A stretch of 64,000 nt of DNA from Micromonospora sp. FIMYZ51. Lineage in GTDB: Bacteria; Actinomycetota; Actinomycetes; Mycobacteriales; Micromonosporaceae. Position 1 is the stretch's first letter. Every line of letters begins with the position of its first letter. The position numbers and the translations under genes were made by a program. The stretch covers positions 1,054,001 through 1,118,000 of the forward strand of contig NZ_CP134706.1 in assembly GCF_038246755.1 (NCBI RefSeq), read 5' to 3'. The notes beneath the pieces are model-generated. The model did not search any database. It saw nothing but the letters and a program-made list of their open reading frames with translations, and was not told where the DNA came from. Positions 1 to 64,000 of the stretch are shown here, piece after piece.

Positions 1-302
1 TGTTCGGCCCGGTGCTCGTCGTGGACCGGGTGGAGAACGACAGCGCCGGCTTCGCCGCCGTCAACGACTCGGCGTACGGCCTCCAGGCCGGCGTCTTCAC
101 CCACCGCCTCGACGTCGCCTTCACGGCGGCCCGGACCCTGGAGGTGGGCGGCGTCATCGTCGGTGACGTACCGTCCTACCGCGCCGACCAGATGCCGTAC
201 GGCGGCGTGAAGGGCAGTGGCGTCGGCCGCGAGGGCCTGCGTAGCGCCATGGACGACTACACCGACCCCCGAGTAACCGTCCTCACCGGCGTAGAGCTGT
301 AA
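1..302 (+). CDS. Aldehyde dehydrogenase, C-terminal part (5' truncated by window)
   Basis: The reading frame is open from base 3 to a TAA at 300-302 and gives the last 100 or so residues of an NAD(P)-dependent aldehyde dehydrogenase. The conserved FGPVL segment, the N-x-x-x-YGLQAGVF strand region and the terminal YGGVKGSGVGREG motif are all visible; these belong to the catalytic/oligomerisation end of the family. The catalytic Cys and Glu lie upstream, outside the window, so substrate cannot be judged. Its TAA runs directly into a paired GGGCCC repeat. Benzoylformate decarboxylase at 38-39.6 kb could produce an aldehyde substrate, but nothing here links the two genes beyond the shared 3' repeat. 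Confidence 0.9.
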   Translation, partial: FGPVLVVDRVENDSAGFAAVNDSAYGLQAGVFTHRLDVAFTAARTLEVGGVIVGDVPSYRADQMPYGGVKGSGVGREGLRSAMDDYTDPRVTVLTGVEL

Positions 303-352
303 GGAAGGGCCCCTTATTAACGCCTCGGGTAGAGGAAGGGCCCCTTATTAAC
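302..352 (+). repeat. Paired GGGCCC element, copy A
   Basis: Two identical 20-bp units (AGGAAGGGCCCCTTATTAAC) start at 302 and 333, exactly 31 bp apart, separated by GCCTCGGGTAG. Each unit has a palindromic AAGGGGCCCTT-like core and ends in a TTAAC box. The element begins at the last base of the aldehyde dehydrogenase stop codon and sits between two convergent gene ends. The same arrangement recurs at 31713-31763 and, inverted, at 37948-37998. It could act as a transcription terminator or 3' UTR element; that is inference. Confidence 0.85.
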
Positions 353-365
353 AACCGGCGGCGGT

Positions 366-1622
366 TCACCAGGTGCCGTCGTCGCGTACCCGGGCCGGGG
401 CGCGGCCGAGTAGCAGCGTGGTGAGCGCCTCGTCGATGTCCGCGCCGAGGAACCACTCGCCGGCCTGATCCAGCGCGAAGATCCGGCCCTGCTCGTCCAC
501 AGCGATGATGCTGTGCTGGTGCTCGGTGCCGATCGGAAACAGCCGGACCCCGAGTACCGCCGCGAAATCGGCAAGCGTGTCAGCGGTGTGCGCGATGGTG
601 TGCGGCCGGATGTCAAAACGGGAAATCCAGACCTGCTCACCGGGACCGAGTCGGGCGCCGACCAGGCTCGGGAAGGCGGTAAGGGTTCGTAATGCGGCCG
701 GAAATGCTTGGTGCGAGTGACTCCTCCCGGTAACGGCGACGACATCTCGGACTCCTGCGGCGGCCATGACCTGGTCGCCGAAGTGGGGACGCCAGCCGGC
801 CGCGACGAGTGCATTTGTCACTTCGGACGAAAACCTGCCGGGCTCCGGGTCGGCTGCCGGCTCGGGATACCACGGTGCCGTCCAGCCACGGTCAGACCAG
901 GGCAGGACGTTGAAGTGGACGAGAAAGTTGATGCAGGAATCGCAAGGTCGTTCGGCGCGCCCGCCGGCCGGGTCGCCGGCCTCCCGCACGAGGTAGCAGT
1001 CGAAACGGGCTTCGCCGAGCAGGGCTGCCGCGTCGCCGGCGTCCATCGGGGCGATGCCTTCGGCGGCTCGGCGCTGGTCGTACTGGTGTAGGACATCGGA
1101 TACGACGACGAACTCGGCGTGTCGGTCGCCGCCACGGACCAGATGCCCTGGGGGCAGTTCGTCGAGGTATGCGCGGACCAACGGATGATGATTGAGTTCC
1201 ACGTCTCCCTTGACGCCGTGCGCGGTGAAGATCCGCCCTTCGATGGTCAGGTGCGCCGCAGTGGTGGGGGTGGCGGCTCGACGGATCTCCCGCAGCAGCT
1301 GGCTGGCCGGGTCCACGGTGCGTGGAACCGGGGGCCCGGTCGGGCGACTGCGACGGAAGAGCTGCTCGACCACGTCGGGCGGGACCCGGGGCCAGGTGCT
1401 CACCTCGCCGGTCTCCTTGTCGACCACCGTGGTCGGTAGGTCACCGGGGAGGGCTCTGGCCTGCGTGGACACCGTCGACGTGATGACGTAGCCGAGATCG
1501 AACTCCGTCACGACCGGATGGCATTCGTGCCCCAGGCGCAGTGAGTCGCGGCGCGCCCATACCGCCGCAATCTGCTCGGCCTGCTCGCGGTCAATCACAA
1601 CGGCGAACCTACCGGACAACAT
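366..1622 (-). CDS. YrhB/Imm35-like + YwqJ-type deaminase + SUKH-3-like fusion protein
   Basis: This 418-residue protein appears to have three parts. Residues 1-95 resemble YrhB/Imm35 immunity domains ([10 protein letters not shown], then [11 protein letters not shown]). The middle carries a cytidine-deaminase-like zinc signature: HAE at 168-170 and PCDSC at about 226-230, as in YwqJ-related deaminases. The last 150 residues match the SUKH-3 immunity pattern. A nuclease-type deaminase flanked by immunity folds is typical of polymorphic-toxin neighbourhoods, and the gene is divergent from such a locus. The ATG at 1622 was chosen because homology starts there; an earlier in-frame ATG at 1706 would overlap the divergent gene. 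Whether the deaminase is an active effector or a vestige is not clear. Confidence 0.72.
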
Positions 1623-1677
1623 GAATTCGTGGCAGCCGGTATGGTTCGCTTTACCGACGGTGACGAGAGGTGTTGCG

Positions 1678-2091
1678 TTGACCGACAACGTGGACCGTGC
1701 AGCCAATCGCGCCCTGCGGGCCCGGTTCGACGAGGTGTTCGGGCAATATCAGCAGCTTCGGTCCGGTTTGGACGAGCTACAGGCCCGGCTCGCCGAGCTG
1801 CGGGTGACCGAACGTTCCGAGGACGGGCAGGTCACCGCAACCGTCAACGCCCGGGGCGAACTGGTGTCGGTGGAACTGGCTTCCGCGATCTACCGGGACC
1901 GCGATCCCAGGGCGCTGAGCACGAAGATCACCGCCACGGTACGGCGGGCCAGCGCCGCCGCGACAGCGGCCACCCAGGAACTCGTGGCGGGCTACCTGCC
2001 GGCCGGCTCCGGCACCGCCGACTTCCTGCGTACCGGCGACTTTGGTGCCCTGCTCGGCCGGGCCGACACAGTGCTGCGCCGGGGCGAGTGA
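1678..2091 (+). CDS. YbaB/EbfC family nucleoid-associated protein
   Basis: A 137-residue protein with the YbaB/EbfC layout: an N-terminal amphipathic helix (about residues 5-45, [18 protein letters not shown]), a short beta hairpin with the [15 protein letters not shown] pattern, and a C-terminal helix rich in Ala. Such proteins are dimeric DNA binders; in actinomycetes a divergent form usually precedes WXG-like and toxin genes of type VII secretion loci, as here. I start it at TTG 1678 because GAGAGG lies upstream at normal spacing and homology begins at once; an ATG at 1621 would overlap the divergent gene. Its stop overlaps the next start as TGATG, so translation is coupled. Confidence 0.7.
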
Positions 2092-2429
2092 TGGCCGGGC
2101 AGCTCTGGCTAGATCCGGTGCGAGCCCGGCGCGCCGGGGCGGACCTGACCCGCGTCGGTGAGGCGGTGACGGGGCGTCGCGCAGAGGATGGTGCCGCGAT
2201 AGCGGCGGCGAGCGCCCGGCGGCCGTGGGGGCGCGACGATATCGGCGCCGCGTTCGAGCAGCAGTACCGCGGCTACGAGGAGATGGCGCTGCGGGTCTGG
2301 GCGGGAGTGGGCCGCAGGTTGGCGGAGCTGGGTTCGGACGTGGTCCGTTCCGTGGAGGCCAACCTGGAGACGGACGCGGCCAACGCCAGCCGGCTGAACC
2401 GGGTGGCCGAGACCGGGCCAGAGCGCTGA
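2091..2429 (+). CDS. WXG100/EspC-like small helical protein of a type VII secretion locus
   Basis: This 112-residue protein is almost wholly helical, with a central [12 protein letters not shown] turn and no signal peptide. The size, the helix-turn-helix hairpin and the position between a YbaB-like gene and a large CpnT-like toxin gene match the ESX-associated small proteins that partner type VII substrates. The canonical Trp-X-Gly is replaced by PWG, so family membership is inferred from context as much as from sequence. It starts within the stop codon of the upstream gene and ends 22 bp before the toxin gene, so all three genes probably form one operon. Confidence 0.55.
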
Positions 2430-2451
2430 TTCCCGGACCGGGAGGACGTCG

Positions 2452-5400
2452 ATGACGGTGCTGCCGAGCCCGATCCCGCACCCTTTGGACTACTCGCCCT
2501 GGGACCTGCCCGGCTGGATCTACGAGGCGCTCGACTGGGTGATCGGCGTGGAATGGCCGGAGGGCGACGAACGCGCCGTCTGGGATCTGGCCGACCAGTG
2601 GTACGCGGTCGCCGGGGTCCTCGCCGGCCCGCAGACGGACGCGAACATCGCTGCCACCGAGGTTCGCCAGGGGTACGGCGCGGTCGGGGCGGTGGCAGCC
2701 GCGTTCGACATCGCGTGGCAGCGGGTGGCCGATGGCGAGGAGGCGCCACTGCCGGTACTGCTCGCCGTCAGCCAGGACCTGGGCCGGGTGGTGGAGGAGT
2801 GCGGCTGCGACATCGAAGGCGCCAAGCTCGAAGTCTGGATCGAGCTGGGCATTCTGGTGATCGAACTGCTGGCGCTGGCAGTGGCGGCGGTGCTCACCGC
2901 CGGGGCCGCCTCACCTGCCGCCGCCGGGGCGATTGCCGCGACCCGGTTCCTGGTGCAGCAGATTTTTCGGCGGCTGCTGGCCCAACTGGCCCGTAAGACC
3001 CTCAAACAGGGCCTCAAGGAGGCCGGGGAACGGGCAGCGAAGCAGGTGACCAAGGGTGGGGCGAAGGGCCTGACGCGCCGCGCCGCCCGGGAAGGGCTGG
3101 AGGAGGCGGCCGAGGAAGCGGGAGTGAACCTGGCCACCCAGGCGTACCAGAACTCGACGGGTCGCCGACAGGGTGTCGACGTCACCGACCTGGGAACCAA
3201 CGCGATCGGCGGCCTGGCCGGCGGTGCTGCGGCGCCGCTGGCCGGCCTCGGCCGGCACGCCACCGGCCGGGCAGCCCGGATGGCGGAGCATGTCGGCCGG
3301 GAGATGACCGGCGAGGTGATCGCCGACCAGGCGGCGAGCCTCGCCACCGGGCAGGGACTGACATCCCTGGAAGACGCCGTGCGGGCGGCAGCGTCTGGTG
3401 CCCGTGGTTCGGCCACCGCCCAGACCGATCACGCCCTGCAAGCTCGGCTCAACGGCCAGCTCAGCGCCCTGTCCGATCCGTCCCTTCCACCGCTGATACT
3501 GCCCGGTCCAGCTTCTCCCGAGCTATTGCTCGACTCCGCAGCACCGGCGTATGCCGCTGGGCAGGGTTCGACGGGAGAAGTGTCGATCCCTACCCAGCGG
3601 AGCCCGGTCGAGCCGCTGTCCGCCGGGCCGTCCGCTGCTTCCCCGCTGCCCGCCGGGCCCTCGCCGGCTCAGGAGGGCAGCGTCGTCCCGGTGCCTTCCG
3701 CTGAGTCGCCGCAAGCTGCGCAGGCGACGCAGCCCGCCGGCCACGACCCGGGCCGGACACCGGACCGTCAGACCGAGGCGGGCCAGCGGCCGGAGCCGGA
3801 CCAGCCGATCCGCGACGTTCCGACGATTGAGGTGCCACGCCCGGGCGAGGCAACCAGCGCACCTTCCGCCGTGAGTCAGTCGACGACGGTCCCGACGGGC
3901 GGCCCGGTCAATCCGCCGGGCCCGACGCTCTCCACGGTTGCCCCGCCGTCGCTCACACCGGGGCCGGGTGTCGTCACCGCCGTGGATATGACCGGCACGG
4001 GCACGATGGGTGGGACGGCGACCGGTACCGGCGGGCCATCTATCGTGGGCGGGCCAGCGGCGGCCCAACCGACGGTGTACCCGCCGCCAGCAAGACCAAC
4101 AGAGGGCATCCCGTCCGTGGTCTCATCACCGCGACCGGAACCGCCCCCTGCTCCGCCACGGTCGGCATTGGTCGAAGCGCTCGCCCCGACCTCTCATGCT
4201 GTGCACCGCCCGGAAAGCGCCCCCGCTCCGACCTCGCCGTTCCGGCCGCCGGATCGCCACGACGGTAATTGGACCGCCGAGCGGGAATCCCTTGAACGAC
4301 GCCGCTACCAGGGCCACTACGAGTCGCAGCGGGCACGTTATGAGGACACGCGCCGCTCGCGTGACGCGGCGCGGCTGAGGGGTAACGCGGCAGAGCACTA
4401 CCGTAGGGCGGCTGAATACGCCGCCTACGCCCGCCAACTTCACCGCTCGGGCCAGCGGCAACTCTCAGATGACTGGCAACGTGCGGCGAACGAGGAGACT
4501 CGTGCGTACGGTGAGTGTCTGGATCTGGCGGACGAGGTGCTGGCCGGTTCCGTTGTGCCGGAGATGGTGGCGGTCGACCGGCCGGAGGACTTTCGCCGGA
4601 TCAACGACGACGTAGGTGATCTTGCTGCGGGAGCGATCGAGACCAGCGACCGCTCGGCACTTTCCGGTGACGATCATCCGCCGCCGATCGACCGGTCCCG
4701 CCGGTACGGCCAGCCTGGTGGGCTGCGCCCACCGCTTGCCCTGCACCAGTTGGACGTGGAGCGGCAGATGCCCCGGGACCGGGCCGGCAACGTGCTGCGT
4801 ACCGCAGATCCCCGGGTGGGCGACTGGTTCGGGCTGGTCAACGACGGTGGGCCGCAGGCCGACCCGACCCGAGGCATCAACTGTCTGGACTGCACGCTCT
4901 CGCTCTTCGACACCTGGGTGCACGGCCGTCCACGGGTTTCGGCGCCGCGCACCTTCGATGCGTACCAGTCCGGCGACGTCACCCGGCCGCTCAACGGTGA
5001 GCAGGACGGCACCGCCCGGGTCGAGGACGTCACGGGCGGGCGTTTCCAGCGGCTCTGCGACGGTACCGCCACCACGGACGCCGGCCGGCAGCAAGCACTG
5101 GACGCGGGCTACCGCAACCTGCACGACCAGCTTCTGCTTGGTGGCCACGGCAGCTTCGCCTTCGTCGTGAACCATCTGGAGCGGGGCGGTTCGCACATCT
5201 GGGTGGCGCTGAACCAGAACGGCACCGTGCTCTACGTCGACCCGCAGATCGGGTTGGTCAGTGACCGTCCGCTGTATCGGCATCATGGTGCCGCGTACCC
5301 CTTCAATGCGCTCGATGCGGACGTGTTGGTGCTCGACGGCACCGCCCGGCCGATGCCGCTGACCGGGTTGCAGCGGGGCTTGTACAGCCGACGACCGGAC

Positions 5401-5487
5401 CTGCCGGGTTATCCATCAGCCAAGGAGCATCACGGCTACGGGGAGCCGTACCTCAATCGAGTGCACCTGCTCGGCGGCCCCGAGTAG
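2452..5487 (+). CDS. CpnT-like polymorphic toxin with C-terminal papain-fold (Tox-PL) glutamine deamidase domain
   Basis: A 1011-residue modular protein. Residues 1-130 resemble the N-terminal WXG100-like domain of CpnT-type toxins (repeated PWDLPGWIYEALDW and Trp-rich helices). A hydrophobic stretch follows at about 128-160, then a Lys/Arg-rich helical region to about 280, a Pro/Thr/Ser-rich linker to about 620, and a charged coiled segment to about 720. The C-terminal 230 residues form a papain-like toxin domain with Cys in GINCLDC (C811, with C814 nearby), His in SHIWVAL (H915) and Asp in YVDPQ (D930), the Cys-His-Asp triad of Tox-PL deamidases. Export by type VII secretion is inferred. 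No dedicated immunity gene follows; the candidate immunity domains are in the divergent gene at 366-1622. Confidence 0.8.
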   Translation: MTVLPSPIPHPLDYSPWDLPGWIYEALDWVIGVEWPEGDERAVWDLADQWYAVAGVLAGPQTDANIAATEVRQGYGAVGAVAAAFDIAWQRVADGEEAPLPVLLAVSQDLGRVVEECGCDIEGAKLEVWIELGILVIELLALAVAAVLTAGAASPAAAGAIAATRFLVQQIFRRLLAQLARKTLKQGLKEAGERAAKQVTKGGAKGLTRRAAREGLEEAAEEAGVNLATQAYQNSTGRRQGVDVTDLGTNAIGGLAGGAAAPLAGLGRHATGRAARMAEHVGREMTGEVIADQAASLATGQGLTSLEDAVRAAASGARGSATAQTDHALQARLNGQLSALSDPSLPPLILPGPASPELLLDSAAPAYAAGQGSTGEVSIPTQRSPVEPLSAGPSAASPLPAGPSPAQEGSVVPVPSAESPQAAQATQPAGHDPGRTPDRQTEAGQRPEPDQPIRDVPTIEVPRPGEATSAPSAVSQSTTVPTGGPVNPPGPTLSTVAPPSLTPGPGVVTAVDMTGTGTMGGTATGTGGPSIVGGPAAAQPTVYPPPARPTEGIPSVVSSPRPEPPPAPPRSALVEALAPTSHAVHRPESAPAPTSPFRPPDRHDGNWTAERESLERRRYQGHYESQRARYEDTRRSRDAARLRGNAAEHYRRAAEYAAYARQLHRSGQRQLSDDWQRAANEETRAYGECLDLADEVLAGSVVPEMVAVDRPEDFRRINDDVGDLAAGAIETSDRSALSGDDHPPPIDRSRRYGQPGGLRPPLALHQLDVERQMPRDRAGNVLRTADPRVGDWFGLVNDGGPQADPTRGINCLDCTLSLFDTWVHGRPRVSAPRTFDAYQSGDVTRPLNGEQDGTARVEDVTGGRFQRLCDGTATTDAGRQQALDAGYRNLHDQLLLGGHGSFAFVVNHLERGGSHIWVALNQNGTVLYVDPQIGLVSDRPLYRHHGAAYPFNALDADVLVLDGTARPMPLTGLQRGLYSRRPDLPGYPSAKEHHGYGEPYLNRVHLLGGPE

Positions 5488-5679
5488 GTCGCGGAGGCCG
5501 GCCGCCCGAGAGGGCCGAGCGCGGCGACCGCGAAGCCGGGTGGGCTGACGGTCCTCGGCGACGGCTCGGGTATCTCGCGGCCACCGCGGTGCGGCAAGCG
5601 CACGAAGCCGGGCAGCGGGGGTCCTCTCCGGGTGCCACATTCTGTTTCAGCCGTGAAGTGACGCCCGTCTCAATCAAGG

Positions 5680-5725
5680 TTCAAGATTGAAGCTGCTGCT
5701 CTATGCTCGACTTCAAGATTGAAGC
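5680..5725 (+). promoter_or_regulatory. Twin palindromic operators around a putative -10 box of the azoreductase gene
   Basis: The 14-mer TTCAAGATTGAAGC occurs at 5680-5693 and again at 5712-5725. Each copy contains the perfect inverted repeat TTCAA-GA-TTGAA. Between them, TATGCT at 5702-5707 fits an actinobacterial -10 box, so the first operator would cover the -35 region and the second the start of the transcript. This is the usual layout for a MarR- or HxlR-type repressor. No such regulator is encoded next to it. The rest of 5488-5679 holds no gene that I can support. Confidence 0.6.
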
Positions 5726-5745
5726 TATCGATGTCGGGAGTAGTA

Positions 5746-6393
5746 ATGACCTTGTTCCGGCTGGATGCCAGCATCCGCACCCACGGCTCGGCGAGTCGCG
5801 AGATTGCCGACATCGTCGAGGCGGAGTGGCTCGACAGGCACCCCGGCGACGTGGTCGAGCGTCGTCACATCGGGGTCGACGTACTGCCACCGGACCGGTG
5901 GGCGGCAGCGGTGGCCGGCGGGATGACTCCGGCCGAGGAGCGTACCGCCGAGCAGCGTGCGGGCCTTGCCCTGGCCGCGACGCTGATGGACGAACTGGTC
6001 GCCGCCGACGCGATTCTGTTCGCCGTGCCGCTCTACAACTACGGCGTCTCCGCGCACTTCAAGATGTACGTGGACCTGGTTCTCGCCGACCCGCGCGCGA
6101 CCGGCAAGAACTTCCTCGCCGGCAAGCCGGTCGTGCTCGCCACGGCCCGCGGCGGCGCCTACGGGACCGGCACTCCGCGCGAGGGGTGGGACCACTCCAC
6201 GCCGTACCTGCGTCGGATCATCGCCGACTGCTGGGGTGCCGATCTGACCGTGGTGGAACGTGAGTTCACCCTCGTCGGCGTCAACCCCGCGCTCGACTCC
6301 TTCGCTGACCAGGCCGCGCAGATGCATGTCGAAGCCCTGCACGCCGCCCGGGAGGCCGGGCGTGCCCTCGGCGCGCTGCCCGTCTCGGCCTAG
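5746..6393 (+). CDS. FMN-dependent NAD(P)H:quinone/azo reductase (flavodoxin-like)
   Basis: A 215-residue flavodoxin-like protein of the AzoR/NQO family. Visible features are the N-terminal RLDASIRTHGSASREIA phosphate-binding loop for FMN, the AVPLYNYGVSAHFKMYVD core strand-helix, and the RGGAYGTGTPREGWDHSTPYLR segment that contacts the flavin ring. The likely role is two-electron reduction of quinones, azo or nitro compounds in the cytosol. ATG 5746 was chosen because GGGAG at 5736 gives correct spacing; an upstream ATG at 5719 falls inside the second operator. The two operators suggest induction by a substrate-sensing repressor. The stop codon is part of the first unit of a tandem repeat. 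Confidence 0.85.
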   Translation: MTLFRLDASIRTHGSASREIADIVEAEWLDRHPGDVVERRHIGVDVLPPDRWAAAVAGGMTPAEERTAEQRAGLALAATLMDELVAADAILFAVPLYNYGVSAHFKMYVDLVLADPRATGKNFLAGKPVVLATARGGAYGTGTPREGWDHSTPYLRRIIADCWGADLTVVEREFTLVGVNPALDSFADQAAQMHVEALHAAREAGRALGALPVSA

Positions 6394-6493
6394 GTTCGTC
6401 TCGGCCTAGGGCTCGTCTCGGCCTAGGTTCGTCTCGGCCTAGGGCTCGTCTCGGCCTAGGGCTCGTCTCGGCCTAGGGCTCGTCTCGGCCTCG
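6381..6493 (+). repeat. 16/17-bp tandem repeat that includes the azoreductase stop codon
   Basis: The 13-mer CGTCTCGGCCTAG starts at 6381, 6397, 6414, 6430, 6447 and 6464, with a seventh imperfect copy at 6481. Spacings are 16, 17, 16, 17, 17 and 17 bp. The first unit encodes the last residues of the azoreductase and its TAG stop, so the array looks like slippage expansion of the gene's 3' end. Confidence 0.9.
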
Positions 6494-6654
6494 GGCCCGA
6501 CCCGACCTCTGCCAGTCGGCCGAGCAGCCGGACGATCACCGGCGGGCAGAGGGTGGCGCGGCACACAGCCGGGATGCTCGACGGCCACCCCAGGTCAGCC
6601 CCCGGTAGTAGCCTGACCGCGATTCCCCGCCCGGGGGAGGAACGGTGGTTGATC

Positions 6655-7815
6655 ATGTCGGTACGTCGGCACGCGGCGCGGCTCGCGACGGTCTGCGTAC
6701 TGCTGGGGGGCCTTGTGCTGCTCGGCGGCGTGCCCGCGCATGCCGACGAGGACCAGGTGCGGGTCCGGGCCGCCGGCAAGTTCACCGCTGGCCGCTCCGC
6801 TGAGGGGGTGTCGGTCGAGGTACGCAAGCGCACCGAAGGGTGCGTCCGGGTGCGCAGCGCGCTTGGGCTGAGCCTGCCCGGCGTACGGGCCGACCAGATC
6901 GCTGTGCAGGCCAACGTGCAGGGTCGCTGGGTGCCGGTGAGCGTCTCCGGTGACGACGGATTGCTCACCACCGCCGCGATCGCCCCGGGCCGCGACGAGC
7001 TCTGCCGGGGCAAGCGCGCGTCGATGCGGTACCGGGTGGCCTTCGGGTCGGACGCACCCGACGGCCGGTTGATCGTGACCGGTGAGGCGGTCACCGCCGG
7101 GGGTGCCGTGCTGGGCCGGGCCGCGGTGGCCTCCCGGGTGGTCGGTGGACGGGTCGCGCCCTCGCCCTCGCCGTCACCCACCCCGTCGCCGACGCCGGAC
7201 GAGGATCCCGTGGAGGAGACGCCGGCTGAGGTGGTGCCGACGGTGGCGCTCGCCGCGGACGGCCCGGGCGACCTGGCGCAGACGGCCGGCGAGTCCTCGG
7301 GCGGCTCACCGGTGATGTACTTCGGCATCGCCATGGTCGCGGCCGGCGCGCTGCTCATCGGGCTACTGATCCACCGTGCCCGCAAGGACCGGCGGCAGCG
7401 CCACGAGCTGCCCGAGGTTCCATTGCCGCGTAACCCGGGCGGCACCACCTACCGGTCCGGGCAGGGCGCGGGCGCCGCGCCGGTCCTGCCGGGTCCGGGT
7501 ACCGGTCCGCCGGTGCCCCGAGGGTCCGGCGTCGTGCCACCACCGCCACCCGGCCAGGTGTACGGGTCGAGCCGGCCCGGCACGCCCCGCGTCTACGGCG
7601 CTCCGTCCGCGCCCCGCCAGCCGGGCAGCGTGTACGGGGCGCGGCCGGCCGACTCCGGCGAGCGCACTCCGGCGATGCCACCGGAAGCGCCCGCCGGGCC
7701 ACCCGCGCGGCCGGATGCGCCGGCCGGACCGCCGGACCCCGCCGGACCGCCGGACCCATCGGCGACCGGCGGCGCGGACGAGGATCCGAATCCTGTACGC
7801 GACCTCCCCGGCTGA
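6655..7815 (+). CDS. Secreted, single-pass membrane-anchored protein with Pro-rich cytoplasmic tail
   Basis: I do not recognise the family. The 386-residue product begins with a clear signal peptide (Arg-rich start, hydrophobic core, cleavage after PAHA at about residue 30). An extracellular domain of about 150 residues follows with two Cys (in EGCVRV and DELCRG), then a Pro/Ser-rich spacer, a single transmembrane helix at about residues 220-240 (MYFGIAMVAAGALLIGLLI) and a basic stop-transfer (RARKDRRQR). The last 130 residues are Pro/Gly-rich and low in complexity, on the cytoplasmic side. GGGGGAGG stands before the start; spacing would also allow TTG 6649 in the same frame. It precedes the manB operon by 69 bp, but no functional link is visible. 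Confidence 0.65.
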   Translation: MSVRRHAARLATVCVLLGGLVLLGGVPAHADEDQVRVRAAGKFTAGRSAEGVSVEVRKRTEGCVRVRSALGLSLPGVRADQIAVQANVQGRWVPVSVSGDDGLLTTAAIAPGRDELCRGKRASMRYRVAFGSDAPDGRLIVTGEAVTAGGAVLGRAAVASRVVGGRVAPSPSPSPTPSPTPDEDPVEETPAEVVPTVALAADGPGDLAQTAGESSGGSPVMYFGIAMVAAGALLIGLLIHRARKDRRQRHELPEVPLPRNPGGTTYRSGQGAGAAPVLPGPGTGPPVPRGSGVVPPPPPGQVYGSSRPGTPRVYGAPSAPRQPGSVYGARPADSGERTPAMPPEAPAGPPARPDAPAGPPDPAGPPDPSATGGADEDPNPVRDLPG

Positions 7816-7884
7816 GCCGGGGCGGGAGCGCCCCCTCCGATACGCTCAGCTTCGTTGGCGTCCTGCGGCCGAGGAGTGGAACTG

Positions 7885-9264
7885 GTGTCTGATCTGTCCC
7901 AGATCGTGAAGGCGTACGACGTCCGTGGGACGGTGCCGGACCAGTGGGATGAGCGGGTGGCCGGCGCGCTTGGCAGCGCCTTCGCCCAGATGCTCGACGG
8001 TGCCGGTGAGCCGGGTGCGGCGGTGCTGATCGGGCACGACATGCGGGCGTCCGGGCCGGGCCTGGCGGCGGCCTTCGCGGCCGGCGTCCGTGCCGAGGGC
8101 CGCCCGGTGATCGAGATCGGGCTCGCCTCGACCGACATGGTCTACTACGCCTCCGGTGCGCTCGGGCTGCCCGGCGCGATGTTCACCGCCAGCCACAACC
8201 CGGCGCAGTACAACGGCATCAAGATGTGCCACGCGGGTGCCCGCCCGGTCGGCCAGGACAGTGGCCTGGCCGAGGTCCGCGACCGGGCACAGGCCCTGCT
8301 GGACAAGGACGAGCCGCTCGGTGAACCGAACGCGCCGGCGCAGCGGCGGGACCTGCTCGCCGACTACGCGGCACACCTGCGCACGCTTGTGGACCTCACC
8401 GGCATCCGGCCGCTGACGGTGGTGGTCGACGCGGGCAACGGCATGGGTGGGCACACCGTGCCCAGCGTGCTCGGTGACGCCGTGCTGCCGGCCCTGCCGC
8501 TGCGGATCGTGCCGCTGTACTTCGAGTTGGACGGCACGTTCCCCAACCACGAGGCGAATCCGTTGGACCCGGCCAACCTGGTTGACCTGCAACGCGCGGT
8601 GGTCGCGCACGGCGCCGACATCGGGCTGGCGTTCGACGGCGACGCCGACCGCTGCTTCGTGGTCGACGAGCGCGGTGAACCGGTCTCGCCGTCGGCGATC
8701 ACCGCCCTGGTGGCGACCCGTGAGCTGGCGAAACACCCCGGCTCGACGGTCATCCACAACCTGATCACGTCGAACGCGGTGCCGGAGATCATCCGGGAAC
8801 ACGGTGGTCAGCCGGTGGTGGCCCGGGTGGGCCACTCGTTCATCAAGGCGGAGATGGCGCGTACCAACGCGATTTTCGGTGGTGAGCACTCCGCGCACTA
8901 CTACTTCCGGGACTTCTGGTTCGCCGACACCGGCATGCTGGCCGCGATGCACACCCTGGCGGCGCTGGGCGAGCAGTCGTTGCCGCTGTCCACCCTGGCC
9001 GCCGAGTACGAGCGGTACGCCGCCTCGGGAGAGATCAACTCGACCGTGGCGGACCAGGTGGCCAAGCTGGCCGAGGTGCGGGCCGCGTACCCGGACGCCG
9101 AGGTCGACGAGCTGGACGGGCTCACTTTGCGCTTCCCCGACGGCGCGTGGTTCAACCTGCGCGCATCGAACACCGAGCCGCTGTTGCGGCTCAACGTCGA
9201 GGCACCCACCATCGAGCGGATGACGTCGCTTCGGGACGAGGTGCTCGACCGGGTTCGCCGATAA
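7885..9264 (+). CDS. manB: Phosphomannomutase/phosphoglucomutase
   Basis: A 459-residue alpha-D-phosphohexomutase converting mannose-6-P to mannose-1-P (and possibly glucose-6-P to glucose-1-P), which feeds GDP-mannose for phosphatidylinositol mannosides and glycans. The catalytic phosphoserine loop TASHNPAQYNG places Ser at residue 103, the Mg-binding loop DGDADR is at 251-256, the sugar-binding GGEHSAHYYF loop is at about 333, and the phosphate loop RASNTEPLLR lies near the C-terminus. Length is normal. GTG 7885 has GGAGTGG just upstream, and homology (SQIVKAYDVRG) begins at once. It leads the manB / Trm112 / SIS / CDF / manA run, which is conserved in actinobacteria. Confidence 0.93.
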   Translation: MSDLSQIVKAYDVRGTVPDQWDERVAGALGSAFAQMLDGAGEPGAAVLIGHDMRASGPGLAAAFAAGVRAEGRPVIEIGLASTDMVYYASGALGLPGAMFTASHNPAQYNGIKMCHAGARPVGQDSGLAEVRDRAQALLDKDEPLGEPNAPAQRRDLLADYAAHLRTLVDLTGIRPLTVVVDAGNGMGGHTVPSVLGDAVLPALPLRIVPLYFELDGTFPNHEANPLDPANLVDLQRAVVAHGADIGLAFDGDADRCFVVDERGEPVSPSAITALVATRELAKHPGSTVIHNLITSNAVPEIIREHGGQPVVARVGHSFIKAEMARTNAIFGGEHSAHYYFRDFWFADTGMLAAMHTLAALGEQSLPLSTLAAEYERYAASGEINSTVADQVAKLAEVRAAYPDAEVDELDGLTLRFPDGAWFNLRASNTEPLLRLNVEAPTIERMTSLRDEVLDRVRR

Positions 9265-9326
9265 GATCGCTCGCGCCGATCGGCACCGTCGATCGGTCAA
9301 TCCGCATACGTGGAAGGAGCCGCGCA

Positions 9327-9509
9327 GTGGCCCTCGACCCGCAGTTGCTGGAAATCCTCGCCTGCCCGGACACACACCATGCGCCGCTGAACTACGACGC
9401 GCAGGCCCAGACGCTCACCTGCACCGAGTGTGGCCGGATCTTCGAGGTCCGGGACGACGTGCCGGTGCTGCTGCTGGACGAGGCGCGCGGTCGCGCGGAG
9501 TCGTCGTGA
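9327..9509 (+). CDS. Trm112 family zinc-ribbon protein
   Basis: A 60-residue zinc-ribbon-like protein with LLEILACPD at the start, a CTECGRIFEV knuckle and the PVLLLDEA ending that define Trm112/UPF0434 proteins. Eukaryotic Trm112 activates methyltransferases; the bacterial partner is unknown. Only three of the usual four cysteines are visible (CP, CTEC). GTG 9327 follows GGAAGGA at good spacing. The TGA overlaps the GTG of the next gene (GTGA at 9506-9509), so it is translated together with the SIS protein. Confidence 0.85.
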   Translation: MALDPQLLEILACPDTHHAPLNYDAQAQTLTCTECGRIFEVRDDVPVLLLDEARGRAESS

Positions 9510-10702
9510 TCGACGGGACGGCCGGCGTCAGCGGCCACCGCCACGCCGACGACCGGCTGCTCGACGACCCGCAGGCGTTGGCCGAGCGGGACCCGGGTGG
9601 CATGTTGCGGCACACCGCCTCGGCCGGTGCCCAGGTCCGCGAGTCGGCGGCGCTGGCTGCCGAGGCGAACCTCGCCGTACTCGCCGACGACGGACGCCCC
9701 CGGGCGGTCGTCATCGCCGGCATCGGCACCGCCGGGCGTACCGGTGACGTGCTCGCCACCGTCGCCGGGCCGCGCTGCCCGGTGCCGGTCATCGCGCACC
9801 GCAGCGCGGGCGTGCCCGGCTGGGTCGGCGCGGCCGACGTGGTGATCGCGGTGAGCGCCTCCGGCCGCAGCCCCGAGGCGCTCGGCGCCGCCGAGGCCGC
9901 CCACCGGCGGGGTGCCCGGCTGGTCGCGGTGGCCCCGCCGGATTCGCAATTGCAGTCGGTGGCCGAGCGGGCCCGTGCCCCGTTCATCCCGGTGCCCCGG
10001 CGGGCCCCGGCCCGGGCCAGCCTCTGGGGGCTGACGGTGCCGGTTCTGCTGGCCGCCCGGGCGCTGGGGCTGGTGAAGGTGAACGAGGCGGACCTCGCGG
10101 AGACGGCGGCCCGGCTGGACGCCGACGCCGACCGCTGCCGCCCGACCGCCGAGTCGTTCGTCAATCCGGCGAAGTCTCTCGCGTTGGGCCTGGCCGGGTC
10201 GATCCCGATCGTGTGGGGTTCGTCGCCGCTGGCCTCGGTCGCCGCCCGCCGCTTCGGCGACACCCTGTCGGCAAACGCCCGGTATCCGGTGGTCACCGGG
10301 GCACTCGGTGAGGCCGGTCGGGGACGGGTCGGTCTGCTGGACGGCGTCTTCGGTGGTCTCGCCGAAGGGGAGCGGGACATCTTCGCCGACCCGGACGAAT
10401 CCTCGGGCGAGGAGACCCGGCTGCGGCTGGTGCTGCTGCGCGACGGCGGCCTCAATGCCGAGGACGACGCCGACGAGCCCCTCGCGGTCGAGGAGCGCCG
10501 GGCCGATGCGGTGCAGACGCTCGCCGAGCGGCGTGGCGTACGGTGCGACGTGGTGACCGCCGAGGGCGGTTCGGCGTTGGAACGGCTGGCCTCGCTGGTG
10601 GCGGTACCGGACTTCGCGTCGATCTACCTGGCGTTGGCGCACGGCCTGGATCCGATGGCGGTGCCGGCGATCACGGAGATGAAGGAGCTGTCCAACCAGT
10701 GA
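9506..10702 (+). CDS. SIS-domain protein, phosphoglucose/phosphomannose isomerase-like
   Basis: This 398-residue protein has a sugar-isomerase (SIS) fold. The first half holds AVVIAGIGTAGRTGD and the VIAVSASGRSPEALGA motif that binds sugar phosphate; the second SIS half contains PIVWGSSPLASVAARRFGDTLSANA. It matches the actinobacterial gene found between manB and manA (Rv3256c position in M. tuberculosis). Bifunctional glucose/mannose-6-phosphate isomerase activity is plausible but not shown here. It starts at GTG 9506 inside the Trm112 stop and ends at TGA 10700-10702, which overlaps the next GTG, so it is in the middle of a tightly coupled operon. Confidence 0.8.
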   Translation: MIDGTAGVSGHRHADDRLLDDPQALAERDPGGMLRHTASAGAQVRESAALAAEANLAVLADDGRPRAVVIAGIGTAGRTGDVLATVAGPRCPVPVIAHRSAGVPGWVGAADVVIAVSASGRSPEALGAAEAAHRRGARLVAVAPPDSQLQSVAERARAPFIPVPRRAPARASLWGLTVPVLLAARALGLVKVNEADLAETAARLDADADRCRPTAESFVNPAKSLALGLAGSIPIVWGSSPLASVAARRFGDTLSANARYPVVTGALGEAGRGRVGLLDGVFGGLAEGERDIFADPDESSGEETRLRLVLLRDGGLNAEDDADEPLAVEERRADAVQTLAERRGVRCDVVTAEGGSALERLASLVAVPDFASIYLALAHGLDPMAVPAITEMKELSNQ

Positions 10703-11637
10703 GCAGCCAGGGCGGCACGAAGGCGATCGTCGCCGCGTTGCTGGCCAACCTCGGCATCGCCGTGACGAAGTTCGTCGCGTACCTGTTGACGAGTTCGTCG
10801 TCGATGCTTGCCGAGTCGATCCACTCGGTCGCCGACACGGGCAACCAGGCCCTGCTGCTCGGCGGCAGGCGGGCCAAGCGGGCGGCCACTGCGCAGCACC
10901 CCTTCGGCTACGGCCGGGAACGGTACGTCTACGCGTTCATCGTGGCGATCGTGCTGTTCACCCTGGGCGGGCTCTTCGCGCTCTACGAGGCGTGGCACAA
11001 GTGGTCCGAGCCGCACGGGATCACCAGCTGGCAGTGGGTGCCGGTGACTGTGCTGCTGGTGGCGATCGTGCTGGAGTCCTTCTCCTTCCGTACCGCGATC
11101 AAGGAGTCCAACCTGGTCCGGGGCCGGGAGACCTGGAACCGGTTCATCCGTCGGTCCAAGGCCCCGGAGCTGCCGGTGGTGCTGCTGGAGGACTTCGGCG
11201 CCCTGGTTGGTCTGGTCTTCGCGTTGTTCGGAGTGGGGATGACCCTGGCCACCGGCAACGGTCGGTGGGACGCGGCGGGCACCGCGATGATCGGTCTGCT
11301 GCTGGTGACGATCGCGATCGTGCTCGCGGTGGAGACGAAGAGCCTGCTGCTCGGCGAGGGAGCCGAGCCGGTGGATGTGGCGGCCATCGAGCGGGCGGTC
11401 ATCGCCGGCCCCGAGGTCGAGCGGATCATCCACATGAAGACGCTCTACCTTGGCCCGGAGGAGTTGATGGTGGCCGCGAAGATCGCGGTGCCGCGCTTCG
11501 AGAGCGCCGAGGACGTGGCCCGGGGCATCGACGCGGTCGAGGCCCGGATCCGGGCCGCCGTGCCGGTCGCCCGCGTGATCTATCTGGAGCCGGACATCTA
11601 CCATGCCGAAGCCGGGCCGACGGAGGCGTCCGGCTGA
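10699..11637 (+). CDS. Cation diffusion facilitator family transporter
   Basis: A 312-residue CDF antiporter that would export Zn2+ or a similar divalent metal. About five to six membrane helices are evident (LLANLGIAVTKFVAYLL, YAFIVAIVLFTLGGLFAL, WVPVTVLLVAIVLESF, LVGLVFALFGVGMTLA, AMIGLLLVTIAIVLAV). The TM2 metal site is ESIHSVADTGNQ (HxxxD), and LLEDFGALVG is the matching site in TM5. A cytoplasmic domain of about 90 residues follows. GTG 10699 overlaps the upstream stop by 4 bp. Metal specificity cannot be read from the sequence. Confidence 0.88.
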   Translation: MSSQGGTKAIVAALLANLGIAVTKFVAYLLTSSSSMLAESIHSVADTGNQALLLGGRRAKRAATAQHPFGYGRERYVYAFIVAIVLFTLGGLFALYEAWHKWSEPHGITSWQWVPVTVLLVAIVLESFSFRTAIKESNLVRGRETWNRFIRRSKAPELPVVLLEDFGALVGLVFALFGVGMTLATGNGRWDAAGTAMIGLLLVTIAIVLAVETKSLLLGEGAEPVDVAAIERAVIAGPEVERIIHMKTLYLGPEELMVAAKIAVPRFESAEDVARGIDAVEARIRAAVPVARVIYLEPDIYHAEAGPTEASG

Positions 11638-11651
11638 CGGGAGAGCTGACC

Positions 11652-12818
11652 GTGGAACCGCTGTACGGGCCGATCAAGGACTACGCCTGGGGGTCCCGTT
11701 CGGCGATCGCCGAGTTGCAGGGCCGCCCGGTGCCGAGCGACGGACCGGAGGCCGAACTCTGGCTGGGCGCGCATCCGGGCGCGCCGGCCGAGGTCGACCG
11801 CGACGGGGCGCGGATCGCGTTGACCGAGGCGATCGCGGCCGACCCGGACGGCTGGCTCGGCCGACCGGTGCTCGACCGGTTCGGTCCCCGGTTGCCGTTC
11901 CTGCTCAAGGTGCTGGCTGCGGAGGCCCCGTTGAGCCTGCAAGCCCATCCGGACGCCGAGCAGGCCCGGGCCGGGTACGCGGCGGATCAGGCCCGTGCCA
12001 CCGGGGGCCGCCGCAACTACGTCGACCCGTTCCACAAGCCGGAACTGCTTGTGGCGCTCGGGCCGATGGAGGCGCTCTGCGGGTTCCGGGATCCGGCCAG
12101 CTCGGCGGCGGTGCTCGCCGGGCTGGGCGTACCGGAGCTGCGGCCGGTGCTCGACGCGCTTGGTGCCGGGCCGGCGGGGCTTGCCGAAGCCGTACGCCTG
12201 CTGCTGACCTGGCCGGTGGCGGAGCGTGCCGGGCTGGTCGCGGCGGTACGGGCGGCGGCGGTCGCCGGGCCGGACGCGAAGTTGGTGGCGTTGCTGGCCG
12301 AGGCGTATCCAGCCGACCCGGGGGTGCTCGTCGCGTTGCTGCTCAACCGGGTCCGGTTGGCCCCCGGCGAGGCGATCTGGATGCCGGCCGGGAACCTGCA
12401 CGCGTACCTGCGGGGTACCGGCGTCGAGGTGATGGCGGCCAGCGACAACGTGTTGCGCGGCGGTCTGACCCCGAAACACGTGGACGTGCCCGAACTGCTC
12501 CGGGTGCTGCGCTTCGATCAGCTCGACCAGCCGGTGGTGTCGCCCCGGCCGGTGACCGACGGGGTGGTGACGTGGCCGGTGCCGGTGCCGGACTTCGCGC
12601 TGTATCGGGTGACGGTGGCGGCCGACCGGCCCGAGGTGACGCTGACGATGCCGGGGCCCCGGGTGGTGCTCTGCACGTCCGGCGGGGTCACCGTGGCCGA
12701 CGCTGCCGGGTCGGTGACGCTCACCACGGGGCGGGCCGCGGTCGGCGCGGCCGACGTCGGGCCGTTGGTGGTGGCGGGTGCCGGCACGGCGTACGTCGCC
12801 ACGACCGGCCTGAGCTGA
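11652..12818 (+). CDS. manA: Mannose-6-phosphate isomerase, class I
   Basis: A 388-residue cupin-type isomerase linking fructose-6-P and mannose-6-P, the entry to GDP-mannose. Zinc ligands are visible in LQAHPDAEQA (His) and NLHAYLRGTGVEVMAASDNVLRGG (the MPAGNLHAYL signature), and the substrate segment YVDPFHKPEL is present. Length is normal for type I PMI. GTG 11652 was chosen for the GGGAGAG motif 7 bp upstream and for the family start EPLYGPIKDYAWGS. It is 14 bp after the CDF gene and is the last gene of the mannose operon. Confidence 0.93.
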   Translation: MEPLYGPIKDYAWGSRSAIAELQGRPVPSDGPEAELWLGAHPGAPAEVDRDGARIALTEAIAADPDGWLGRPVLDRFGPRLPFLLKVLAAEAPLSLQAHPDAEQARAGYAADQARATGGRRNYVDPFHKPELLVALGPMEALCGFRDPASSAAVLAGLGVPELRPVLDALGAGPAGLAEAVRLLLTWPVAERAGLVAAVRAAAVAGPDAKLVALLAEAYPADPGVLVALLLNRVRLAPGEAIWMPAGNLHAYLRGTGVEVMAASDNVLRGGLTPKHVDVPELLRVLRFDQLDQPVVSPRPVTDGVVTWPVPVPDFALYRVTVAADRPEVTLTMPGPRVVLCTSGGVTVADAAGSVTLTTGRAAVGAADVGPLVVAGAGTAYVATTGLS

Positions 12819-13117
12819 GGTCTTCGGATTTCCGGAAGGCCAACCCGCCGTGACTCGCCGACATGTCCGACTTTCCCGGAATAGCTTGACTCAGTTCTTG
12901 CTCTGTGTGACTCTACAAGTGCGCAGCGTTGTCGCGACGAATCGTCCGGGAACGCGCGGGGGAACCAAACCGGGGGGATGCGCGGGGCGGACGGCGATGG
13001 ACGGCACACGTCCATTACCGGCCGCCCCGTGCGCTGCGCGCAACTTGCCCCGCGCGCTCATGGGTGGCGCGCGTAAGGTGGATGGCTGCGCAGCATCGTC
13101 GTCCGACAGGAGCATTT
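12819..13117. other. Non-coding region before ahcY
   Basis: About 300 bp with no supportable gene. TAAGGT at 13074-13079 could be a -10 box for ahcY, and AGGAG at 13109 is its ribosome site. A TTGACT at about 12887 might be the -35 of a further promoter, but no good -10 follows. I looked for the SAH-riboswitch core and did not find a convincing one. Confidence 0.4.
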
Positions 13118-14617
13118 ATGACCAGCACCCTCCCGGCGTCCGCCAGCGGCACGTCGTCCGAGGCCCGGCCGCGCACCCTCGCCGAGGGCGACTACAAGGT
13201 GGCGGATCTGTCGCTCGCCGAGTTCGGGCGCAAGGAAATCCGGCTTGCCGAGCACGAGATGCCCGGACTGATGGCGATCCGCCGTGAGTTCGCCGACGCG
13301 CAGCCCCTTGCGGGTGCGCGGATCACCGGCTCGCTGCACATGACCATCCAGACCGCCGTGCTGATCGAGACCCTCGTCTCGCTCGGCGCGCAGGTCCGCT
13401 GGGCCTCCTGCAACATCTTCTCCACCCAGGACCACGCCGCTGCCGCGATCGTCGTCGGCCCGGACGGTACCCCTGATGCCCCGTCCGGCGTGCCGGTCTA
13501 CGCCTGGAAGGGCGAGACCCTGGAGGAGTACTGGTGGTGCACCGAGCAGGTGCTCGACTGGCCCGACGGACAGGGCCCCAACATGATCCTCGATGACGGC
13601 GGCGACGCCACCCTGCTCGTCCACAAGGGTGCCGAGTTCGAGAAGGCCGGCTCCGTGCCGCCGGTCGAGTCCGCCGAATCGGAGGAGTTCGCGGTCGTGC
13701 TCGGCCTGCTGCACCGCTCGCTGGCCAGCGACAACCAGCGCTGGACCCGGATCGCCGCCAACATCAGGGGCGTCACCGAGGAGACCACCACCGGTGTGCA
13801 CCGTCTCTACGAGATGCACCGCGCCGGCACCCTGCTCTTCCCGGCGATCAACGTCAACGACTCGGTGACCAAGAGCAAGTTCGACAACAAGTACGGCTGC
13901 CGTCACTCGCTCATCGACGGCATCAACCGGGCCACCGACGTGCTGATCGGCGGCAAGATGGCGGTCGTGCTCGGCTACGGCGACGTGGGCAAGGGCTGCG
14001 CCGAGTCGCTGCGCGGCCAGGGCGCCCGGGTCGTGGTGACCGAGGTGGACCCGATCTGCGCGTTGCAGGCGGCAATGGACGGTTACCAGGTCGCCACGCT
14101 TGACGACGTGGTCGAGATCGCCGACATCTTCATCACCGCGACCGGTTGCTTCGACGTGATCACCAACGAGCACATGGCCCGGATGAAGCACCAGGCGATC
14201 GTCGGCAACATCGGTCACTTCGACAACGAGATCGACATGGCCGGCCTGGCCAAGCGCTCGGACGTCACCCGGGAGAACATCAAGCCGCAGGTCGACCTCT
14301 GGAAGTTCGACGACGGCCACGCCATCATCGTGCTCTCCGAGGGCCGCCTGCTGAACCTGGGCAACGCCACCGGCCACCCGAGCTTCGTGATGTCCAACTC
14401 GTTCGCCAACCAGACGATCGCCCAGATCGAGCTGTACACCAAGACCGCCGAGTATCCGATCGGCGTGTACGTGCTCCCCAAGCACCTGGACGAGAAGGTC
14501 GCCCGGCTGCACCTGGAGGCGCTCGGCGCCAAGCTCTCCACGCTGACCAAGGAGCAGGCCGCCTACCTCGGCATCCCCGTAGAAGGCCCCTTCAAGCCAG
14601 ACCACTACCGCTACTAA
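13118..14617 (+). CDS. ahcY: Adenosylhomocysteinase (S-adenosyl-L-homocysteine hydrolase)
   Basis: A 499-residue enzyme hydrolysing SAH to adenosine and homocysteine with bound NAD+, which clears the product inhibitor of methyltransferases. Key features are [14 protein letters not shown], the substrate segment [14 protein letters not shown], the [17 protein letters not shown] lysine region ([17 protein letters not shown]), the Rossmann motif [18 protein letters not shown] and the C-terminal KPDHYRY that closes the NAD site of the neighbouring subunit. The length includes the roughly 40-residue insertion of actinobacterial forms. ATG 13118 follows AGGAG. A very strong hairpin follows the gene. 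Confidence 0.97.
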
Positions 14618-14654
14618 CCCCACCCCCACCCCCACCCCCACCCCCATTTTCACG

Positions 14655-14715
14655 GTTGATCATGAGGTTGGCGGCAGTCTTCGATCTTCAAGCTGCCGTC
14701 AACCTCATGATCAAC
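14655..14715. terminator. Large inverted repeat after ahcY
   Basis: The arms 14655-14677 and 14693-14715 are 23 nt each and complementary except for one G-T pair, with a 15-nt loop that has a further CTT/AAG pairing. The left arm begins GTTGATCATGAGGTTG. The hairpin is flanked by C-rich DNA (14618-14646) on the left and G-rich DNA (14716-14766) on the right, which could extend the stem. It lies after ahcY and overlaps the end of a small gene on the other strand, so it could stop transcription from both sides. Confidence 0.8.
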
Positions 14716-14894
14716 GGGGCGGGTCGGGGGGATGGTGGGGTCGGGGGATGGTGGGGGCGGGGTGGGCGGATCCAGGTCCAGACGCACCAGACCAGCCAGG
14801 TGACGGAGACCAGCGCTGCCAGGGTGCGTAGCCGCAGCGCGCTGAGCAGCACCACCACTGCAAGTACGGCCAGCCACGGTCCGAAACCCCTCAT
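14688..14894 (-). CDS. Small membrane protein, function unknown
   Basis: A 68-residue product with two adjacent hydrophobic helices (PWLAVLAVVVLLSAL and LAALVSVTWLVWCVWTWI) and a Pro/His-rich tail, so probably a small integral membrane protein. ATG 14894 has a GGAGG ribosome site 5 bp upstream on the minus strand, and the ATG overlaps the stop of the upstream small gene as ATGA. The last codons (LIMRLTAA) lie inside the inverted repeat after ahcY. No family is recognised. Confidence 0.5.
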   Translation of the reverse strand: MRGFGPWLAVLAVVVLLSALRLRTLAALVSVTWLVWCVWTWIRPPRPHHPPTPPSPRPAPLIMRLTAA

Positions 14895-15097
14895 CACAGC
14901 CTCCTCGGGTGTCTCGGCGCCGGCCGCCGGCACCGTCGCCGCAATTCTGCGTCCCAGAGCGCATCGTCGAACAGGCGTGCTTGCCGCAGCCGACGCCGAT
15001 CGGCTGGGCCGCCCAGAGAAATCAGATCCGGCCTGCTGCGGGCACGCGTACTCCTGGCGGCGGAGCGGTGGCGCGCGACGGCGCGGCCAGGAATCAT
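14894..15097 (-). CDS. Small basic protein coupled to the small membrane protein
   Basis: A 67-residue, Arg-rich, non-membrane product with a DLISLGGPADRRRLRQARLF-type segment followed by DDALWDAELRRR. Its TGA (14894-14896) overlaps the ATG of the downstream membrane protein by the ATGA pattern, a strong sign of a real two-gene unit. No clear ribosome site precedes ATG 15097, so the message may be leaderless or the start may be further upstream. No family is recognised. It is divergent from mtrA. Confidence 0.42.
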   Translation of the reverse strand: MIPGRAVARHRSAARSTRARSRPDLISLGGPADRRRLRQARLFDDALWDAELRRRCRRPAPRHPRRL

Positions 15098-15254
15098 GGT
15101 GACACGCGCGATCCGACCGGGTGCAGTCCCGCCCGGTGGGCGGGCTCGCGCGGCGGTGTCACCAGACCGGTGCCGGGGCGCAGTGCCCGTGGCGCCGGTA
15201 GCGTGCCGGTGCCGCCGAACCCACCGAACTTGACGGGATGGAAACATAAACCCC

Positions 15255-15944
15255 ATGAGAGCCCGGGTACTGGTGGTCGACGACGACCCCGCGCTCGCCG
15301 AGATGCTCGGCATCGTGCTGCGCAGCGAAGGTTTCATGCCGTCCTTCGTGGCGGACGGGGAACGGGCCCTGGCCGCGTTCCGCGACAACCGGCCCGACAT
15401 CGTCCTCCTCGATCTCATGCTGCCCGGGATGAGCGGCATCGACGTGGCGCGGGCGATCCGGGCCGAGTCTGGGGTGCCGATCGTCATGCTGACCGCCAAG
15501 AGCGACACGGTCGACGTCGTGCTGGGCCTGGAGTCGGGGGCCGACGACTACGTGGTGAAGCCGTTCAAGCCCAAGGAGTTGGTGGCCCGGATGCGGGCCC
15601 GGCTGCGGCGGGGCGAGGACGCGGCGCCGGAGTTGCTCACCATCGGCCCGCCCGGCAACCAGATCGCCATCGACGTGCCGGCGCACACCGTCAGCCGCAA
15701 CGGCGAGGAGGTGAAGCTGACTCCGCTTGAGTTCGACCTGCTGGTCGCGCTGGCTCGCAAGCCGCGTCAGGTCTTCACCCGGGAGGTGCTGCTGGAGCAG
15801 GTCTGGGGATACCGGCACGCGGCGGACACCCGGCTGGTGAACGTGCACGTGCAGCGGCTGCGCGCCAAGATCGAGCCAGATCCGGAGCGGCCGGAAATCA
15901 TCCTCACCGTGCGGGGCGTGGGCTACAAGGCGGGTACCGGATAG
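15255..15944 (+). CDS. mtrA: Two-component response regulator MtrA
   Basis: A 229-residue OmpR/PhoB-type regulator. The receiver domain has the acidic pocket DDD at 9-11, phospho-acceptor D53 in LLDLMLPG, and the conserved Lys in VVKPFKPKE. The winged-helix effector domain ends in RLVNVHVQRLRAKIEPDPERPEIILTVRGVGYK. It is near-identical in plan to mycobacterial MtrA, which controls cell division, DNA replication and wall genes. The sensor mtrB follows after 13 bp, then lpqB, the classic mtrAB-lpqB operon. The start ATG 15255 has only a weak purine-rich site upstream. Confidence 0.97.
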   Translation: MRARVLVVDDDPALAEMLGIVLRSEGFMPSFVADGERALAAFRDNRPDIVLLDLMLPGMSGIDVARAIRAESGVPIVMLTAKSDTVDVVLGLESGADDYVVKPFKPKELVARMRARLRRGEDAAPELLTIGPPGNQIAIDVPAHTVSRNGEEVKLTPLEFDLLVALARKPRQVFTREVLLEQVWGYRHAADTRLVNVHVQRLRAKIEPDPERPEIILTVRGVGYKAGTG

Positions 15945-15957
15945 CCTTGGTCGCACT

Positions 15958-17739
15958 GTGACCACCTCCCCGATTCCGGATCTTGACAAGACCTCCCGCC
16001 GGCGCGGCGCCGGCTGGGAGCTGTGGCGTGGGCTCAGCGGTCGGGGTGCCCGGCTGGTCGCCGGCCTGCACCAGACCTGGCGGCGCTCGTTGCAGCTGCG
16101 TGTGGTGACCATCACACTTGTGGTGTCGAGTCTGCTGGTGGGCGGTTTCGCGTACCTGATCGCCGACAAGATCACCAACATCCTGCTGGACAACGCCAAG
16201 ACGGACGTCCAGCTGCGGCTGACCAGCGGCGCGGAGTACGCGGCCAAGCAGTTCAGCCTCTACAGCCAGCCGCAGGAGGCGCAGCTCCAGGAAACCATCG
16301 ACGGCACGGTCAACTATCTGGCCGGCGGCGGTCAGCAGCAGACCAGCGGCCTGGTGGTGGCCCTCACCGCCGACGCCTCCGGCGAGATGATCGAGCCGCG
16401 CAGCTCGCCGGCGGTGAACTTCCAACCGCTGATCAGCCCGGAACTGCGCGCCGCGGTGTCCGGCGGCAACGTGGCCAACCAGATCCGTACCGGACGGCTC
16501 GGCGACGACGGGAGCGCGACGAAGTACCTCGTCTACGGCTCGCCGGTGCCGACCCGATTCGGGCAGGTGGAGCTCTACTACTTCGTACCGCTGACGTTGC
16601 AGGACACCACGGCCGGTCAGGCGCGGGCCACCGTGGTGGCCACCGGGGTGGCCCTGGTGCTGCTGCTCGGCGTGCTCGCCGCGTTGGTCACCCGGCTCGT
16701 GGTGACCCCGGTGCGGGTGGCCGCCCGGACCGCCCAGCGGCTCTCGGCCGGGCTGCTCGACCAGCGGATGGCGGTCAACGGCGAGGACGACCTGGCCCTG
16801 CTCGCCGCGTCGTTCAACCAGATGGCCACCAACCTGCAACGGCAGATCCTCCGCCTGGAGGAGATGTCACGGTTGCAGCGCCGGTTCACCTCCGACGTCT
16901 CGCACGAGCTGCGGACCCCGCTGACCACGGTACGGATGGCGGCCGACCTGATCTTCGCCGAGCGGGACGGGTTCGAGCCGGCGGTGGCCCGCAGCGCCGA
17001 GCTGCTCCAGGCCGAGCTGGACCGGTTCGAGGAGCTGCTTACCGACCTGCTGGAGATCAGCCGGTTCGACGCGGGTTTCGCGGTGCTCGACGCCGAGCCG
17101 ACCGACCTGGTGCCGGTGGTGCATCGGGTGGTGGACCGGCTCGCCGGGCTGGCCGAGCGGGTCGGTGTGCAGGTGGAGTTGGATGTCCCCGCCGCCCCGG
17201 TGATCGCCGAGATCGACCCGCGCCGGGTCGAGCGGGTGCTGCGCAACCTGGTCGGCAACGCCGTCGAGCACGGCGAAGGCCGGCCGGTGCGGATCGCCCT
17301 GGGGATGGACGAGACGGCCGTCGCGATCACCGTCCGCGACCACGGTGTGGGGCTCAAGCCGGGCGAGGAGAAGCTGGTCTTCAACCGGTTCTGGCGGGCC
17401 GACCCGTCGCGGGCCCGGCAGACCGGCGGAACCGGGCTGGGGCTGTCGATCAGCCTGGAGGACGCCCGGTTGCACGGCGGCTGGCTTGAGGCGTGGGGCG
17501 CACCCGGCCAGGGTGCCCAGTTCCGGCTCACGCTGCCAGCGCGGGCCGGTGACCGGCTCACCACCTCGCCCCTGCGCCTGGTGCCGGCGGACGCGACCCC
17601 GCCGTTCGGCGCAGCGACCGGCAACGGCCTGTTGGCCATCGGTCCCGGCCCGGGTGGTGCGCTCCCGATCGTCCGGCAGCCCGCGTCGAGTGACACCCCG
17701 ACCAGCGGCCCCGAGCGGCCCGCGGAGGTGGGTTCGTGA
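15958..17739 (+). CDS. mtrB: Two-component sensor histidine kinase MtrB
   Basis: A 593-residue membrane kinase, partner of MtrA. There is a first transmembrane helix at about residues 50-70, an extracellular sensor of about 150 residues, a second helix at about 225-245, a HAMP segment, the dimerisation H box with phospho-His316 in SDVSHELRTPLTT, the N box (RNLVGNAVEHGEG) and G boxes (DHGVGLKPGEE, GGTGLGLSI). A low-complexity C-terminal extension follows. It starts at GTG 15958, and its TGA overlaps the GTG of lpqB. In mycobacteria and streptomycetes LpqB modulates MtrB, consistent with this order. Confidence 0.96.
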   Translation: MTTSPIPDLDKTSRRRGAGWELWRGLSGRGARLVAGLHQTWRRSLQLRVVTITLVVSSLLVGGFAYLIADKITNILLDNAKTDVQLRLTSGAEYAAKQFSLYSQPQEAQLQETIDGTVNYLAGGGQQQTSGLVVALTADASGEMIEPRSSPAVNFQPLISPELRAAVSGGNVANQIRTGRLGDDGSATKYLVYGSPVPTRFGQVELYYFVPLTLQDTTAGQARATVVATGVALVLLLGVLAALVTRLVVTPVRVAARTAQRLSAGLLDQRMAVNGEDDLALLAASFNQMATNLQRQILRLEEMSRLQRRFTSDVSHELRTPLTTVRMAADLIFAERDGFEPAVARSAELLQAELDRFEELLTDLLEISRFDAGFAVLDAEPTDLVPVVHRVVDRLAGLAERVGVQVELDVPAAPVIAEIDPRRVERVLRNLVGNAVEHGEGRPVRIALGMDETAVAITVRDHGVGLKPGEEKLVFNRFWRADPSRARQTGGTGLGLSISLEDARLHGGWLEAWGAPGQGAQFRLTLPARAGDRLTTSPLRLVPADATPPFGAATGNGLLAIGPGPGGALPIVRQPASSDTPTSGPERPAEVGS

Positions 17740-19532
17740 GCCGTCGCCTGCTCAGTGGCGTGCTCGCCGGCACGCTGATGCTGGCGGGCCTGGGCGGCTG
17801 CGGCATCCCCGAGAACACCGACGTCCAGATCGAGCAGCGTGGACCGGCCGCCGAGACCAGCTGGTCGTCGGGGCGGGGCACCGAACCGCCCACCCGCACG
17901 GCCAGTGGCAGCGACGCCGAGGCGTTCGTGCGCAACTTCCTGGCCGCGGCGGCCGGCGAGCCGGATCGGGCGTACGACCGGGTCAAGCAGTTCATCGCGC
18001 CGACCGACCGGGAGGGGTTGCAGGACAAGCCGGGCAGCGAGGTGGCGCTGTCGGTGGTACGCCTCACCGACGATCCGGTGATCGAGCCGGACGTGGACAG
18101 CATGAAGGTCACCATCACGGTGCAACAGGTCGGGTTGCTGCGGGCCAACGGCGTCCTGACCCCACCGCTGGCCACCGAGACGACGTACGAGTTCCGGCTG
18201 GTCAACGCCGGTCCGGCGGGCCAGGACGACATCGGCTTCTACGTCAGCGACCCGCCCAACCTGCTGCTGCTCAGCGACGAGGCGCTGCGCCGCTTCTACG
18301 AGGCCAAGTCGATCTACTTTTGGAATTCCGATCGCACCCGGCTGGTGCCGGACCAGCGCTATCTCTCCTCGGCGGTGCCGGCGGAGCGTCGGGTGAGCGA
18401 GGTGGTCCGATGGCTGACCGGGGGCCCCTCCGAATGGCTGCGGATCGGCGTCTCCGGCCTGCCCGACCGGACCGAGATGATCAACAACGCGACCGGTTCG
18501 GATGGGCGCTGGGAGGTCAACCTCGACATGCCCGGCGTCGACGACCAGCGCCTGGAGCAACTCGCCACCCAGCTGGCCTGGTCGCTGCGCGACCTGGATC
18601 TGGACGGCACGCTGGAGATCAAGATCCTGAACCAGCCTCGCAAGCTGGTCGACCTCGGTGAGCAGCGGTCGAACAACCAGCTGTACCGCTTCGAGGAAGG
18701 CGCCCAGCGGTTCTGCGTCTACGAGGGGGCGATCCACGCGCTCGCGGTGGCAAATGAGCTGCCCGGCATGGTTCCGGTGGCCGCCGAGGTGAACCGTGAC
18801 GTGGTCTCCGCAGGGCTGCGCCGTGCTGGTGGGGAGGTGCTGGCCGCGCTGGTGATCGCCGGGGAGAGCGGTCGACAGCGACTCGCCGTCGGTCGTGGCC
18901 AGGGCACGGTGCAGAACTTCGCCACAAGCGAGTCCGCGCACGCCGCGATCGGCCGGCCGGTCTGGATCCGTACCGACGGTCGACCCTCGGGGCTGGTGGT
19001 CGTCGACGGCGGCCTCTACCGCTTCGACGACCAGGCGGTGCTGCGGCCGGTGTCGATCGGCGTACCCGGTCGGGTCAGCGCGGTGGCGGCCGCCCTGGAC
19101 GGGCACCGGATCGCCGTGATCATCGGCGGTGTGCTGCACGTCGCCGCGATCGGTTGGGAGGGCGGTGTGCCCACGGTCGGCCCGGTCCGACGGCTGGTCG
19201 TCTCCCTGGTCAACCCGACGGCGGTGGACTGGGCGGGGGAGAACCGGCTCGTGGTGGCGGGATCGGCCGGTCGCCCGGCGATCTACGACGTCAGCGTCGA
19301 CGGTGCCCTGGAGACCCGGCTGCGGGAGGACACCGGCGCGGCGGCCACCCAGTTGAGCGCCGTACCCGCCCAGCTCGCCCCGCCCGCCGGCTCGTTCATG
19401 TACGAGGCCAACCGGGTCGCCTACCGCAGCAACCCCTTCCAACGGCTGGAGCGGGAACACGTCCAGAACGTCACCCCGCCCCCGGCCGGAGTACGTGCGG
19501 GCTACCCCACCGCTCCCTTCTTCCTCTACTGA
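17736..19532 (+). CDS. lpqB: Lipoprotein LpqB, MtrAB accessory protein
   Basis: A 598-residue lipoprotein with signal peptide and lipobox LAGLGGC (lipidated Cys at about 22). The mature part has a GerMN-type domain (about residues 200-320, with ERRVSEVVRWLTGGPSEWLR) and a C-terminal beta-propeller-like LpqB domain (about 340-580). It sits outside the membrane and is thought to interact with the MtrB sensor domain. It overlaps mtrB by 4 bp (GTGA). Confidence 0.95.
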   Translation: MSRRLLSGVLAGTLMLAGLGGCGIPENTDVQIEQRGPAAETSWSSGRGTEPPTRTASGSDAEAFVRNFLAAAAGEPDRAYDRVKQFIAPTDREGLQDKPGSEVALSVVRLTDDPVIEPDVDSMKVTITVQQVGLLRANGVLTPPLATETTYEFRLVNAGPAGQDDIGFYVSDPPNLLLLSDEALRRFYEAKSIYFWNSDRTRLVPDQRYLSSAVPAERRVSEVVRWLTGGPSEWLRIGVSGLPDRTEMINNATGSDGRWEVNLDMPGVDDQRLEQLATQLAWSLRDLDLDGTLEIKILNQPRKLVDLGEQRSNNQLYRFEEGAQRFCVYEGAIHALAVANELPGMVPVAAEVNRDVVSAGLRRAGGEVLAALVIAGESGRQRLAVGRGQGTVQNFATSESAHAAIGRPVWIRTDGRPSGLVVVDGGLYRFDDQAVLRPVSIGVPGRVSAVAAALDGHRIAVIIGGVLHVAAIGWEGGVPTVGPVRRLVVSLVNPTAVDWAGENRLVVAGSAGRPAIYDVSVDGALETRLREDTGAAATQLSAVPAQLAPPAGSFMYEANRVAYRSNPFQRLEREHVQNVTPPPAGVRAGYPTAPFFLY

Positions 19533-19541
19533 GCGACAGCC

Positions 19542-20240
19542 GTGCTGGGCGGGCTGTGGGCGGATCTGGCCGATCTGGTGCTGCCCGCCGAGTGCGCCGG
19601 ATGCCGGGAACAACGGCCGGGGCTGCGCCGCGGCATCTGCCCGGTGTGCGTGCGTGCGCTGCGGGCACTGCGTCCCGGCCCGGTGCGACCGGTGCCGGCC
19701 CCAGCCGGGTTGCCGCCCTGCCACGCCCTCGGGGCGTACGGCGGGCCGCTGCGGGAGACCCTGCTGGCGTACAAGGACCACGGCCGGCACGCGCTGGCCC
19801 GGCCGTTGGGGGAGTTGCTCGCCGAAGTCGTGGCGGCGGCGGTCGGTGCGGTCCGGCCGGTGCTGCTGGTGCCGGTGCCGGACACTCCGGCGGCGGCGCG
19901 TGCCCGCTTCGGCGACCACCTCGAGCGGATGACCCGGCACTGCGCCCGGCGGCTACGGGCCGCGGGGTGGCCGGTCCTGGTGCGTCGTCCGGTGCGGGCC
20001 GCACCCCGCCCGGACTCGGTCGGGCTGGACAGCGCCGGCCGGGCGGTGGCGGCCGAGGCCGCGTTCCGCGTTCGGCCGGGCAGCGCTGCGGCACCGCCGG
20101 GCTCGACCGTGGTGCTGCTGGACGACATCGTCACCACCGGGGCCACCCTCGCCGCGATCAGTCGGGTGCTGACCGCGCAGGGGCTCGCTCCGTCGTCGGC
20201 CGCGGTGCTGGCCGCGACCCGGAAAAGGCACCAACGGTGA
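19542..20240 (+). CDS. ComF family phosphoribosyltransferase-like protein
   Basis: A 232-residue protein with an N-terminal zinc ribbon (CAGCREQ and CPVC, four Cys) and a type I phosphoribosyltransferase domain whose PRPP loop VVLLDDIVTTGATL is intact near residue 190. The ComF role in DNA uptake is known in Bacillus and Haemophilus; its role in actinomycetes is unknown. It is 9 bp after lpqB and starts at GTG 19542, so it is probably transcribed with mtrAB-lpqB. Confidence 0.88.
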   Translation: MLGGLWADLADLVLPAECAGCREQRPGLRRGICPVCVRALRALRPGPVRPVPAPAGLPPCHALGAYGGPLRETLLAYKDHGRHALARPLGELLAEVVAAAVGAVRPVLLVPVPDTPAAARARFGDHLERMTRHCARRLRAAGWPVLVRRPVRAAPRPDSVGLDSAGRAVAAEAAFRVRPGSAAAPPGSTVVLLDDIVTTGATLAAISRVLTAQGLAPSSAAVLAATRKRHQR

Positions 20241-20332
20241 CTGATTGTGTTTCCGTTTCACCCCATCGTGTATGAGCTGTGGAAATTACTCGGCGGTATT
20301 GGCGACCAGGGGTGACGGCCGGGCAAACAGGA

Positions 20333-20357
20333 GTTAGCGTTTGCTTGTCAGGGGTAG
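20333..20357 (+). promoter_or_regulatory. Possible stress-sigma (SigB-like) promoter upstream of hpf
   Basis: GTTA at 20333-20336 and GGGTAG at 20352-20357 are 15 bp apart, close to the actinobacterial SigB-type consensus GTTT-N(14-16)-GGGTAT. The gene downstream encodes a hibernation factor, which is often stress-induced. The match is imperfect and unsupported by other data. The rest of 20241-20493 holds no gene that I can support. Confidence 0.25.
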
Positions 20358-20493
20358 GAAGGCCAACCAACCACCCACCCCCGGCGGTGAGAGGAGGCGT
20401 AGCCGTTACCACCGGTCGACGCCGAGCGGGACCTCCGACGGACGTACGACCGGGTTTCTCGGATCAGAAGACCGTCCGAACGAGGGAGGTCAC

Positions 20494-21123
20494 GTGGACA
20501 TCGTGGTCAAGGGCCGTAACGTCGAAGTGCCGGACCATTTCCGGGTGCACGTAGCAGACAAGCTGGCAAAGATCGAACGCTACGACCACAAGCTAATCCG
20601 TGCCGATGTCGAACTGTTCCACGAGCGCAATCCGCGCCAGTCCGACCACTGCCAGCGGGTGGAGATCACCTGCTACTCGCGGGGCCCGGTGATCCGGGCG
20701 GAAGCCTGCACCAACGACTTCTACAGCGCGTTGGACGCGGCGATCGCCAAGCTCGACGCCCGGCTGCGCCGCGCCGCCGACCGGCGGCGTATCCACCGTG
20801 GCCGGCACGCGCCGCTGTCGGTCGCCGCCGCCACCGCCGGCCTGCCGGTGACCGACCTGCCCGCGCTGGCCGCGCCCGCCGGTGCCGCCACCGCGGTCGC
20901 CGAGCGGACCGAAGAGGAACACGACGAGTACGACGACCAGCCGTGGCACATCGCGCGGGAGAAGGTCCACCCGGCCGAGCCGATGACCGTGGACGACGCG
21001 CTGTTCCAGATGGAACTCGTCGGCCATGACTTCTACCTGTTCCAGGACAAGGAATCCGGCCGACCGAGCGTGGTCTACCGGCGACACGCCTACGACTACG
21101 GGATCATCTCGCTGGACATCTGA
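20494..21123 (+). CDS. hpf: Long-form ribosome hibernation promoting factor
   Basis: A 209-residue long-form HPF (RaiA/YfiA superfamily). The N-terminal domain (residues 1-110, DIVVKGRNVEVPDHFRVHVADKLAKIERYD) binds the 30S decoding region; the C-terminal dimerisation domain (about 150-209) carries VHPAEPMTVDDALFQMELVGHDFYLFQD and VVYRRHAYDYGIISL, which join two ribosomes as 100S particles. GTG 20494 follows GGGAGG. A long leader of about 140 nt would follow the proposed stress promoter. Confidence 0.95.
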   Translation: MDIVVKGRNVEVPDHFRVHVADKLAKIERYDHKLIRADVELFHERNPRQSDHCQRVEITCYSRGPVIRAEACTNDFYSALDAAIAKLDARLRRAADRRRIHRGRHAPLSVAAATAGLPVTDLPALAAPAGAATAVAERTEEEHDEYDDQPWHIAREKVHPAEPMTVDDALFQMELVGHDFYLFQDKESGRPSVVYRRHAYDYGIISLDI

Positions 21124-21175
21124 GGCTGCGGCGCCGGCTCGGGGGAACTGACCGACCCGAGCCGGCGACTCCGTC

Positions 21176-22285
21176 TCAGCCCGCCAGATCGCCAGGTAGC
21201 AGGCCGAAAACTGTGGAGTCGGCGCGCACCCCGGCGCCGCCGGGCAGCCGTCCGCGCAGCAGACCCTCACGCCGGAAACCGGCCCGCTCCAGCACCCGCT
21301 GCGAAGCGACGTTCTCCGGCAGGGTGCCCGCCCACAGCCGGGCCAGGCCGACGTGTCGGAAACCCCATCCGACGAGCAGTCGTACGGTGCGGGTGGCCAG
21401 TCCTCGTCCGCGCCACTGCGGAAACAGGCTGTAGCCGATCATCCCCTGGTTGGCCGGCTGGTCGAGGAGCAGCATGCAGTTGCCCGCGACGGTTCCCGAC
21501 GCCGCGTCCAGGATGACCATGGTTGCGCTCCTGGCGACCAGCCACTGGTTCGGCGCGTTCCGGCAGTGCTGCTCCATCGTCTCGCGGGTGGGTGGCTCCG
21601 GCGGCACCCGGCTGGCCACCACCTCCGCGCCGGTGTGCAGCCGGTACATCGCGTCGACGTCATCCGGCCCGAGGGCGCGCAGCGCGACCACGCCGTCGGT
21701 CAGCCGACCGCCGGGCAGGTCCGGCAACGGACGCGGGACCGGTCCGGGCGGGTCGTCGGCGAGGCGTACCCACACCGTCAGGTCCCGCCGGCCGCCGCCG
21801 CGTACCGCACTGGCGGATCGGCGTACGCCCTCGGGGTGGAATCCGGCGGCCAGCGCGACCCGCTGGCTGGCCACGTTCTCGACGCTGGTGAGCAGCTCCA
21901 GCCGGACGATGCCGGTGGCGAAGGCGTGCCCGGCCAATGCCCGGGTGGCGGCCGTGGCCAGGCCCCGGCCGCGCGCCCACGGTGCCACCCAGTAACCGAT
22001 CTCGGCCTGGCCCCGCTGCGCCACCGGGTTGCTCAGGCCAACGGTGCCGAGCAGCCGGTCGGTCTCCGGGTCGGCGACGGCGTACGCGGCACCGCCGCCG
22101 GCGAAGGCCGCCGGGGCGCCCTCGGTGACCCACCACCGGGCGTCGGCCTCGGTGTACGGATAGGGCAGGCCGTCGAGGAAGCGTTGGGTGAGCGGGTCGG
22201 CACAGCCGGCGGTGATGTCGGCGATGTCGGCGAGCCGAAACGGCCGCAACCGGAGGCCCTCGCCCTGGATCAGGGTGGCGCTCAC
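21176..22285 (-). CDS. Tandem double GNAT N-acetyltransferase (second of two)
   Basis: A 369-residue protein made of two RimJ/RimL-type GNAT domains. Domain 1 (about 1-175) has IGYWVAPWARGRGLATAATRALAGHAF as its acetyl-CoA loop and ENVASQRVALAAGFHPEGV. Domain 2 (about 190-365) has IGYSLFPQWRGRGLATRTVRLLVGWGF and ENVASQRVLERAGFRREG. Both retain the R-G-x-G-x-A pyrophosphate loop, so both may bind acetyl-CoA. The GTG start overlaps the stop of the upstream double-GNAT gene (GTGA, 22282-22285). Substrate unknown; protein N-termini or small amines are typical for the family. Confidence 0.85.
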   Translation of the reverse strand: MSATLIQGEGLRLRPFRLADIADITAGCADPLTQRFLDGLPYPYTEADARWWVTEGAPAAFAGGGAAYAVADPETDRLLGTVGLSNPVAQRGQAEIGYWVAPWARGRGLATAATRALAGHAFATGIVRLELLTSVENVASQRVALAAGFHPEGVRRSASAVRGGGRRDLTVWVRLADDPPGPVPRPLPDLPGGRLTDGVVALRALGPDDVDAMYRLHTGAEVVASRVPPEPPTRETMEQHCRNAPNQWLVARSATMVILDAASGTVAGNCMLLLDQPANQGMIGYSLFPQWRGRGLATRTVRLLVGWGFRHVGLARLWAGTLPENVASQRVLERAGFRREGLLRGRLPGGAGVRADSTVFGLLPGDLAG

Positions 22286-23442
22286 GCCGTCACCTGCCGG
22301 GTCAGGTCCTCGGCGAGCAACGCGCCGACCCAGGCGTCGACCCGCTGGCCCCGGTGGTTGAGGGCGCCCCGGGCGGTGCCCTCGATCGTGAAACCGGCCT
22401 TCTCGGCGACTCGGCGGGAGGCGACGTTGCCGACGTGGCTGCGCCATTCGACGCGGGCCAACCCGAGCGTGGTGAAACCCCAGGTGGTCAACGCCGCGAG
22501 CGCGGCCGGCAGGTAGCCCCGGCCACGGACGCGCGGCGCGGCCATGAAGCCGACGTCGGCCAGCAACGGGTCGGTGGGTGACAGGCGCAGGTCGATCGAC
22601 CCGGCGTAGTGGTCCCGCCCGTCGGCGATCACGTAGCTGGCGGCGGTGCCACTGGCCCAGTTGTCCCGGCAGTGGGTGCGGAAGGATTCGGCCGCCGACC
22701 GGTCGTACCGCTCGGGGACGGTGGTCCAGCGCAGTGTCTCCGGATCCTGGCAGGTGCTGATCACCGCGTCGAGGTCGCGCTCCTCCAGCGGGCGCAGGCG
22801 CAGCTCGTGCTCGCCGGCGGTGGCGAAGAGGGTGGGCTGCGGCCGGCCGAAGACGGCTGCGCGGCGGGCCTCCAGCGTGCCCGGCCCGGCCGGGCCGACC
22901 TCGCCGGGCGCCGGCACATCGCCGGGCAGCAACGAGCCGAACCACTCGTAGCTGCCGCCAGCCGGGTCGGCGGAGCGCAGTCGTCCCTCGATCCGGAATC
23001 CGGCCCGGAGCGCGACCAGCCGGGAGGCGTGGTTGCCCACCTGGGCGCCCCAGGCCAGCCGCCGCAGCTTCAACTCGGTGAACGACCAGCGGGCCACGGC
23101 CCGCACGGCGCGTACCGCGACGCCGCGCCCACGTGCCCACGGTGCGGTCCAATAGCCGATCTCGCTGAGTTCGTGGGTGCGGTCGATCGTGTTCAGTCCA
23201 CAGCCGCCGAGCATTTCGCCGGTGGCCGCGTCGCAGACCAGGAAGGGTGCTCCGGTGCCCTCCTGCCACTGCCGTGCCCGCTTGGCGACGAATGTTCGTG
23301 CGTGTTCCGGCAGGTACGGAAGCGGCATGCTGGTCCAGCGCTGGATGTCCGGGTCCTGGAAGGCGCGGTGCAGGGCGTCGGCGTCCTCGGCGTGCCACGG
23401 TCGTAACACCAGACCGGCCTCGTTGATCTCCACGGGCTCCAT
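22282..23442 (-). CDS. Tandem double GNAT N-acetyltransferase (first of two)
   Basis: A 386-residue protein, also with two GNAT domains: domain 1 (about 1-175; IGYWTAPWARGRGVAVRAVRAVARWSF, NHASRLVALRAGFRIEG) and domain 2 (about 205-380; VGFMAAPRVRGRGYLPAALAALTTWGF, NVASRRVAEKAGFTIEG). In domain 2 the loop reads RGRGYLPA, which departs from the usual RGxGxA pattern. ATG 23442 is chosen because homology starts there; in-frame ATG 23451 is possible and no strong ribosome site decides. With the next gene it makes four GNAT domains in one operon, likely from repeated duplication. Confidence 0.83.
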   Translation of the reverse strand: MEPVEINEAGLVLRPWHAEDADALHRAFQDPDIQRWTSMPLPYLPEHARTFVAKRARQWQEGTGAPFLVCDAATGEMLGGCGLNTIDRTHELSEIGYWTAPWARGRGVAVRAVRAVARWSFTELKLRRLAWGAQVGNHASRLVALRAGFRIEGRLRSADPAGGSYEWFGSLLPGDVPAPGEVGPAGPGTLEARRAAVFGRPQPTLFATAGEHELRLRPLEERDLDAVISTCQDPETLRWTTVPERYDRSAAESFRTHCRDNWASGTAASYVIADGRDHYAGSIDLRLSPTDPLLADVGFMAAPRVRGRGYLPAALAALTTWGFTTLGLARVEWRSHVGNVASRRVAEKAGFTIEGTARGALNHRGQRVDAWVGALLAEDLTRQVTA

Positions 23443-23612
23443 CCGACCCATCGTGCCGGATCGTTCGCCCACGGCGTAACCGAAAAACCGGGGCGCAGGC
23501 GAGGCTGCGACGCGTTATGTCGGTTTCGCGATGACCGACCCCTGCCACCAGTGACCATCTGCCCGATGGAACGCCTACGATGGTTCGAGACTGTCTAGGG
23601 GAGCGTTGATCC

Positions 23613-26543
<2,931 letters not shown>

Positions 26544-26612
26544 GGCCCGGCTAGGGCCTGCGTCGAAGCCCCTGGCTGGCCTGCGGCGGCCCAAGCGACG
26601 ACCGGCCGTGTT

Positions 26613-26655
26613 GGGAATTGGTCCGGATACCGGTGTTGTATCCGGACCAATTCCC
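26613..26655 (+). terminator. Terminator hairpin after secA
   Basis: A perfect inverted repeat: arms 26613-26630 (GGGAATTGGTCCGGATAC) and 26638-26655, 7-nt loop. It lies 70 bp after the secA stop. There is no T-run, as is usual for actinobacterial terminators. Confidence 0.75.
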
Positions 26656-26757
26656 GCCTTGCCGGACCGCCGCCTGGACTCCGCCTCGGCTCGACCGAGG
26701 ACTTCGACCAGGCCCTAGGGGCACCGCGCGTGCCGCAGCGGTGGCGTTCGACAGTTC

Positions 26758-26792
26758 GACGGAGCCGTGGTCCACGTGACCACGGCTCCGTC
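26758..26792. terminator. Second hairpin between secA and the convergent gene
   Basis: A perfect 15-bp inverted repeat with arms 26758-26772 and 26778-26792 (core GGAGCCGTGGTC) and a 5-nt loop. It lies between secA and the convergent gene at 26964-27578 and could serve both strands. Confidence 0.65.
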
Positions 26793-26833
26793 GTGCGTGC
26801 GGCCACCCCACCGGGCAAGCCCTCGGCGACCAG

Positions 26834-26986
26834 GCTCAGCGGTCACGCAGGTCGGCGGTCACGGGGCTCAGAGGACGCGCAGGTCGGCGGACGCGCAGCT
26901 CAGCGGTCACGCAGGTCGGCGGACACGCAGCTCAGCGGACACGCAGCTCAGCGGTCACGGGGCTCAGAGGACGCGCAGGTCGGTGC
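26834..26986. repeat. 16-bp tandem repeat overlapping the 3' end of the Rv3235-like gene
   Basis: Ten units of exactly 16 bp start at 26834 and every 16 bp to 26978. The units alternate between GCTCAGCGGTCACGCA-like and GGTCGGCGGACGCGCA-like forms. The stop codon (26964-26966) and the last codons of the minus-strand gene lie inside the last two units, so the array is an expansion of that gene's 3' end into the spacer after secA. Confidence 0.9.
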
Positions 26987-27578
26987 AGAGCCAGTCGCCC
27001 CGCCGGTGTTCCAGCCGCAGCGCCATCGCCCAACTGCTGCTGGCGGCACCGCTGAGCACTGCGGCGGCCTCGATGGCGGTCGGTCGGGGCTCGCAGACCC
27101 GCAGCCGGCGCAGCCGAAGACTGGGCCGGGGCGAGCGGCGGCGCGCCGGGGCGCCACGGGTGGTGGCGCGGGCCAACTCGGGCAGCAGCTGGGCGGAGCG
27201 GGTCGGATCGAGTTGACGCCGCAGCTGCACCGGCGACCGGAAACCGTTGAACACCTCCAGGCAGCTGGCGACGAAGCGGTGCGCGACCCGGGTCGCCGCC
27301 GGGGTCGCGGTGGCCAGCGCGCCCGGTGGTAGCTGCCGGGACGGATCGCGGCCGGGGCGCAGCGGCATCGGACGGGCGGTGCCGCGCCGGGTGGCTGGCC
27401 GGCCGGGATCGCCCGGCGCGAGCAACTGTCCGGCGGCGAAGAAGTCGAGGGCGAGCTGATGATCGCCCGGCGTGGGCCAGGCACCGTTGCTCTCGTCCGT
27501 GAAGGGCGGGTCGAGCGCGGGTGCCGGCCGTAGCAGCACGGGTGGTCGGCTCGGCCCGAGTCGTCGACGGTCGTTCAT
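26964..27578 (-). CDS. Rv3235 family protein
   Basis: A 204-residue protein resembling the Rv3235 family of actinobacteria, which is encoded close to secA in mycobacteria as well. The conserved C-terminal half contains FVASCLEVFNGFRSPVQLRR and the ending AMALRLEHRRGDWLCTDLRVL; the first 90 residues are Pro-rich and variable. No catalytic motif or membrane segment is seen and function is unknown. ATG 27578 has AGGTGAGGG upstream. Three 10-bp direct repeats (GGCAAACG type) lie 20-55 bp before the start. The 3' end runs into a 16-bp tandem array. Confidence 0.68.
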   Translation of the reverse strand: MNDRRRLGPSRPPVLLRPAPALDPPFTDESNGAWPTPGDHQLALDFFAAGQLLAPGDPGRPATRRGTARPMPLRPGRDPSRQLPPGALATATPAATRVAHRFVASCLEVFNGFRSPVQLRRQLDPTRSAQLLPELARATTRGAPARRRSPRPSLRLRRLRVCEPRPTAIEAAAVLSGAASSSWAMALRLEHRRGDWLCTDLRVL

Positions 27579-27600
27579 CTGCTGGCCCTCACCTTTCGCC

Positions 27601-27632
27601 GTTTCCTTGCGTTTGCCTTCGTTTGCCTCCGT
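27601..27632 (-). promoter_or_regulatory. Direct-repeat array before the Rv3235-like gene
   Basis: On the minus strand, three units at 10-bp spacing read AGGCAAACGA, AGGCAAACGC and AAGGAAACGG, ending about 23 bp before the ATG at 27578. The same GGCAAAC unit occurs twice before the adjacent HTH gene. Head-to-tail repeats one helical turn apart suit a BldC/AlpA-type winged-HTH regulator. Confidence 0.45.
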
Positions 27633-27691
27633 CCAGTGCCCATTCTCCGGCCGGCAGAGCCATCGGTCAATGGCTGTGCGAGGTGGTGCGG

Positions 27692-27919
27692 CTACTCCGG
27701 GTCGCGCTCGGCAAGCGGGTTGCCGCGTACCCACTCGGCGGTCTCCGCGTACTTGCGTTGGATGTACTCCTCCAGCCGGGCGCGCTCCACGCGCCACTGG
27801 CCCCGGCCGCCGATCTTGATCGCGGGTAGTTCGCCGCTGCGTACCATGTGGTACACCTGCGAGTCCGACACGTTCAGCTCGGTGGCCACGTCGGACAGCA
27901 GCAGGAATCTCGGCTCCAC
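27692..27919 (-). CDS. BldC/AlpA-like helix-turn-helix DNA-binding protein
   Basis: A 75-residue protein of the MerR-like excisionase/BldC type: RFLLLSDVATELNVSDSQVYHMVRSGELPAIKIGGRGQWRVERARLEEYIQ covers the winged helix-turn-helix almost completely, with only a short C-terminal tail. BldC binds direct repeats head-to-tail in Streptomyces. GTG 27919 is preceded by GGGGAG. GGCAAAC repeats lie upstream of this gene and of the next gene on the same strand, suggesting that it regulates itself and the Rv3235-like gene; this is inference. A similar HTH gene near secA is common in Micromonosporaceae as far as I recall. Confidence 0.8.
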   Translation of the reverse strand: MEPRFLLLSDVATELNVSDSQVYHMVRSGELPAIKIGGRGQWRVERARLEEYIQRKYAETAEWVRGNPLAERDPE

Positions 27920-27938
27920 GAGAACTCCCCGGGTTGAC

Positions 27939-27961
27939 GTCGTTTGCCTCAGTTTGCCATC
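27939..27961 (-). promoter_or_regulatory. Direct repeats before the BldC-like gene
   Basis: On the minus strand GGCAAAC occurs twice, 10 bp apart (GGCAAACTGAGGCAAACGA), about 20-40 bp upstream of the GTG at 27919. The match to the array at 27601-27632 suggests a shared regulator. Confidence 0.42.
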
Positions 27962-28093
27962 ACCGAAGGCGTCCGCGCCCAGCCGCGATTTTCCTGCGGG
28001 CGGGTGCGGAGTGTATGACGGTCAGGGCGTGCGGCGGGGCCGTACGCTCGGCCGGCGGAACCGCTGGCGAGCGGAGCAGATCGGGGAGACGAC

Positions 28094-28612
28094 GTGACCG
28101 ACGAGCTTGTCCGGGTGTACCTGCCGGCAACCGTGCCGATGCTGACCAGGCTGCCCCAGCACGGCCTCGACGCGGCGCAGGCGCACGCGGTGACCCCGGC
28201 GCTGCGCGAGTGGTACGCCGAGGGCGACGAGGAGGAACTGGAGTACGTTGCCTTCACCCGGGCCGCGCAGGACGCCCTACAGCTGATCCGCCACGACCCG
28301 GCCGCGCCGCGTCGCCGGGTGGTGGTCTCGGCGGATCTGCCCGCCAGCGCCCTCGATCGGGGTGATGCCGAGCTGGGTTCCAGCGTGGTGGGACTGCGCG
28401 GGATGGTGCCGGTCGCCGCCGTGGCGGCCATCCACGTGGACGGCGCGGACGCCGTGCCGGACGTCACCGCTGCCGCAGACGTGGTCGTGGAGGCGCTGGC
28501 CGGCGATCCGGACGCCCAGTTCACCGTCGACGCCGCCGAGGACCACGAGTTGGAGTGGTACGACCCCAGCGAACTGGAGCTGCTGCTGCGCGCCACCACC
28601 GGTCAGGAGTGA
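28094..28612 (+). CDS. DUF6912-like protein
   Basis: A 172-residue acidic cytosolic protein. The opening [11 protein letters not shown], the [36 protein letters not shown] segment and the ending [15 protein letters not shown] match a family of unknown function found across actinomycetes. No catalytic motif is visible. GTG 28094 follows GGGGAGAC at normal spacing. Its 3' end converges on the membrane protein gene at 28624, with only 11 bp between the stops. Confidence 0.7.
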
Positions 28613-28623
28613 CCGGCGCGCAC

Positions 28624-29775
28624 TCAGCGAACGACGCTTTCCGTCTCGTCGGCGCTGCCGGTCTTGTCGGCGCTACCGGCCTCGTCGGCGCTGTCGGTCT
28701 TGTCGGTACCGCCGGTCTTGTCGGCGCTGCGGGTCTTGTCGGCGCTGTCGGTCTTGTCGGCGCTGGCCGGCTCGTCGGCGGTAACGACGCTGGACTCGTT
28801 GTCGGGAGCCGGGCCGAGGGTGCGGCCGAAGGCGATCAACGCGGTAAGCGCGCCGACGAAGAGCACCCAGATGCCGTTGTCCACTCGTGAGGTGCCGAGC
28901 GAGGTCTGCGCCACCGCGTCCGCGTCGCTGAGGGCCGCAGCCAGGTCGAGCAGGGAACGCCCACCGACCCGGATGATCACTTCGGCGAGCAGGAGCAGCA
29001 GCCCCGGCCCGGCGCCGGCAACCAGGTAACCCGGCCAGCGCGGCCCGGCTCCGCCGGCCCGCCGCCGGGCCCAGCTGAGGTAGCCGAAGGCCAGTGCACC
29101 GGCGATGAGGCCGGCGAGCAGCGACTCGGTGCGGGACACCCAGGCGGCTGCGGTGACCAGGGACTGCTGGCTGTCGCCGGCACCGAAGAGGTTGAACAGG
29201 GGGTCCCGGGCCACGCTGAAGGCCACCACGAAGAGCAGCGTGCCAAGGGTCGAGCTGGCCACCGCGCCGACCACCGCGCCGCTGCGGGCCCCGGCCAGTG
29301 CGCCGCCGATGATCGCGGCGGCGGCGGTGGTGCCGGCGATGGTGCGGGTGGTCGTGTTGCCGGCGTAGGTGAGATCGATCGCGAGCGCCGCGGCGAGCCC
29401 GACCAGCAGGCCGGCCGCGACCGCAGCCCCGAAGCGCAGGGTCACCCCGGTCCGGCGGCGGGTCACCAGCTCACCGGCGGCCAGCCCGACCGCGGCACCG
29501 GCCACCAGCGCGGCCGAGATCACGCCAGGCAGCGCGAAGGCCGACAGGCTCACCGCGGTCACCCCGGCGGTGGTCGAGTTGATCGCCTCGCGGGTCGACC
29601 AGAGCATCGCCGCCAGCCAGCCGGCCGCCAGCAGTGCCAGCACCAGCGCGCCGGGAGCCGCTGCCGGCTGCCCGTTCGACGCGGCAGAGTCGGTGGATGG
29701 CCGATCGCCCGCCGGGTCGACGGGCTGCGGCCGGTCGGGCTGCGCGGCGGTCGGTCCGCCGGGCTGGTTGCTCAT
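28624..29775 (-). CDS. Multi-pass membrane protein with hexapeptide-repeat tail
   Basis: A 383-residue protein of unknown function. After a short Pro-rich N-terminus there are about eight hydrophobic helices (for example APGALVLALLAAGWLAAML, FALPGVISAALVAGAAVGLAAG, GAAVAAGLLVGLAAALAI, GTLLFVVAFSV, LLAGLIAGALAFGYL, YLVAGAGPGLLLLLAEVII, WVLFVGALTALIAFG). The C-terminus is a charged tail of seven hexapeptide repeats of the SADKTD type. ATG 29775 has GAAAGG upstream. It is divergent from pruA; no functional link is visible. Confidence 0.65.
   Translation of the reverse strand: MSNQPGGPTAAQPDRPQPVDPAGDRPSTDSAASNGQPAAAPGALVLALLAAGWLAAMLWSTREAINSTTAGVTAVSLSAFALPGVISAALVAGAAVGLAAGELVTRRRTGVTLRFGAAVAAGLLVGLAAALAIDLTYAGNTTTRTIAGTTAAAAIIGGALAGARSGAVVGAVASSTLGTLLFVVAFSVARDPLFNLFGAGDSQQSLVTAAAWVSRTESLLAGLIAGALAFGYLSWARRRAGGAGPRWPGYLVAGAGPGLLLLLAEVIIRVGGRSLLDLAAALSDADAVAQTSLGTSRVDNGIWVLFVGALTALIAFGRTLGPAPDNESSVVTADEPASADKTDSADKTRSADKTGGTDKTDSADEAGSADKTGSADETESVVR
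28639..28764 (-). repeat. 18-bp coding tandem repeat (seven SADKTx hexapeptides)
   Basis: Seven 18-bp units encode SADKTD, SADKTR, SADKTG, GTDKTD, SADEAG, SADKTG and SADETE, just before the last four residues (SVVR) and the stop. The array is in frame and repeats both at DNA and protein level. Confidence 0.9.
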
Positions 29776-30077
29776 CGTCTGCCTTTCGCCGCCGGGCGCG
29801 ACGGCCTGGCTCGGGTACCTCACCGGCAACCCAGCGTACGCGCTTCGCCTGGGTGGGGGTCCGATGCCCGTGCGGCGCGCGGTGGCCCTGCCTTTCTTCG
29901 GCGTTTGTCGCCTTCTCGGAGAAGAATCAACGATGACTTTGGCCGACAACTTCGTGATCGACGGTGACTGTGCGCCCGGGGTGGTGATCGACCACGCTTG
30001 GCGTGGGAGGATTGACCGGGTCCCGTCACCCGTGGGACCGGTTTCGCCACCGTCGTCGAGATCAGCCAGGAGCCCTG
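29776..30077. other. Divergent intergenic region before pruA
   Basis: About 300 bp between the divergent membrane protein gene and pruA. It contains the short palindrome CTTCTCGGAGAAG at about 29910 and a GGTCCC/GGGACC hairpin just before pruA. CAGGAG at 30068 is the pruA ribosome site. I see no supportable gene. Confidence 0.35.
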
Positions 30078-31706
30078 ATGGACGCCGTGTTCTCCGTACC
30101 CGATCCGCGTAACGAGCCGGTACGCGCCTACGAGCCGGGCAGCGCCGACGCCGAACGGCTTCAGCGGCGGCTCGCCGAGTTGGCGGCCGAGCGGATCGAC
30201 CTGCCGATGACCATCGCGGGCGAGCAGCGGATGGCCGGCGGCGAGCCGATTCGGGTGGTGCAGCCGCACCGGCACGCGCACGTGCTCGGGGTCACCGGGC
30301 ACGCCACCCACGACGACGCACGCGCTGCGGTCAAGGCCGCCAAGGACGCCGCGCCGGGCTGGCGGGCCCTGCCCTTCGAGGAGCGGGCGGCGATCTTCCT
30401 GCGCGCCGCCGAGCTGCTCGCCGGCCCCTGGCGGGACACCCTCAACGCGGCCACCATGCTCGGCCAGTCGAAGACCGCCGTGCAGGCCGAGATCGACTCC
30501 GCCTGCGAGTTCATCGACTTCCTCCGGTTCAACGTGTACTTCGCCCGCAAGCTCCTCGCCGAGCAGCCGATGTCGTCGCCCGGGGTGTGGAACCGGTTCG
30601 ACCACCGGCCACTGGAGGGCTTCGTCTACGCGATCACCCCGTTCAACTTCACCGCGATCGCCGGCAACCTGCCCTCGGCCCCGGCGCTGCTGGGCAACAC
30701 CGTGGTCTGGAAGCCGGGCCCGACCCAGCAGTTCGCGGCGCACTTCACCATGCGGCTGTTCGAGGCGGCCGGCCTGCCGCCCGGCGTGATCAACATGGTC
30801 ACCGGTCGGGGTGAGCAGGTCTCCGACGTGGTACTGGCCGACCCCGACCTGGCCGGCATCCACTTCACCGGCTCCACCAAGGTCTTCCAGCACCTGTGGC
30901 GCACGGTGGGGGAGAACATCGCCAGCTACCGGGGCTACCCCCGGCTGGTCGGCGAGACCGGCGGCAAGGACTTCGTGGTCGCCCACGCCAGCGCCGATGT
31001 CGACGCCCTGCACACCGCCCTGATCCGGGGTGCCTTCGAATACCAGGGCCAGAAGTGCTCGGCGGCGTCCCGGGCGTACGTTCCGCGGTCGATCTGGGAC
31101 GGCGGCCTGCGCGACCGGCTGGCCGCCACCGCCGACGGGCTGACCTACGGCGACGTCACCGACTTCCGTAACTTCGGCGGCGCGGTCATCGACGACAAGG
31201 CGTTCTCCCGGCACACCGCGGCGCTGGAGCTGATCTCCGCCGACGACAGCTGCCGGATCATCGCCGGCGGCACCGCCGACGACTCGGTCGGCTGGTTCGT
31301 CCGGCCGACGATCTTCGAGTGCGGCGACCCGGCGCACGAGACCTTCACCACCGAGTACTTCGGTCCGATCCTCGGCGTATACGTCTTCGACGACGCCCGC
31401 TTCGACGAGGTGGTCGCCCAGGCCGAGTCGATCGCTCCGTACGCGCTGACCGGCTCGATCTTCGCCACCGACCGCCGGGTGGTCGACGCGGTGGCCGAGC
31501 AGATGCGGTACGCCGCCGGAAACTTCTACATCAACGACAAGCCCACCGGGGCGGTGGTCGGTCAGCAGCCGTTCGGCGGTGCCCGGGCCAGCGGCACCAA
31601 CGACAAGGCGGGCTCCTGGCACAACCTGGTCCGCTGGATGTCGCCACGGACGATCAAGGAAACCTTCGTCCCGCCCACCGACCACACCTACCCCCACATG
31701 GGGTGA
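30078..31706 (+). CDS. pruA: L-glutamate gamma-semialdehyde (1-pyrroline-5-carboxylate) dehydrogenase
   Basis: A 542-residue aldehyde dehydrogenase that oxidises glutamate semialdehyde to glutamate, the second step of proline catabolism. Diagnostic are GFVYAITPFNFTAIAGNLPSAP, the NAD-binding FTGSTKVF, catalytic Glu in VGETGGKDF, catalytic Cys in YQGQKCSAASRAYV, and the C-terminal FGGARASGTNDKAG. The length fits monofunctional PruA. ATG 30078 follows CAGGAG. No proline dehydrogenase gene is adjacent. A paired GGGCCC element starts 7 bp after the stop. Confidence 0.96.
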   Translation: MDAVFSVPDPRNEPVRAYEPGSADAERLQRRLAELAAERIDLPMTIAGEQRMAGGEPIRVVQPHRHAHVLGVTGHATHDDARAAVKAAKDAAPGWRALPFEERAAIFLRAAELLAGPWRDTLNAATMLGQSKTAVQAEIDSACEFIDFLRFNVYFARKLLAEQPMSSPGVWNRFDHRPLEGFVYAITPFNFTAIAGNLPSAPALLGNTVVWKPGPTQQFAAHFTMRLFEAAGLPPGVINMVTGRGEQVSDVVLADPDLAGIHFTGSTKVFQHLWRTVGENIASYRGYPRLVGETGGKDFVVAHASADVDALHTALIRGAFEYQGQKCSAASRAYVPRSIWDGGLRDRLAATADGLTYGDVTDFRNFGGAVIDDKAFSRHTAALELISADDSCRIIAGGTADDSVGWFVRPTIFECGDPAHETFTTEYFGPILGVYVFDDARFDEVVAQAESIAPYALTGSIFATDRRVVDAVAEQMRYAAGNFYINDKPTGAVVGQQPFGGARASGTNDKAGSWHNLVRWMSPRTIKETFVPPTDHTYPHMG

Positions 31707-31712
31707 GAAGTA

Positions 31713-31763
31713 AGGAGGGGGCCCTTGTTAACGCCTCGTGTATAGGAAGGGCCCCTTGTTAAC
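31713..31763 (+). repeat. Paired GGGCCC element, copy B
   Basis: Two 20-bp units (AGGAGGGGGCCCTTGTTAAC at 31713 and AGGAAGGGCCCCTTGTTAAC at 31744) are again 31 bp apart, with GCCTCGTGTAT between them. The element is in the sense orientation, 7 bp after the pruA stop. Confidence 0.85.
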
Positions 31764-31857
31764 AACGCGCACCCGCCGGGGAGCCGGCGCGGTGGTTCGG
31801 TGGGCGCGGGCGCGGAGGCCGACCGTCGCGCGCCGACAGTGCACATAGGAAACCCCA

Positions 31858-32433
31858 ATGGGTGGCGAAACCGTGAAATCCTGGACGCCAGCCCAGCAAA
31901 GTGGCAGCGTGAGGGGCATGGCGGAATCCGGAGTCAACCCCACCGCGGCGGCCCTGCTCGGGCTGCTGCACGAGGGCCCCATGACAGGTGGCCAGTTGAT
32001 GGCCGCCGCCGAGCGCCGACTGGCGCCGTACTGGTCGATGACCCGCAGTCAGGTCTACCGGGAGTTGCCGGTGCTTGCCGAGCGTGGTTTCGTCCGGCTG
32101 GGTAAGCCCGGGCCGCGGATGAGTCAGCCGTACGCGATCACGGCCGCCGGGAAACGGACATTCTCCCGCTGGCTGGCCGAGGACCCGGGGCGCGACACCA
32201 TCCGCAACCCGATCGCCCTGCGCTTCGCCTTCGGGCAGCTGCACTCCCCGAACCAGCTGAAGAACCTTCAGGCCGCAGCCAACGAGTACCACACCGAAGC
32301 CCTGGCCCGGGTCCGTGAGCAGGTCAAGAACGCCAAGAAGGAAGGCGACACGTACGACGCGAGCGCGCTGGAGTTCGCCGTGGCGTACCACAAGGCCGCC
32401 CTGTCCTGGCTGAAGAGCGCCCCGGTCGGCTGA
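31858..32433 (+). CDS. PadR family transcriptional regulator
   Basis: A 191-residue regulator with an N-terminal winged helix (NPTAAALLGLLHEGPMTGGQLMAAAERRL, then TRSQVYRELPVLAERGFVRLG and YAITAAGKRTFSRWL) and a helical C-terminal dimerisation domain of the Vir type. It probably represses an efflux or stress gene elsewhere. ATG 31858 is preferred because AGGAAA lies 6 bp upstream; ATG 31918, with a GTGAGGGG too close to it, is an alternative that starts nearer to the domain. Confidence 0.87.
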   Translation: MGGETVKSWTPAQQSGSVRGMAESGVNPTAAALLGLLHEGPMTGGQLMAAAERRLAPYWSMTRSQVYRELPVLAERGFVRLGKPGPRMSQPYAITAAGKRTFSRWLAEDPGRDTIRNPIALRFAFGQLHSPNQLKNLQAAANEYHTEALARVREQVKNAKKEGDTYDASALEFAVAYHKAALSWLKSAPVG

Positions 32434-32590
32434 CCGCCGCCGGTGCTTCTCCGTCGCGCGGACCCGTGCCCGCGCGGCCCCGCCATGTCGGTTTCCGCCG
32501 TCGCCCGTACCGGGCTGAGGCGGCCGATCCCTGGCGTTTTCGCCGCCGAACGCGGGGCTGGCAAGCCCACTGCGCATCCGAGCAGTACGC

Positions 32591-33721
32591 TTGTCTGTCG
32601 TGACCGCTGCCGACTACGCCGAACAGCTCAAAGAACTCGACGCCACCCTGCGCAACATCGAGGCGGTGCTCGATGTTGACCGCCTGCGCGAGGAGAAGGC
32701 CCGGCTGGAGCAGGAGGCGTCCGCCCCGGATCTCTGGGACGACCAGGCCCGCGCCCAGCAGGTCACCTCGCAGCTGTCGTACGTCAATGGCGAGATCGAC
32801 AAGCTCGGCAGCCTGCGCTCGCGGCTCGATGACGCGCATGTGCTGCTGGAACTGGCCGAGGCGGAGGCCGATTCCGGGGTGCTCACCGAGGTCGAGTCGG
32901 AGATCACCGGGCTGACCAAGGCCATCCAGGAGATGGAGGTCCGCACCCTGCTCTCCGGCGAGTACGACTCCCGGGAGGCGCTGGTGGCCATCCGGGCCGG
33001 CGCGGGTGGTGTGGACGCGGCCGACTTCGCGGAGATGCTGCTGCGGATGTACCTGCGCTGGGCCGAGCGGCACGGCTACCCGACCGAGGTCTACGAGACC
33101 TCGTACGCCGAGGAGGCGGGCCTGAAGTCGGCCACCTTCACGGTCAAGGTCCCGTACGCCTACGGCACGCTGAGCGTGGAGTCCGGCACCCACCGGCTGG
33201 TCCGGATCAGCCCCTTCGACAACCAGGGACGGCGGCAGACGAGCTTCGCCGGCGTCGAGGTGCTGCCGGTGGTGGAGCAGACCGATCACATCGACATCCC
33301 CGAGAACGAGATGCGGGTGGACGTCTACCGCTCCTCGGGGCCGGGCGGGCAGAGCGTCAACACCACCGACTCGGCGGTGCGGATCACGCACATTCCGACC
33401 GGCATCGTGGTGACCTGCCAGAACGAGAAGTCGCAGCTCCAGAACAAGGCCTCCGCGCTGCGCGTGCTCCAGGCCCGGCTGCTGGAGCGCAAGCGCCAGG
33501 AGGAACAGGCCAAGCTTCAGGGCCTCAAGACCGACGCGGCAGGCTCGTGGGGCGACCAGATGCGGTCGTACGTCCTCCATCCTTATCAGATGGTGAAGGA
33601 TTTGCGTACGGAGCAGGAGACTGGTAATCCGACCTCGGTCTTCGACGGTGACCTGGACGCTTTCATCGAGGCGGGCATCCGCTGGCGTAAGCAGCAGCAA
33701 CTCGCTGGCGACCGTGCGTGA
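32591..33721 (+). CDS. prfB: Peptide chain release factor 2
   Basis: A 376-residue class I release factor that reads UGA and UAA. The stop-recognition tripeptide SPF in [16 protein letters not shown] marks RF2 rather than RF1, and GGQ in [15 protein letters not shown] is the hydrolysis motif. The N-terminal helical domain is complete. The in-frame UGA with programmed frameshift known from E. coli prfB is absent. The start is TTG 32591 or GTG 32600; neither has a strong ribosome site. It lies before ftsE, as in mycobacteria. Confidence 0.96.
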
Positions 33722-33803
33722 CCGATCGTGGGCGGAGTGCGTCATCGATCTCTACGTGACGTGCTGATTCGATGACTTGGCCCGCATCGGCGGGGCGTAG
33801 GAC

Positions 33804-33831
33804 TTGGCACGGCAGTTACACGGCGTAGACT
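33804..33831 (+). promoter_or_regulatory. Promoter of ftsEX giving a leaderless transcript
   Basis: TTGGCA at 33804-33809 and TAGACT at 33826-33831 are separated by 16 bp, a good match to the primary actinobacterial sigma factor. The expected start point, about 8 bp after the -10 box, falls on the ftsE GTG at 33840, and there is no ribosome site between them. Confidence 0.55.
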
Positions 33832-33839
33832 CTCCACCC

Positions 33840-34520
33840 GTGATTCAGCTTGAGCAAGTGACGAAGACGTACCCGAAGGCGTCGCGGCCTTCGCTCGACA
33901 ACGTGTCCGTGTCGATCGACAAGGGCGAGTTCGTCTTCTTCATCGGTCCATCCGGCTCCGGCAAGTCCACGATCATCAAGATGCTGTTGCACGAGGTGAC
34001 CCCGAACAAGGGTCGGGTCGTCGTGAACGGCAAGGACGTGACCTCGATGCGATCCTGGAAGCGCCCGCACTTCCGCCGGTCGATCGGCTGCGTCTTCCAG
34101 GACTTCCGGCTGCTGCCCAACCGCACCGCCTACGAGAACGTCGCCTTCGCTCTCGAGGTGATCGGCAAGACCAAGGCGGTGGCCCGCCGGGTCGTACCGG
34201 AGGTGCTGGAGCTGGTCGGTCTCGGTGGCAAGGAGCATCGCTACCCGCACGAGCTCTCCGGTGGTGAGCAGCAGCGAGTGGCGGTGGCCCGGGCGTTCGT
34301 GAACCGTCCGCTGATCCTGCTGGCCGACGAGCCGACCGGAAACCTGGACCCGGACACCTCCATCGAGATCATGCGCCTGCTGGACCGGATCAACCGCACC
34401 GGCACGACCGTCGTGATGGTCACGCACGACTCCAACATCGTGAACCAGATGCGGCGCCGGGTCATCGAGATCGAGAGCGGCCGCATCGTTCGCGACCAGG
34501 CCCGCGGCGTCTACGGGTGA
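33840..34520 (+). CDS. ftsE: Cell division ATP-binding protein FtsE
   Basis: A 226-residue ABC ATPase that, with FtsX, activates peptidoglycan hydrolases at the septum. Walker [12 protein letters not shown]-loop VFQDFRLLP, signature [14 protein letters not shown] and Walker [14 protein letters not shown] are intact. GTG 33840 was chosen because the family start [12 protein letters not shown] begins there and the upstream promoter predicts a leaderless message. It is 68 bp before ftsX. Confidence 0.97.
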
Positions 34521-34588
34521 CGAGGGCGGACCACCCCACCCCGATCTGACGACAACACCTCACGCCGGAGAGCCGGAGGAAAATCCCG

Positions 34589-35464
34589 ATGCGGATGAAA
34601 TACGTCCTGTCCGAGGTACTGGTCGGACTGTGGCGCAACGTGACCATGACCATCGCGATGATCATCACGATGGGCGTCTCGCTGACCATGCTCGGTGCCA
34701 GCGGCCTGATCTACACCAAGGTCGCCGACATGAAGGAGCTGTACTTCGAGAACATCGAGGTATCGGTCTTCCTGACCACCGACGTCACCGAAGAGCAGCG
34801 CACCGACCTCGCCAACCGGCTGGAGGCCGACCCGCTCGTCTCGGAGGTCACCTACGTCAACAAGGAGGAGGCGTTCCAGCGCTTCCAGGAGATGTTCCGG
34901 GACTCGCCGGACCTGCTGAGCGCGGTCAAGGCCGACCAGCTGCCCGAGTCGTACCGGCTCAAGCTGGTGAACCCGGAGGAGTACAAGGTCATCTCCGACC
35001 AGTACGCCTCGGTCGCGGGGGTCGACCAGGTGGTCGACCAGAGTCAGGTACTCGACAAGATCTTCAACCTCTTCACCGCCGGCCAGAACGTCGCGCTTGC
35101 CGCTGCGGTCGCGATGGCCATCGCCGCACTGCTGCTGGTCGCCAACACGATCCAGGTCGCCGCGTACAGCAAGCGGCGTGAGGTCGCGGTCATGAAACTG
35201 GTCGGTGCGTCGAACTGGTTCATCCAGGCACCGTTCGTGCTGGAAGCGGTGGTCGCCGGCCTGATCGGTTCGGTACTCGGCCTCGGTGCCCTGGTCGCGC
35301 TGAAGAAGTTCCTCTTCGACGACGCGCTCAGTGCGCTACAGGGGCTGTTCGCCCCGGTGAGCTGGGGCGAGGTGTTCCTGACCTTCCCGGTGATGGCCGG
35401 CGTCGGTGGTCTGATCAGCGCGGTCACCGCCTGGGTCACGCTCCGTTTCTACCTGCGGGTCTAG
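34589..35464 (+). CDS. ftsX: Cell division permease-like protein FtsX
   Basis: A 291-residue membrane partner of FtsE. Four helices are evident (ATMTIAMIITMGVSLTMLGAS-like first helix at about 20-45; AALLLVANTIQVAAY; FVLEAVVAGLIGSVLGLGALVAL; VFLTFPVMAGVGGLISAVTAW), with an extracellular loop of about 120 residues between helix 1 and 2 that contacts a RipC/PcsB-type hydrolase in other bacteria. ATG 34589 follows GGAGGAAA. A hairpin terminator follows the gene. Confidence 0.96.
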   Translation: MRMKYVLSEVLVGLWRNVTMTIAMIITMGVSLTMLGASGLIYTKVADMKELYFENIEVSVFLTTDVTEEQRTDLANRLEADPLVSEVTYVNKEEAFQRFQEMFRDSPDLLSAVKADQLPESYRLKLVNPEEYKVISDQYASVAGVDQVVDQSQVLDKIFNLFTAGQNVALAAAVAMAIAALLLVANTIQVAAYSKRREVAVMKLVGASNWFIQAPFVLEAVVAGLIGSVLGLGALVALKKFLFDDALSALQGLFAPVSWGEVFLTFPVMAGVGGLISAVTAWVTLRFYLRV

Positions 35465-35501
35465 CTTCGGTACCCGGCTGAGTCGTCGCTTGCGCTGCGG
35501 C

Positions 35502-35542
35502 AGGGCCCTTCCACGCCGGAATAATCGGCGCGGAAGGGCCCT
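35502..35542 (+). terminator. Terminator hairpin after ftsX
   Basis: Arms 35502-35518 and 35526-35542 (AGGGCCCTTCCACGCCG against its complement, one mismatch), 7-nt AT-rich loop. The outer part shares the AAGGGCCCTT core of the paired elements elsewhere in the window. Confidence 0.75.
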
Positions 35543-35657
35543 TGTCGTTCGGGTAGCATGATCTCCGCTCTTCGGCCGGTCACCGCCGGTCGAGGGCGCT
35601 CACGTTCCGGCCGGTGGCTGCCGGTGCGGAGCATTGACGGAAGGGGGTGGCGCGGCG

Positions 35658-36137
35658 ATGCCACGGGAAAAGGGGCGCAAGGTCGTCGCCTCCAACAAGA
35701 AGGCCCGTCACGACTACGCCATCCTCGACACGTACGAGGCTGGCATGGCGTTGACCGGCACCGAGGTGAAGTCGCTGCGGGCGGGACGGGCGTCGCTTGT
35801 CGATGCGTTCGCTCAGGAACGCAACGGTGAGCTGTACCTGCACGGCATGCACATCCCGGAGTACACCCAGGGCACCTGGACCAACCATGAGCCCCGGCGT
35901 ACCCGCAAGCTGTTGCTCAAGCGGCTGGAGATCGATCGGCTGATCGGCAAGACCCGGGAGGGTGGGCTGACCCTGGTGCCGTTGCAGGTCTACTTCTCCG
36001 ACGGCTGGGCCAAGGTGGAGCTCGGTCTGGCCAAGGGCAAGAAGGCGTACGACAAGCGCCAGGATCTTGCCAAACGGGACGCCGACCGGGAAATCGCCCG
36101 GGTGGTGGGCCGGCGCGGCAAGGGTATGCGCGAGTAA
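35658..36137 (+). CDS. smpB: SsrA-binding protein SmpB
   Basis: A 159-residue protein required for trans-translation; it binds tmRNA and brings it to stalled ribosomes. [40 protein letters not shown] forms the OB-fold core with the GTEVKSLR motif, and the basic tail [22 protein letters not shown] is complete. ATG 35658 follows AAGGGGGTGG. tmRNA lies 130 bp downstream, a conserved pairing. Confidence 0.97.
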
Positions 36138-36266
36138 TTCGCGCGTTTTGTCCGGTTGTTGGTCGGCGGTCGGGTCGCGGCTCGGGTACCGGCCCAGGCT
36201 CGGGATGAATCCGGTTGCGGCAGGCGTTAGGCTTGTCGGTGCCGTCGAGATCCGGCGGCCTGTCGA

Positions 36267-36642
36267 GGGGGTGACTGGTTTCGACTTCGTACGTTGCGGC
36301 AGGGGAAGCGAGCCGAGGAAGCCGACGTCGTCTCGAGAATCGTTCGTCGGAAACCAATAAGCGCCAAGCACAATCGCGCTGACTTCGCTCTCGCCGCCTG
36401 AGGCGAGTAGCAAGTCTGTCGGCCTGGGAGCGCCTTCGACCCAGTTAGCCGGCATCAGCTAGAAGGCTGGCCAATCGGACCCGGTCGCGGGGTCCGTGCG
36501 GCGAGATCAATCAGCGACTGGGCCCGTCACACCGACTCGCTCGCGTGATCGGAGGGGCCGAGTAGAGGCACAGCGAGCTGCGCTCGGAGAAGCCCTGACA
36601 AGGCGGCGAAGGACCCGGGTTCGATTCCCGGCACCTCCACCA
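36267..36642 (+). ncRNA. ssrA: Transfer-messenger RNA (tmRNA)
   Basis: A one-piece tmRNA of about 376 nt. The 5' end GGGGGTGACTGGTTTCGAC pairs with the 3' acceptor CACCTCC before the encoded CCA at 36640-36642; the T arm GGGTTCGATTCCC is present. The tag reading frame is 36363-36401 and encodes AKHNRADFALAA before TGA, ending in the usual ALAA degradation signal. smpB lies just upstream. A perfect hairpin terminator begins 5 bp after the CCA. Confidence 0.96.
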
Positions 36643-36646
36643 CCTG

Positions 36647-36685
36647 GACTGCGCGCCCCGGTCAACCCGACCGGGGCGCGCAGTC
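36647..36685 (+). terminator. tmRNA terminator hairpin
   Basis: A perfect 17-bp inverted repeat: arms 36647-36663 (GACTGCGCGCCCCGGTC) and 36669-36685, with a 5-nt loop, starting 5 bp after the tmRNA 3' end. Confidence 0.85.
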
Positions 36686-36713
36686 GTCTCTGCGACCGGC
36701 CCGGCCCCGGCTT

Positions 36714-36838
36714 CCCGTCCGGCGGGAACCCGATACGGAACGCCCCTACCCGTCCGGCCGAAACCCGATACGGAACGCCCCTACCCGTCCGGCCGGAACC
36801 CGTTGCGGAACGCCCCTTTCCGCCTGGCGGGAACCTGA
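36714..36838 (+). repeat. 35-bp tandem repeat upstream of the lipoprotein gene
   Basis: Units starting CCCGTCCGGC occur at 36714, 36749 and 36784, each 35 bp, followed by a degenerate fourth copy that ends at 36838. Each unit contains GGAACCCGATACGGAACG. The units are contiguous, without spacers, so this is not a CRISPR array. Confidence 0.88.
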
Positions 36839-36864
36839 TGACCTGCCGGCCCGTCAGAATCAGC

Positions 36865-37815
36865 ATGCGCCGTACCGCCCTGCTGGGCCTGTTCCTGATG
36901 ATGGTCGTGGCTGGTTGCGCCCCGGCGGCCCCGGACCCGACCCCCGGCGCGCCGAGCGACGCACGCGAGGGTTTCGACCAGCGGGCGACCGCGGTGGCCG
37001 AGTCGTGGCGGCCCGGTCCAGAGTGGAGCAGCGGCTATCTGCCGTTGCAGGCGCCGACGGTGCTCATCGGCGAGGCCGACTTCACCCCGGCGGCCAAGAC
37101 CGCATTTCTCGCCGGTTGGTACCGGGACCAGGTCGACCTGCCCACCGCTCGACCGGCGGACGGCACGATCCGCTTCCCGGACGGAGAGCTGCGCGTGCCG
37201 CTGATCAGCGCCGTCGAGGCGTACCGTCAATTGAGCCAGGGCAACCCGGCACCCCCGTGCCAGGTGGGGCCGAAGGTCCCCGCCACGCCGCCGCCGGCGG
37301 CCCCGGGCGGTGGTGGGCCGGACGAGCCGGTGATCGGCCGGCCACAGGGCGAGTGCGTCGTGCTCACCGTCACCGAGGTCGAACTGGGTACCGCGCCGGT
37401 ACGCACCAGCCGAGGCGAGGCCCAGGTGCCGGCCTGGCTCTTCACCGTCGAGCAGATCGGCGCCGTGGTGGCCCAGGTCGCGGTCGCGCCGGGTGCGGTC
37501 GGCGACGTGCCCACACCGGTGGCGCCGTCCGGGCCCGTGCCCGACAACCTGGTCAGCGCCCAGGACATCGAGGCCGTCGATGGCACGAACCTGACCTACC
37601 GGCTCGGCGTGGGCAGCTGCGACACGGCTGTCACCGCGCTGGTGCAGGAGCATGACCACGTGGTGGTCGTCGGCGGCACGGTGATCCGGCCCACCGGCGT
37701 GTGCGACGAGGCGCTCAGACTCCAGCCGGTCGAGGTGACGCTGTCGGCGCCGCTGGGCGCCCGCCCGGTCCTCGACGCGCTCACCGGCGCGCCGCTACAC
37801 CTCACCTCCGGCTGA
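36865..37815 (+). CDS. Putative lipoprotein, function unknown
   Basis: A 316-residue product with a short signal peptide (MRRTALLGLFLMMVVAGC) and lipobox VAGC, so the mature protein would start at Cys18 and be lipid-anchored outside the membrane. Three further Cys lie in PPCQVG, GECVVL and GSCDTA. The mature part is rich in beta-strand patterns with a Pro/Gly-rich break at about residue 140. No family is recognised. ATG 36865 fits the signal peptide; ATG 36838 in the same frame has no better ribosome site and lies at the edge of the 35-bp repeat. Confidence 0.68.
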   Translation: MRRTALLGLFLMMVVAGCAPAAPDPTPGAPSDAREGFDQRATAVAESWRPGPEWSSGYLPLQAPTVLIGEADFTPAAKTAFLAGWYRDQVDLPTARPADGTIRFPDGELRVPLISAVEAYRQLSQGNPAPPCQVGPKVPATPPPAAPGGGGPDEPVIGRPQGECVVLTVTEVELGTAPVRTSRGEAQVPAWLFTVEQIGAVVAQVAVAPGAVGDVPTPVAPSGPVPDNLVSAQDIEAVDGTNLTYRLGVGSCDTAVTALVQEHDHVVVVGGTVIRPTGVCDEALRLQPVEVTLSAPLGARPVLDALTGAPLHLTSG

Positions 37816-37866
37816 TCCGTCCCGCGCCGAGCCGGCGGGCGCATGCCGCAGCCGCGTCGGCGGGGC

Positions 37867-37948
37867 GCTGACCGGCGGGGCGTTGATCGGCGAGGCGCGT
37901 TGATCGGCGGGGCGCGTTGATCGGCGGGGCGCGTTGATCGGCGGGGCG
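37867..37948. repeat. 17-bp tandem repeat after the lipoprotein gene
   Basis: Units of GTTGATCGGCGGGGCGC start at 37882, 37899, 37916 and 37933, preceded by a degenerate copy at 37867. The last unit runs straight into a paired GGGCCC element. Confidence 0.88.
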
Positions 37949-37998
37949 TTAATAAGGGGCCCTTCCTATACACCAGGCGTTAACAGGGGGCCCTTCCT
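37948..37998 (-). repeat. Paired GGGCCC element, copy C
   Basis: The inverse of copies A and B: units at 37948-37967 and 37979-37998, 31 bp apart. Read on the minus strand it begins within a few bases of the benzoylformate decarboxylase stop, so it is again in the sense orientation directly after a gene. Confidence 0.85.
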
Positions 37999-37999
37999 T

Positions 38000-39595
38000 T
38001 CACAGGATTGGGGGGATGTCGGGGCGGATGGGGACGGGGAGCACGGTGGGACGGTCGGCGTGCAGCGCGGCGGCGAGGGCCGCGCCGAGCTGGTCGGGCG
38101 TGTCGACGACGGTGGCGGCGCAGCCGTAGCCGCGGGCGATCGCGGTGATGTCGAGGCCGGGCAGGTCCAGGCCGGGTACGCCGGGCGTCTGCTTCAGCTC
38201 GGCGAACGCCTTGAGGATCGCGTACTGCCGGTTGACCGGGACCACGACGGGCAGCGGCAGTCGCAACTGGGCGGCGGTCCAGAGGGCCTGCACGGAGTAG
38301 TGGAAGGAGCCGTCGCCGATCACCGCCACCACCGGCCGATGCTGGCCGGTGTCGCGTTGGGCAAGTGCGACGCCGACGGCCGCCGGCAGGCCGTAGCCGA
38401 GCCCGCCGCTGGCCATGGTGAAGTACGACCCGGGCCGGGTGAATCGCAGGTGACGGCGGAGCGCGGAGAGGTTTGACGGTGACTCCTGCACCAGCACCCC
38501 GTCCTCGGGCCAGTGCCGGCCCAGCGCGGCGAAGAGCGCGTCGGCGCTGAGCGGGACGGAATCCTCCACGGGTGCCGGACCGGGGCGGGGCGGTGGTGGT
38601 GGCCGGTCCGCCGGTGGCACCAGGTCGGCCAGTGCGGCGAGGGCCAGTCCGGCGTCACCGAGCAGGCTGTCGCCGACCGGGGCGCGAGCCGCCTCGTCGG
38701 GGTCGTCGGTCACGTGCAGCAGCCGCGCGCCGTCGGGAAGGGTGTCGCCCGGCACGTGCGGGTAGTAGCGGAACACCGGGGCGCCGATCACCAGCACCGT
38801 GTCGTGTCCCCGCAGCCGTTCGGCAAGCGGGCCGCGTGCGAAGGGCAGTACGCCCTGGAAGTGTGGATGGTCCTCGGGGAAGGTGGTGCGTTCGGGCGCG
38901 GGTGCTGACCAGACCGGCGCGACGAGTCGTTCGGCCAGGGCGACCGCTGCCGCCCAGGCGCCGGCGCGGTCCACTGCGGCACCGAGCACCAGGACCGGTG
39001 CCCGGCTGGCCGCCAGCGTGGCGGCGAACTGGCGCAGCCGCTCCGGATCGGGCGCGAACCGGGTGGCCACCGTGCGGGCTGATGGTGGCGGATCGGCGGG
39101 CTGCGCCCAGTCGTCCAGGGGCAGGGAGAGGAAGACCGGCCCGGCCGGTGGTTGCACCGCGGTGGCGTACGCCCGCATCAGCGCCGCCGGGACGTCCTGC
39201 GCCCGGACCGGTTCGTACGCCCACTTGACGTACGGCTGGGGCAGTTCGGTGGGCTGGCGGGCGGTGAGCCGGGGTTCCAGCAGCAGCATCTCGCGGGTCT
39301 GCTGGCCGGCGGTGACGATCAGCGGGGTGCGGTTGTGCCAGGCGGTGACGATGTTGCCCATGGCGTTGCCGGTGCCCGGCGCGGTGTGCAGGTTGACATG
39401 TGCGGGCCGCCCGGTGGCCTGGGCGTACCCGTCGGCGATGCCGACCGCCGATGCCTCGTGCAGCGCGAGCACATACGAGAAATCGTCGGGGAACGCATGC
39501 AGGAACGGCTCCTCGGTCGAACCGGGGTTGCCGAACACGGTGGTCATGCCCAGGGAGCGGAGCAGGTCGTAGGTAATGTCGCGGACCGTTGCCAT
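38000..39595 (-). CDS. mdlC: Benzoylformate decarboxylase-like ThDP enzyme
   Basis: A 531-residue thiamine-diphosphate enzyme. The N-terminal domain has FGNPGSTEEPFL (Ser of the benzoylformate decarboxylase loop), the catalytic Glu in ALHEASAVGIADGYAQATG and NLHTAPGTGNAMGN (active-site His). The ThDP/Mg motif is VIGDGSFHYSVQALWTAAQLRLPLPVVVPVNRQYAIL. These favour benzoylformate decarboxylase over acetolactate synthase or oxalyl-CoA decarboxylase, giving benzaldehyde-type products from 2-oxo acids. No mandelate racemase or dehydrogenase is adjacent, so the true substrate is open. ATG 39595. Confidence 0.85.
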   Translation of the reverse strand: MATVRDITYDLLRSLGMTTVFGNPGSTEEPFLHAFPDDFSYVLALHEASAVGIADGYAQATGRPAHVNLHTAPGTGNAMGNIVTAWHNRTPLIVTAGQQTREMLLLEPRLTARQPTELPQPYVKWAYEPVRAQDVPAALMRAYATAVQPPAGPVFLSLPLDDWAQPADPPPSARTVATRFAPDPERLRQFAATLAASRAPVLVLGAAVDRAGAWAAAVALAERLVAPVWSAPAPERTTFPEDHPHFQGVLPFARGPLAERLRGHDTVLVIGAPVFRYYPHVPGDTLPDGARLLHVTDDPDEAARAPVGDSLLGDAGLALAALADLVPPADRPPPPPRPGPAPVEDSVPLSADALFAALGRHWPEDGVLVQESPSNLSALRRHLRFTRPGSYFTMASGGLGYGLPAAVGVALAQRDTGQHRPVVAVIGDGSFHYSVQALWTAAQLRLPLPVVVPVNRQYAILKAFAELKQTPGVPGLDLPGLDITAIARGYGCAATVVDTPDQLGAALAAALHADRPTVLPVPIRPDIPPIL

Positions 39596-39876
39596 CGCCC
39601 CTGAATCTAACCGGGCGAGTCGGGTCTATAGGGCTTTTCAGCTTTGCTCGCTTTCCCGGCTCGCGGAATCGCTCCCACCGCCCGCATCCGCCTGGTCGCC
39701 GGGTGACCTGCGCCTCCGGCCGCGGCTGCCGATCACCGGTGGTCAGGCCATCGCCAGGGCCGTGGACGCAGGCTATGGTGCCAGACATGGCAATGACAGC
39801 GCGGATGGCACCGGCGCGGCGGGCCGTCCCGGGGCGTGGCCGGTTCCGCCTTCCGGTGCATGACTGACGGGCGCGC
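39596..39876. other. Intergenic region before the YqgE/AlgH gene
   Basis: About 280 bp between mdlC and the divergent YqgE gene. A tiny reading frame begins at ATG 39787 (MAMTARMAPARRAVPG) and ends at 39867, but it has no ribosome site and I do not call it. No repeats stand out. Confidence 0.35.
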
Positions 39877-40470
39877 GTGATGCAGGGAGAGGGGCAGGCG
39901 ATCGGCGGGCGGGCAACCGAGTCGATGACCGGGAAGTTGTTGGTGGCGACACCGGCGCTGAAAGACCCGAACTTCGACCGTACGGTCGTGCTGTTGGTCG
40001 CGCACGAACCGGGTGGCGCGCTCGGCGTGGTGCTCAACCGGGCCACCGAGGTACCGGTAGCGGACGTGCTGCGCGACTGGGGCGATCTGGCCCGGCACCC
40101 GGCGGTGCTCTTCGAGGGCGGCCCGGTGCAGCCCGACTCGGCGATCTGCCTGGCCCGGATGCGTCAGCCGGTCCGCCGCCTCAAGGGTTTCCACCAGGTC
40201 TCCGGCGCGGTCGGCACGCTGGACCTGTCCGTCGATCCGCACCGGCTGCGCGAGAACGTCCAGAGCATCCGGGTCTTCGCCGGGTACGCGGGCTGGGGAG
40301 CGGGGCAGTTGGAGCAGGAGATCGAGGACGGCTCCTGGTTCGTGCTGGACGCGCTGCCCGGTGACGCCTTCGTCGACCGGCCCGACGACCTGTGGCCGAT
40401 GGTGCTGCGTCGGCAGGGCGGCATGATGGCCGCGGTGGCGCACTTTCCGCCGGACGTGGCGCTGAACTGA
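39877..40470 (+). CDS. YqgE/AlgH family protein (UPF0301)
   Basis: A 197-residue cytosolic protein of the AlgH fold. Signature segments are TGKLLVATPALKDPNFDRTVVLLVAHEPGGALGVVLNR, the LFEGGPVQPDSAICL loop and VFAGYAGWGAGQLEQEIEDGSWFV. Molecular function is unknown. GTG 39877 or ATG 39880 may start it; both precede the family start (about residue 17), and no clear ribosome site decides. Confidence 0.88.
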   Translation: MMQGEGQAIGGRATESMTGKLLVATPALKDPNFDRTVVLLVAHEPGGALGVVLNRATEVPVADVLRDWGDLARHPAVLFEGGPVQPDSAICLARMRQPVRRLKGFHQVSGAVGTLDLSVDPHRLRENVQSIRVFAGYAGWGAGQLEQEIEDGSWFVLDALPGDAFVDRPDDLWPMVLRRQGGMMAAVAHFPPDVALN

Positions 40471-40499
40471 CCCGGCCGCGCCGGGCGGGGACCCGCGAG

Positions 40500-40528
40500 A
40501 TGACCATGCCGGCGGGCGTGTGTATAGT
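40500..40528 (+). promoter_or_regulatory. Promoter of tRNA-Ala
   Basis: ATGACC at 40500-40505 and TATAGT at 40523-40528 lie 17 bp apart, about 36 bp before the mature tRNA. Both match the primary sigma consensus reasonably. Confidence 0.5.
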
Positions 40529-40563
40529 TCTCCCAGTGCCCGGGCGACCGGGTGCGACAGCAA

Positions 40564-40636
40564 GGGGCCGTGGCGCAGCTGGTAGCGCACCACACTGGCA
40601 GTGTGGGGGTCAGGGGTTCGAGTCCCCTCGGCTCCA
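40564..40636 (+). tRNA. tRNA-Ala (anticodon GGC)
   Basis: A 73-nt cloverleaf: acceptor GGGGCCG pairing with CGGCTCC, D stem GCGC/GCGC, anticodon stem CCACA/TGTGG with loop CTGGCAG (anticodon GGC, reading GCC), variable GGGTC, T stem AGGGG/CCCCT with TTCGAGT. CCA is not encoded. A promoter lies upstream and an inverted repeat downstream. The accessory cluster starts after it, but I found no second copy of its 3' end. Confidence 0.95.
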
Positions 40637-40654
40637 CCTTGTGTTTGTGCAGGT

Positions 40655-40687
40655 CAATCGACGTCAGTTATCAACTGACGTCGATTG
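40655..40687. terminator. Perfect inverted repeat after tRNA-Ala
   Basis: Arms 40655-40669 (CAATCGACGTCAGTT) and 40673-40687, with a 3-nt loop. It begins 19 bp after the tRNA and probably terminates it. The sequence is less GC-rich than its surroundings. Confidence 0.65.
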
Positions 40688-41010
40688 CTTGTGATCTTGT
40701 GGTCACCGCCGTGGTCACACAGCGCCCCACACTTCGCCTCGGCGACCAGTGTTGAAACTCCCGAAGAAGTCGCCTCTGACCAGGGATTATTACGGGGCCC
40801 CGGCTGTTCACGCATACCTGGCCGAAATGTGGGGCGCAAAACCGTGTAGTACGGCGGTGCCGGCCCGTGTCGCTACGTTCAATTTCGTGTTTCCGATCGA
40901 CGGGGGTTCCGTGCCAAACGGCGCTCGGCGCTCGCCTGCGAGGATTCAGCCGCCGGGCCGCGGTCGAGCGGCTCCGGAAGGACTGAGGCCGTGTCCGTCC
41001 AGTCGCAGCC
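40688..41010. other. Gene-free stretch between tRNA-Ala and the ABC importer
   Basis: About 320 bp without a supportable gene; base composition is patchy and lower in GC than the flanks. On the minus strand the end of this stretch reads VTTAVTTRSQAIDVS, which resembles the extreme C-terminus of some actinobacterial integrases, but no integrase body precedes it. It may be the scar of an old insertion at the tRNA. Confidence 0.35.
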
Positions 41011-41787
41011 TCAGGGGACTTGGAGATCGATCGTGGGGGTCGCTGCGAGTAGGGCCTGCGTGTATGGGTGGCAAGGGATGGTGGTGATCTCCAGGGTCGG
41101 GCCCTGCTCGATGATTCGGCCGTCGCGCATGACCGCGATCCGGTCGGCGAGTTGTCGGACGACGGCGAGGTCGTGGGAGATGAACAAGCAGGCCAGGCCG
41201 AGCTGGTCTCGTAGATCGAGTAGTAGGTTGAGGATCTTCGCCTGGACTGACACATCGAGTGCGGTGACTGGTTCGTCGCAGACGAGCAGTCGTGGTCCGA
41301 GAGCCAGGGCGCGGGCTATCGCGACGCGCTGCTGTTGTCCGCCGGACAACTGGCGGGGCCGGCGCGTGCCGACCTGACGGTCGAGGCCGACGAGGTCGAG
41401 CAGTTCGTCGATCCGCGTGGACTGTGCTCGAGAGTCGCCGATCCGGTGGATGCGCAGCGGCTCGACGAGGGCTTGTCGTACCGTCTGGCGCGGGCTGAGG
41501 GTGAGGTACGGGTCCTGGAACACCATCTGGACGTGCCGCCGGTGTGCCCGCAGTGCTCGGCCGCGCAGGCTGTGGACGTCGACGCCGGAGAATCGGACCA
41601 CGCCGGTGCTGGGCCGGTGGAGTCCGGTGACAACGCGGGCGAGGGTGGTCTTGCCGCAGCCGGACTCGCCGACGAGCCCGACGATCTCGCCCGGCTCGAC
41701 GCGCAGGGTGACGTTCTCGATCACGTTCGCCCGGCCGCGGTCGTGGTGGTGGGGGTAGCCGGCGGTGACCTGCGCGATGTCCAGCAC
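41011..41787 (-). CDS. ABC transporter ATP-binding protein, oligopeptide/nickel type (DppF/NikE-like)
   Basis: A 258-residue ABC ATPase. Walker A GESGCGKTTL, Q-loop VFQDPYLTLSPRQTV, signature LSGGQQQRVAIARA and Walker B LLVCDEPVTALDVSVQ are intact, with the DppF-type SPR(x)TV segment. It lacks the long C-terminal iron-sulfur/oligopeptide tail of many DppF proteins and ends at HPYTQALLAATP. It is the last gene of the importer operon, 3 bp after the permease-ATPase fusion. Together with the other three genes it makes a complete importer with two different ATPase domains. Confidence 0.9.
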   Translation of the reverse strand: MLDIAQVTAGYPHHHDRGRANVIENVTLRVEPGEIVGLVGESGCGKTTLARVVTGLHRPSTGVVRFSGVDVHSLRGRALRAHRRHVQMVFQDPYLTLSPRQTVRQALVEPLRIHRIGDSRAQSTRIDELLDLVGLDRQVGTRRPRQLSGGQQQRVAIARALALGPRLLVCDEPVTALDVSVQAKILNLLLDLRDQLGLACLFISHDLAVVRQLADRIAVMRDGRIIEQGPTLEITTIPCHPYTQALLAATPTIDLQVP

Positions 41788-41790
41788 CGG

Positions 41791-43755
41791 TCAGGCCCTG
41801 TCCCGCTCGAGGGTAGCCCCGCCCACCAGAGTGTCCTCGCCGGACTGCTGGGGGCAGGTCGCATGGTGTGCCGGGCCGAGCGTCAGCAGCGCCGGCTGGT
41901 CATGGGTGCACGCGGTGACGGCGATGGGGCAGCGGGGGGCGAACGCGCAACCGTCGGTTTCGTCCGGGCCGGCGCCGGAGTGTCCGGGCATGGTGCGGAA
42001 CCGCGTGCCGGGTGGCGCGCCGGGATGCGGTACGGCGTCGAGCAGGCCGCGGGTGTAGGGGTGGGCCGGGTTCGCGAGCACGGTGGCGAGCGGTCCGGAT
42101 TCTACGATCCGGCCGGCGTACATGACGGCGACCGTGTCCGCGAGCCGGGTGACCACTGCCAGGTCGTGGCTGACGATGATCATGGCCATGCCCAGTTCGT
42201 CGCGGAGCCGGGCCAGCAGGTCGAGCAGTTGCGCCTGGACGGTGACGTCGAGGGCGGAGGTCGGTTCGTCGGCGACCAGCAGTTCCGGCTTGCCGGCGAG
42301 GGCGATGGCGATCTGTACCCGCTGCCGCATCCCGCCGGAGATCTGGTGGGGGAACTTGCCGGCGATACCGGCCGGGTCGGGCAGCTCGACAAGGTGTAGC
42401 AGCTCTTCGGTGGCCCGGCGGGTGGCGGCGCGCCGGCCGCCGCGTCCGGTGTTGCGGACGGCCTCGTCGACGTGCGCGCCGATGGTCCGCAACGGGTTGA
42501 GCGTGGCGAGGCTGTCCTGGAAGACTACGCCCACACGGCGGCCATTGATCTGGCGTCGCTCCCGCTGTGGAAGGTCGACGAGTTGGCGTGCCTGGGTGCC
42601 GGCTGCCAGGGTTGCCGACCCGGTGACGACCGCGCTGGGGTCGAGTAGCCCGAACGGCGCCATCGCGGAGGTGGTCTTGCCGCTGCCGGTCTCGCCGACG
42701 ATGGCCAGGACGTGTCCCCGGGGTACCTGGTAGGCGACGTCGGCGACGACCTGGCGGCGCCGGCCGTCGTGCGGATAGCTGACCGAGAGGTCCCGTACCC
42801 GCAGCAGGGTGCCGTTCTCGTCGGACATGGCCGGGGCGACGGTCGGAAGGGCCGCTGCCAGTGGCACGGTGGTGGCCCGGCGGGCGGACGGGGCGCGAAG
42901 ACGCGTCGGGAGTACCCAGCGCAGGATCGAGGGCCGTTCGTCGCCTGTGGCGAGACGCTCGCCGAGGAGGTTGCTGGCGAACACGACGGCGGTGATCGCG
43001 ATGCCGGGCGGGTAGGCAAGCCACCAGGCGGAGGCGAGGTGGGGGCGGCCCTCGATGAGCATCTGGCCCCACTCGGCGTGCGGTGGGGGGATGCCGAGGC
43101 CGAGGAAGCTGAGCGTGGCGACGCCGAGCACGATCGCGCCGACGTCGGTGCTGGCGTAGACCAGGCACGGGGCGAGGGCCGGTGGGAGCAGGTGCCGGCC
43201 GACGATGCGGGCGGGTCCGGCGCCGAGCAGCCGTAGGGCGTCCAGGTGCGGACTGCCGCGCAGGCCGGCGACGCGGGCGCGGGCGATGCGGGCGTACGGG
43301 GCCCAGGCCCACAGCGACATCGCGAGGATGAGGTTCTCCGCACCGGGACCGCGTACGCCGATGACGGCCAGGGCGACGAGCATGCCGGGTAGGGAGACGG
43401 CCATGTCGATGATCCGGGAGATGATCCGGTCGACCGGGCCGCCGAGGTAGCCGGCGACGGTGCCGGTGACGCCGCCGACGGTCAGCGAGATCGTCAGGAC
43501 CGCTGCCGTGACCGCGAGGGAGATCTGGGCGCCGTGCAGGATTCGGCTGAGCTGGTCGCGGCCGAGTTGGTCGGTGCCGAGGGGGTGTTCCGCCGACGGC
43601 GGCAGCAGGCTGGCCGCCAGGTCGGTGGCGGTCGGGTCGGCCGGGGCGAGCAGCGGCGCCAGCAGCCCCACGATCGCGAACGCGAGCAGCGGCAGGGCGA
43701 CCAGCGTGGTGCGCACGGACGGTGGGATGGCTCGGCGGCGGTGTCGGACGTTCAT
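41791..43755 (-). CDS. Fused ABC permease (DppC/NikC-like) and ATPase (DppD/NikD-like)
   Basis: A 654-residue fusion. Residues 1-290 form a DppC-type permease with about six helices and the HPLGTDQLGRDQLSRILHGAQ motif near the start and the EAA-like loop YARIARARVAGLRGS. After a short linker, residues about 330-654 are an ABC ATPase: Walker A GETGSGKTTS, signature ISGGMRQRVQIAIA, Walker B LLVADEPTSALDVT and the DppD C-terminal Cys-containing tail (GCAFAPRCPIAVTAC, then TCPQQ). ATG 43755 overlaps the stop of the upstream permease (ATGA). Such fusions are known in actinomycetes; it fixes the subunit ratio. Confidence 0.9.
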   Translation of the reverse strand: MNVRHRRRAIPPSVRTTLVALPLLAFAIVGLLAPLLAPADPTATDLAASLLPPSAEHPLGTDQLGRDQLSRILHGAQISLAVTAAVLTISLTVGGVTGTVAGYLGGPVDRIISRIIDMAVSLPGMLVALAVIGVRGPGAENLILAMSLWAWAPYARIARARVAGLRGSPHLDALRLLGAGPARIVGRHLLPPALAPCLVYASTDVGAIVLGVATLSFLGLGIPPPHAEWGQMLIEGRPHLASAWWLAYPPGIAITAVVFASNLLGERLATGDERPSILRWVLPTRLRAPSARRATTVPLAAALPTVAPAMSDENGTLLRVRDLSVSYPHDGRRRQVVADVAYQVPRGHVLAIVGETGSGKTTSAMAPFGLLDPSAVVTGSATLAAGTQARQLVDLPQRERRQINGRRVGVVFQDSLATLNPLRTIGAHVDEAVRNTGRGGRRAATRRATEELLHLVELPDPAGIAGKFPHQISGGMRQRVQIAIALAGKPELLVADEPTSALDVTVQAQLLDLLARLRDELGMAMIIVSHDLAVVTRLADTVAVMYAGRIVESGPLATVLANPAHPYTRGLLDAVPHPGAPPGTRFRTMPGHSGAGPDETDGCAFAPRCPIAVTACTHDQPALLTLGPAHHATCPQQSGEDTLVGGATLERDRA

Positions 43756-44804
43756 GTCGTCTCCGTCCGAGGGCGTGCCGTGGTCTCGCCGGTGCCACTG
43801 CGCACCGGTTGGCGCCATCGCTGGCGGGGCGGGCGGTGGTGTGTTTCGGCGTCGCGGCGGGATCGGGGGTCGATGAGGGCCTGTGCGACGTCGGCGAGGC
43901 GGTTGGCGAGGATGAATCCGCCGCCGAGGACGAGCGCGCTGGCCTGTAGCGCTGGCACGTCCCGGGCTGCGGCGGCCTTGACGAAGTAGGCGCCGAGGCC
44001 GGGCCAGCCGAAGATCTGCTCCACGACGATGGTTCCCACCAGCAGGGTGCCGACGGTGAATCCGGCGACGGACAGGATCGGCCCGGCGGCGTTGGGCAGG
44101 CCGTCGCGGAGCACGATCGACGTCGGTCGGCTGCCACGGGCCAGGGCGGCGAGCACGTACGGCCGGTCGAGCGCCTCGCGCAGCGTCACGGCCACCACCC
44201 GGCTCAGCGCACCGGCAGCCGGCAGCCCGAGCACCGCCAACGGCATCACCCAGGTCGTGGACCCCGCCATCCCCGAGGTCGGCACCAGTCTCAGCCGCAA
44301 CGCCAGCACCAGCACCAGCAGATAGCTCAGCCAGAACGCCGGCACCGACGTGGCCAGCAGCGCTGCGGTGCGCAGGGCTCCGCGCGCCAGGCCGCGTTCG
44401 AACACCGCCCCGGCGACGCCGACTGCCACGCCGACCACGAGGGCCAGCACGGCGGAGCCGGCGACCAGCCCCAGCGTCACGCCCATCCGGTCGGCGATCT
44501 CCGGGCCGATGGGTGTGTTCGTCCGCAGCGACACCCCGAAATCGCCGGTTACCGCGTCGGCGAACCACCGCAGGTACCGCAGCGGGGCGGGGGCGTCCAG
44601 ACCGAGTTCGGCGCGGACGGCCTCGACCTGCTCGGGCGTGGCGGGCCGGCCGGCCCGGGTCGCGGCCAGCATCGCCGCCGGATCACCGCGCGCGAGCAGC
44701 ACGAGCGCGAAGGTGCCGGCGGACAACGCCACGAGTACGCCGACGGTGTCGACGAGCCACCGCGCGAGGTAGCGTCCGGCGGACCGCAGCCGTCGTGTCC
44801 TCAC
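43752..44804 (-). CDS. ABC transporter permease, oligopeptide/nickel type (DppB/NikB-like)
   Basis: A 350-residue permease with about six helices: one at 15-35, then the long periplasmic part with GDFGVSLRTNTPIGPEI (typical DppB), helices at about 105-125, 135-155, 175-190, 225-250 and 275-295. The EAA loop reads LREALDRPYVLAALARGSRPTSIVLRDGLPNA. A charged, Arg/Thr-rich tail of about 40 residues follows. Its start overlaps the stop of the solute-binding protein and its stop overlaps the next start, so the four genes are translated as a unit. Confidence 0.9.
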   Translation of the reverse strand: MRTRRLRSAGRYLARWLVDTVGVLVALSAGTFALVLLARGDPAAMLAATRAGRPATPEQVEAVRAELGLDAPAPLRYLRWFADAVTGDFGVSLRTNTPIGPEIADRMGVTLGLVAGSAVLALVVGVAVGVAGAVFERGLARGALRTAALLATSVPAFWLSYLLVLVLALRLRLVPTSGMAGSTTWVMPLAVLGLPAAGALSRVVAVTLREALDRPYVLAALARGSRPTSIVLRDGLPNAAGPILSVAGFTVGTLLVGTIVVEQIFGWPGLGAYFVKAAAARDVPALQASALVLGGGFILANRLADVAQALIDPRSRRDAETHHRPPRQRWRQPVRSGTGETTARPRTETT

Positions 44805-46357
44805 CCGACGGTGACCGCGGTCAGTTTGAGGTCGACGTCGCTGGGCGAGACCGCGAAGCCGTTCACCCCGTCACGGACCGCCCACATTCGGGGCCGGTAG
44901 ACCAACGGCACGAACCCGGCGTCGGCGGCGACGGCGTCGTAGAGATTCTGGTAGGCCACCGTCCGGGCGGTCGGGTCGGCGGCGAACAGCGCCTTGTCGA
45001 CGAGACCCTCGATGGCCGGCGTCGCCCACAGCGGCGCCCGCGCCTCGTCGGTGAACAGGGAAACGATCGAGCTGGACGGGTCGTACGGCGCGCCGAGGGT
45101 TTCGAAGAACGTGATGTCGTATCTGCCCTCGGCGCGCTCGTCGTAGTAGACGGCGGCGTCGACCGGGACGATCTCGACCCCGATACCCACCTCCTTCAGC
45201 GCAGCGGCGATCGCCGAGGCCGTGGTGCGCGGGTCGAGTTGTCCCTCCGCCGGGGTCGCCGGAATCAGCAGCCGCAGCGAGAGTCGCTTTCCGTCCTTGA
45301 CCCGGGTGTCGCCGTCGCGCACGTAGCCGGCCGCGTCCAGCACGCTGCCGGCGGCGGCCTTGTCGAAGCCGACCGGCAAATCGGCGCCGGAGTCCGGCAC
45401 TCCCGGCGGGAACACTCGCCGGGCCGGTTCGGCGTAGTCCAGGAACAGCGCCTTCGCCATTGCGGCGGTGTCGATCGCTTTGCCGACAGCCTGACGTACG
45501 GCCTTGTCGCCGGCCGGGCCGTCGGGGTTGAACCCGAGCATGATCGAGACGTCCGGGGCGCCGGTGAGCAGCTTGACGTCGTCGCGGCCGTCCAGGGACT
45601 TCGCCTCGACCGGGGTTATCGGGGCCAGGTAGGGGCCGCCGATCAGGTCGATCTCGCCATTGGTGAGGGCGTCGACGCGGGCCTGGGAGTCCGGGATGAC
45701 CTTGAATTCGAGACGTTCCAGGCGCGGTTTCTCCCCCCAGTAGTCGCCGTTGCGTTCCAGGGTGGCGCCGGTCGCCGTGTTGGAGACCAGCTTCCACGCG
45801 CCGGTGCCGACCGGGTTCTGAAACGTCCCGTCAGCGGCGGCCGACTTCGGGCTGAGTAGCCGGACCGGGCGCACGATCGACAACTCCTGCAGCAACGGTT
45901 CGTACGGCTCGGACAGGGTGAGCCGGACAGTGTCTGGATCCGGGGCCTCGACGGCGGAGATGACCTGCGACGCCCGGAAGAACGAGAAGCGTTTGTTGCC
46001 GACCCACCGGTCGAAGTTCCACTTGACGGCGGCAGCGTCCAGCGGTGTCCCGTCGGTGAAGCGTACGCCGTCGCGCAGGTCGAGGGTCACCTGTTTGCCG
46101 CCCTCGGCGACGGTCCACGACTCGGCGAGGCCCGGCTCCAGCCGCCCGTCCTCGCCGTAGCTGACCAGCGGCTCGTAGATCGCGTCGAGCAGCAGGAAGT
46201 TGCCGGTGAACGCGTGCGGGTCCAGCGGACCCGACTCCGCGCTCATCCCGATGCGCAGGACGGTGGTTGAGCCGGCATCACCGGAGTCGGAGCTACACGC
46301 GCTGACGAGCGCGACCGACACGGCGAGGGCGGTGACGAGGGAACGTGATCGCGGCAC
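44801..46357 (-). CDS. ABC transporter solute-binding lipoprotein, nickel/peptide type (NikA/DppA-like)
   Basis: A 518-residue lipoprotein of family SBP_bac_5. The signal peptide ends in a lipobox (VALVSAC, lipid Cys at about 21). The mature protein has LRIGMSAESGPLDPHAFTGNFLLLDAIYEPLVSYGEDGRLEPGLAESWTV, as in NikA/CntA-type binders, then GTGAWKLVS and DITFFETLGAPYDPSS. The NikA-like opening and the SSSIV segment suggest a nickel-chelate or metallophore ligand rather than plain oligopeptides; this is an inference. GTG 46357 follows AGGAG. First gene of the importer operon, divergent from the MFS gene. Confidence 0.85.
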   Translation of the reverse strand: MPRSRSLVTALAVSVALVSACSSDSGDAGSTTVLRIGMSAESGPLDPHAFTGNFLLLDAIYEPLVSYGEDGRLEPGLAESWTVAEGGKQVTLDLRDGVRFTDGTPLDAAAVKWNFDRWVGNKRFSFFRASQVISAVEAPDPDTVRLTLSEPYEPLLQELSIVRPVRLLSPKSAAADGTFQNPVGTGAWKLVSNTATGATLERNGDYWGEKPRLERLEFKVIPDSQARVDALTNGEIDLIGGPYLAPITPVEAKSLDGRDDVKLLTGAPDVSIMLGFNPDGPAGDKAVRQAVGKAIDTAAMAKALFLDYAEPARRVFPPGVPDSGADLPVGFDKAAAGSVLDAAGYVRDGDTRVKDGKRLSLRLLIPATPAEGQLDPRTTASAIAAALKEVGIGVEIVPVDAAVYYDERAEGRYDITFFETLGAPYDPSSSIVSLFTDEARAPLWATPAIEGLVDKALFAADPTARTVAYQNLYDAVAADAGFVPLVYRPRMWAVRDGVNGFAVSPSDVDLKLTAVTVG

Positions 46358-46572
46358 GGACTCTCCTGGTGGGGTTGGCAGGTCAGGGCACGGCGGATGG
46401 CCGGGGGACGTTCCCGCATCAGTAGTCGGCTTCATCACGCGGCTGGTTCCCGAAAACTTGCCGTGACAGACGGTCCGTTCCGAAGACGGGTAGGGTCCGG
46501 CCTGGTCGCCAACACGACGACAGCAGGCAGATCGGGCGGTCTCGGGTGCGGGATCGGGCCGGGAGGTCACGG

Positions 46573-46647
46573 GTGAGCTGGTACGCGGCACGGAGCCGTC
46601 GTTTCGGCGAAGCGTCCCTGGCTGCGGCGCGGGCGCCGGTCGGCTGA
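46573..46647 (+). pseudogene. Remnant of a methyltransferase gene 5' end, coupled to the MFS gene
   Basis: A 24-codon frame begins with GTG AGC TGG TAC (VSWY), preceded by CGGGAGGTCACGG. The same ribosome site and first codons open the methyltransferase at 52416, with one extra G here. After VSWY the sequence diverges, and a TGA overlaps the MFS ATG as TGATG at 46645-46649. The methyltransferase-MFS order matches that at 52416-54316. I read it as a methyltransferase copy lost by internal deletion whose start still couples MFS translation; a small leader peptide is the alternative. Confidence 0.5.
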
Positions 46648-47900
46648 TGGCGGCCCCGACATCGTCCCGGACCGGGTCGGTCGCGCGTAACCGTCTGCTG
46701 TCGTTGCGGGATCACCCCTTCACGGGCGCCCAAATCGCGTTGCTGCTGGGTGGTCTCCTGGTCAACGTCGGCTCGTTCTCGGTCTATCCGTACCTGGCGG
46801 TTCTGCTGCGCGACCGGACGGGGCTCGGGATGGCGCAGGTCGGGGTCGTGCTCGGGGCCGCCACGCTGGTGCAGTTCGCCAGCGCCCCGCTCAGCGCGGC
46901 GCTGGCCGAGCGGATCGGGCTGCAGCGCTCGCTGCGCGGTGCCATGGTCCTCTACAGCCTCGGCGGCGGCGCCTTCCTTCTCGGAGCGACAGGCCCGGTG
47001 TCCACCGTCGTGGGACTGTTCCTCATTTCCAGCGGAGGTTCGCTGTATTCACCGGCGTACCGCAGCTACCTGGTACACGGAGCCGACCCGCAGCAGCGGC
47101 CCCGGCTGGTCTCTGCCGGCAACGCCGCCAGCAACCTGGGCGTCGCCCTCGGGCCGGTGCTGGGCGCCCTGCTCATCCAGCGTCCGAGCAGCATGTTCGC
47201 GGTCGTCACGGTGGTCTACGCCATTCTCGGGGTCTGGCACTTCTTCCTGCCCAGGGAGCGGATGGTCCCCGACGCCCCGCCGGTCGAGCCGTATCACCGG
47301 ATGTTGCACGGCATCGTGGTGCTGCCCTTCGTCGTCACCGCCCTGTCGGTCTACCTCTACATGCAGTTCTACCAGTACCTCTCCAGCTACGCGGAGGGCC
47401 GAGTAGCCGCGCTGTTCTACGGCGTGGCGATGATGGGTTACTCCCTCGGGCTGGTCCTCGTGCAGCCCCTCGTGGCGCACCGGGTCGAGCGGATGAGCCA
47501 TCCGTCGGCGATGGCGATCGGTTTCGGCTTCCTGGCGACGGGGATGGTCGCGTTCGCCGGTGGAAACATGTTCACGATCGGGGCCGGAGTCGCGGCGATC
47601 AGCGTCGGCAACGCGGTGCTCTTCCTCAAGAACGACCTTATGGCGTTGGCGGGCTCGAAGCGGTCAGCGACGGCCGTCTTCGGTCAGCAGCGGCTGGCCG
47701 TAGGGGTCGGTTCCTTCCTCAGCGGTGTCGTCGGCGGCAGCGTGTACGGACTCTTCGAGCGGGCGGGTCAGCTGTCGGGGTTCTGGCTGGTCGTGGCCGC
47801 CCAGTGCATCCTGCTTCCGCCGCTGGTGGTGGCGGTGGTTCGGCGCCTGCGTCGGCTCGTCCCCAGAACCGAGGAGGTTCGGAGCGCCCGATCGGGTTGA
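46647..47900 (+). CDS. MFS transporter (first of two paralogues)
   Basis: A 417-residue major facilitator with 12 predicted helices. FSVYPYLAVLLRDRTGLGMAQVGVVLG (helices 1-2 and the A-loop), AERIGLQRSLRGAM (motif A region) and QFYQYLSSYAEGRVAALFYGVAMMGYSLGL (helix 7-8) are typical of drug/product exporters. It is clearly paralogous to the MFS at 53135; both share SVYPYLAVLLRD, SSYAxGRVxAxFYG, and VFGQQRLAxGxGxFLSG. Export of the cluster product is the likely role. Its last 237 bp overlap the convergent PLP-enzyme gene. Confidence 0.87.
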   Translation: MAAPTSSRTGSVARNRLLSLRDHPFTGAQIALLLGGLLVNVGSFSVYPYLAVLLRDRTGLGMAQVGVVLGAATLVQFASAPLSAALAERIGLQRSLRGAMVLYSLGGGAFLLGATGPVSTVVGLFLISSGGSLYSPAYRSYLVHGADPQQRPRLVSAGNAASNLGVALGPVLGALLIQRPSSMFAVVTVVYAILGVWHFFLPRERMVPDAPPVEPYHRMLHGIVVLPFVVTALSVYLYMQFYQYLSSYAEGRVAALFYGVAMMGYSLGLVLVQPLVAHRVERMSHPSAMAIGFGFLATGMVAFAGGNMFTIGAGVAAISVGNAVLFLKNDLMALAGSKRSATAVFGQQRLAVGVGSFLSGVVGGSVYGLFERAGQLSGFWLVVAAQCILLPPLVVAVVRRLRRLVPRTEEVRSARSG

Positions 47901-48965
47901 TAGGCGGCGCCGGTGCCCGATGTGTTCCTGGACGGGGGGATAGGGCCGCTGATCCCAGTCCATCGTCGACCACGGCGGTGTCAGATCTCTGAGGGTATCG
48001 ATCTCGGTGGGCTTCAGCGCGGCTCGGTCCAGCGCATCCCGGTGCCGGGTAAAGACCTTGTCCACGTACCGGTGCCCCGTGTCCGCGCCGATGACGAGAT
48101 GCTCGCGTCCGGGGTGACGCTGTGCCTCCCACGCCGCTACCAGGAAGGCCGCTCCGGTGGACAGGCCGGCGAAGACGGCGTGCGTACGCATCAGGTCGAT
48201 CGTGCCGGCCATGGCGTAGTGGAAGGTCAGCCAGTGCACTTGGTCGTAGAGGTCGGGGCGGACGTTGTCGAAGGGGATGGCGCTGCCGATACCGGCGATG
48301 ATTGCCTCGGGGTCCTGGAAGCGTTCGCTGCCGAAGCTGACGCTGCCGAACGGCTGGACCCCGACCAGTCTGGCCGCCGGATCGTGCCGGCGTAGCGGCT
48401 GGATCAGGCCGGCGCTCGACGCGCCGGTGCCGACGCTGGCCACCACAGTCAGGGGCCTGTCGGGCAGCGCGACGTGCACCAGGCCGGCCAGCTCGGCGTA
48501 CCCGAGGTAGTGGATGGGGTCGTGGTACTGACGCATCCAGTGCATGCCGGGGTTGGCGCGCAGCAGCTGACGGATCCGCGCGACCCTGCGGTCCTGATCG
48601 AGGCGCAGGTCGGACTCGGCCGGCATCTGGTCCACCGTCGCGCCGAGGATCTCCAGCTGTGACCGGATCGTCGGTGTCACGGTGGTCGAGGCGACGATGT
48701 GGCAGCGGAGATCGTAGCGGTGACAGACCATGGCCAGAGCCAGTGCGTAGATGCCGCTCGAACTGTCGATGACGGTGTCTCCGGGCCGTACGGTGCCGTC
48801 GGCGAGCAGTGCCCGGACGGCGCCGAGAGCGGCGTAGATCTTTAGCGTCTCGAACCGGACGAGCACCATGTTCTCCGACAGGCGGATGAGGCTGGGCGCT
48901 CTGACGGCATCGGTGACATGACCGTGGACGGTCGCGGAGACATCGGGCGGGACCATGAACGGCAT
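47664..48965 (-). CDS. PLP-dependent enzyme of the cysteine synthase / diaminopropionate synthase fold
   Basis: A 433-residue fold-type II PLP enzyme. K42 in VLVRFETLKIYAALGAV takes the place of the Schiff-base Lys (41-42 in cysteine synthases), DSSSGIYALALAMV is the asparagine/serine loop in altered form, VVASVGTGASSAGLI is the phosphate-binding loop, and FAGLSTGAAFLVA follows. The usual PxGSxKDR context is absent, so it is a divergent homologue, perhaps making a beta-substituted alanine as SbnA-type enzymes do. Homology ends near residue 355; the last 78 residues are read antisense to the MFS gene end and look like read-through after stop loss. ATG 48965 fits the start. Confidence 0.75.
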   Translation of the reverse strand: MPFMVPPDVSATVHGHVTDAVRAPSLIRLSENMVLVRFETLKIYAALGAVRALLADGTVRPGDTVIDSSSGIYALALAMVCHRYDLRCHIVASTTVTPTIRSQLEILGATVDQMPAESDLRLDQDRRVARIRQLLRANPGMHWMRQYHDPIHYLGYAELAGLVHVALPDRPLTVVASVGTGASSAGLIQPLRRHDPAARLVGVQPFGSVSFGSERFQDPEAIIAGIGSAIPFDNVRPDLYDQVHWLTFHYAMAGTIDLMRTHAVFAGLSTGAAFLVAAWEAQRHPGREHLVIGADTGHRYVDKVFTRHRDALDRAALKPTEIDTLRDLTPPWSTMDWDQRPYPPVQEHIGHRRRLSTRSGAPNLLGSGDEPTQAPNHRHHQRRKQDALGGHDQPEPRQLTRPLEESVHAAADDTAEEGTDPYGQPLLTEDGRR

Positions 48966-49281
48966 GGGCGGTCGTCCCTCGTGTCGTGCCGCCGGGGCAG
49001 GGCGGCAGGGCGGCAAGTGTGCGAGACCAGTTATCTCCGTCGATTTTCTGGTCCCCCCGGGTAGGTCGCGCGCACGACTGCGTTAGTTCCGGCGCCGGGG
49101 GTCGTCGCCGAGGACGAATCAACCGAATGTTGCGGGAACCAGGCGCGGTATGCGGCCGACCAGCTCAGCGGGCGAAGGTGCCCGGCGTGCTCCGCGACCT
49201 GCGGACTGGATCACGGTGACTTGCCCACAATGGACGGCAGTCGATCGGAACTCTTTGGTCTGCCCGCCCGACATATTCAAC
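48966..49281. other. Divergent region between the PLP enzyme and ATP-grasp genes
   Basis: About 315 bp. It holds the promoters of both divergent genes. In-frame alternatives for the ATP-grasp start (GTG 49216, ATG 49150) lie here. CATATT at 49272 could be a -10 box for a leaderless message starting at GTG 49282, but no -35 is clear. No separate gene is seen. Confidence 0.35.
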
Positions 49282-50505
49282 GTGACCATTGCGTGCCTCG
49301 AGATGCTCTCCTTCGGCCTTGCCCATCTCGCCAGGGCCGCCCACTCTTCGGGCGAACGGCTGGCGCTGCTGACCGGTGTCGAGTCGCTCTACCTCCACGA
49401 GCTGGCCACGCTGCCGCCCGGCACGATCGACGTCGTACCGGTCGACACGCACGACCGCCAGGCGGTCACCGAATCCCTGCACGCGATCGGTGACCTGCGG
49501 GGCCTGATCAGCTCGACGGACACCTGGGGAGTGATCGGCGCCGAGCTCGCCGCCGAGTTCGGCCTGCCCGGCATCGATCCGGCGGTGATCCGGCTGGTGC
49601 GCGACAAGGCCCGCGTCCGCGATCTGCTGAACCAGAAGAGCCTGAGCCCGGTGGCGCCCTTCGGGGTGGACGATCCGGCCACGGTGAGCCTCGACCGGCT
49701 CGCGTCGGCCGTCGGGCTGCCCGCCGTCGTCAAGGACACGGCCGGCACGAGCAGCGCGAACGTGTGGCTTGTCCGGGACGCCGACGACCTCGCCCGGCTC
49801 CGCCGCGAGGCCGCGGACGCAGCGCTGTTCGGGAGCCTGTTCGCCGAGCCGTTCCTGGCCGGGCCCGTCTACAGCGCCGAGACCCTGACCTGGGCCGGGC
49901 AGACCCGGCTGCTGGGGCTGTCGAGCCGCCTCATGTCGGCCCAGCCCTGGTTCCGGGAGGACGTGACGGCATTCCCCGTGGCGCTGCCACCCGCCGAACT
50001 CCGCGAAATCGAGGTGTGGCTCGGGGAGGTGCTGGCGGTCCTCGGGTACACCGACCGGTTCGCCCACATCGAAATCGCCATGACCACCCACGGACCCCAG
50101 CTGATCGAGGTGAACCCCCGCATCGGCGGTGCGCTTGTCGGCGAGTCGATGTGCCGCGCACTCGGGGTCAACGTCTACGCCGCCCTCGTCGACCTCGCGC
50201 TCGGCCACCGCCCCCGCCTGCTCGACGCGGCCCTGCCCGGCGGCCCGGCGGTGGCGTTCGTCCTGGCCTACCCGGATCAGGCCGGTGAACTCGTTGCCGT
50301 GAACGGAATCGACGACCTCGACCGCTATCCGGGGCAGCCGCGATGGTATCCGACCAAGGCGATCGGCACACAGGTCGCGCACGTCACCGACGGGCGCGGC
50401 TACGCGGGCATCGTGCTCGCCGAGGGCCCGACCGCAGAGATCGCCACGCACCGTGCCGTCGCCGCGGCGGGCGCCGTCCACGTCCGCACCCGGCCGTCGT
50501 GCTAG
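49282..50505 (+). CDS. ATP-grasp ligase, dipeptide-ligase-like
   Basis: A 407-residue ATP-grasp enzyme. The preATP domain starts VTIACLEMLSFGLAHLARAA; VRDKARVRDLLNQKSLSPVAPF opens the ATP domain; LPAVVKDTAGTSSANVWLV contains the ATP-binding Lys; and HIEIAMTTHGPQLIEVNPRIGGALVGESM carries the metal-binding Glu and Asn of BacD/carnosine-synthase/DdaF-type amino acid ligases. It most likely joins two amino or carboxylic acids through an acyl phosphate. Start GTG 49282 is set by homology; GTG 49216 is an alternative. Its stop overlaps the convergent methyltransferase by 4 bp. Confidence 0.82.
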   Translation: MTIACLEMLSFGLAHLARAAHSSGERLALLTGVESLYLHELATLPPGTIDVVPVDTHDRQAVTESLHAIGDLRGLISSTDTWGVIGAELAAEFGLPGIDPAVIRLVRDKARVRDLLNQKSLSPVAPFGVDDPATVSLDRLASAVGLPAVVKDTAGTSSANVWLVRDADDLARLRREAADAALFGSLFAEPFLAGPVYSAETLTWAGQTRLLGLSSRLMSAQPWFREDVTAFPVALPPAELREIEVWLGEVLAVLGYTDRFAHIEIAMTTHGPQLIEVNPRIGGALVGESMCRALGVNVYAALVDLALGHRPRLLDAALPGGPAVAFVLAYPDQAGELVAVNGIDDLDRYPGQPRWYPTKAIGTQVAHVTDGRGYAGIVLAEGPTAEIATHRAVAAAGAVHVRTRPSC

Positions 50506-51239
50506 ACACGTCGGCCGCGCACAATCAGCCGCCGGGCATGGTTGTCGAACGGCTCCGCATCGAAGCCGCCGAAGCAGTCGACCTCGGCGAAACCCGCCGC
50601 GCGAAGCATCGCCTTGAGCTCAGCGGCGCTGTAGAGGGCATGCTCGACGACGGCCGTACGCGTCTGGCCCTCCCGGACCAGGAGGAAGTCGTCCCGGAAC
50701 CGGGTCCAGTCGTCCAGGACCGTGCCGCGCACGAGCAGCGTTCCGCCGTCGACGTCGATGATCTTCGGTTCGTGGCCGTCGCGGGCCGCGATCTCCTTGC
50801 CGTACATGTCGACGAGCATCCGACCGCCAGGCTTGAGACTGGCCAGCACATTGCGCAGAACACGCATGTTCTGCGCGTGGTCGGCGAACAACCCGAACGA
50901 CGTGTACATGCTGATCGCGAGGTCATACCGGTCCGGCTCGACGAACTCACGCATGTCCGCCCGGACGAGCCGGACGTCGACACCGGAGGCGGACGCGGCC
51001 GTCGCGGCCCGGTCGAGCAGCGCCGCGCTGAGGTCCACGCCGGTGACCGTGGCGCCCCGGCGGGCCAGCGGAATCGTGTACGTCCCCGGCCCGCACCCCA
51101 GATCCAATACGGCGGCCCCGGCCGGCAGGCGCAGCAACGGAGACGCGGCCACCCGCGCCTCGGCTTCGGCGGCACGCTCGGCGGAGAACATCACCTCGGT
51201 GAACCCGGTCCACAGCGCCTCATCCTCGAACCACTCCAT
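50502..51239 (-). CDS. Class I SAM-dependent methyltransferase (first of two paralogues)
   Basis: A 245-residue Rossmann-fold methyltransferase. Motif I is VLDLGCGPGTYTIPLARRG, the acidic ribose contact is VTGVDLS, motif post-I RADMREF, and the motif MYTSFGLFADHAQN precedes the substrate lid. It shares its whole length with the methyltransferase at 52416: both start with W-[FY]-E-[DE]-x-[AS]-LW-[ST]-GF, have FSAERA, MYTSFG and RLIVRG near the end. Substrate unknown; N- or O-methylation of the cluster product is likely. ATG 51239, divergent from the epimerase gene. Confidence 0.85.
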   Translation of the reverse strand: MEWFEDEALWTGFTEVMFSAERAAEAEARVAASPLLRLPAGAAVLDLGCGPGTYTIPLARRGATVTGVDLSAALLDRAATAASASGVDVRLVRADMREFVEPDRYDLAISMYTSFGLFADHAQNMRVLRNVLASLKPGGRMLVDMYGKEIAARDGHEPKIIDVDGGTLLVRGTVLDDWTRFRDDFLLVREGQTRTAVVEHALYSAAELKAMLRAAGFAEVDCFGGFDAEPFDNHARRLIVRGRRV

Positions 51240-51337
51240 TCACTGCTCCATCCGCCGCCGTTGATGTCCGTCGTGTCTAACAGTCGCGGCCGGGCCCGGT
51301 CTGGTTCCGGCAGGCCGCACATCGGGAGGATCCGCCC

Positions 51338-52348
51338 ATGGAACTGTCCGTCCGTCGCGAGACGCTGCGGCTCGTCGAGGTGGTGCGAAGCTCGCGTGGC
51401 GAAATCGACTCCGTCGCAACCTGCATGGTCACCCTGACGCACGACGGGATCACCGCCTACGGCGAAGGCACACCGACCGGGTACGACGGCGTCACCGCGG
51501 ACGACGTCGTGGCGGCGATCGACGTCGGAGGAGCGGCGGCGCTCGGACGGGATCTGCGGGACCCGGCGGCCGTCCTCGACCGGATCAGTCGGTGGGACGC
51601 ACCGGCGGGCGCCCGGATGGCACTCGACGGCGCCGTGCACGACTGGATCGGCAAGGCCGCCGGGCAGCCGACCTGGAAGCTGTCCGGGGCGGCCCGGACG
51701 CTCGGGCCGACCGTCTACACGATCTCGATGGCCGGACCTGAGGAGGCGGCGAGCGCGGTCCGGAACGCACCGGGAGTGGGCGCCTTCAAGGTGAAGGTCG
51801 GCGGCCCCGGCGACATCGAGACCCTCGAAGCGATCCGGGCGGTGACCACGCTGCCGGTCCGGATCGACGCCAACGAGGCGTGGGACCTTGCGACCGCCCG
51901 CGCACTCACTCCTCGGCTACGGCGGCTCGGCATCCAGTTGATCGAGCAGCCGTTCCCGGTGACCGCGATCGACGACTACCACCGCTACCGGGAGGTGCCC
52001 GACCGGCTGCCGGTCTTCCTCGACGAGGGCTGCACCGACGAGGCGAGCGTGCTGGCCGCCCGGTCGTACGCCGACGGCTTCGTCGTGAAGCTGTGCAAGG
52101 CCGGCGGGATCCGCAGCGCACGGCGGGTCATGGAGGCCGGTCGACGGGCCGGCCTCGGAACCATGATCAGCTGTATGTGCGAATCGGAACTCGCCATCAG
52201 CCAGGCCGCGCAGCTCGCACCGCTGGCCGACCACATCGACCTCGACGGCCACCTGTACCTGCGGGAGCCGCCGTTCCAGGGCCTCGGTCTCCAGGACGGC
52301 CGGATCGTCCTCGGCGACGCACCCGGTCTGGGCGTCGTGCCGTCCTGA
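51338..52348 (+). CDS. Enolase-superfamily dipeptide epimerase
   Basis: A 336-residue muconate-lactonising-subgroup enzyme. Catalytic Lys pair: K151/K153 in FKVKVGG on one face and K251/K254 in VVKLCKAGG on the other. Metal ligands are D177 (RIDANEAW), E203 (LIEQPF) and D229 (FLDEGC). The C-terminal DLDGHLYL carries the DxD motif that binds the N-terminal ammonium of dipeptides in L-Ala-D/L-Glu epimerases, so a dipeptide substrate is well supported. ATG 51338 follows CGGGAGGA. It is the first gene of a four-gene operon and, with the ATP-grasp ligase, points to a dipeptide intermediate. Confidence 0.88.
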   Translation: MELSVRRETLRLVEVVRSSRGEIDSVATCMVTLTHDGITAYGEGTPTGYDGVTADDVVAAIDVGGAAALGRDLRDPAAVLDRISRWDAPAGARMALDGAVHDWIGKAAGQPTWKLSGAARTLGPTVYTISMAGPEEAASAVRNAPGVGAFKVKVGGPGDIETLEAIRAVTTLPVRIDANEAWDLATARALTPRLRRLGIQLIEQPFPVTAIDDYHRYREVPDRLPVFLDEGCTDEASVLAARSYADGFVVKLCKAGGIRSARRVMEAGRRAGLGTMISCMCESELAISQAAQLAPLADHIDLDGHLYLREPPFQGLGLQDGRIVLGDAPGLGVVPS

Positions 52349-52415
52349 GGAACTTTCCCGGTCATCGATGCGACATGTTGACAGGACGCGGGACACCGCA
52401 GGACGGGAGGTCACG

Positions 52416-53138
52416 GTGAGCTGGTACGAGGATCTGTCCCTGTGGTCCGGCTTCTCGGACGTGCTCTTCTCCGCCGAGCGGGCGCGACAGGCCGCCGACC
52501 TGGTGGCCACCTCGCCGCTGCTGGCATTCCCGCCGAGAAGCCGCGTACTCGACCAGTGCTGCGGTGTCGGCTTCTTCTCGGCACCGCTGGCCCGCCAGGG
52601 CTACCGAGTGACCGGCGTCGACATCCATCGTGAGCTATTCGAACGAGCCGAGGCCGAGGCCGAGGCGTCGTTCGTGCGCGCGGACGTGCGTGAGTACGTG
52701 TCACCGGACGCGTTCGACGTCGTGGTGAACATGTACACGTCGTTCGGGTATTTCGACGAGCACGACGACAACGTCCAGGTCTTGCGCAACGCGTACCGCT
52801 CCCTGGTGTCCGGTGGGGTGTTGATCGTGGATCTGTTGAGCAAGGAGATCTACGCCTCCTGGGTCGGGCCACCGAAGATCGTCGACGTGCCCGGCGGCAT
52901 GGTGGTCATGCGCGACACGATCCTCGACGACTGGACCCGCTATCGCACCGACTGGACGCTGGTCCGCGGGAACAACGCCGAGCACACCTCGCTCACCTGC
53001 TGGGTCTACAGCGCCGCCGAACTGAAAGACATGTTCATCCAGGCCGGGTTCGAGAAGGTCCAGTGCTTCGGCAACTTCGACGGCGGACCGTACGACGGCG
53101 CAGCCACCCGACTGATCGTCCGGGGAACCAAGGCGTGA
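52416..53138 (+). CDS. Class I SAM-dependent methyltransferase (second of two paralogues)
   Basis: A 240-residue methyltransferase. Motif I appears as VLDQCCGVGFFSAPLARQG, with CCG in place of GCG, followed by VTGVDIH, FVRADVREY and NMYTSFGYFDEHDDN. GTG 52416 follows GACGGGAGG at ideal spacing. The stop overlaps the MFS start (GTGA). It is paralogous to the gene at 50502. The same ribosome site and first codons are found in the remnant at 46573. Confidence 0.87.
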   Translation: MSWYEDLSLWSGFSDVLFSAERARQAADLVATSPLLAFPPRSRVLDQCCGVGFFSAPLARQGYRVTGVDIHRELFERAEAEAEASFVRADVREYVSPDAFDVVVNMYTSFGYFDEHDDNVQVLRNAYRSLVSGGVLIVDLLSKEIYASWVGPPKIVDVPGGMVVMRDTILDDWTRYRTDWTLVRGNNAEHTSLTCWVYSAAELKDMFIQAGFEKVQCFGNFDGGPYDGAATRLIVRGTKA

Positions 53139-54316
53139 CAGGCATTCGCTGGTTCACCCGGGTGCAACTCGCGCTGCTCGGAAGCGGGTTTTTCGTCAAC
53201 CTGATCAACTTTTCGGTGTACCCGTACCTGGCGGTTCTGCTCCGCGACCGGATGAGTCTGGGCATGGACCAGGTGGGTCTCATCCTGGGGCTCGCGACGT
53301 TCCTTCAGTTCGCCGGCGGGCTGCCGGGCGCGGCCCTCGCCGAGCGACTCGGCCTGCAACGGTGCCTGCTGGTCGCGATGGTGCTGCAAACACTCGGCTC
53401 GCTGGGCTTTCTCGTCGGCGGCGCCTGGCCAGCGCTGACGATCGCCGCGCTGTTCCTGCGATCGGCGGCCTCGGCGGTCTACTCGCCCAGCGTTCGAGGC
53501 TATACGGTGCTCGGCGCGACCCCGGACGAGCGGCCACGGCTGGTGTCGGCGAGCTACGCCACGGGCAACGTCGGCATCGCGCTCGGGCCGGTGGCGGGCG
53601 CGCTGTTCATCCACGACCCGGCCGCGATGTTCGCCGTCGCCACCGCGCTGCACGTGGCAATGACGATCGGGCACGCCTACCTGCCCACGGAGCGGGGCGA
53701 CAAGCAGGAGGCGGTCGAGCCGCTGCGCCGAGCGTTGAACGGCACGGCGGTGCTGCCGTTCGCCGTGACCGCCCTGACCCTCTACCTGCACATGCACTTC
53801 TACCAGTACCTGTCGTCGTACGCGCAGGGCCGGGTGCCGGCCGTGTTCTACGGGTCGGCCATGATGGCCTATTCGCTGATCCTGGCCGTGATCCAGCCGC
53901 TGATCTCCACATGGGTCGAGCGGATGCGATACCCGCACGCGATGGCCCTCGGCTTCGGCGGCCAGGCCGTCGGCATGCTCGCCTTCACCGTCGGGAACGA
54001 GATCGCGATCGCCGCCGGAATCCTCGCTATCGGCGCGGGCAACTCGGTGATCTTCCTCAAGAACGTCCTTGAAGCGCTCGCCCGTACGCAGCGATCTCCC
54101 ACGGTCGTCTTCGGCCAGCAGCGGCTCGCCGAAGGCGCCGGCGCGTTCCTCAGCGGTCTCGCGGGCGGTGGCCTCTACCACCTGTTCGAGTCCATTGGAA
54201 ACCTTCCCGGATTCTGGCTGGCCATCGCCGCGCAATGCCTGCTCCTGCCGCCGATCGTGCTCCTCGCAGACCGCATGCTCCGTCGCCCCACACTCGAACC
54301 GGCAGGTGTGTCATGA
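53135..54316 (+). CDS. MFS transporter (second of two paralogues)
   Basis: A 393-residue, 12-helix major facilitator closely related to the one at 46647, but without its 20-residue N-terminal extension. FSVYPYLAVLLRDRMSLGMDQVGLILG, AERLGLQRCLLVAM and HFYQYLSSYAQGRVPAVFYG are conserved between them. It begins at GTG 53135 within the methyltransferase stop and ends in an ATGA overlap with the monooxygenase gene, so the three are co-translated. Export of the product or of a variant is likely. Confidence 0.87.
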   Translation: MTGIRWFTRVQLALLGSGFFVNLINFSVYPYLAVLLRDRMSLGMDQVGLILGLATFLQFAGGLPGAALAERLGLQRCLLVAMVLQTLGSLGFLVGGAWPALTIAALFLRSAASAVYSPSVRGYTVLGATPDERPRLVSASYATGNVGIALGPVAGALFIHDPAAMFAVATALHVAMTIGHAYLPTERGDKQEAVEPLRRALNGTAVLPFAVTALTLYLHMHFYQYLSSYAQGRVPAVFYGSAMMAYSLILAVIQPLISTWVERMRYPHAMALGFGGQAVGMLAFTVGNEIAIAAGILAIGAGNSVIFLKNVLEALARTQRSPTVVFGQQRLAEGAGAFLSGLAGGGLYHLFESIGNLPGFWLAIAAQCLLLPPIVLLADRMLRRPTLEPAGVS

Positions 54317-55470
54317 ACCCGGCAGACGCGATCACCACCGCCCATGCTATCGCCGAGAGGCTCCGCGCGGACGCCGTGGAGCGGGACCACGCCAACCGAC
54401 CGCCGCAGGCCGAGATCGAGCTGCTCCGCGACAGCGGCCTGCTCGCCCTCGACCCCGACGACCACCCGACCACCCACGCCGTCACCCGGATCGTGGCGGC
54501 GACCGACGCCTCGATCGGTCACCTCCTCGGCTATCACTACCTCCATCTGTGGCGAGCCTCGCTCTACGACAACGCCGAGCTGGCGACCTCGCTGCGCCAG
54601 GAGGCCGCCACCGGCCGGGTATTCGTGGCCGCCGTCAGCAACCAGCGCGACACCATCACGGCCGCCCTGACCGGCGACGCGGTCACCGTGTCCGGTCGGG
54701 GCGCGTTCGCCACCGGCTGCGCGGTCGCGGACCGCCTGCTCGTCAGCGCGATCCGCGACGACCACACGGCACGCCTGGTCGTCGTCACGCCTGGTACCGG
54801 CGGCGGAATCTCGCACCCACCAGACTGGGACAACCTGGGCCAACGCTCGACGGCGAGCGGAAGCATCGCCTTCGACAACGTCCGGGTCACCCGAGGCGAC
54901 GTGCTGGGCACGTTCCCGGCCGACGAAGAGGCATCCAACCCGGGCCGCCTACGCCTGTCCCTCGTATCGCTGGCCTTCCAGGCGGTACTCACGCAGGTCC
55001 TCGTCGGCGTCGCGAACGGCGCGCTCGACGAGGCCGCCAGGTACACGCGGACGCATTCGCGCCCCTGGCCCGCGAGCGGGCTGGAGCGGGCCGTCGACGA
55101 CCCGCACGTGCTCGCAGGTTACGGGGAACTCGCCGCGACACTGGACGCGGCCCGCCTTCTGGCCGACGACGCGACCCGCGCCCTCGCCGAGGCCGACACC
55201 CGGGGTCTCGCCCTGACCCCGACCGAACGTGGCCGGGCGGCGCTGACCGTCTCTGCCGCGAAGGTCGTGTCCAGCCGGCTGGCGACCGAGGCGACCAGCC
55301 GGATCTTCGAGTTCACCGGCGCCCGTGCAACGGCCCGTACGACCGGCCTCGACCGGTTCTGGCGCGACGCCCGCACGCTCACCCTGCACGACCCCGTCGC
55401 ATACAAGGCCCGGGAACTCGGCACCTTCCTCCTCACCGGCCGGTACCCACCCATGACGGCATACAGCTGA
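54313..55470 (+). CDS. Acyl-CoA dehydrogenase-fold flavin monooxygenase (SfnB/DszC-like)
   Basis: A 385-residue protein with the acyl-CoA dehydrogenase fold: an N-terminal helical domain (AHAIAERLRADAVERDHANRPPQAEIELLRDSGLLAL), a beta domain (FATGCAVADRLLVSAI, SIAFDNVRVTRGDVLG) and a C-terminal helical domain (IFEFTGARATARTTGLDRFWRDARTLTLHDPVAYKARELG). The RFWRDART(L)TLHDP segment is typical of FMNH2-dependent DszC/SfnB-like monooxygenases and replaces the catalytic Glu of true dehydrogenases. Hydroxylation of N, S or C in the cluster product is likely. Last gene of the epimerase operon. No flavin reductase is in the cluster, though the azoreductase at 5.7 kb shows that such enzymes exist. 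Confidence 0.8.
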   Translation: MNPADAITTAHAIAERLRADAVERDHANRPPQAEIELLRDSGLLALDPDDHPTTHAVTRIVAATDASIGHLLGYHYLHLWRASLYDNAELATSLRQEAATGRVFVAAVSNQRDTITAALTGDAVTVSGRGAFATGCAVADRLLVSAIRDDHTARLVVVTPGTGGGISHPPDWDNLGQRSTASGSIAFDNVRVTRGDVLGTFPADEEASNPGRLRLSLVSLAFQAVLTQVLVGVANGALDEAARYTRTHSRPWPASGLERAVDDPHVLAGYGELAATLDAARLLADDATRALAEADTRGLALTPTERGRAALTVSAAKVVSSRLATEATSRIFEFTGARATARTTGLDRFWRDARTLTLHDPVAYKARELGTFLLTGRYPPMTAYS

Positions 55471-55553
55471 CTGGGGTCTGGGGGCTCGTGTTCCGGTCGG
55501 TGCCGCCGGCATGTCTGCTGGTGCCGACGGCACCGACCGGATGACCACCGCCG

Positions 55554-55814
55554 TCAGCTGTCGGGCGGTGTGGCGGTGGCGGCGACGAGTAGGGACAGTT
55601 CCCGTACGAGGTCGTCCATGGACTGGCCGCTCTGCGCGCGGAGCAGTCCGAGGCTCAGGTCGGCCAGGAGGTAGAAGCCGAGGGTCTTGGCCTGTTCGGA
55701 GCCGAACGCGGCGAGGAGTTCCTCGGCGCCGCAGAGGTCACCGCGATGCTTGGCCGCGATGACCCCGGCGGCGCGTTGGACCAGTTCCGCCCCTGCCGGG
55801 GTGGGTCCGGTCAC
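55554..55814 (-). CDS. Small helical protein downstream of sodA
   Basis: An 86-residue helical, cytosolic protein (AGAELVQRAAGVIAAKHRGDLCGAEELLAAFGSEQAKTLGFYLLADLSLGLLRAQ). No family is recognised. GTG 55814 lies 5 bp after the sodA stop, so it is probably translated with sodA; the ribosome site is weak. The 3' end faces the accessory cluster, 83 bp from it. Confidence 0.55.
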   Translation of the reverse strand: MTGPTPAGAELVQRAAGVIAAKHRGDLCGAEELLAAFGSEQAKTLGFYLLADLSLGLLRAQSGQSMDDLVRELSLLVAATATPPDS

Positions 55815-55819
55815 GCCGA

Positions 55820-56434
55820 TCAGATCTTTGGCGTGGCGGCGCGGGCGGCGTCGAAGCGGCCGATCACGTCCGACCAGTTGACCAGGTTCCACAGCTTGTC
55901 GACGTAGTCCGGCCGGACGTTCTTGTACTGCAGGTAGTAGGCGTGCTCCCAGGCGTCGAAGACCAGCAGCGGGGTGGAGCCCTGCCCCACGTTGCCGTGG
56001 TGGTCGTACACCTGCTCCACGATCAGCCGCTGCCCCAGCGGCTCCCAGGCCAGCACGCCCCAGCCGGAGCCCTGCACGCCCTTGGTCGCGGCGGAGAGTT
56101 GCCCGGCGAACGCGTCGAACGAGCCGAAGTGCTCGTCGATCGCGGCGGCCAGCTCGCCATCGGGACGGTCACCACCGTCCGGGGATAGGTTGCCCCAGAA
56201 GATCGTGTGCAGCACGTGACCGGAGAGGTTGAACGCGTACGTCTTCTCCAGGCCGACCAGGGTCGAGAAATCACCCTTGGCGCGGGCCTCGGCGAGCTGC
56301 TCCAGACCATCGTTGGCGCCCTTGACGTACGCGGCGTGGTGCTTGCTGTGATGCAACTCCAGAATCTGGCCGGACATCACCGGCTCCAGAGCGCCGTAGT
56401 CGTAGGGCATGTCGGGCAGGGTGTAGACCGCCAT
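55820..56434 (-). CDS. sodA: Superoxide dismutase, Fe/Mn family
   Basis: A 204-residue Fe/Mn SOD. Metal ligands are H28 ([13 protein letters not shown]), H76 ([10 protein letters not shown]), and Asp and His in [22 protein letters not shown] and [10 protein letters not shown] are typical of the family. Metal choice cannot be read safely. ATG 56434 has GAGGAG 8 bp upstream. The 55-bp leader contains two GCAAGA direct repeats, 12 bp apart, that may be a regulatory site. It detoxifies superoxide in the cytosol. Confidence 0.96.
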
Positions 56435-56490
56435 CAGAACTCCTCAGGGTGTTGCTGCCATGTTGATGCTCTTGCCACTATCTTGCAACA

Positions 56491-57492
56491 GAAACTGTCG
56501 ACGGCATCGTCGCCGACGGTGTCCTGCTCGGCGACGCCCTCGCCACCAGCATGGACGAACACGCCCGCTTCGGCGGCGTCGTCCCCGAGATCGCGGCCCG
56601 CGCCCACCTACACGCCATCACCCCCATGGTCCGCCACGCCCTCGACCGCGCCGGAATCGGCTTCGCCGACATCGAGGCCGTCGCCACCACCGCCGGGCCC
56701 GGCCTCGCCACCGCAGTCCAGGTCGGCCTCGCCGCCGGCAAGGCCTACGCCCTCAGCCTCGGCGTACCCCTCTACGGCGTGCACCACCTCGCCGGCCACG
56801 CCGCCGTCAACACCCTCGAACACGGCCCACTCCCTGACCGCTGCGTCGCCCTCATCGTCTCCGGCGGACACACCTCACTCCTCCTCATCGGCGACCTCGC
56901 CCGAGACCCCGTCGTCCACCTCGGCGACACCGTCGACGACGCCGCCGGAGAAGCCTTCGACAAAGTCGCCCGCCTCCTCGGCCTGCCCTACCCCGGCGGA
57001 CCCGCGATCGACCACATCGCCGGTGACGGCAACCCCACCGCCATCGCCTTTCCTCGACCGATGACCGGCCCCCACGACCCGCCCTACCAGTCCTCCTTCT
57101 CCGGCCTCAAAACCGCCGTCGCCCGCTGGATCGAGAAACACGGAGACCAGGCCGTGTCGGTGGCCGATGTTGCCGCGTCGTTCCAGGAGGCGGTGGCGGA
57201 CACCGTCACCCGCAAGGCGCTGGCGGCGTGCCGCGACCACCAGGCCGACACCCTGCTGCTCGTCGGCGGCGTCGCCGCAAACAGCCGGGTACGGCACCTC
57301 GCCGAACGTCGCTGTGCCGCCGCCGGAGTGCGGCTGCGCGTACCGTCACCACACCTCTGCACCGACAACGGCGCCATGATCGCCGCCACCGGCGACCTCC
57401 TCATCCGCGCCGACATCACACCCGACCGACTCGACCTCGGCGCCGACCCCTCCGCCGTTCTGCACGGCGCGTTGCTGCACGGCCCACGCTGA
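56491..57492 (+). pseudogene. tsaD: tsaD-like gene lacking its 5' end
   Basis: The frame encodes TsaD (t6A37 tRNA threonylcarbamoyl transferase) from about residue 20 onward: [32 protein letters not shown], metal motif [52 protein letters not shown] and CTDNGAMIA. The first part with LGIETSCDET, which binds ATP phosphates, is absent; upstream codons to 56467 have no start codon and abut the sodA promoter. ATG 56551 would give 313 residues. Codons are strikingly C-ending compared with neighbours, suggesting a foreign or duplicated piece. A full tsaD is presumably elsewhere, since it is essential in most bacteria. It could still be expressed. Confidence 0.72.
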
Positions 57493-57770
57493 CGCCCAGA
57501 TGGGTGAGGATCTCGGCGGTGGCCGATTCGGATCAGACATCCCATAGCGGGACGAAGCGCTACGCGTCCGCGGAATTGGCTGGTCTGCTGCTGTCGGGCC
57601 CAGTCTCAGGAGCGCCATGGGCTCCATCGCGGGCTAGGTGTGGCGGGACTGGTTCTACTCGACGTGATCGCTCAGAGCGCTGCGGGTGGGCCGGTGTCCG
57701 GTCGCGTCGCTCTGTGCACAGAAGCGTGCCTCATGGGTACGATTCTGCGCATGAACATGACCAGAGCCTG

Positions 57771-57807
57771 TGCGCACTAGCGTACCGCTGCGGTACGCTA
57801 GTGCGCA
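57771..57807 (+). promoter_or_regulatory. Operator palindrome at the start of the AbiEi gene
   Basis: A perfect 18-bp inverted repeat with a one-base centre: arms 57771-57788 (TGCGCACTAGCGTACCGC) and 57790-57807. It contains TACGCT at 57794-57799, a plausible -10 box, and its last base is the A of the ATG. Binding would block both transcription and start of a leaderless message. AbiEi antitoxins repress their own operon through inverted repeats. The region 57493-57770 before it holds nothing that I can support. Confidence 0.65.
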
Positions 57808-58379
57808 TGACTCGCTCGCTGCTGGAAGAGCTCGTCGACGTGGCTGTCGATCAGCATGGTTACGTGCGCACACGGGACGCCACCGCGCGGGGCATCGATG
57901 GCGCCAACCTGCGCAAGATGGCCGCCCGGGGGCGCTTGGAGAAAGTTGGCCGAGGGTTGTACCGCGTCCCGTTCCTTCCTCGGGACGAGCATGACGAGTA
58001 CGCCGAAGCGGTCCTGTGGGCCGAGGGGCGCGGGATCATTTCGCATGGCTCCGCGCTGGCTCTGCATCAGCTGTGTGATATCAACCCATCGCGGCTGCAC
58101 CTCACTGTTCCCCCGACGTACACGCCCCGGCGAACCGGTGGCGAGTTGTACCGAGTGTGGCGACGTAAGCTCGATCCGGGCGAGGTGACCGCGGTTGACG
58201 GCATTCCCGTCGTCACTGCCGAGCGGGCCGTTGGTGACGGCATTGCCTCCGGGATCGATCCTCAGATGCTGACCCAGGCAATCGCCACCGCACGCCGAGA
58301 AGGGCTGCTTACTGTGGCGCAGGCAAGGCAGCTTCGACGCCAGTTGGCCGCAAAGCTGCACCGAGGAAACGGCCGGTGA
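57807..58379 (+). CDS. AbiEi-type antitoxin, type IV toxin-antitoxin system
   Basis: A 190-residue protein with the AbiEi layout: an N-terminal winged helix-turn-helix (LLEELVDVAVDQHGYVRTRDATARGIDGANLRKMAARGRLEKVGRGLYRVPFLP) and a C-terminal domain (about 80-190) with ISHGSALALHQLCDINP and VVTAERAVGDGI. AbiEi neutralises the toxin without direct contact and represses the operon. ATG 57807 overlaps a perfect palindrome. The TGA overlaps the toxin start by 4 bp. Confidence 0.85.
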   Translation: MTRSLLEELVDVAVDQHGYVRTRDATARGIDGANLRKMAARGRLEKVGRGLYRVPFLPRDEHDEYAEAVLWAEGRGIISHGSALALHQLCDINPSRLHLTVPPTYTPRRTGGELYRVWRRKLDPGEVTAVDGIPVVTAERAVGDGIASGIDPQMLTQAIATARREGLLTVAQARQLRRQLAAKLHRGNGR

Positions 58380-59338
58380 AAAGTCATACCCCTGTTGGCA
58401 GCCCGGTCCCCGCAGCTCGTCGTGCCGCATCACCACCGACCAACCTGCGCTCCCTGCAAGACCGACTACGCAACTTTGCCCGGAGTCAGGGAACGCTTGT
58501 GGGGCGGGTTCAGCGACAGCTCAGCGCCCTGGTTGTCACCGAAATGCTCTCTCGGGTCGAGCAGCCGATCAGCGGCCCACCACTGCTGGTCAAAGGTGGA
58601 ACTGCGCTCGAGTTTCGTCTCGGGCTGTCCGCGTCGCGTACCTCCAAGGATCTTGATGCAGTCGTGCGCGGTGACCTCGATGACTTCATGTCCCTCGCGG
58701 ACGAGGCCGTCAAGATCCCATGGGCTGGCTTCACCGGTCGTGTCACCCGCCGTGCCGAGGTGGACATCCCCGGCCTGACCGTCAAGCCCCGCCGTTTCGA
58801 GGTCAAGCTCAGCTTCCGCGGCAAAGCATTCGCCACCGTCCCCGTCGAAATCAGCGCCGCTGAAGCAGGCGCGGCGGCCGAGTACGAAGAAGTTAGTGCG
58901 CCGCCGCTTGACGGCCTCGGGTTCGAGCCCGCCGCACCGGTTCCCTGCCTGTCAATCCGCTTCCAGATCGCCCAGAAGATCCACGCTTGCACCGATCCGT
59001 TAACACCCGGTGTGGTAAACACGCGCGCCCGTGACCTGGTGGATCTACTGCTGATGGAACCACTCGTCGACGATGAACAACTCCCCGCAGTAAGGGAAGC
59101 GTGCGCGCAGATATTCGCGGCACGCGCACGTCATTCGTGGCCGCCGGTGCTGCAGGTGCCCGCGGTCTGGGTGGAGCTATACCCGGCGGCAGCCGAGGGC
59201 CTCGAAGACTACGTACCAGCCGATGTGCACCGGGCCGCCGCGGCGGTCCAGCTGCTCATCAACCGCATCGCGCAGCACAGTCCTGACGACGGCCAACCGG
59301 AGATCGATCTGGCGTGGTCGGTGGATAGCACTCGGTAA
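58376..59338 (+). CDS. AbiEii-type nucleotidyltransferase toxin
   Basis: A 320-residue protein of the AbiEii/AbiGii nucleotidyltransferase family. The catalytic motif is LLVKGGTALEFRLGL (GG at about 74-75) followed by SRTSKDLDAVV with the metal-binding DxD at 92-94 (DLD). Related enzymes pyrophosphorylate or nucleotidylate tRNA and stop growth on phage infection. GTG 58376 overlaps the antitoxin stop. The Wadjet genes start 57 bp later on the same strand, forming a defence island. Confidence 0.85.
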   Translation: MKSHTPVGSPVPAARRAASPPTNLRSLQDRLRNFARSQGTLVGRVQRQLSALVVTEMLSRVEQPISGPPLLVKGGTALEFRLGLSASRTSKDLDAVVRGDLDDFMSLADEAVKIPWAGFTGRVTRRAEVDIPGLTVKPRRFEVKLSFRGKAFATVPVEISAAEAGAAAEYEEVSAPPLDGLGFEPAAPVPCLSIRFQIAQKIHACTDPLTPGVVNTRARDLVDLLLMEPLVDDEQLPAVREACAQIFAARARHSWPPVLQVPAVWVELYPAAAEGLEDYVPADVHRAAAAVQLLINRIAQHSPDDGQPEIDLAWSVDSTR

Positions 59339-59395
59339 CAGAATTCCGTAACATCTGGGCGGTCACTGGGCGCGGAGTGGGCAGGGGCGGGCAGA

Positions 59396-60853
59396 GTGGA
59401 TTTCGACGGCCTTGACTGGCTTCGTCGAAACAGTCCCGCTTGGCGCCTGCTCCGGGCAGACCACGCCGCCCTGGTGTTGTCGTTCCTGGGGCGGGTTTTC
59501 GTCGAGGAGAACATCCGCTCGATCTCCGCATTCGAGTTGGCCGGGCGGTTGGAGGACGAGCTCTTCGCGCTCAACGAGCGGTTCGGGGAGGGTACGTATC
59601 CGCGTACGGCAAAGGCGTACCTGGACGAGTGGGCACAGCCCGACGTGGGCTGGCTGCGCAAGTACTACCCGCCCGGATCGGACCAGGTGCACTTCGACGC
59701 TACGCCAGCGGTGGAGCGCGCGCTTGCTTGGGTGCAGTCGCTGCGCGCTCGCTCCTTCGTAGGCACCGAATCGCGGCTGAACATCGCGCTGGAGTTGCTG
59801 CGGCAGATGGCGTTCGGTGCCGAGACCGATCCGGAGGTCCGGCTGGCGGAGCTGCGGCAACGACGCGCGGAGTTGGACGCCGAGATCGCCCGGGTCTCCG
59901 CTGGCGAGGTCGACCTGCTCGATCCGTCGGCGCAACGCGACCGGTACCAGCAGTTCGTGGCGACCGCCCGAGGGCTGCTTGGCGACTTCCGGGAGGTGGA
60001 GGCGAACTTTCGCACCCTCGATCGGGAACTGCGGGAGCGGATCGCCACCTGGGACGGGTCGAAGGGTGAGCTCCTGGACGAGGTGGTGGGGAACCGTAAC
60101 GACATCGCGGAGTCCGACCAGGGCCGAAGTTTCCACGCCTTCTACGATTTCCTCCTGTCACCCCGGCGTCAGCAGGAGTTCAGCGACCTGTTGGCTCGGG
60201 TGCAGTCGTTGGCGGCGATCGGTGAACCGGACCCGCGGATGCGGGGCATCCACTACGACTGGCTGGACGCGGCGGAGCGTACCCAGGCCACCGTCCGGCT
60301 GCTCTCCGAACAGCTACGACGGTTTCTCGACGACCAGGTCTGGCTGGAGAACCGACGGGTGATGGACATCCTGCGTAGCGTGGAGATTCATGCCCTTGCG
60401 CTGCGCGACCACACGACGGGTGACCTGCGGTACGAGATCGACGGCGTGGCTCCCCATGTCGTCCTGCCGATGGAGCGACCGCTGTACCAGATCAGGGCGA
60501 AGCAGGTGCTGGACAGCGGTTCCGACGCCGACGCGGCCCCGCCGGAGGTCGATGTCTCGGCCCTTTTCGAGCAGGTACACGTCGATCCAACGCGGCTGCG
60601 GGAGGCCGTCCGGGCAGCGCTCAGCGGCGGCACGCAGGTTTCGTTGCCCGAGCTGCTGGCCGAGCATCCCCTGGAGCAGGGGCTGGCGGAACTTGTCACC
60701 TATCTGTCGCTGGACAAGGACCTGACGTTCGAGTTGGTCTTCGATGAGCGGCGGCAGGAGCACGTACGCTGGCACGACGCAGACGGCCGGCAGCGGGAAG
60801 CGATCCTGCCTGCGGTGGCTTTCGTGCGCAGATCCCTCCCCGGAGGCGAATAA
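59396..60853 (+). CDS. jetA: Wadjet anti-plasmid system protein JetA (DUF3375)
   Basis: A 485-residue kleisin-like protein. The opening DGLDWLRRNSPAWRLLRADHAALVLSFLGRVFVEENIRSIS and the following FELAGRLEDELFALNERFGEG match the DUF3375/MksF-like family. A helical coiled segment spans about 135-220. JetA links the SMC-like JetC dimer in a condensin-type complex that extrudes and cleaves small circular DNA. GTG 59396 is preceded by a purine-rich site. JetB begins 1 bp after the TAA. Confidence 0.9.
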   Translation: MDFDGLDWLRRNSPAWRLLRADHAALVLSFLGRVFVEENIRSISAFELAGRLEDELFALNERFGEGTYPRTAKAYLDEWAQPDVGWLRKYYPPGSDQVHFDATPAVERALAWVQSLRARSFVGTESRLNIALELLRQMAFGAETDPEVRLAELRQRRAELDAEIARVSAGEVDLLDPSAQRDRYQQFVATARGLLGDFREVEANFRTLDRELRERIATWDGSKGELLDEVVGNRNDIAESDQGRSFHAFYDFLLSPRRQQEFSDLLARVQSLAAIGEPDPRMRGIHYDWLDAAERTQATVRLLSEQLRRFLDDQVWLENRRVMDILRSVEIHALALRDHTTGDLRYEIDGVAPHVVLPMERPLYQIRAKQVLDSGSDADAAPPEVDVSALFEQVHVDPTRLREAVRAALSGGTQVSLPELLAEHPLEQGLAELVTYLSLDKDLTFELVFDERRQEHVRWHDADGRQREAILPAVAFVRRSLPGGE

Positions 60854-60854
60854 A

Positions 60855-61466
60855 GTGTCTCGAACGTCCCGGCCTGCCGAGCCCAACCTCTCGATCGCCG
60901 TCACGCACCTGATGAAGGGCGTTGTCTACCGGGACGCCCACCCGGTTCCGTGGCTGCACCTGACGCAGCTGCAGACACAGGTACGCGACTACGTCGCGGT
61001 GATGGGGCTGACCGTGGCGATCGATGAGGCTGAGGGATATGCCTTTTTGCGCTCTCGACCGGACGATTCCGACCTGGACGGGCCCGCCGTGCCCCGGCTG
61101 ATCCCGCGTCGGTCGCTGTCGTTCCACGTCAGCCTGCTGCTGGCGCTCCTGCGCAAGAAACTCGCCGAGTTCGACGCGAACAACAGTGACACCCGGCTGG
61201 TGCTTACCCGCCAGCAGGTGATCGACCTGCTCACGACCTTCATGCCGACGACGATCGGCGAAGCCCGGCTGGTCGACCAGATCGACACCCATCTCCACAA
61301 GGTGGTCGAGCTGGGGTTCCTCCGCCGGCTCGACGACGGGGAAGCGAGCTACGAGGTGCGGCGGATCATCAAGGCCTTCGTCGACGGGCAATGGTTGGCT
61401 GACTTGGACACCCGGCTCGCCGAGTATGCAGCCGAGCTGTCCGGAACCACGGCGGGGCCACAGTGA
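60855..61466 (+). CDS. jetB: Wadjet protein JetB (DUF4194)
   Basis: A 203-residue MukE/MksE-like kite protein (DUF4194): [79 protein letters not shown] and [16 protein letters not shown] are characteristic, forming tandem winged helices that bind JetA. GTG 60855 follows the JetA stop by 1 bp, and the TGA overlaps the JetC start (GTGA). Confidence 0.9.
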
Positions 61467-64000
61467 CCGATCATGGCCAGACCGGTGCCGTCGCGACAGC
61501 GCCGGGATTCCGGCTGCTGCGGCTGGAACTTCGCAACTGGGGTACCTTCGACGGCCGGGTCTGGACCTTTCGGCTGGACGGCGCCACCGCGCTACTGACC
61601 GGCGACATAGGTTCCGGAAAGTCGACAGTGGTTGATGCCATCACCACGCTGCTGCTCCCAGCCCACAAAATCTCTTACAACCGGGCTGCCGGTGCCGAAA
61701 CTCGGGAACGGTCGCTGCGCTCATACGTGCTGGGTTACTACAAGTCGGAGCGGAACGAGGCGACCGGGACGTCCAGGCCGGTCGGGTTGCGTGGCGGCAG
61801 CAGCTACTCGGTGCTGCTCGGGGTTTTCGGCAACGCGGCGACCGGCGCCACCGTCACGCTCGGACAGGTCTTTTGGACCCGGGACGGCAACTCCGGGCAG
61901 CCGGAGCGGTTCTTCGTGACCGCCGGCGAGGAGCTCACGGTCGGCACCGACTTCGTCGATTTCGGCAGTGAGGTCGCCCAGCTCAGGAAGCGGCTGAGAC
62001 AGTCCGGTGCCAAGATCTACGACCACTTCCCGGAGTACGGCAAGGACTTCCGGCGGCGTCTCGGTATCGCCTCGGACCAGGCGATGGACCTGTTCCACCA
62101 GACGGTGTCGATAAAGGCGGTCGGCGATCTCAACGACTTCGTCCGTAACCACATGCTGGAGCCGTTCGACGCTGCGGACTGGATTCGCCGGCTGGTCGCG
62201 CACTTCGACGACCTGACCCGTGCACACGAGGCTGTGGTGAAGGCCCGCGAGCAGCTCGCTGAGCTGCAACCCCTCCTGGATGCGTGCGACGCGTACGACG
62301 GCCATGCGGCCCAGATCGCGTCCTTGGACGCCCAGCGCTCGGCTTTGCCGTACTTCTGCGCGCGGGGTAAGGCGGAACTGTTTCGGGCCGAGGTCACCAC
62401 ACACAGCTCGGCGTTGGCGGCAGAGCAGGCCGCGTTGGCGGGCGTGAAAGGGCGGATTGCTGAGCTGGGGCAGCGACGGGACCGGCTGACATTGGAGCGC
62501 GCGGGGCATGGCGGTGACCGGGTCGCCGAGTTGGAGCGACAGGTCAGCGAGACCGAGACAGCGCGGGAGGAGCGGCGGCGGCGTTTTGATCGGTACGCTG
62601 GGTTGCTCGCCGAGGCGGGACTGGCACCCGTCGAGGCGCTGCCGCAGTTCACCGACCGCCGGGGGGAAGTCGCCGACGAGCTGGCCCGATGCGGCCAGGA
62701 CCGCGCCGACCGGCAGAACGAGCTGACCGAGGCCGCAGTCGCGGTGCGGGAGCTCGCGGGTCAGGAGCAGGAGATCAATGCCGAGCTGCGCAGCCTGCGG
62801 GAACGGCGGAGCAACATCCCCCGTCGCAGTCTCGAACTCCGGGCCCGGATCTGCGCCGAGCTGAACCTGCCCGAGGTCACGCTGCCGTTCGCCGGTGAGT
62901 TGATCCAGGTACGTCCCGAGGAATCTGACTGGGAGGGAGCCGCCGAACGGGTACTGCGTGGATTTGCGCTGTCCCTGCTGGTGCCAGACGCGCACTACTC
63001 GGCCGTCGCGGACTGGGTGGACCGGCGGCACCTCGGCGGACGGCTGGTCTACTACCGGGTGCCCGCGACCCTGCCCCGCCAGCCCGAACCCAGCTACGAC
63101 GAGCGACAGACCCTCTTCGCCAAACTGGAGCTGCATCCTGAGTCACCGCTGCGGCCCTGGCTGGAACGGGAATTACGCCGACGTGCCCGCTACCAGTGCG
63201 TAGACTCGCTCGCCGAATTCCGCCGGGTCGACCGGGCGCTGACCCGGACTGGCCAGGTCAAGGATGTCGGTGGCCGGCACGAGAAAGATGACCGGTCCCG
63301 CATCGACGACCGCAGCGGCTACGTGCTCGGCTGGAGCGTCGAACAGAAGATCGACGCTCTGCTGGCAAAGGCACAGCTACTTGCCGAACGGCAGATTCGG
63401 GCCACCGCTGACCGGGATGGGCTCATCAAACAGCTGAATCGGCTGACCGGACGCCACGGCACGCTGAGCAAACTTGTCGAGTTCACCGACTTCACCGAGC
63501 TGGACTGGGCAGCGGCAGTGCAACGCATCGAACGGCTGCGCTCGGAGAAGCGGCAGCTGGAGGCGTCCTCGGGGGAACTCGCCCGGCTCACCGCCGAGCT
63601 GGAACGGGTCACTGTGGAGCTCACTGAACTCGGCGACGAGCGGGACACCAGGCAGAGCCGGATCGGCCAGGTGCGGGGACAGGTCGACCGGGCCGAGCAG
63701 GGGTTGCGGGACACGCGGCGGCTGCTGGACGAGCCTGGGTACGGCGCGGCGCTGGAGTGTTTTGACACGTTGGGCAAGCGCGCAGGTGACACGGTGCCTG
63801 CGGAGCCGGCCGGCTACGACCGGCTCCGCGACGAGATCGAGGCCCAACTCCGGTTGGAGCGGGACGAGGCTGCCCGCCGGCAGGCCGCGGCGAGTAACCG
63901 AGCGGTCGGCCGGATGGCGGACTTTCGGCGCCGTTACCCGTTGGAGGCCGCCGAGCTGGACAACTCCATCCAGTCCGCGGGGGAGTACCGGGTGATGCGG
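61463..64000 (+). CDS. jetC: Wadjet SMC-like ATPase JetC (3' end outside window)
   Basis: An SMC/MukB/MksB-like ATPase; 846 residues are within the window and the frame stays open. Walker A GDIGSGKS is at 47-54 after [14 protein letters not shown], with the N-terminal ATPase head to about 260. Long coiled coils follow (about 260-480 and 630 onward), interrupted by a hinge-like region at about 480-620 with [17 protein letters not shown]. The signature and Walker B motifs are beyond the window. JetD, the toprim nuclease, is expected next. GTG 61463 overlaps the JetB stop. Confidence 0.92.

Follow-up and report, generated by a model that had tools for sequence, protein, structure and literature searches.

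We found in Micromonospora sp. FIMYZ51 a gene cluster that is likely to be a copper-starvation metallophore (chalkophore) system under the control of a SigC-type ECF sigma factor. The best reading is a chalkophore that would be made without NRPS or RiPP machinery, with expression and metal binding predicted from the sequence and with copper as the probable metal. This reading builds on the genes, a promoter box that they share, a core conserved in orthologous loci, an exchange of importers and the presence of copper genes in one orthologous cluster, all of which were observed; which sigma factor reads the box, what chemistry is used, which metal is bound and which way transport runs are proposals. 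We found no description of the cluster in the literature, for which open-licence papers were searched.

Genes and predicted enzymes

We scanned the cluster genes of the window (the whole 64,000-nucleotide stretch analyzed, of which 1-31 kb lies outside the annotation) for known domains, and Pfam and NCBIfam bore out every gene named in an earlier note on this DNA. The importer genes lie on the reverse strand and encode an OppF/NikE-type ATPase (41011..41787; Pfam ABC_tran and oligo_HPY; NCBIfam PRK11308 on top and NikE second, both below cut-off), a fusion of permease C and ATPase D in a single frame (41791..43755; BPD_transp_1, ABC_tran and oligo_HPY; start taken from the sequence), permease B (43752..44804; NCBIfam Opp2B/NikB, below cut-off) and a family 5 lipoprotein SBP (44801..46357; SBP_bac_5). 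The SBP scored 322.4 bits with the nikA model TIGR02294 and did not reach the cut-off of 393. Its best PDB match was 4wed (356 bits), an entry with an unspecific name, and the nearest named structures were NikA of the Brucella and E. coli type (202-244 bits) and CntA (198 bits). Other nickel-binding proteins (54-92 bits) were as distant as DppA (at most 85 bits), and OppA scored 58 bits.

The PLP enzyme (47664..48965, reverse strand) is a fold-II protein of the SbnA/CysK fold (Pfam PALP), and both its top NCBIfam model and its top PDB match were SbnA, the diaminopropionate enzyme of staphyloferrin B. It differs from SbnA in that it scored 134.1 bits with TIGR03945, below the cut-off of 349.95, and in that the SGN loop aligned with SGIY; no SbnB homologue was recognised among the cluster genes. 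The conserved part of the enzyme stops at about 47889, and the remainder of the frame is antisense to the gene of MFS exporter 1 (MFS1; 46647..47900, forward strand; MFS_1). The ATP-grasp ligase of the L-amino-acid-ligase type (49282..50505, forward strand; LAL_C2 and ATP-grasp_4) had BL00235 L-amino acid ligase as its nearest solved relative (49 bits). Its start is probably the GTG at 49282; the listed ATG at 49150 falls within a promoter box (49135..49160). The probable starts of MT2 (GTG 52416) and of the SBP (GTG 46357) were likewise revised, on the basis of sequence and orthologues.

Two class-I methyltransferases, the paralogues MT1 (50502..51239, reverse strand) and MT2 (52416..53138, forward strand), both matched Pfam Methyltransf_25. 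The forward strand also carries an enolase-superfamily epimerase of the DgcA/dipeptide-epimerase type (51338..52348; MR_MLE_C), an MFS1 paralogue as exporter 2 (53135..54316; MFS_1) and a DszC/SfnB-like flavin monooxygenase (54313..55470; Acyl-CoA_dh_2), for which SfnB (241 bits) and DszC (239 bits) both stayed below cut-off. The epimerase scored 185 bits with NCBIfam DgcA (cut-off 400). The dipeptide-epimerase motif noted earlier was confirmed, since the KxK, D, E, D, K and C-terminal DxD residues aligned with those of solved dipeptide epimerases. By these residues the protein would be a dipeptide epimerase with a putative substrate. The scanned cluster genes gave no match to NRPS, PKS, nicotianamine synthase or opine dehydrogenase, as had been claimed, nor was there a Pfam match to an IucA/IucC-type (NIS siderophore) synthetase among them.

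Conserved core and exchangeable importers

We collected 45 orthologous loci with a PLP match of at least 65% identity, 11 of them from Amycolatopsis, so that locus counts are not counts of independent events. Second copies (L077-L080 and L091, of L038, L042, L043, L039 and L076) and a PLP fragment (L090) were dropped, L097-L101 and L187 stand outside the 45, and the fragment L076 was omitted from the tree. The PLP enzyme was 66-92% identical to the named orthologues over the best segment. A ligase was present in 45/45 loci and a methyltransferase of the MT1/MT2 family in 43/45, indicating that the gene grouping is not due to chance. The enolase (12/45) and the DszC-like enzyme (6/45) behave as accessories, so the minimal path would consist of PLP enzyme, ligase and methyltransferase. 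Of the pathway claimed earlier, the metallophore with re-import was supported and the use of every gene was not.

The PLP enzyme would produce a beta-substituted alanine, possibly a diaminopropionate-like or aminopolycarboxylate unit, which the ATP-grasp ligase may couple to a second amino acid or an amine. One or two methyltransferases would methylate the ligase product, and the epimerase and the flavin monooxygenase may tailor it in this branch; the terms dipeptide, epimerises and hydroxylates, applied to the product earlier, describe a conjectural chemistry. The MFS pumps would export the product, and the copper complex would re-enter through the ABC importer.

In 39/45 loci we found an importer that belongs to one or the other of two metal-chelate classes; in the remaining six, none was seen within the DNA examined. 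The two classes are unrelated, and PLP enzyme, ligase and methyltransferase occur with either. The earlier note had proposed that separation of importer and biosynthetic genes would speak against a metallophore. The importer is indeed replaced, but the substitute is another metal-chelate importer. The claim of a metallophore with re-import is supported both by the occurrence of the core with two importer classes and by the single promoter type found ahead of the biosynthetic core genes and the SBP gene alike.

These data also bear on whether the cluster makes an antibiotic or a signalling small peptide secreted by the MFS pumps, with the Opp-type importer an independent nutrient importer that is a neighbour by chance. 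Pairs of ATP-grasp ligase and MFS pump make dipeptide antibiotics elsewhere, for example bacilysin. The spread is sporadic, as the PLP family and its sister group occur in 25/394 genomes of the class (E <= 1e-80). PLP-ligase pairs with other partners exist as well (L099 and L100), and such pairs occur on plasmids with no importer listed (L099). However, the SBP gene and the biosynthetic genes have a common promoter box, the importer genes lie directly 5' of the ligase on the same strand in L038, L040, L041 and L044, and 39/45 loci keep a metal-chelate importer class, which makes an antibiotic or signal improbable.

Evidence for copper came from the closest orthologue, the P. mayteni cluster, which encloses CopC, PCuAC, DyP and CopC genes. 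This was the only locus with copper genes within the cluster.

Promoter box and SigC-like sigma factors

We identified a box, GGAACY-N16-CGAC, at seven sites in the window, six of them within the cluster. It precedes the importer, PLP, ligase, MT1 and MT2 genes. The GGAACC form lies ahead of the SBP operon (46425..46450, reverse strand), ahead of the ligase gene (49135..49160, forward strand) and 69 nt 5' of MT1 (51283..51308, reverse strand). The GGAACT form lies ahead of the PLP gene (49065..49090, reverse strand), at a second ligase site 35 nt 5' of the probable start (49247..49272, forward strand) and 67 nt 5' of MT2 (52349..52374, forward strand). No box was found ahead of MFS1 or the enolase gene. 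Other spacings (10-15 and 17-22) gave 0-1 sites each in the window. The three GGAACC sites of the window are all in the cluster, against an expectation of 0.37, and none of 100 shuffles reached three.

Among the orthologues, 101 of 150 sites were upstream of core genes, spanning 40/45 loci; a box ahead of a core gene was missing in five loci, two of which are contig ends. Spacings of 12, 14, 15, 17, 18 and 20 gave no site in the orthologues and a spacing of 19 gave one, while the 23 sites at a spacing of 13 are explained by CGACGACT tandems. The box is not specific genome-wide, as CGACT hits in the own genome numbered 12 versus 6 in a reversed control.

The promoter of the cluster is common to chalkophore-type (FcoT) loci. 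In 11 FcoT regions we counted 17 sites at N16 versus 0-6 at other spacings, and eight versus none for the CGACTA form. The box was present in 7/11 regions and had no site in 4/11. FcoT loci favour GGAACT; GGAACC alone was not enriched (two at N16, 1-4 at other spacings).

A SigC-like ECF sigma gene was found in 16/45 loci. The Goodfellowiella ECF (L062) passed the NCBIfam SigC cut-off of 219 with 221.2 bits, and its two best PDB matches were sigma-C domains; L124 (161.7 bits), L125 (153.5 bits) and L097 (152.7 bits) scored below it. The top PDB match for L124, L062 and L125 was the sigma-C N-terminal domain. No SigC-like gene was present among the window genes scanned, and the own genome has two, at 0.2 and 0.5 Mb from the cluster (161.7 and 153.5 bits), for which NCBIfam ranked PRK12535 first and SigC second. 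One is downstream of genes reading as csoR, copZ and copA, and boxes lie ahead of this SigC-like gene and of a convergent zf-HC2 gene. We infer that a SigC-type sigma reads GGAACY-N16-CGAC. Under copper shortage, such a sigma would act on the boxes that precede the SBP operon, both methyltransferase genes and the genes of the PLP enzyme and the ligase.

In M. tuberculosis, SigC acts in the response to copper starvation (PMC7924339). Alternatively, the product might buffer or detoxify copper, being exported so that copper stays outside and only recycled by the importer; this would suit the genes reading as csoR, copZ and copA beside the SigC-like gene. However, SigC is tied to copper shortage and not to excess in PMC7924339 and PMC9600254, and the importer is a dedicated one, so that this alternative is very improbable. 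How soil actinomycetes acquire copper becomes directly testable with a cluster this small, which brings its own importer and a SigC-like promoter. The box is also a search handle for genes of copper acquisition that are overlooked when only homology is used.

Zinc-box relatives, known metallophores and cluster edges

We compared the cluster with a sister family of 22 loci (L086-L089 and L168-L185; L186, with a 44% PLP match, a ligase and no DUF364, was excluded). The PLP enzymes of the two families are 48-59% identical (tblastn). The sister loci differ in having DUF364 (22/22) and Zur boxes (12/22, as counted below) and in that tblastn found neither the ligase nor any MT1/MT2-family methyltransferase in them; 18/22 have a FecBCD permease and ATPase. 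Three Zur patterns, two of them copied from sister loci and the count thus partly circular, gave boxes with at most two mismatches in 15/22 sister versus 0/45 orthologous loci, and with at most three in 21/22 versus 6/45. Because of this circularity we recounted with the general Zur consensus alone, and obtained 12/22 versus 0/45 at the scoring threshold of two mismatches and 17/22 versus 2/45 at three. SigC-type versus Zur boxes in one enzyme family provide a natural experiment on how the metal of a metallophore is set.

Within the window, Zur control of the cluster was rejected, as the single three-mismatch site lies inside MT2. Nickel (Nur) control was rejected because the only one-mismatch site (56472) precedes a neighbouring superoxide dismutase gene and not the cluster, and iron (IdeR/DmdR) control because no site had fewer than seven mismatches.

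The metallophore might instead serve a different metal (iron, nickel, cobalt or zinc) or more than one. The sigma would then answer defects of respiration, and the ligand would feed iron or mixed metals. This is less likely than copper but the most serious of the alternatives; we consider it unlikely. In C. glutamicum, sigma-C may respond to a defective aa3 oxidase and not to copper (PMC7337898). FhuF-like genes, which would also fit iron, lie near five loci, four from Saccharothrix and L097, which also has a ferric-reductase-like gene, and the sister clusters have Zur boxes. Chelates of nickel, cobalt and zinc are taken up by NikA-type importers; those of the FecBCD type usually carry iron. 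Against this, the sole IdeR-like match (at most five mismatches) among the loci scanned, in L072, did not fall in the 600 nt preceding a core gene, none of the 45 loci had a Zur box at the two-mismatch threshold, and the P. mayteni copper genes and the box common to FcoT loci argue for copper.

Few chalkophores are known, and to our knowledge these come from NRPS, NRPS/PKS or ribosomal routes. PMC11085572 and PMC9600254 back this for chalkophomycin and the diisonitriles, respectively. The diisonitrile lipopeptide chalkophores (nrp/FcoT; SF2768 and M. tuberculosis nrp) share the box form and N16 spacing in 7/11 FcoT regions, whereas the present cluster has a PLP enzyme, an ATP-grasp ligase, a methyltransferase and its own ABC importer. 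FcoT (PF10862) had no match in the own genome and no NRPS domain was found among the scanned cluster genes, so the cluster was not assigned to the diisonitriles.

Staphylopine-type (Cnt) opine metallophores are NRPS-free and come with an exporter and a family 5 SBP importer. The present cluster shares these features, including the SBP similarity to CntA, but has ECF-type promoters, and assignment to the opines was rejected on the missing nicotianamine-synthase and opine-dehydrogenase matches among the scanned cluster genes. Like the predicted cluster product, the [S,S]-EDDS zincophore (aes) of Amycolatopsis japonicum is an actinobacterial chelator outside the NRPS and NIS routes (PMC4993170). 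EDDS is under Zur control (PMC4993170 and PMC9252823), and identity with EDDS was set aside on the Zur-box comparison, in which 0/45 loci had a box at the two-mismatch threshold. On balance, we slightly favour the view that the cluster represents a further chalkophore route free of NRPS, PKS and RiPP, in at least five actinobacterial families, and a branch of a metallophore superfamily in which a PLP scaffold has come under the control of SigC for copper in one branch and Zur for zinc in another, with interchangeable importers.

The left edge of the variable stretch is a tRNA-Ala(GGC) (40564..40638, forward strand; ARAGORN), and in eight relatives identity with the window ends at this tRNA or at most 240 nt after it. 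L214, L216 and L218 have a repeat of its 3' end 9-15 kb further downstream. No exact repeat of at least 12 bases was found in the window, and therefore no right border can be named. In three genomes (G001, G002 and G008), compared as candidates for an empty site, the DNA around the superoxide dismutase gene resembles the window at that gene and almost nowhere else; G001 also matches briefly within the importer gene AbcCD. This comparison indicates that the right flank is variable. A tRNA-end-like stretch near the superoxide dismutase gene was not seen in G002 or G008; in G001 one of 143 nt lies 2 kb from that gene.

Core and accessory genes of the cluster

We compared the window genes with Pfam and NCBIfam models, and the gene families named in the earlier note were borne out gene by gene. 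The enolase, aligned with solved dipeptide epimerases, was found to retain all of the KxK, D, E, D, K and DxD residues. This fits a putative dipeptide-epimerase role. A PDB search with the solute-binding protein (SBP) gave 4wed, which carries an unspecific name, as the nearest solved structure (356 bits), followed by NikA of the Brucella and E. coli type (202-244 bits) and CntA (198 bits), as against 85 bits or less for DppA and 58 bits for OppA. Further nickel-binding proteins (SaNikA, 54 bits; YpYntA, 54; 4oet, 85; 3t66, 92) were no nearer than DppA. The PLP frame overlaps the 3' end of the convergent MFS1 gene by 237 nt (window 47664-47900); its final ~79 residues are antisense to MFS1, and the orthologue alignments stop before them.

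A species-level scan with one genome per species found relatives of the PLP gene at 40 named loci, distributed over Micromonospora, Plantactinospora, Spongiactinospora, Sphaerisporangium, Actinomadura, Amycolatopsis, Saccharothrix, Actinokineospora, Goodfellowiella, Saccharopolyspora and Streptomyces. Within the genus, the PLP gene had matches with E <= 1e-20, mainly distant ones, in 45 of 151 genomes. Adding same-genus regions and dropping second copies and fragments gave 45 orthologous loci with a PLP identity of at least 65% (family A). By tblastn the ligase was present in all 45 and an MT1/MT2-family methyltransferase in 43, the remaining two being contig fragments. An MFS gene of the cluster's family occurred in 25, the enolase in 12, a P450 in nine, the DszC-like gene in six and an FhuF-like gene in four. 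From these counts, the PLP enzyme, ligase and methyltransferase form the core and the other genes are accessory. The earlier note had envisaged one pathway using every gene and had proposed searching actinobacteria for co-occurrence of the families; the three core enzymes did occur together, but the MFS, enolase and DszC-like genes did so only in part. Its statement that it knew of no described cluster with this gene set agreed with our search, since none was found among the best matches in titles and abstracts of the open-licence PubMed Central literature, which is weak evidence of absence.

Micromonospora haikouensis carries two copies of the cluster (L038 and L076) on separate contigs of one genome, with differing gene orders. 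PLP-ligase pairs with different partners were seen on Streptomyces plasmids (L099, L100). The pair of L099, on S. xanthii plasmid NZ_CP061282.1 (49% and 46% identity), lies in another neighbourhood with more ATP-grasp genes, an aspartate kinase and a methylaspartate mutase, and no importer among the listed genes. Such pairs may serve other products.

A promoter box of fixed spacing and its proposed SigC link

Alignment of the orthologous loci revealed a conserved GGGAACC ... CGACT element in the upstream regions. GGAACC-N16-CGAC had three sites in 64 kb, all within the cluster, where 0.37 were expected and none of 100 shuffles gave three or more. The GGAACY form had seven window sites, six of them in 40,655-55,470, with 0-1 for each of the remaining spacings between 10 and 22. 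Two of the cluster boxes lay upstream of the ligase and one each upstream of the SBP operon, the PLP gene, MT1 and MT2; no box was seen in the window before MFS1 or the enolase. Across family A, 101 of 150 box sites were within -40 to 200 nt of the start of a core-gene match, in 40 of the 45 loci; the core-gene box was missing in L064 and L065 (contig ends), L071, L072 and L084. Spacings of 12, 14, 15, 17, 18 and 20 gave no sites and 19 gave one, while the 23 sites at spacing 13 arise because CGACGACT has CGAC twice, three bases apart, for example in Amycolatopsis. The GGAACC form occurred 90 times in these loci versus twice in their reversed sequences. Genome-wide the box was only modestly enriched (CGACT form in the FIMYZ51 genome, 12 matches versus 6 in the reversed control; CGACW form in 11 genomes, 14-33 per genome versus 6-14).

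An ECF sigma factor gene was present in 16 of the 45 loci, 48-59% identical to one in the FIMYZ51 genome (7.05 Mb, single contig). The best two PDB matches of the ECF from Goodfellowiella (L062) were both M. tuberculosis sigma-C domains, and it scored 221.2 bits, above the NCBIfam SigC cut-off of 219; three further ECFs tested, two of them from the FIMYZ51 genome, scored 153-162 bits, under it. No SigC-like gene was found among the scanned window genes. The two FIMYZ51 ECFs, elsewhere in the genome and 56% and 54% identical to that of L062, had the sigma-C N-terminal domain as top PDB match, and PRK12535 as best NCBIfam model with SigC second. Both sit amid copper genes. The first is downstream of genes reading by eye as csoR, copZ and copA, and GGAACC-N16-CGAC boxes precede both this ECF gene and a convergent zf-HC2 gene that may encode an anti-sigma factor; the second adjoins CopC/CopD and DUF1775 genes. 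M. tuberculosis SigC is described as guarding against copper starvation and turning on the nrp operon (PMC7924339, PMC9600254). For C. glutamicum, copper deprivation is described as activating the sigma-C regulon, an aa3 oxidase defect being the supposed signal (other work, cited in PMC7337898).

FcoT (PF10862) was found in 9 of 394 class genomes and had no match in the FIMYZ51 genome. FcoT is a marker of the isonitrile lipopeptide pathway. Eleven FcoT regions contained 17 GGAACY-N16-CGAC sites, where other spacings gave 0-6; of the longer CGACTA form there were eight sites (4/11 regions), and none when the spacing was set to any other value from 10 to 22. The box was present in seven of the regions, with 12 of the 17 sites near an ORF start. 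The -35 part was mostly GGAACT, and GGAACC alone showed no excess there (2 at N16 versus 1-4 elsewhere). These counts therefore indicate that a promoter with one spacing and near-identical halves is common to the window cluster and a chalkophore-type pathway; we infer that SigC would read both.

Importer exchange and a zinc-box sister family

An Opp/Nik-type importer accompanied 10 of the 45 family A loci and a FecBCD-type set with a Peripla_BP_2 SBP 22 (L064 and L065 counted on the SBP alone); seven had a second FecBCD set, and six had no importer within the DNA regions compared. One ENO-MFS-PLP-MT-ligase-MT gene block is common to L081, L083 (both Opp) and L082 (Fec), with the importer swapped at one position, and a quick PLP tree of 39 importer-bearing rows, with some forks unresolved, required at least two switches between importer types. 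The importer genes of L038, L040, L041 and L044 are immediately upstream of the ligase on the same strand. Both importer classes share metal chelates as cargo. Since two unrelated metal-chelate importer classes on one biosynthetic core would be hard to explain with any other product, the cluster presumably makes a metallophore. The earlier note had held importers with unrelated partners to speak against its proposal; the importer was indeed swapped, but for another metal-chelate class.

The 22 loci of a sister family have PLP relatives with 52-59% identity (48% in L185), and all contain a DUF364 gene annotated 'putative heavy-metal chelation'; an MFS pump was present in 18, as were a FecBCD permease and ATPase. 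Scored against a Zur consensus, sites with at most two mismatches occurred in 12 of the 22 loci (19 sites, reversed control 0) versus none of the 45 in family A, and with at most three in 17 versus two. The SigC-type box was not enriched in the sister family (9 sites at GGAACY-N16-CGAC versus 1-13 at other spacings). Neighbours in L089 include a CobW-type gene and genes reading by eye as zinc-independent ribosomal proteins. This widespread family is a candidate for zincophore biosynthesis and may have a link with EDDS; no description of it was found in the open-access literature searched, as far as its abstracts and excerpts go. The FIMYZ51 genome also holds a distant (about 35%) paralogous cluster (G000:C1:4664001-4684000) with ligase, DUF364, PLP, enolase, methyltransferase, MFS and Opp-type importer genes, in which neither a SigC-type nor a Zur box was found.

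Copper and iron genes and the window neighbourhood

PLP and MFS1 of the closest orthologue, in P. mayteni (L037), flank a CopC gene, and the interval from MFS1 to the SBP contains genes for PCuAC, a DyP peroxidase and CopC; DJ-1 and PepSY_TM genes occur as well. CopA-like matches lie at the edges of L097 (52%), L075 (34%) and L043 (29%). Iron-reductase-like genes near five loci would suit iron too. We consider a copper-starvation chalkophore system the probable reading.

The tRNA-Ala(GGC) gene (window 40564-40638), whose 3' end is repeated 9-15 kb downstream in three relatives (L214, L216, L218), looks like an integration hot spot. A defence patch adjoins the cluster (57228-61466), in which DUF3375 and DUF4194/MksE genes, of the Wadjet/Mks defence type, come after an AbiEi/AbiEii toxin-antitoxin pair. 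A Nur-like (nickel) box with one mismatch to the Nur pattern (56472-56488) is directly upstream of an Fe/Mn superoxide dismutase gene (55820-56434, minus strand), of which a partial second copy, 87% identical over residues 79-204 and with an internal TAA, was seen at G000:C1:636845-637222.
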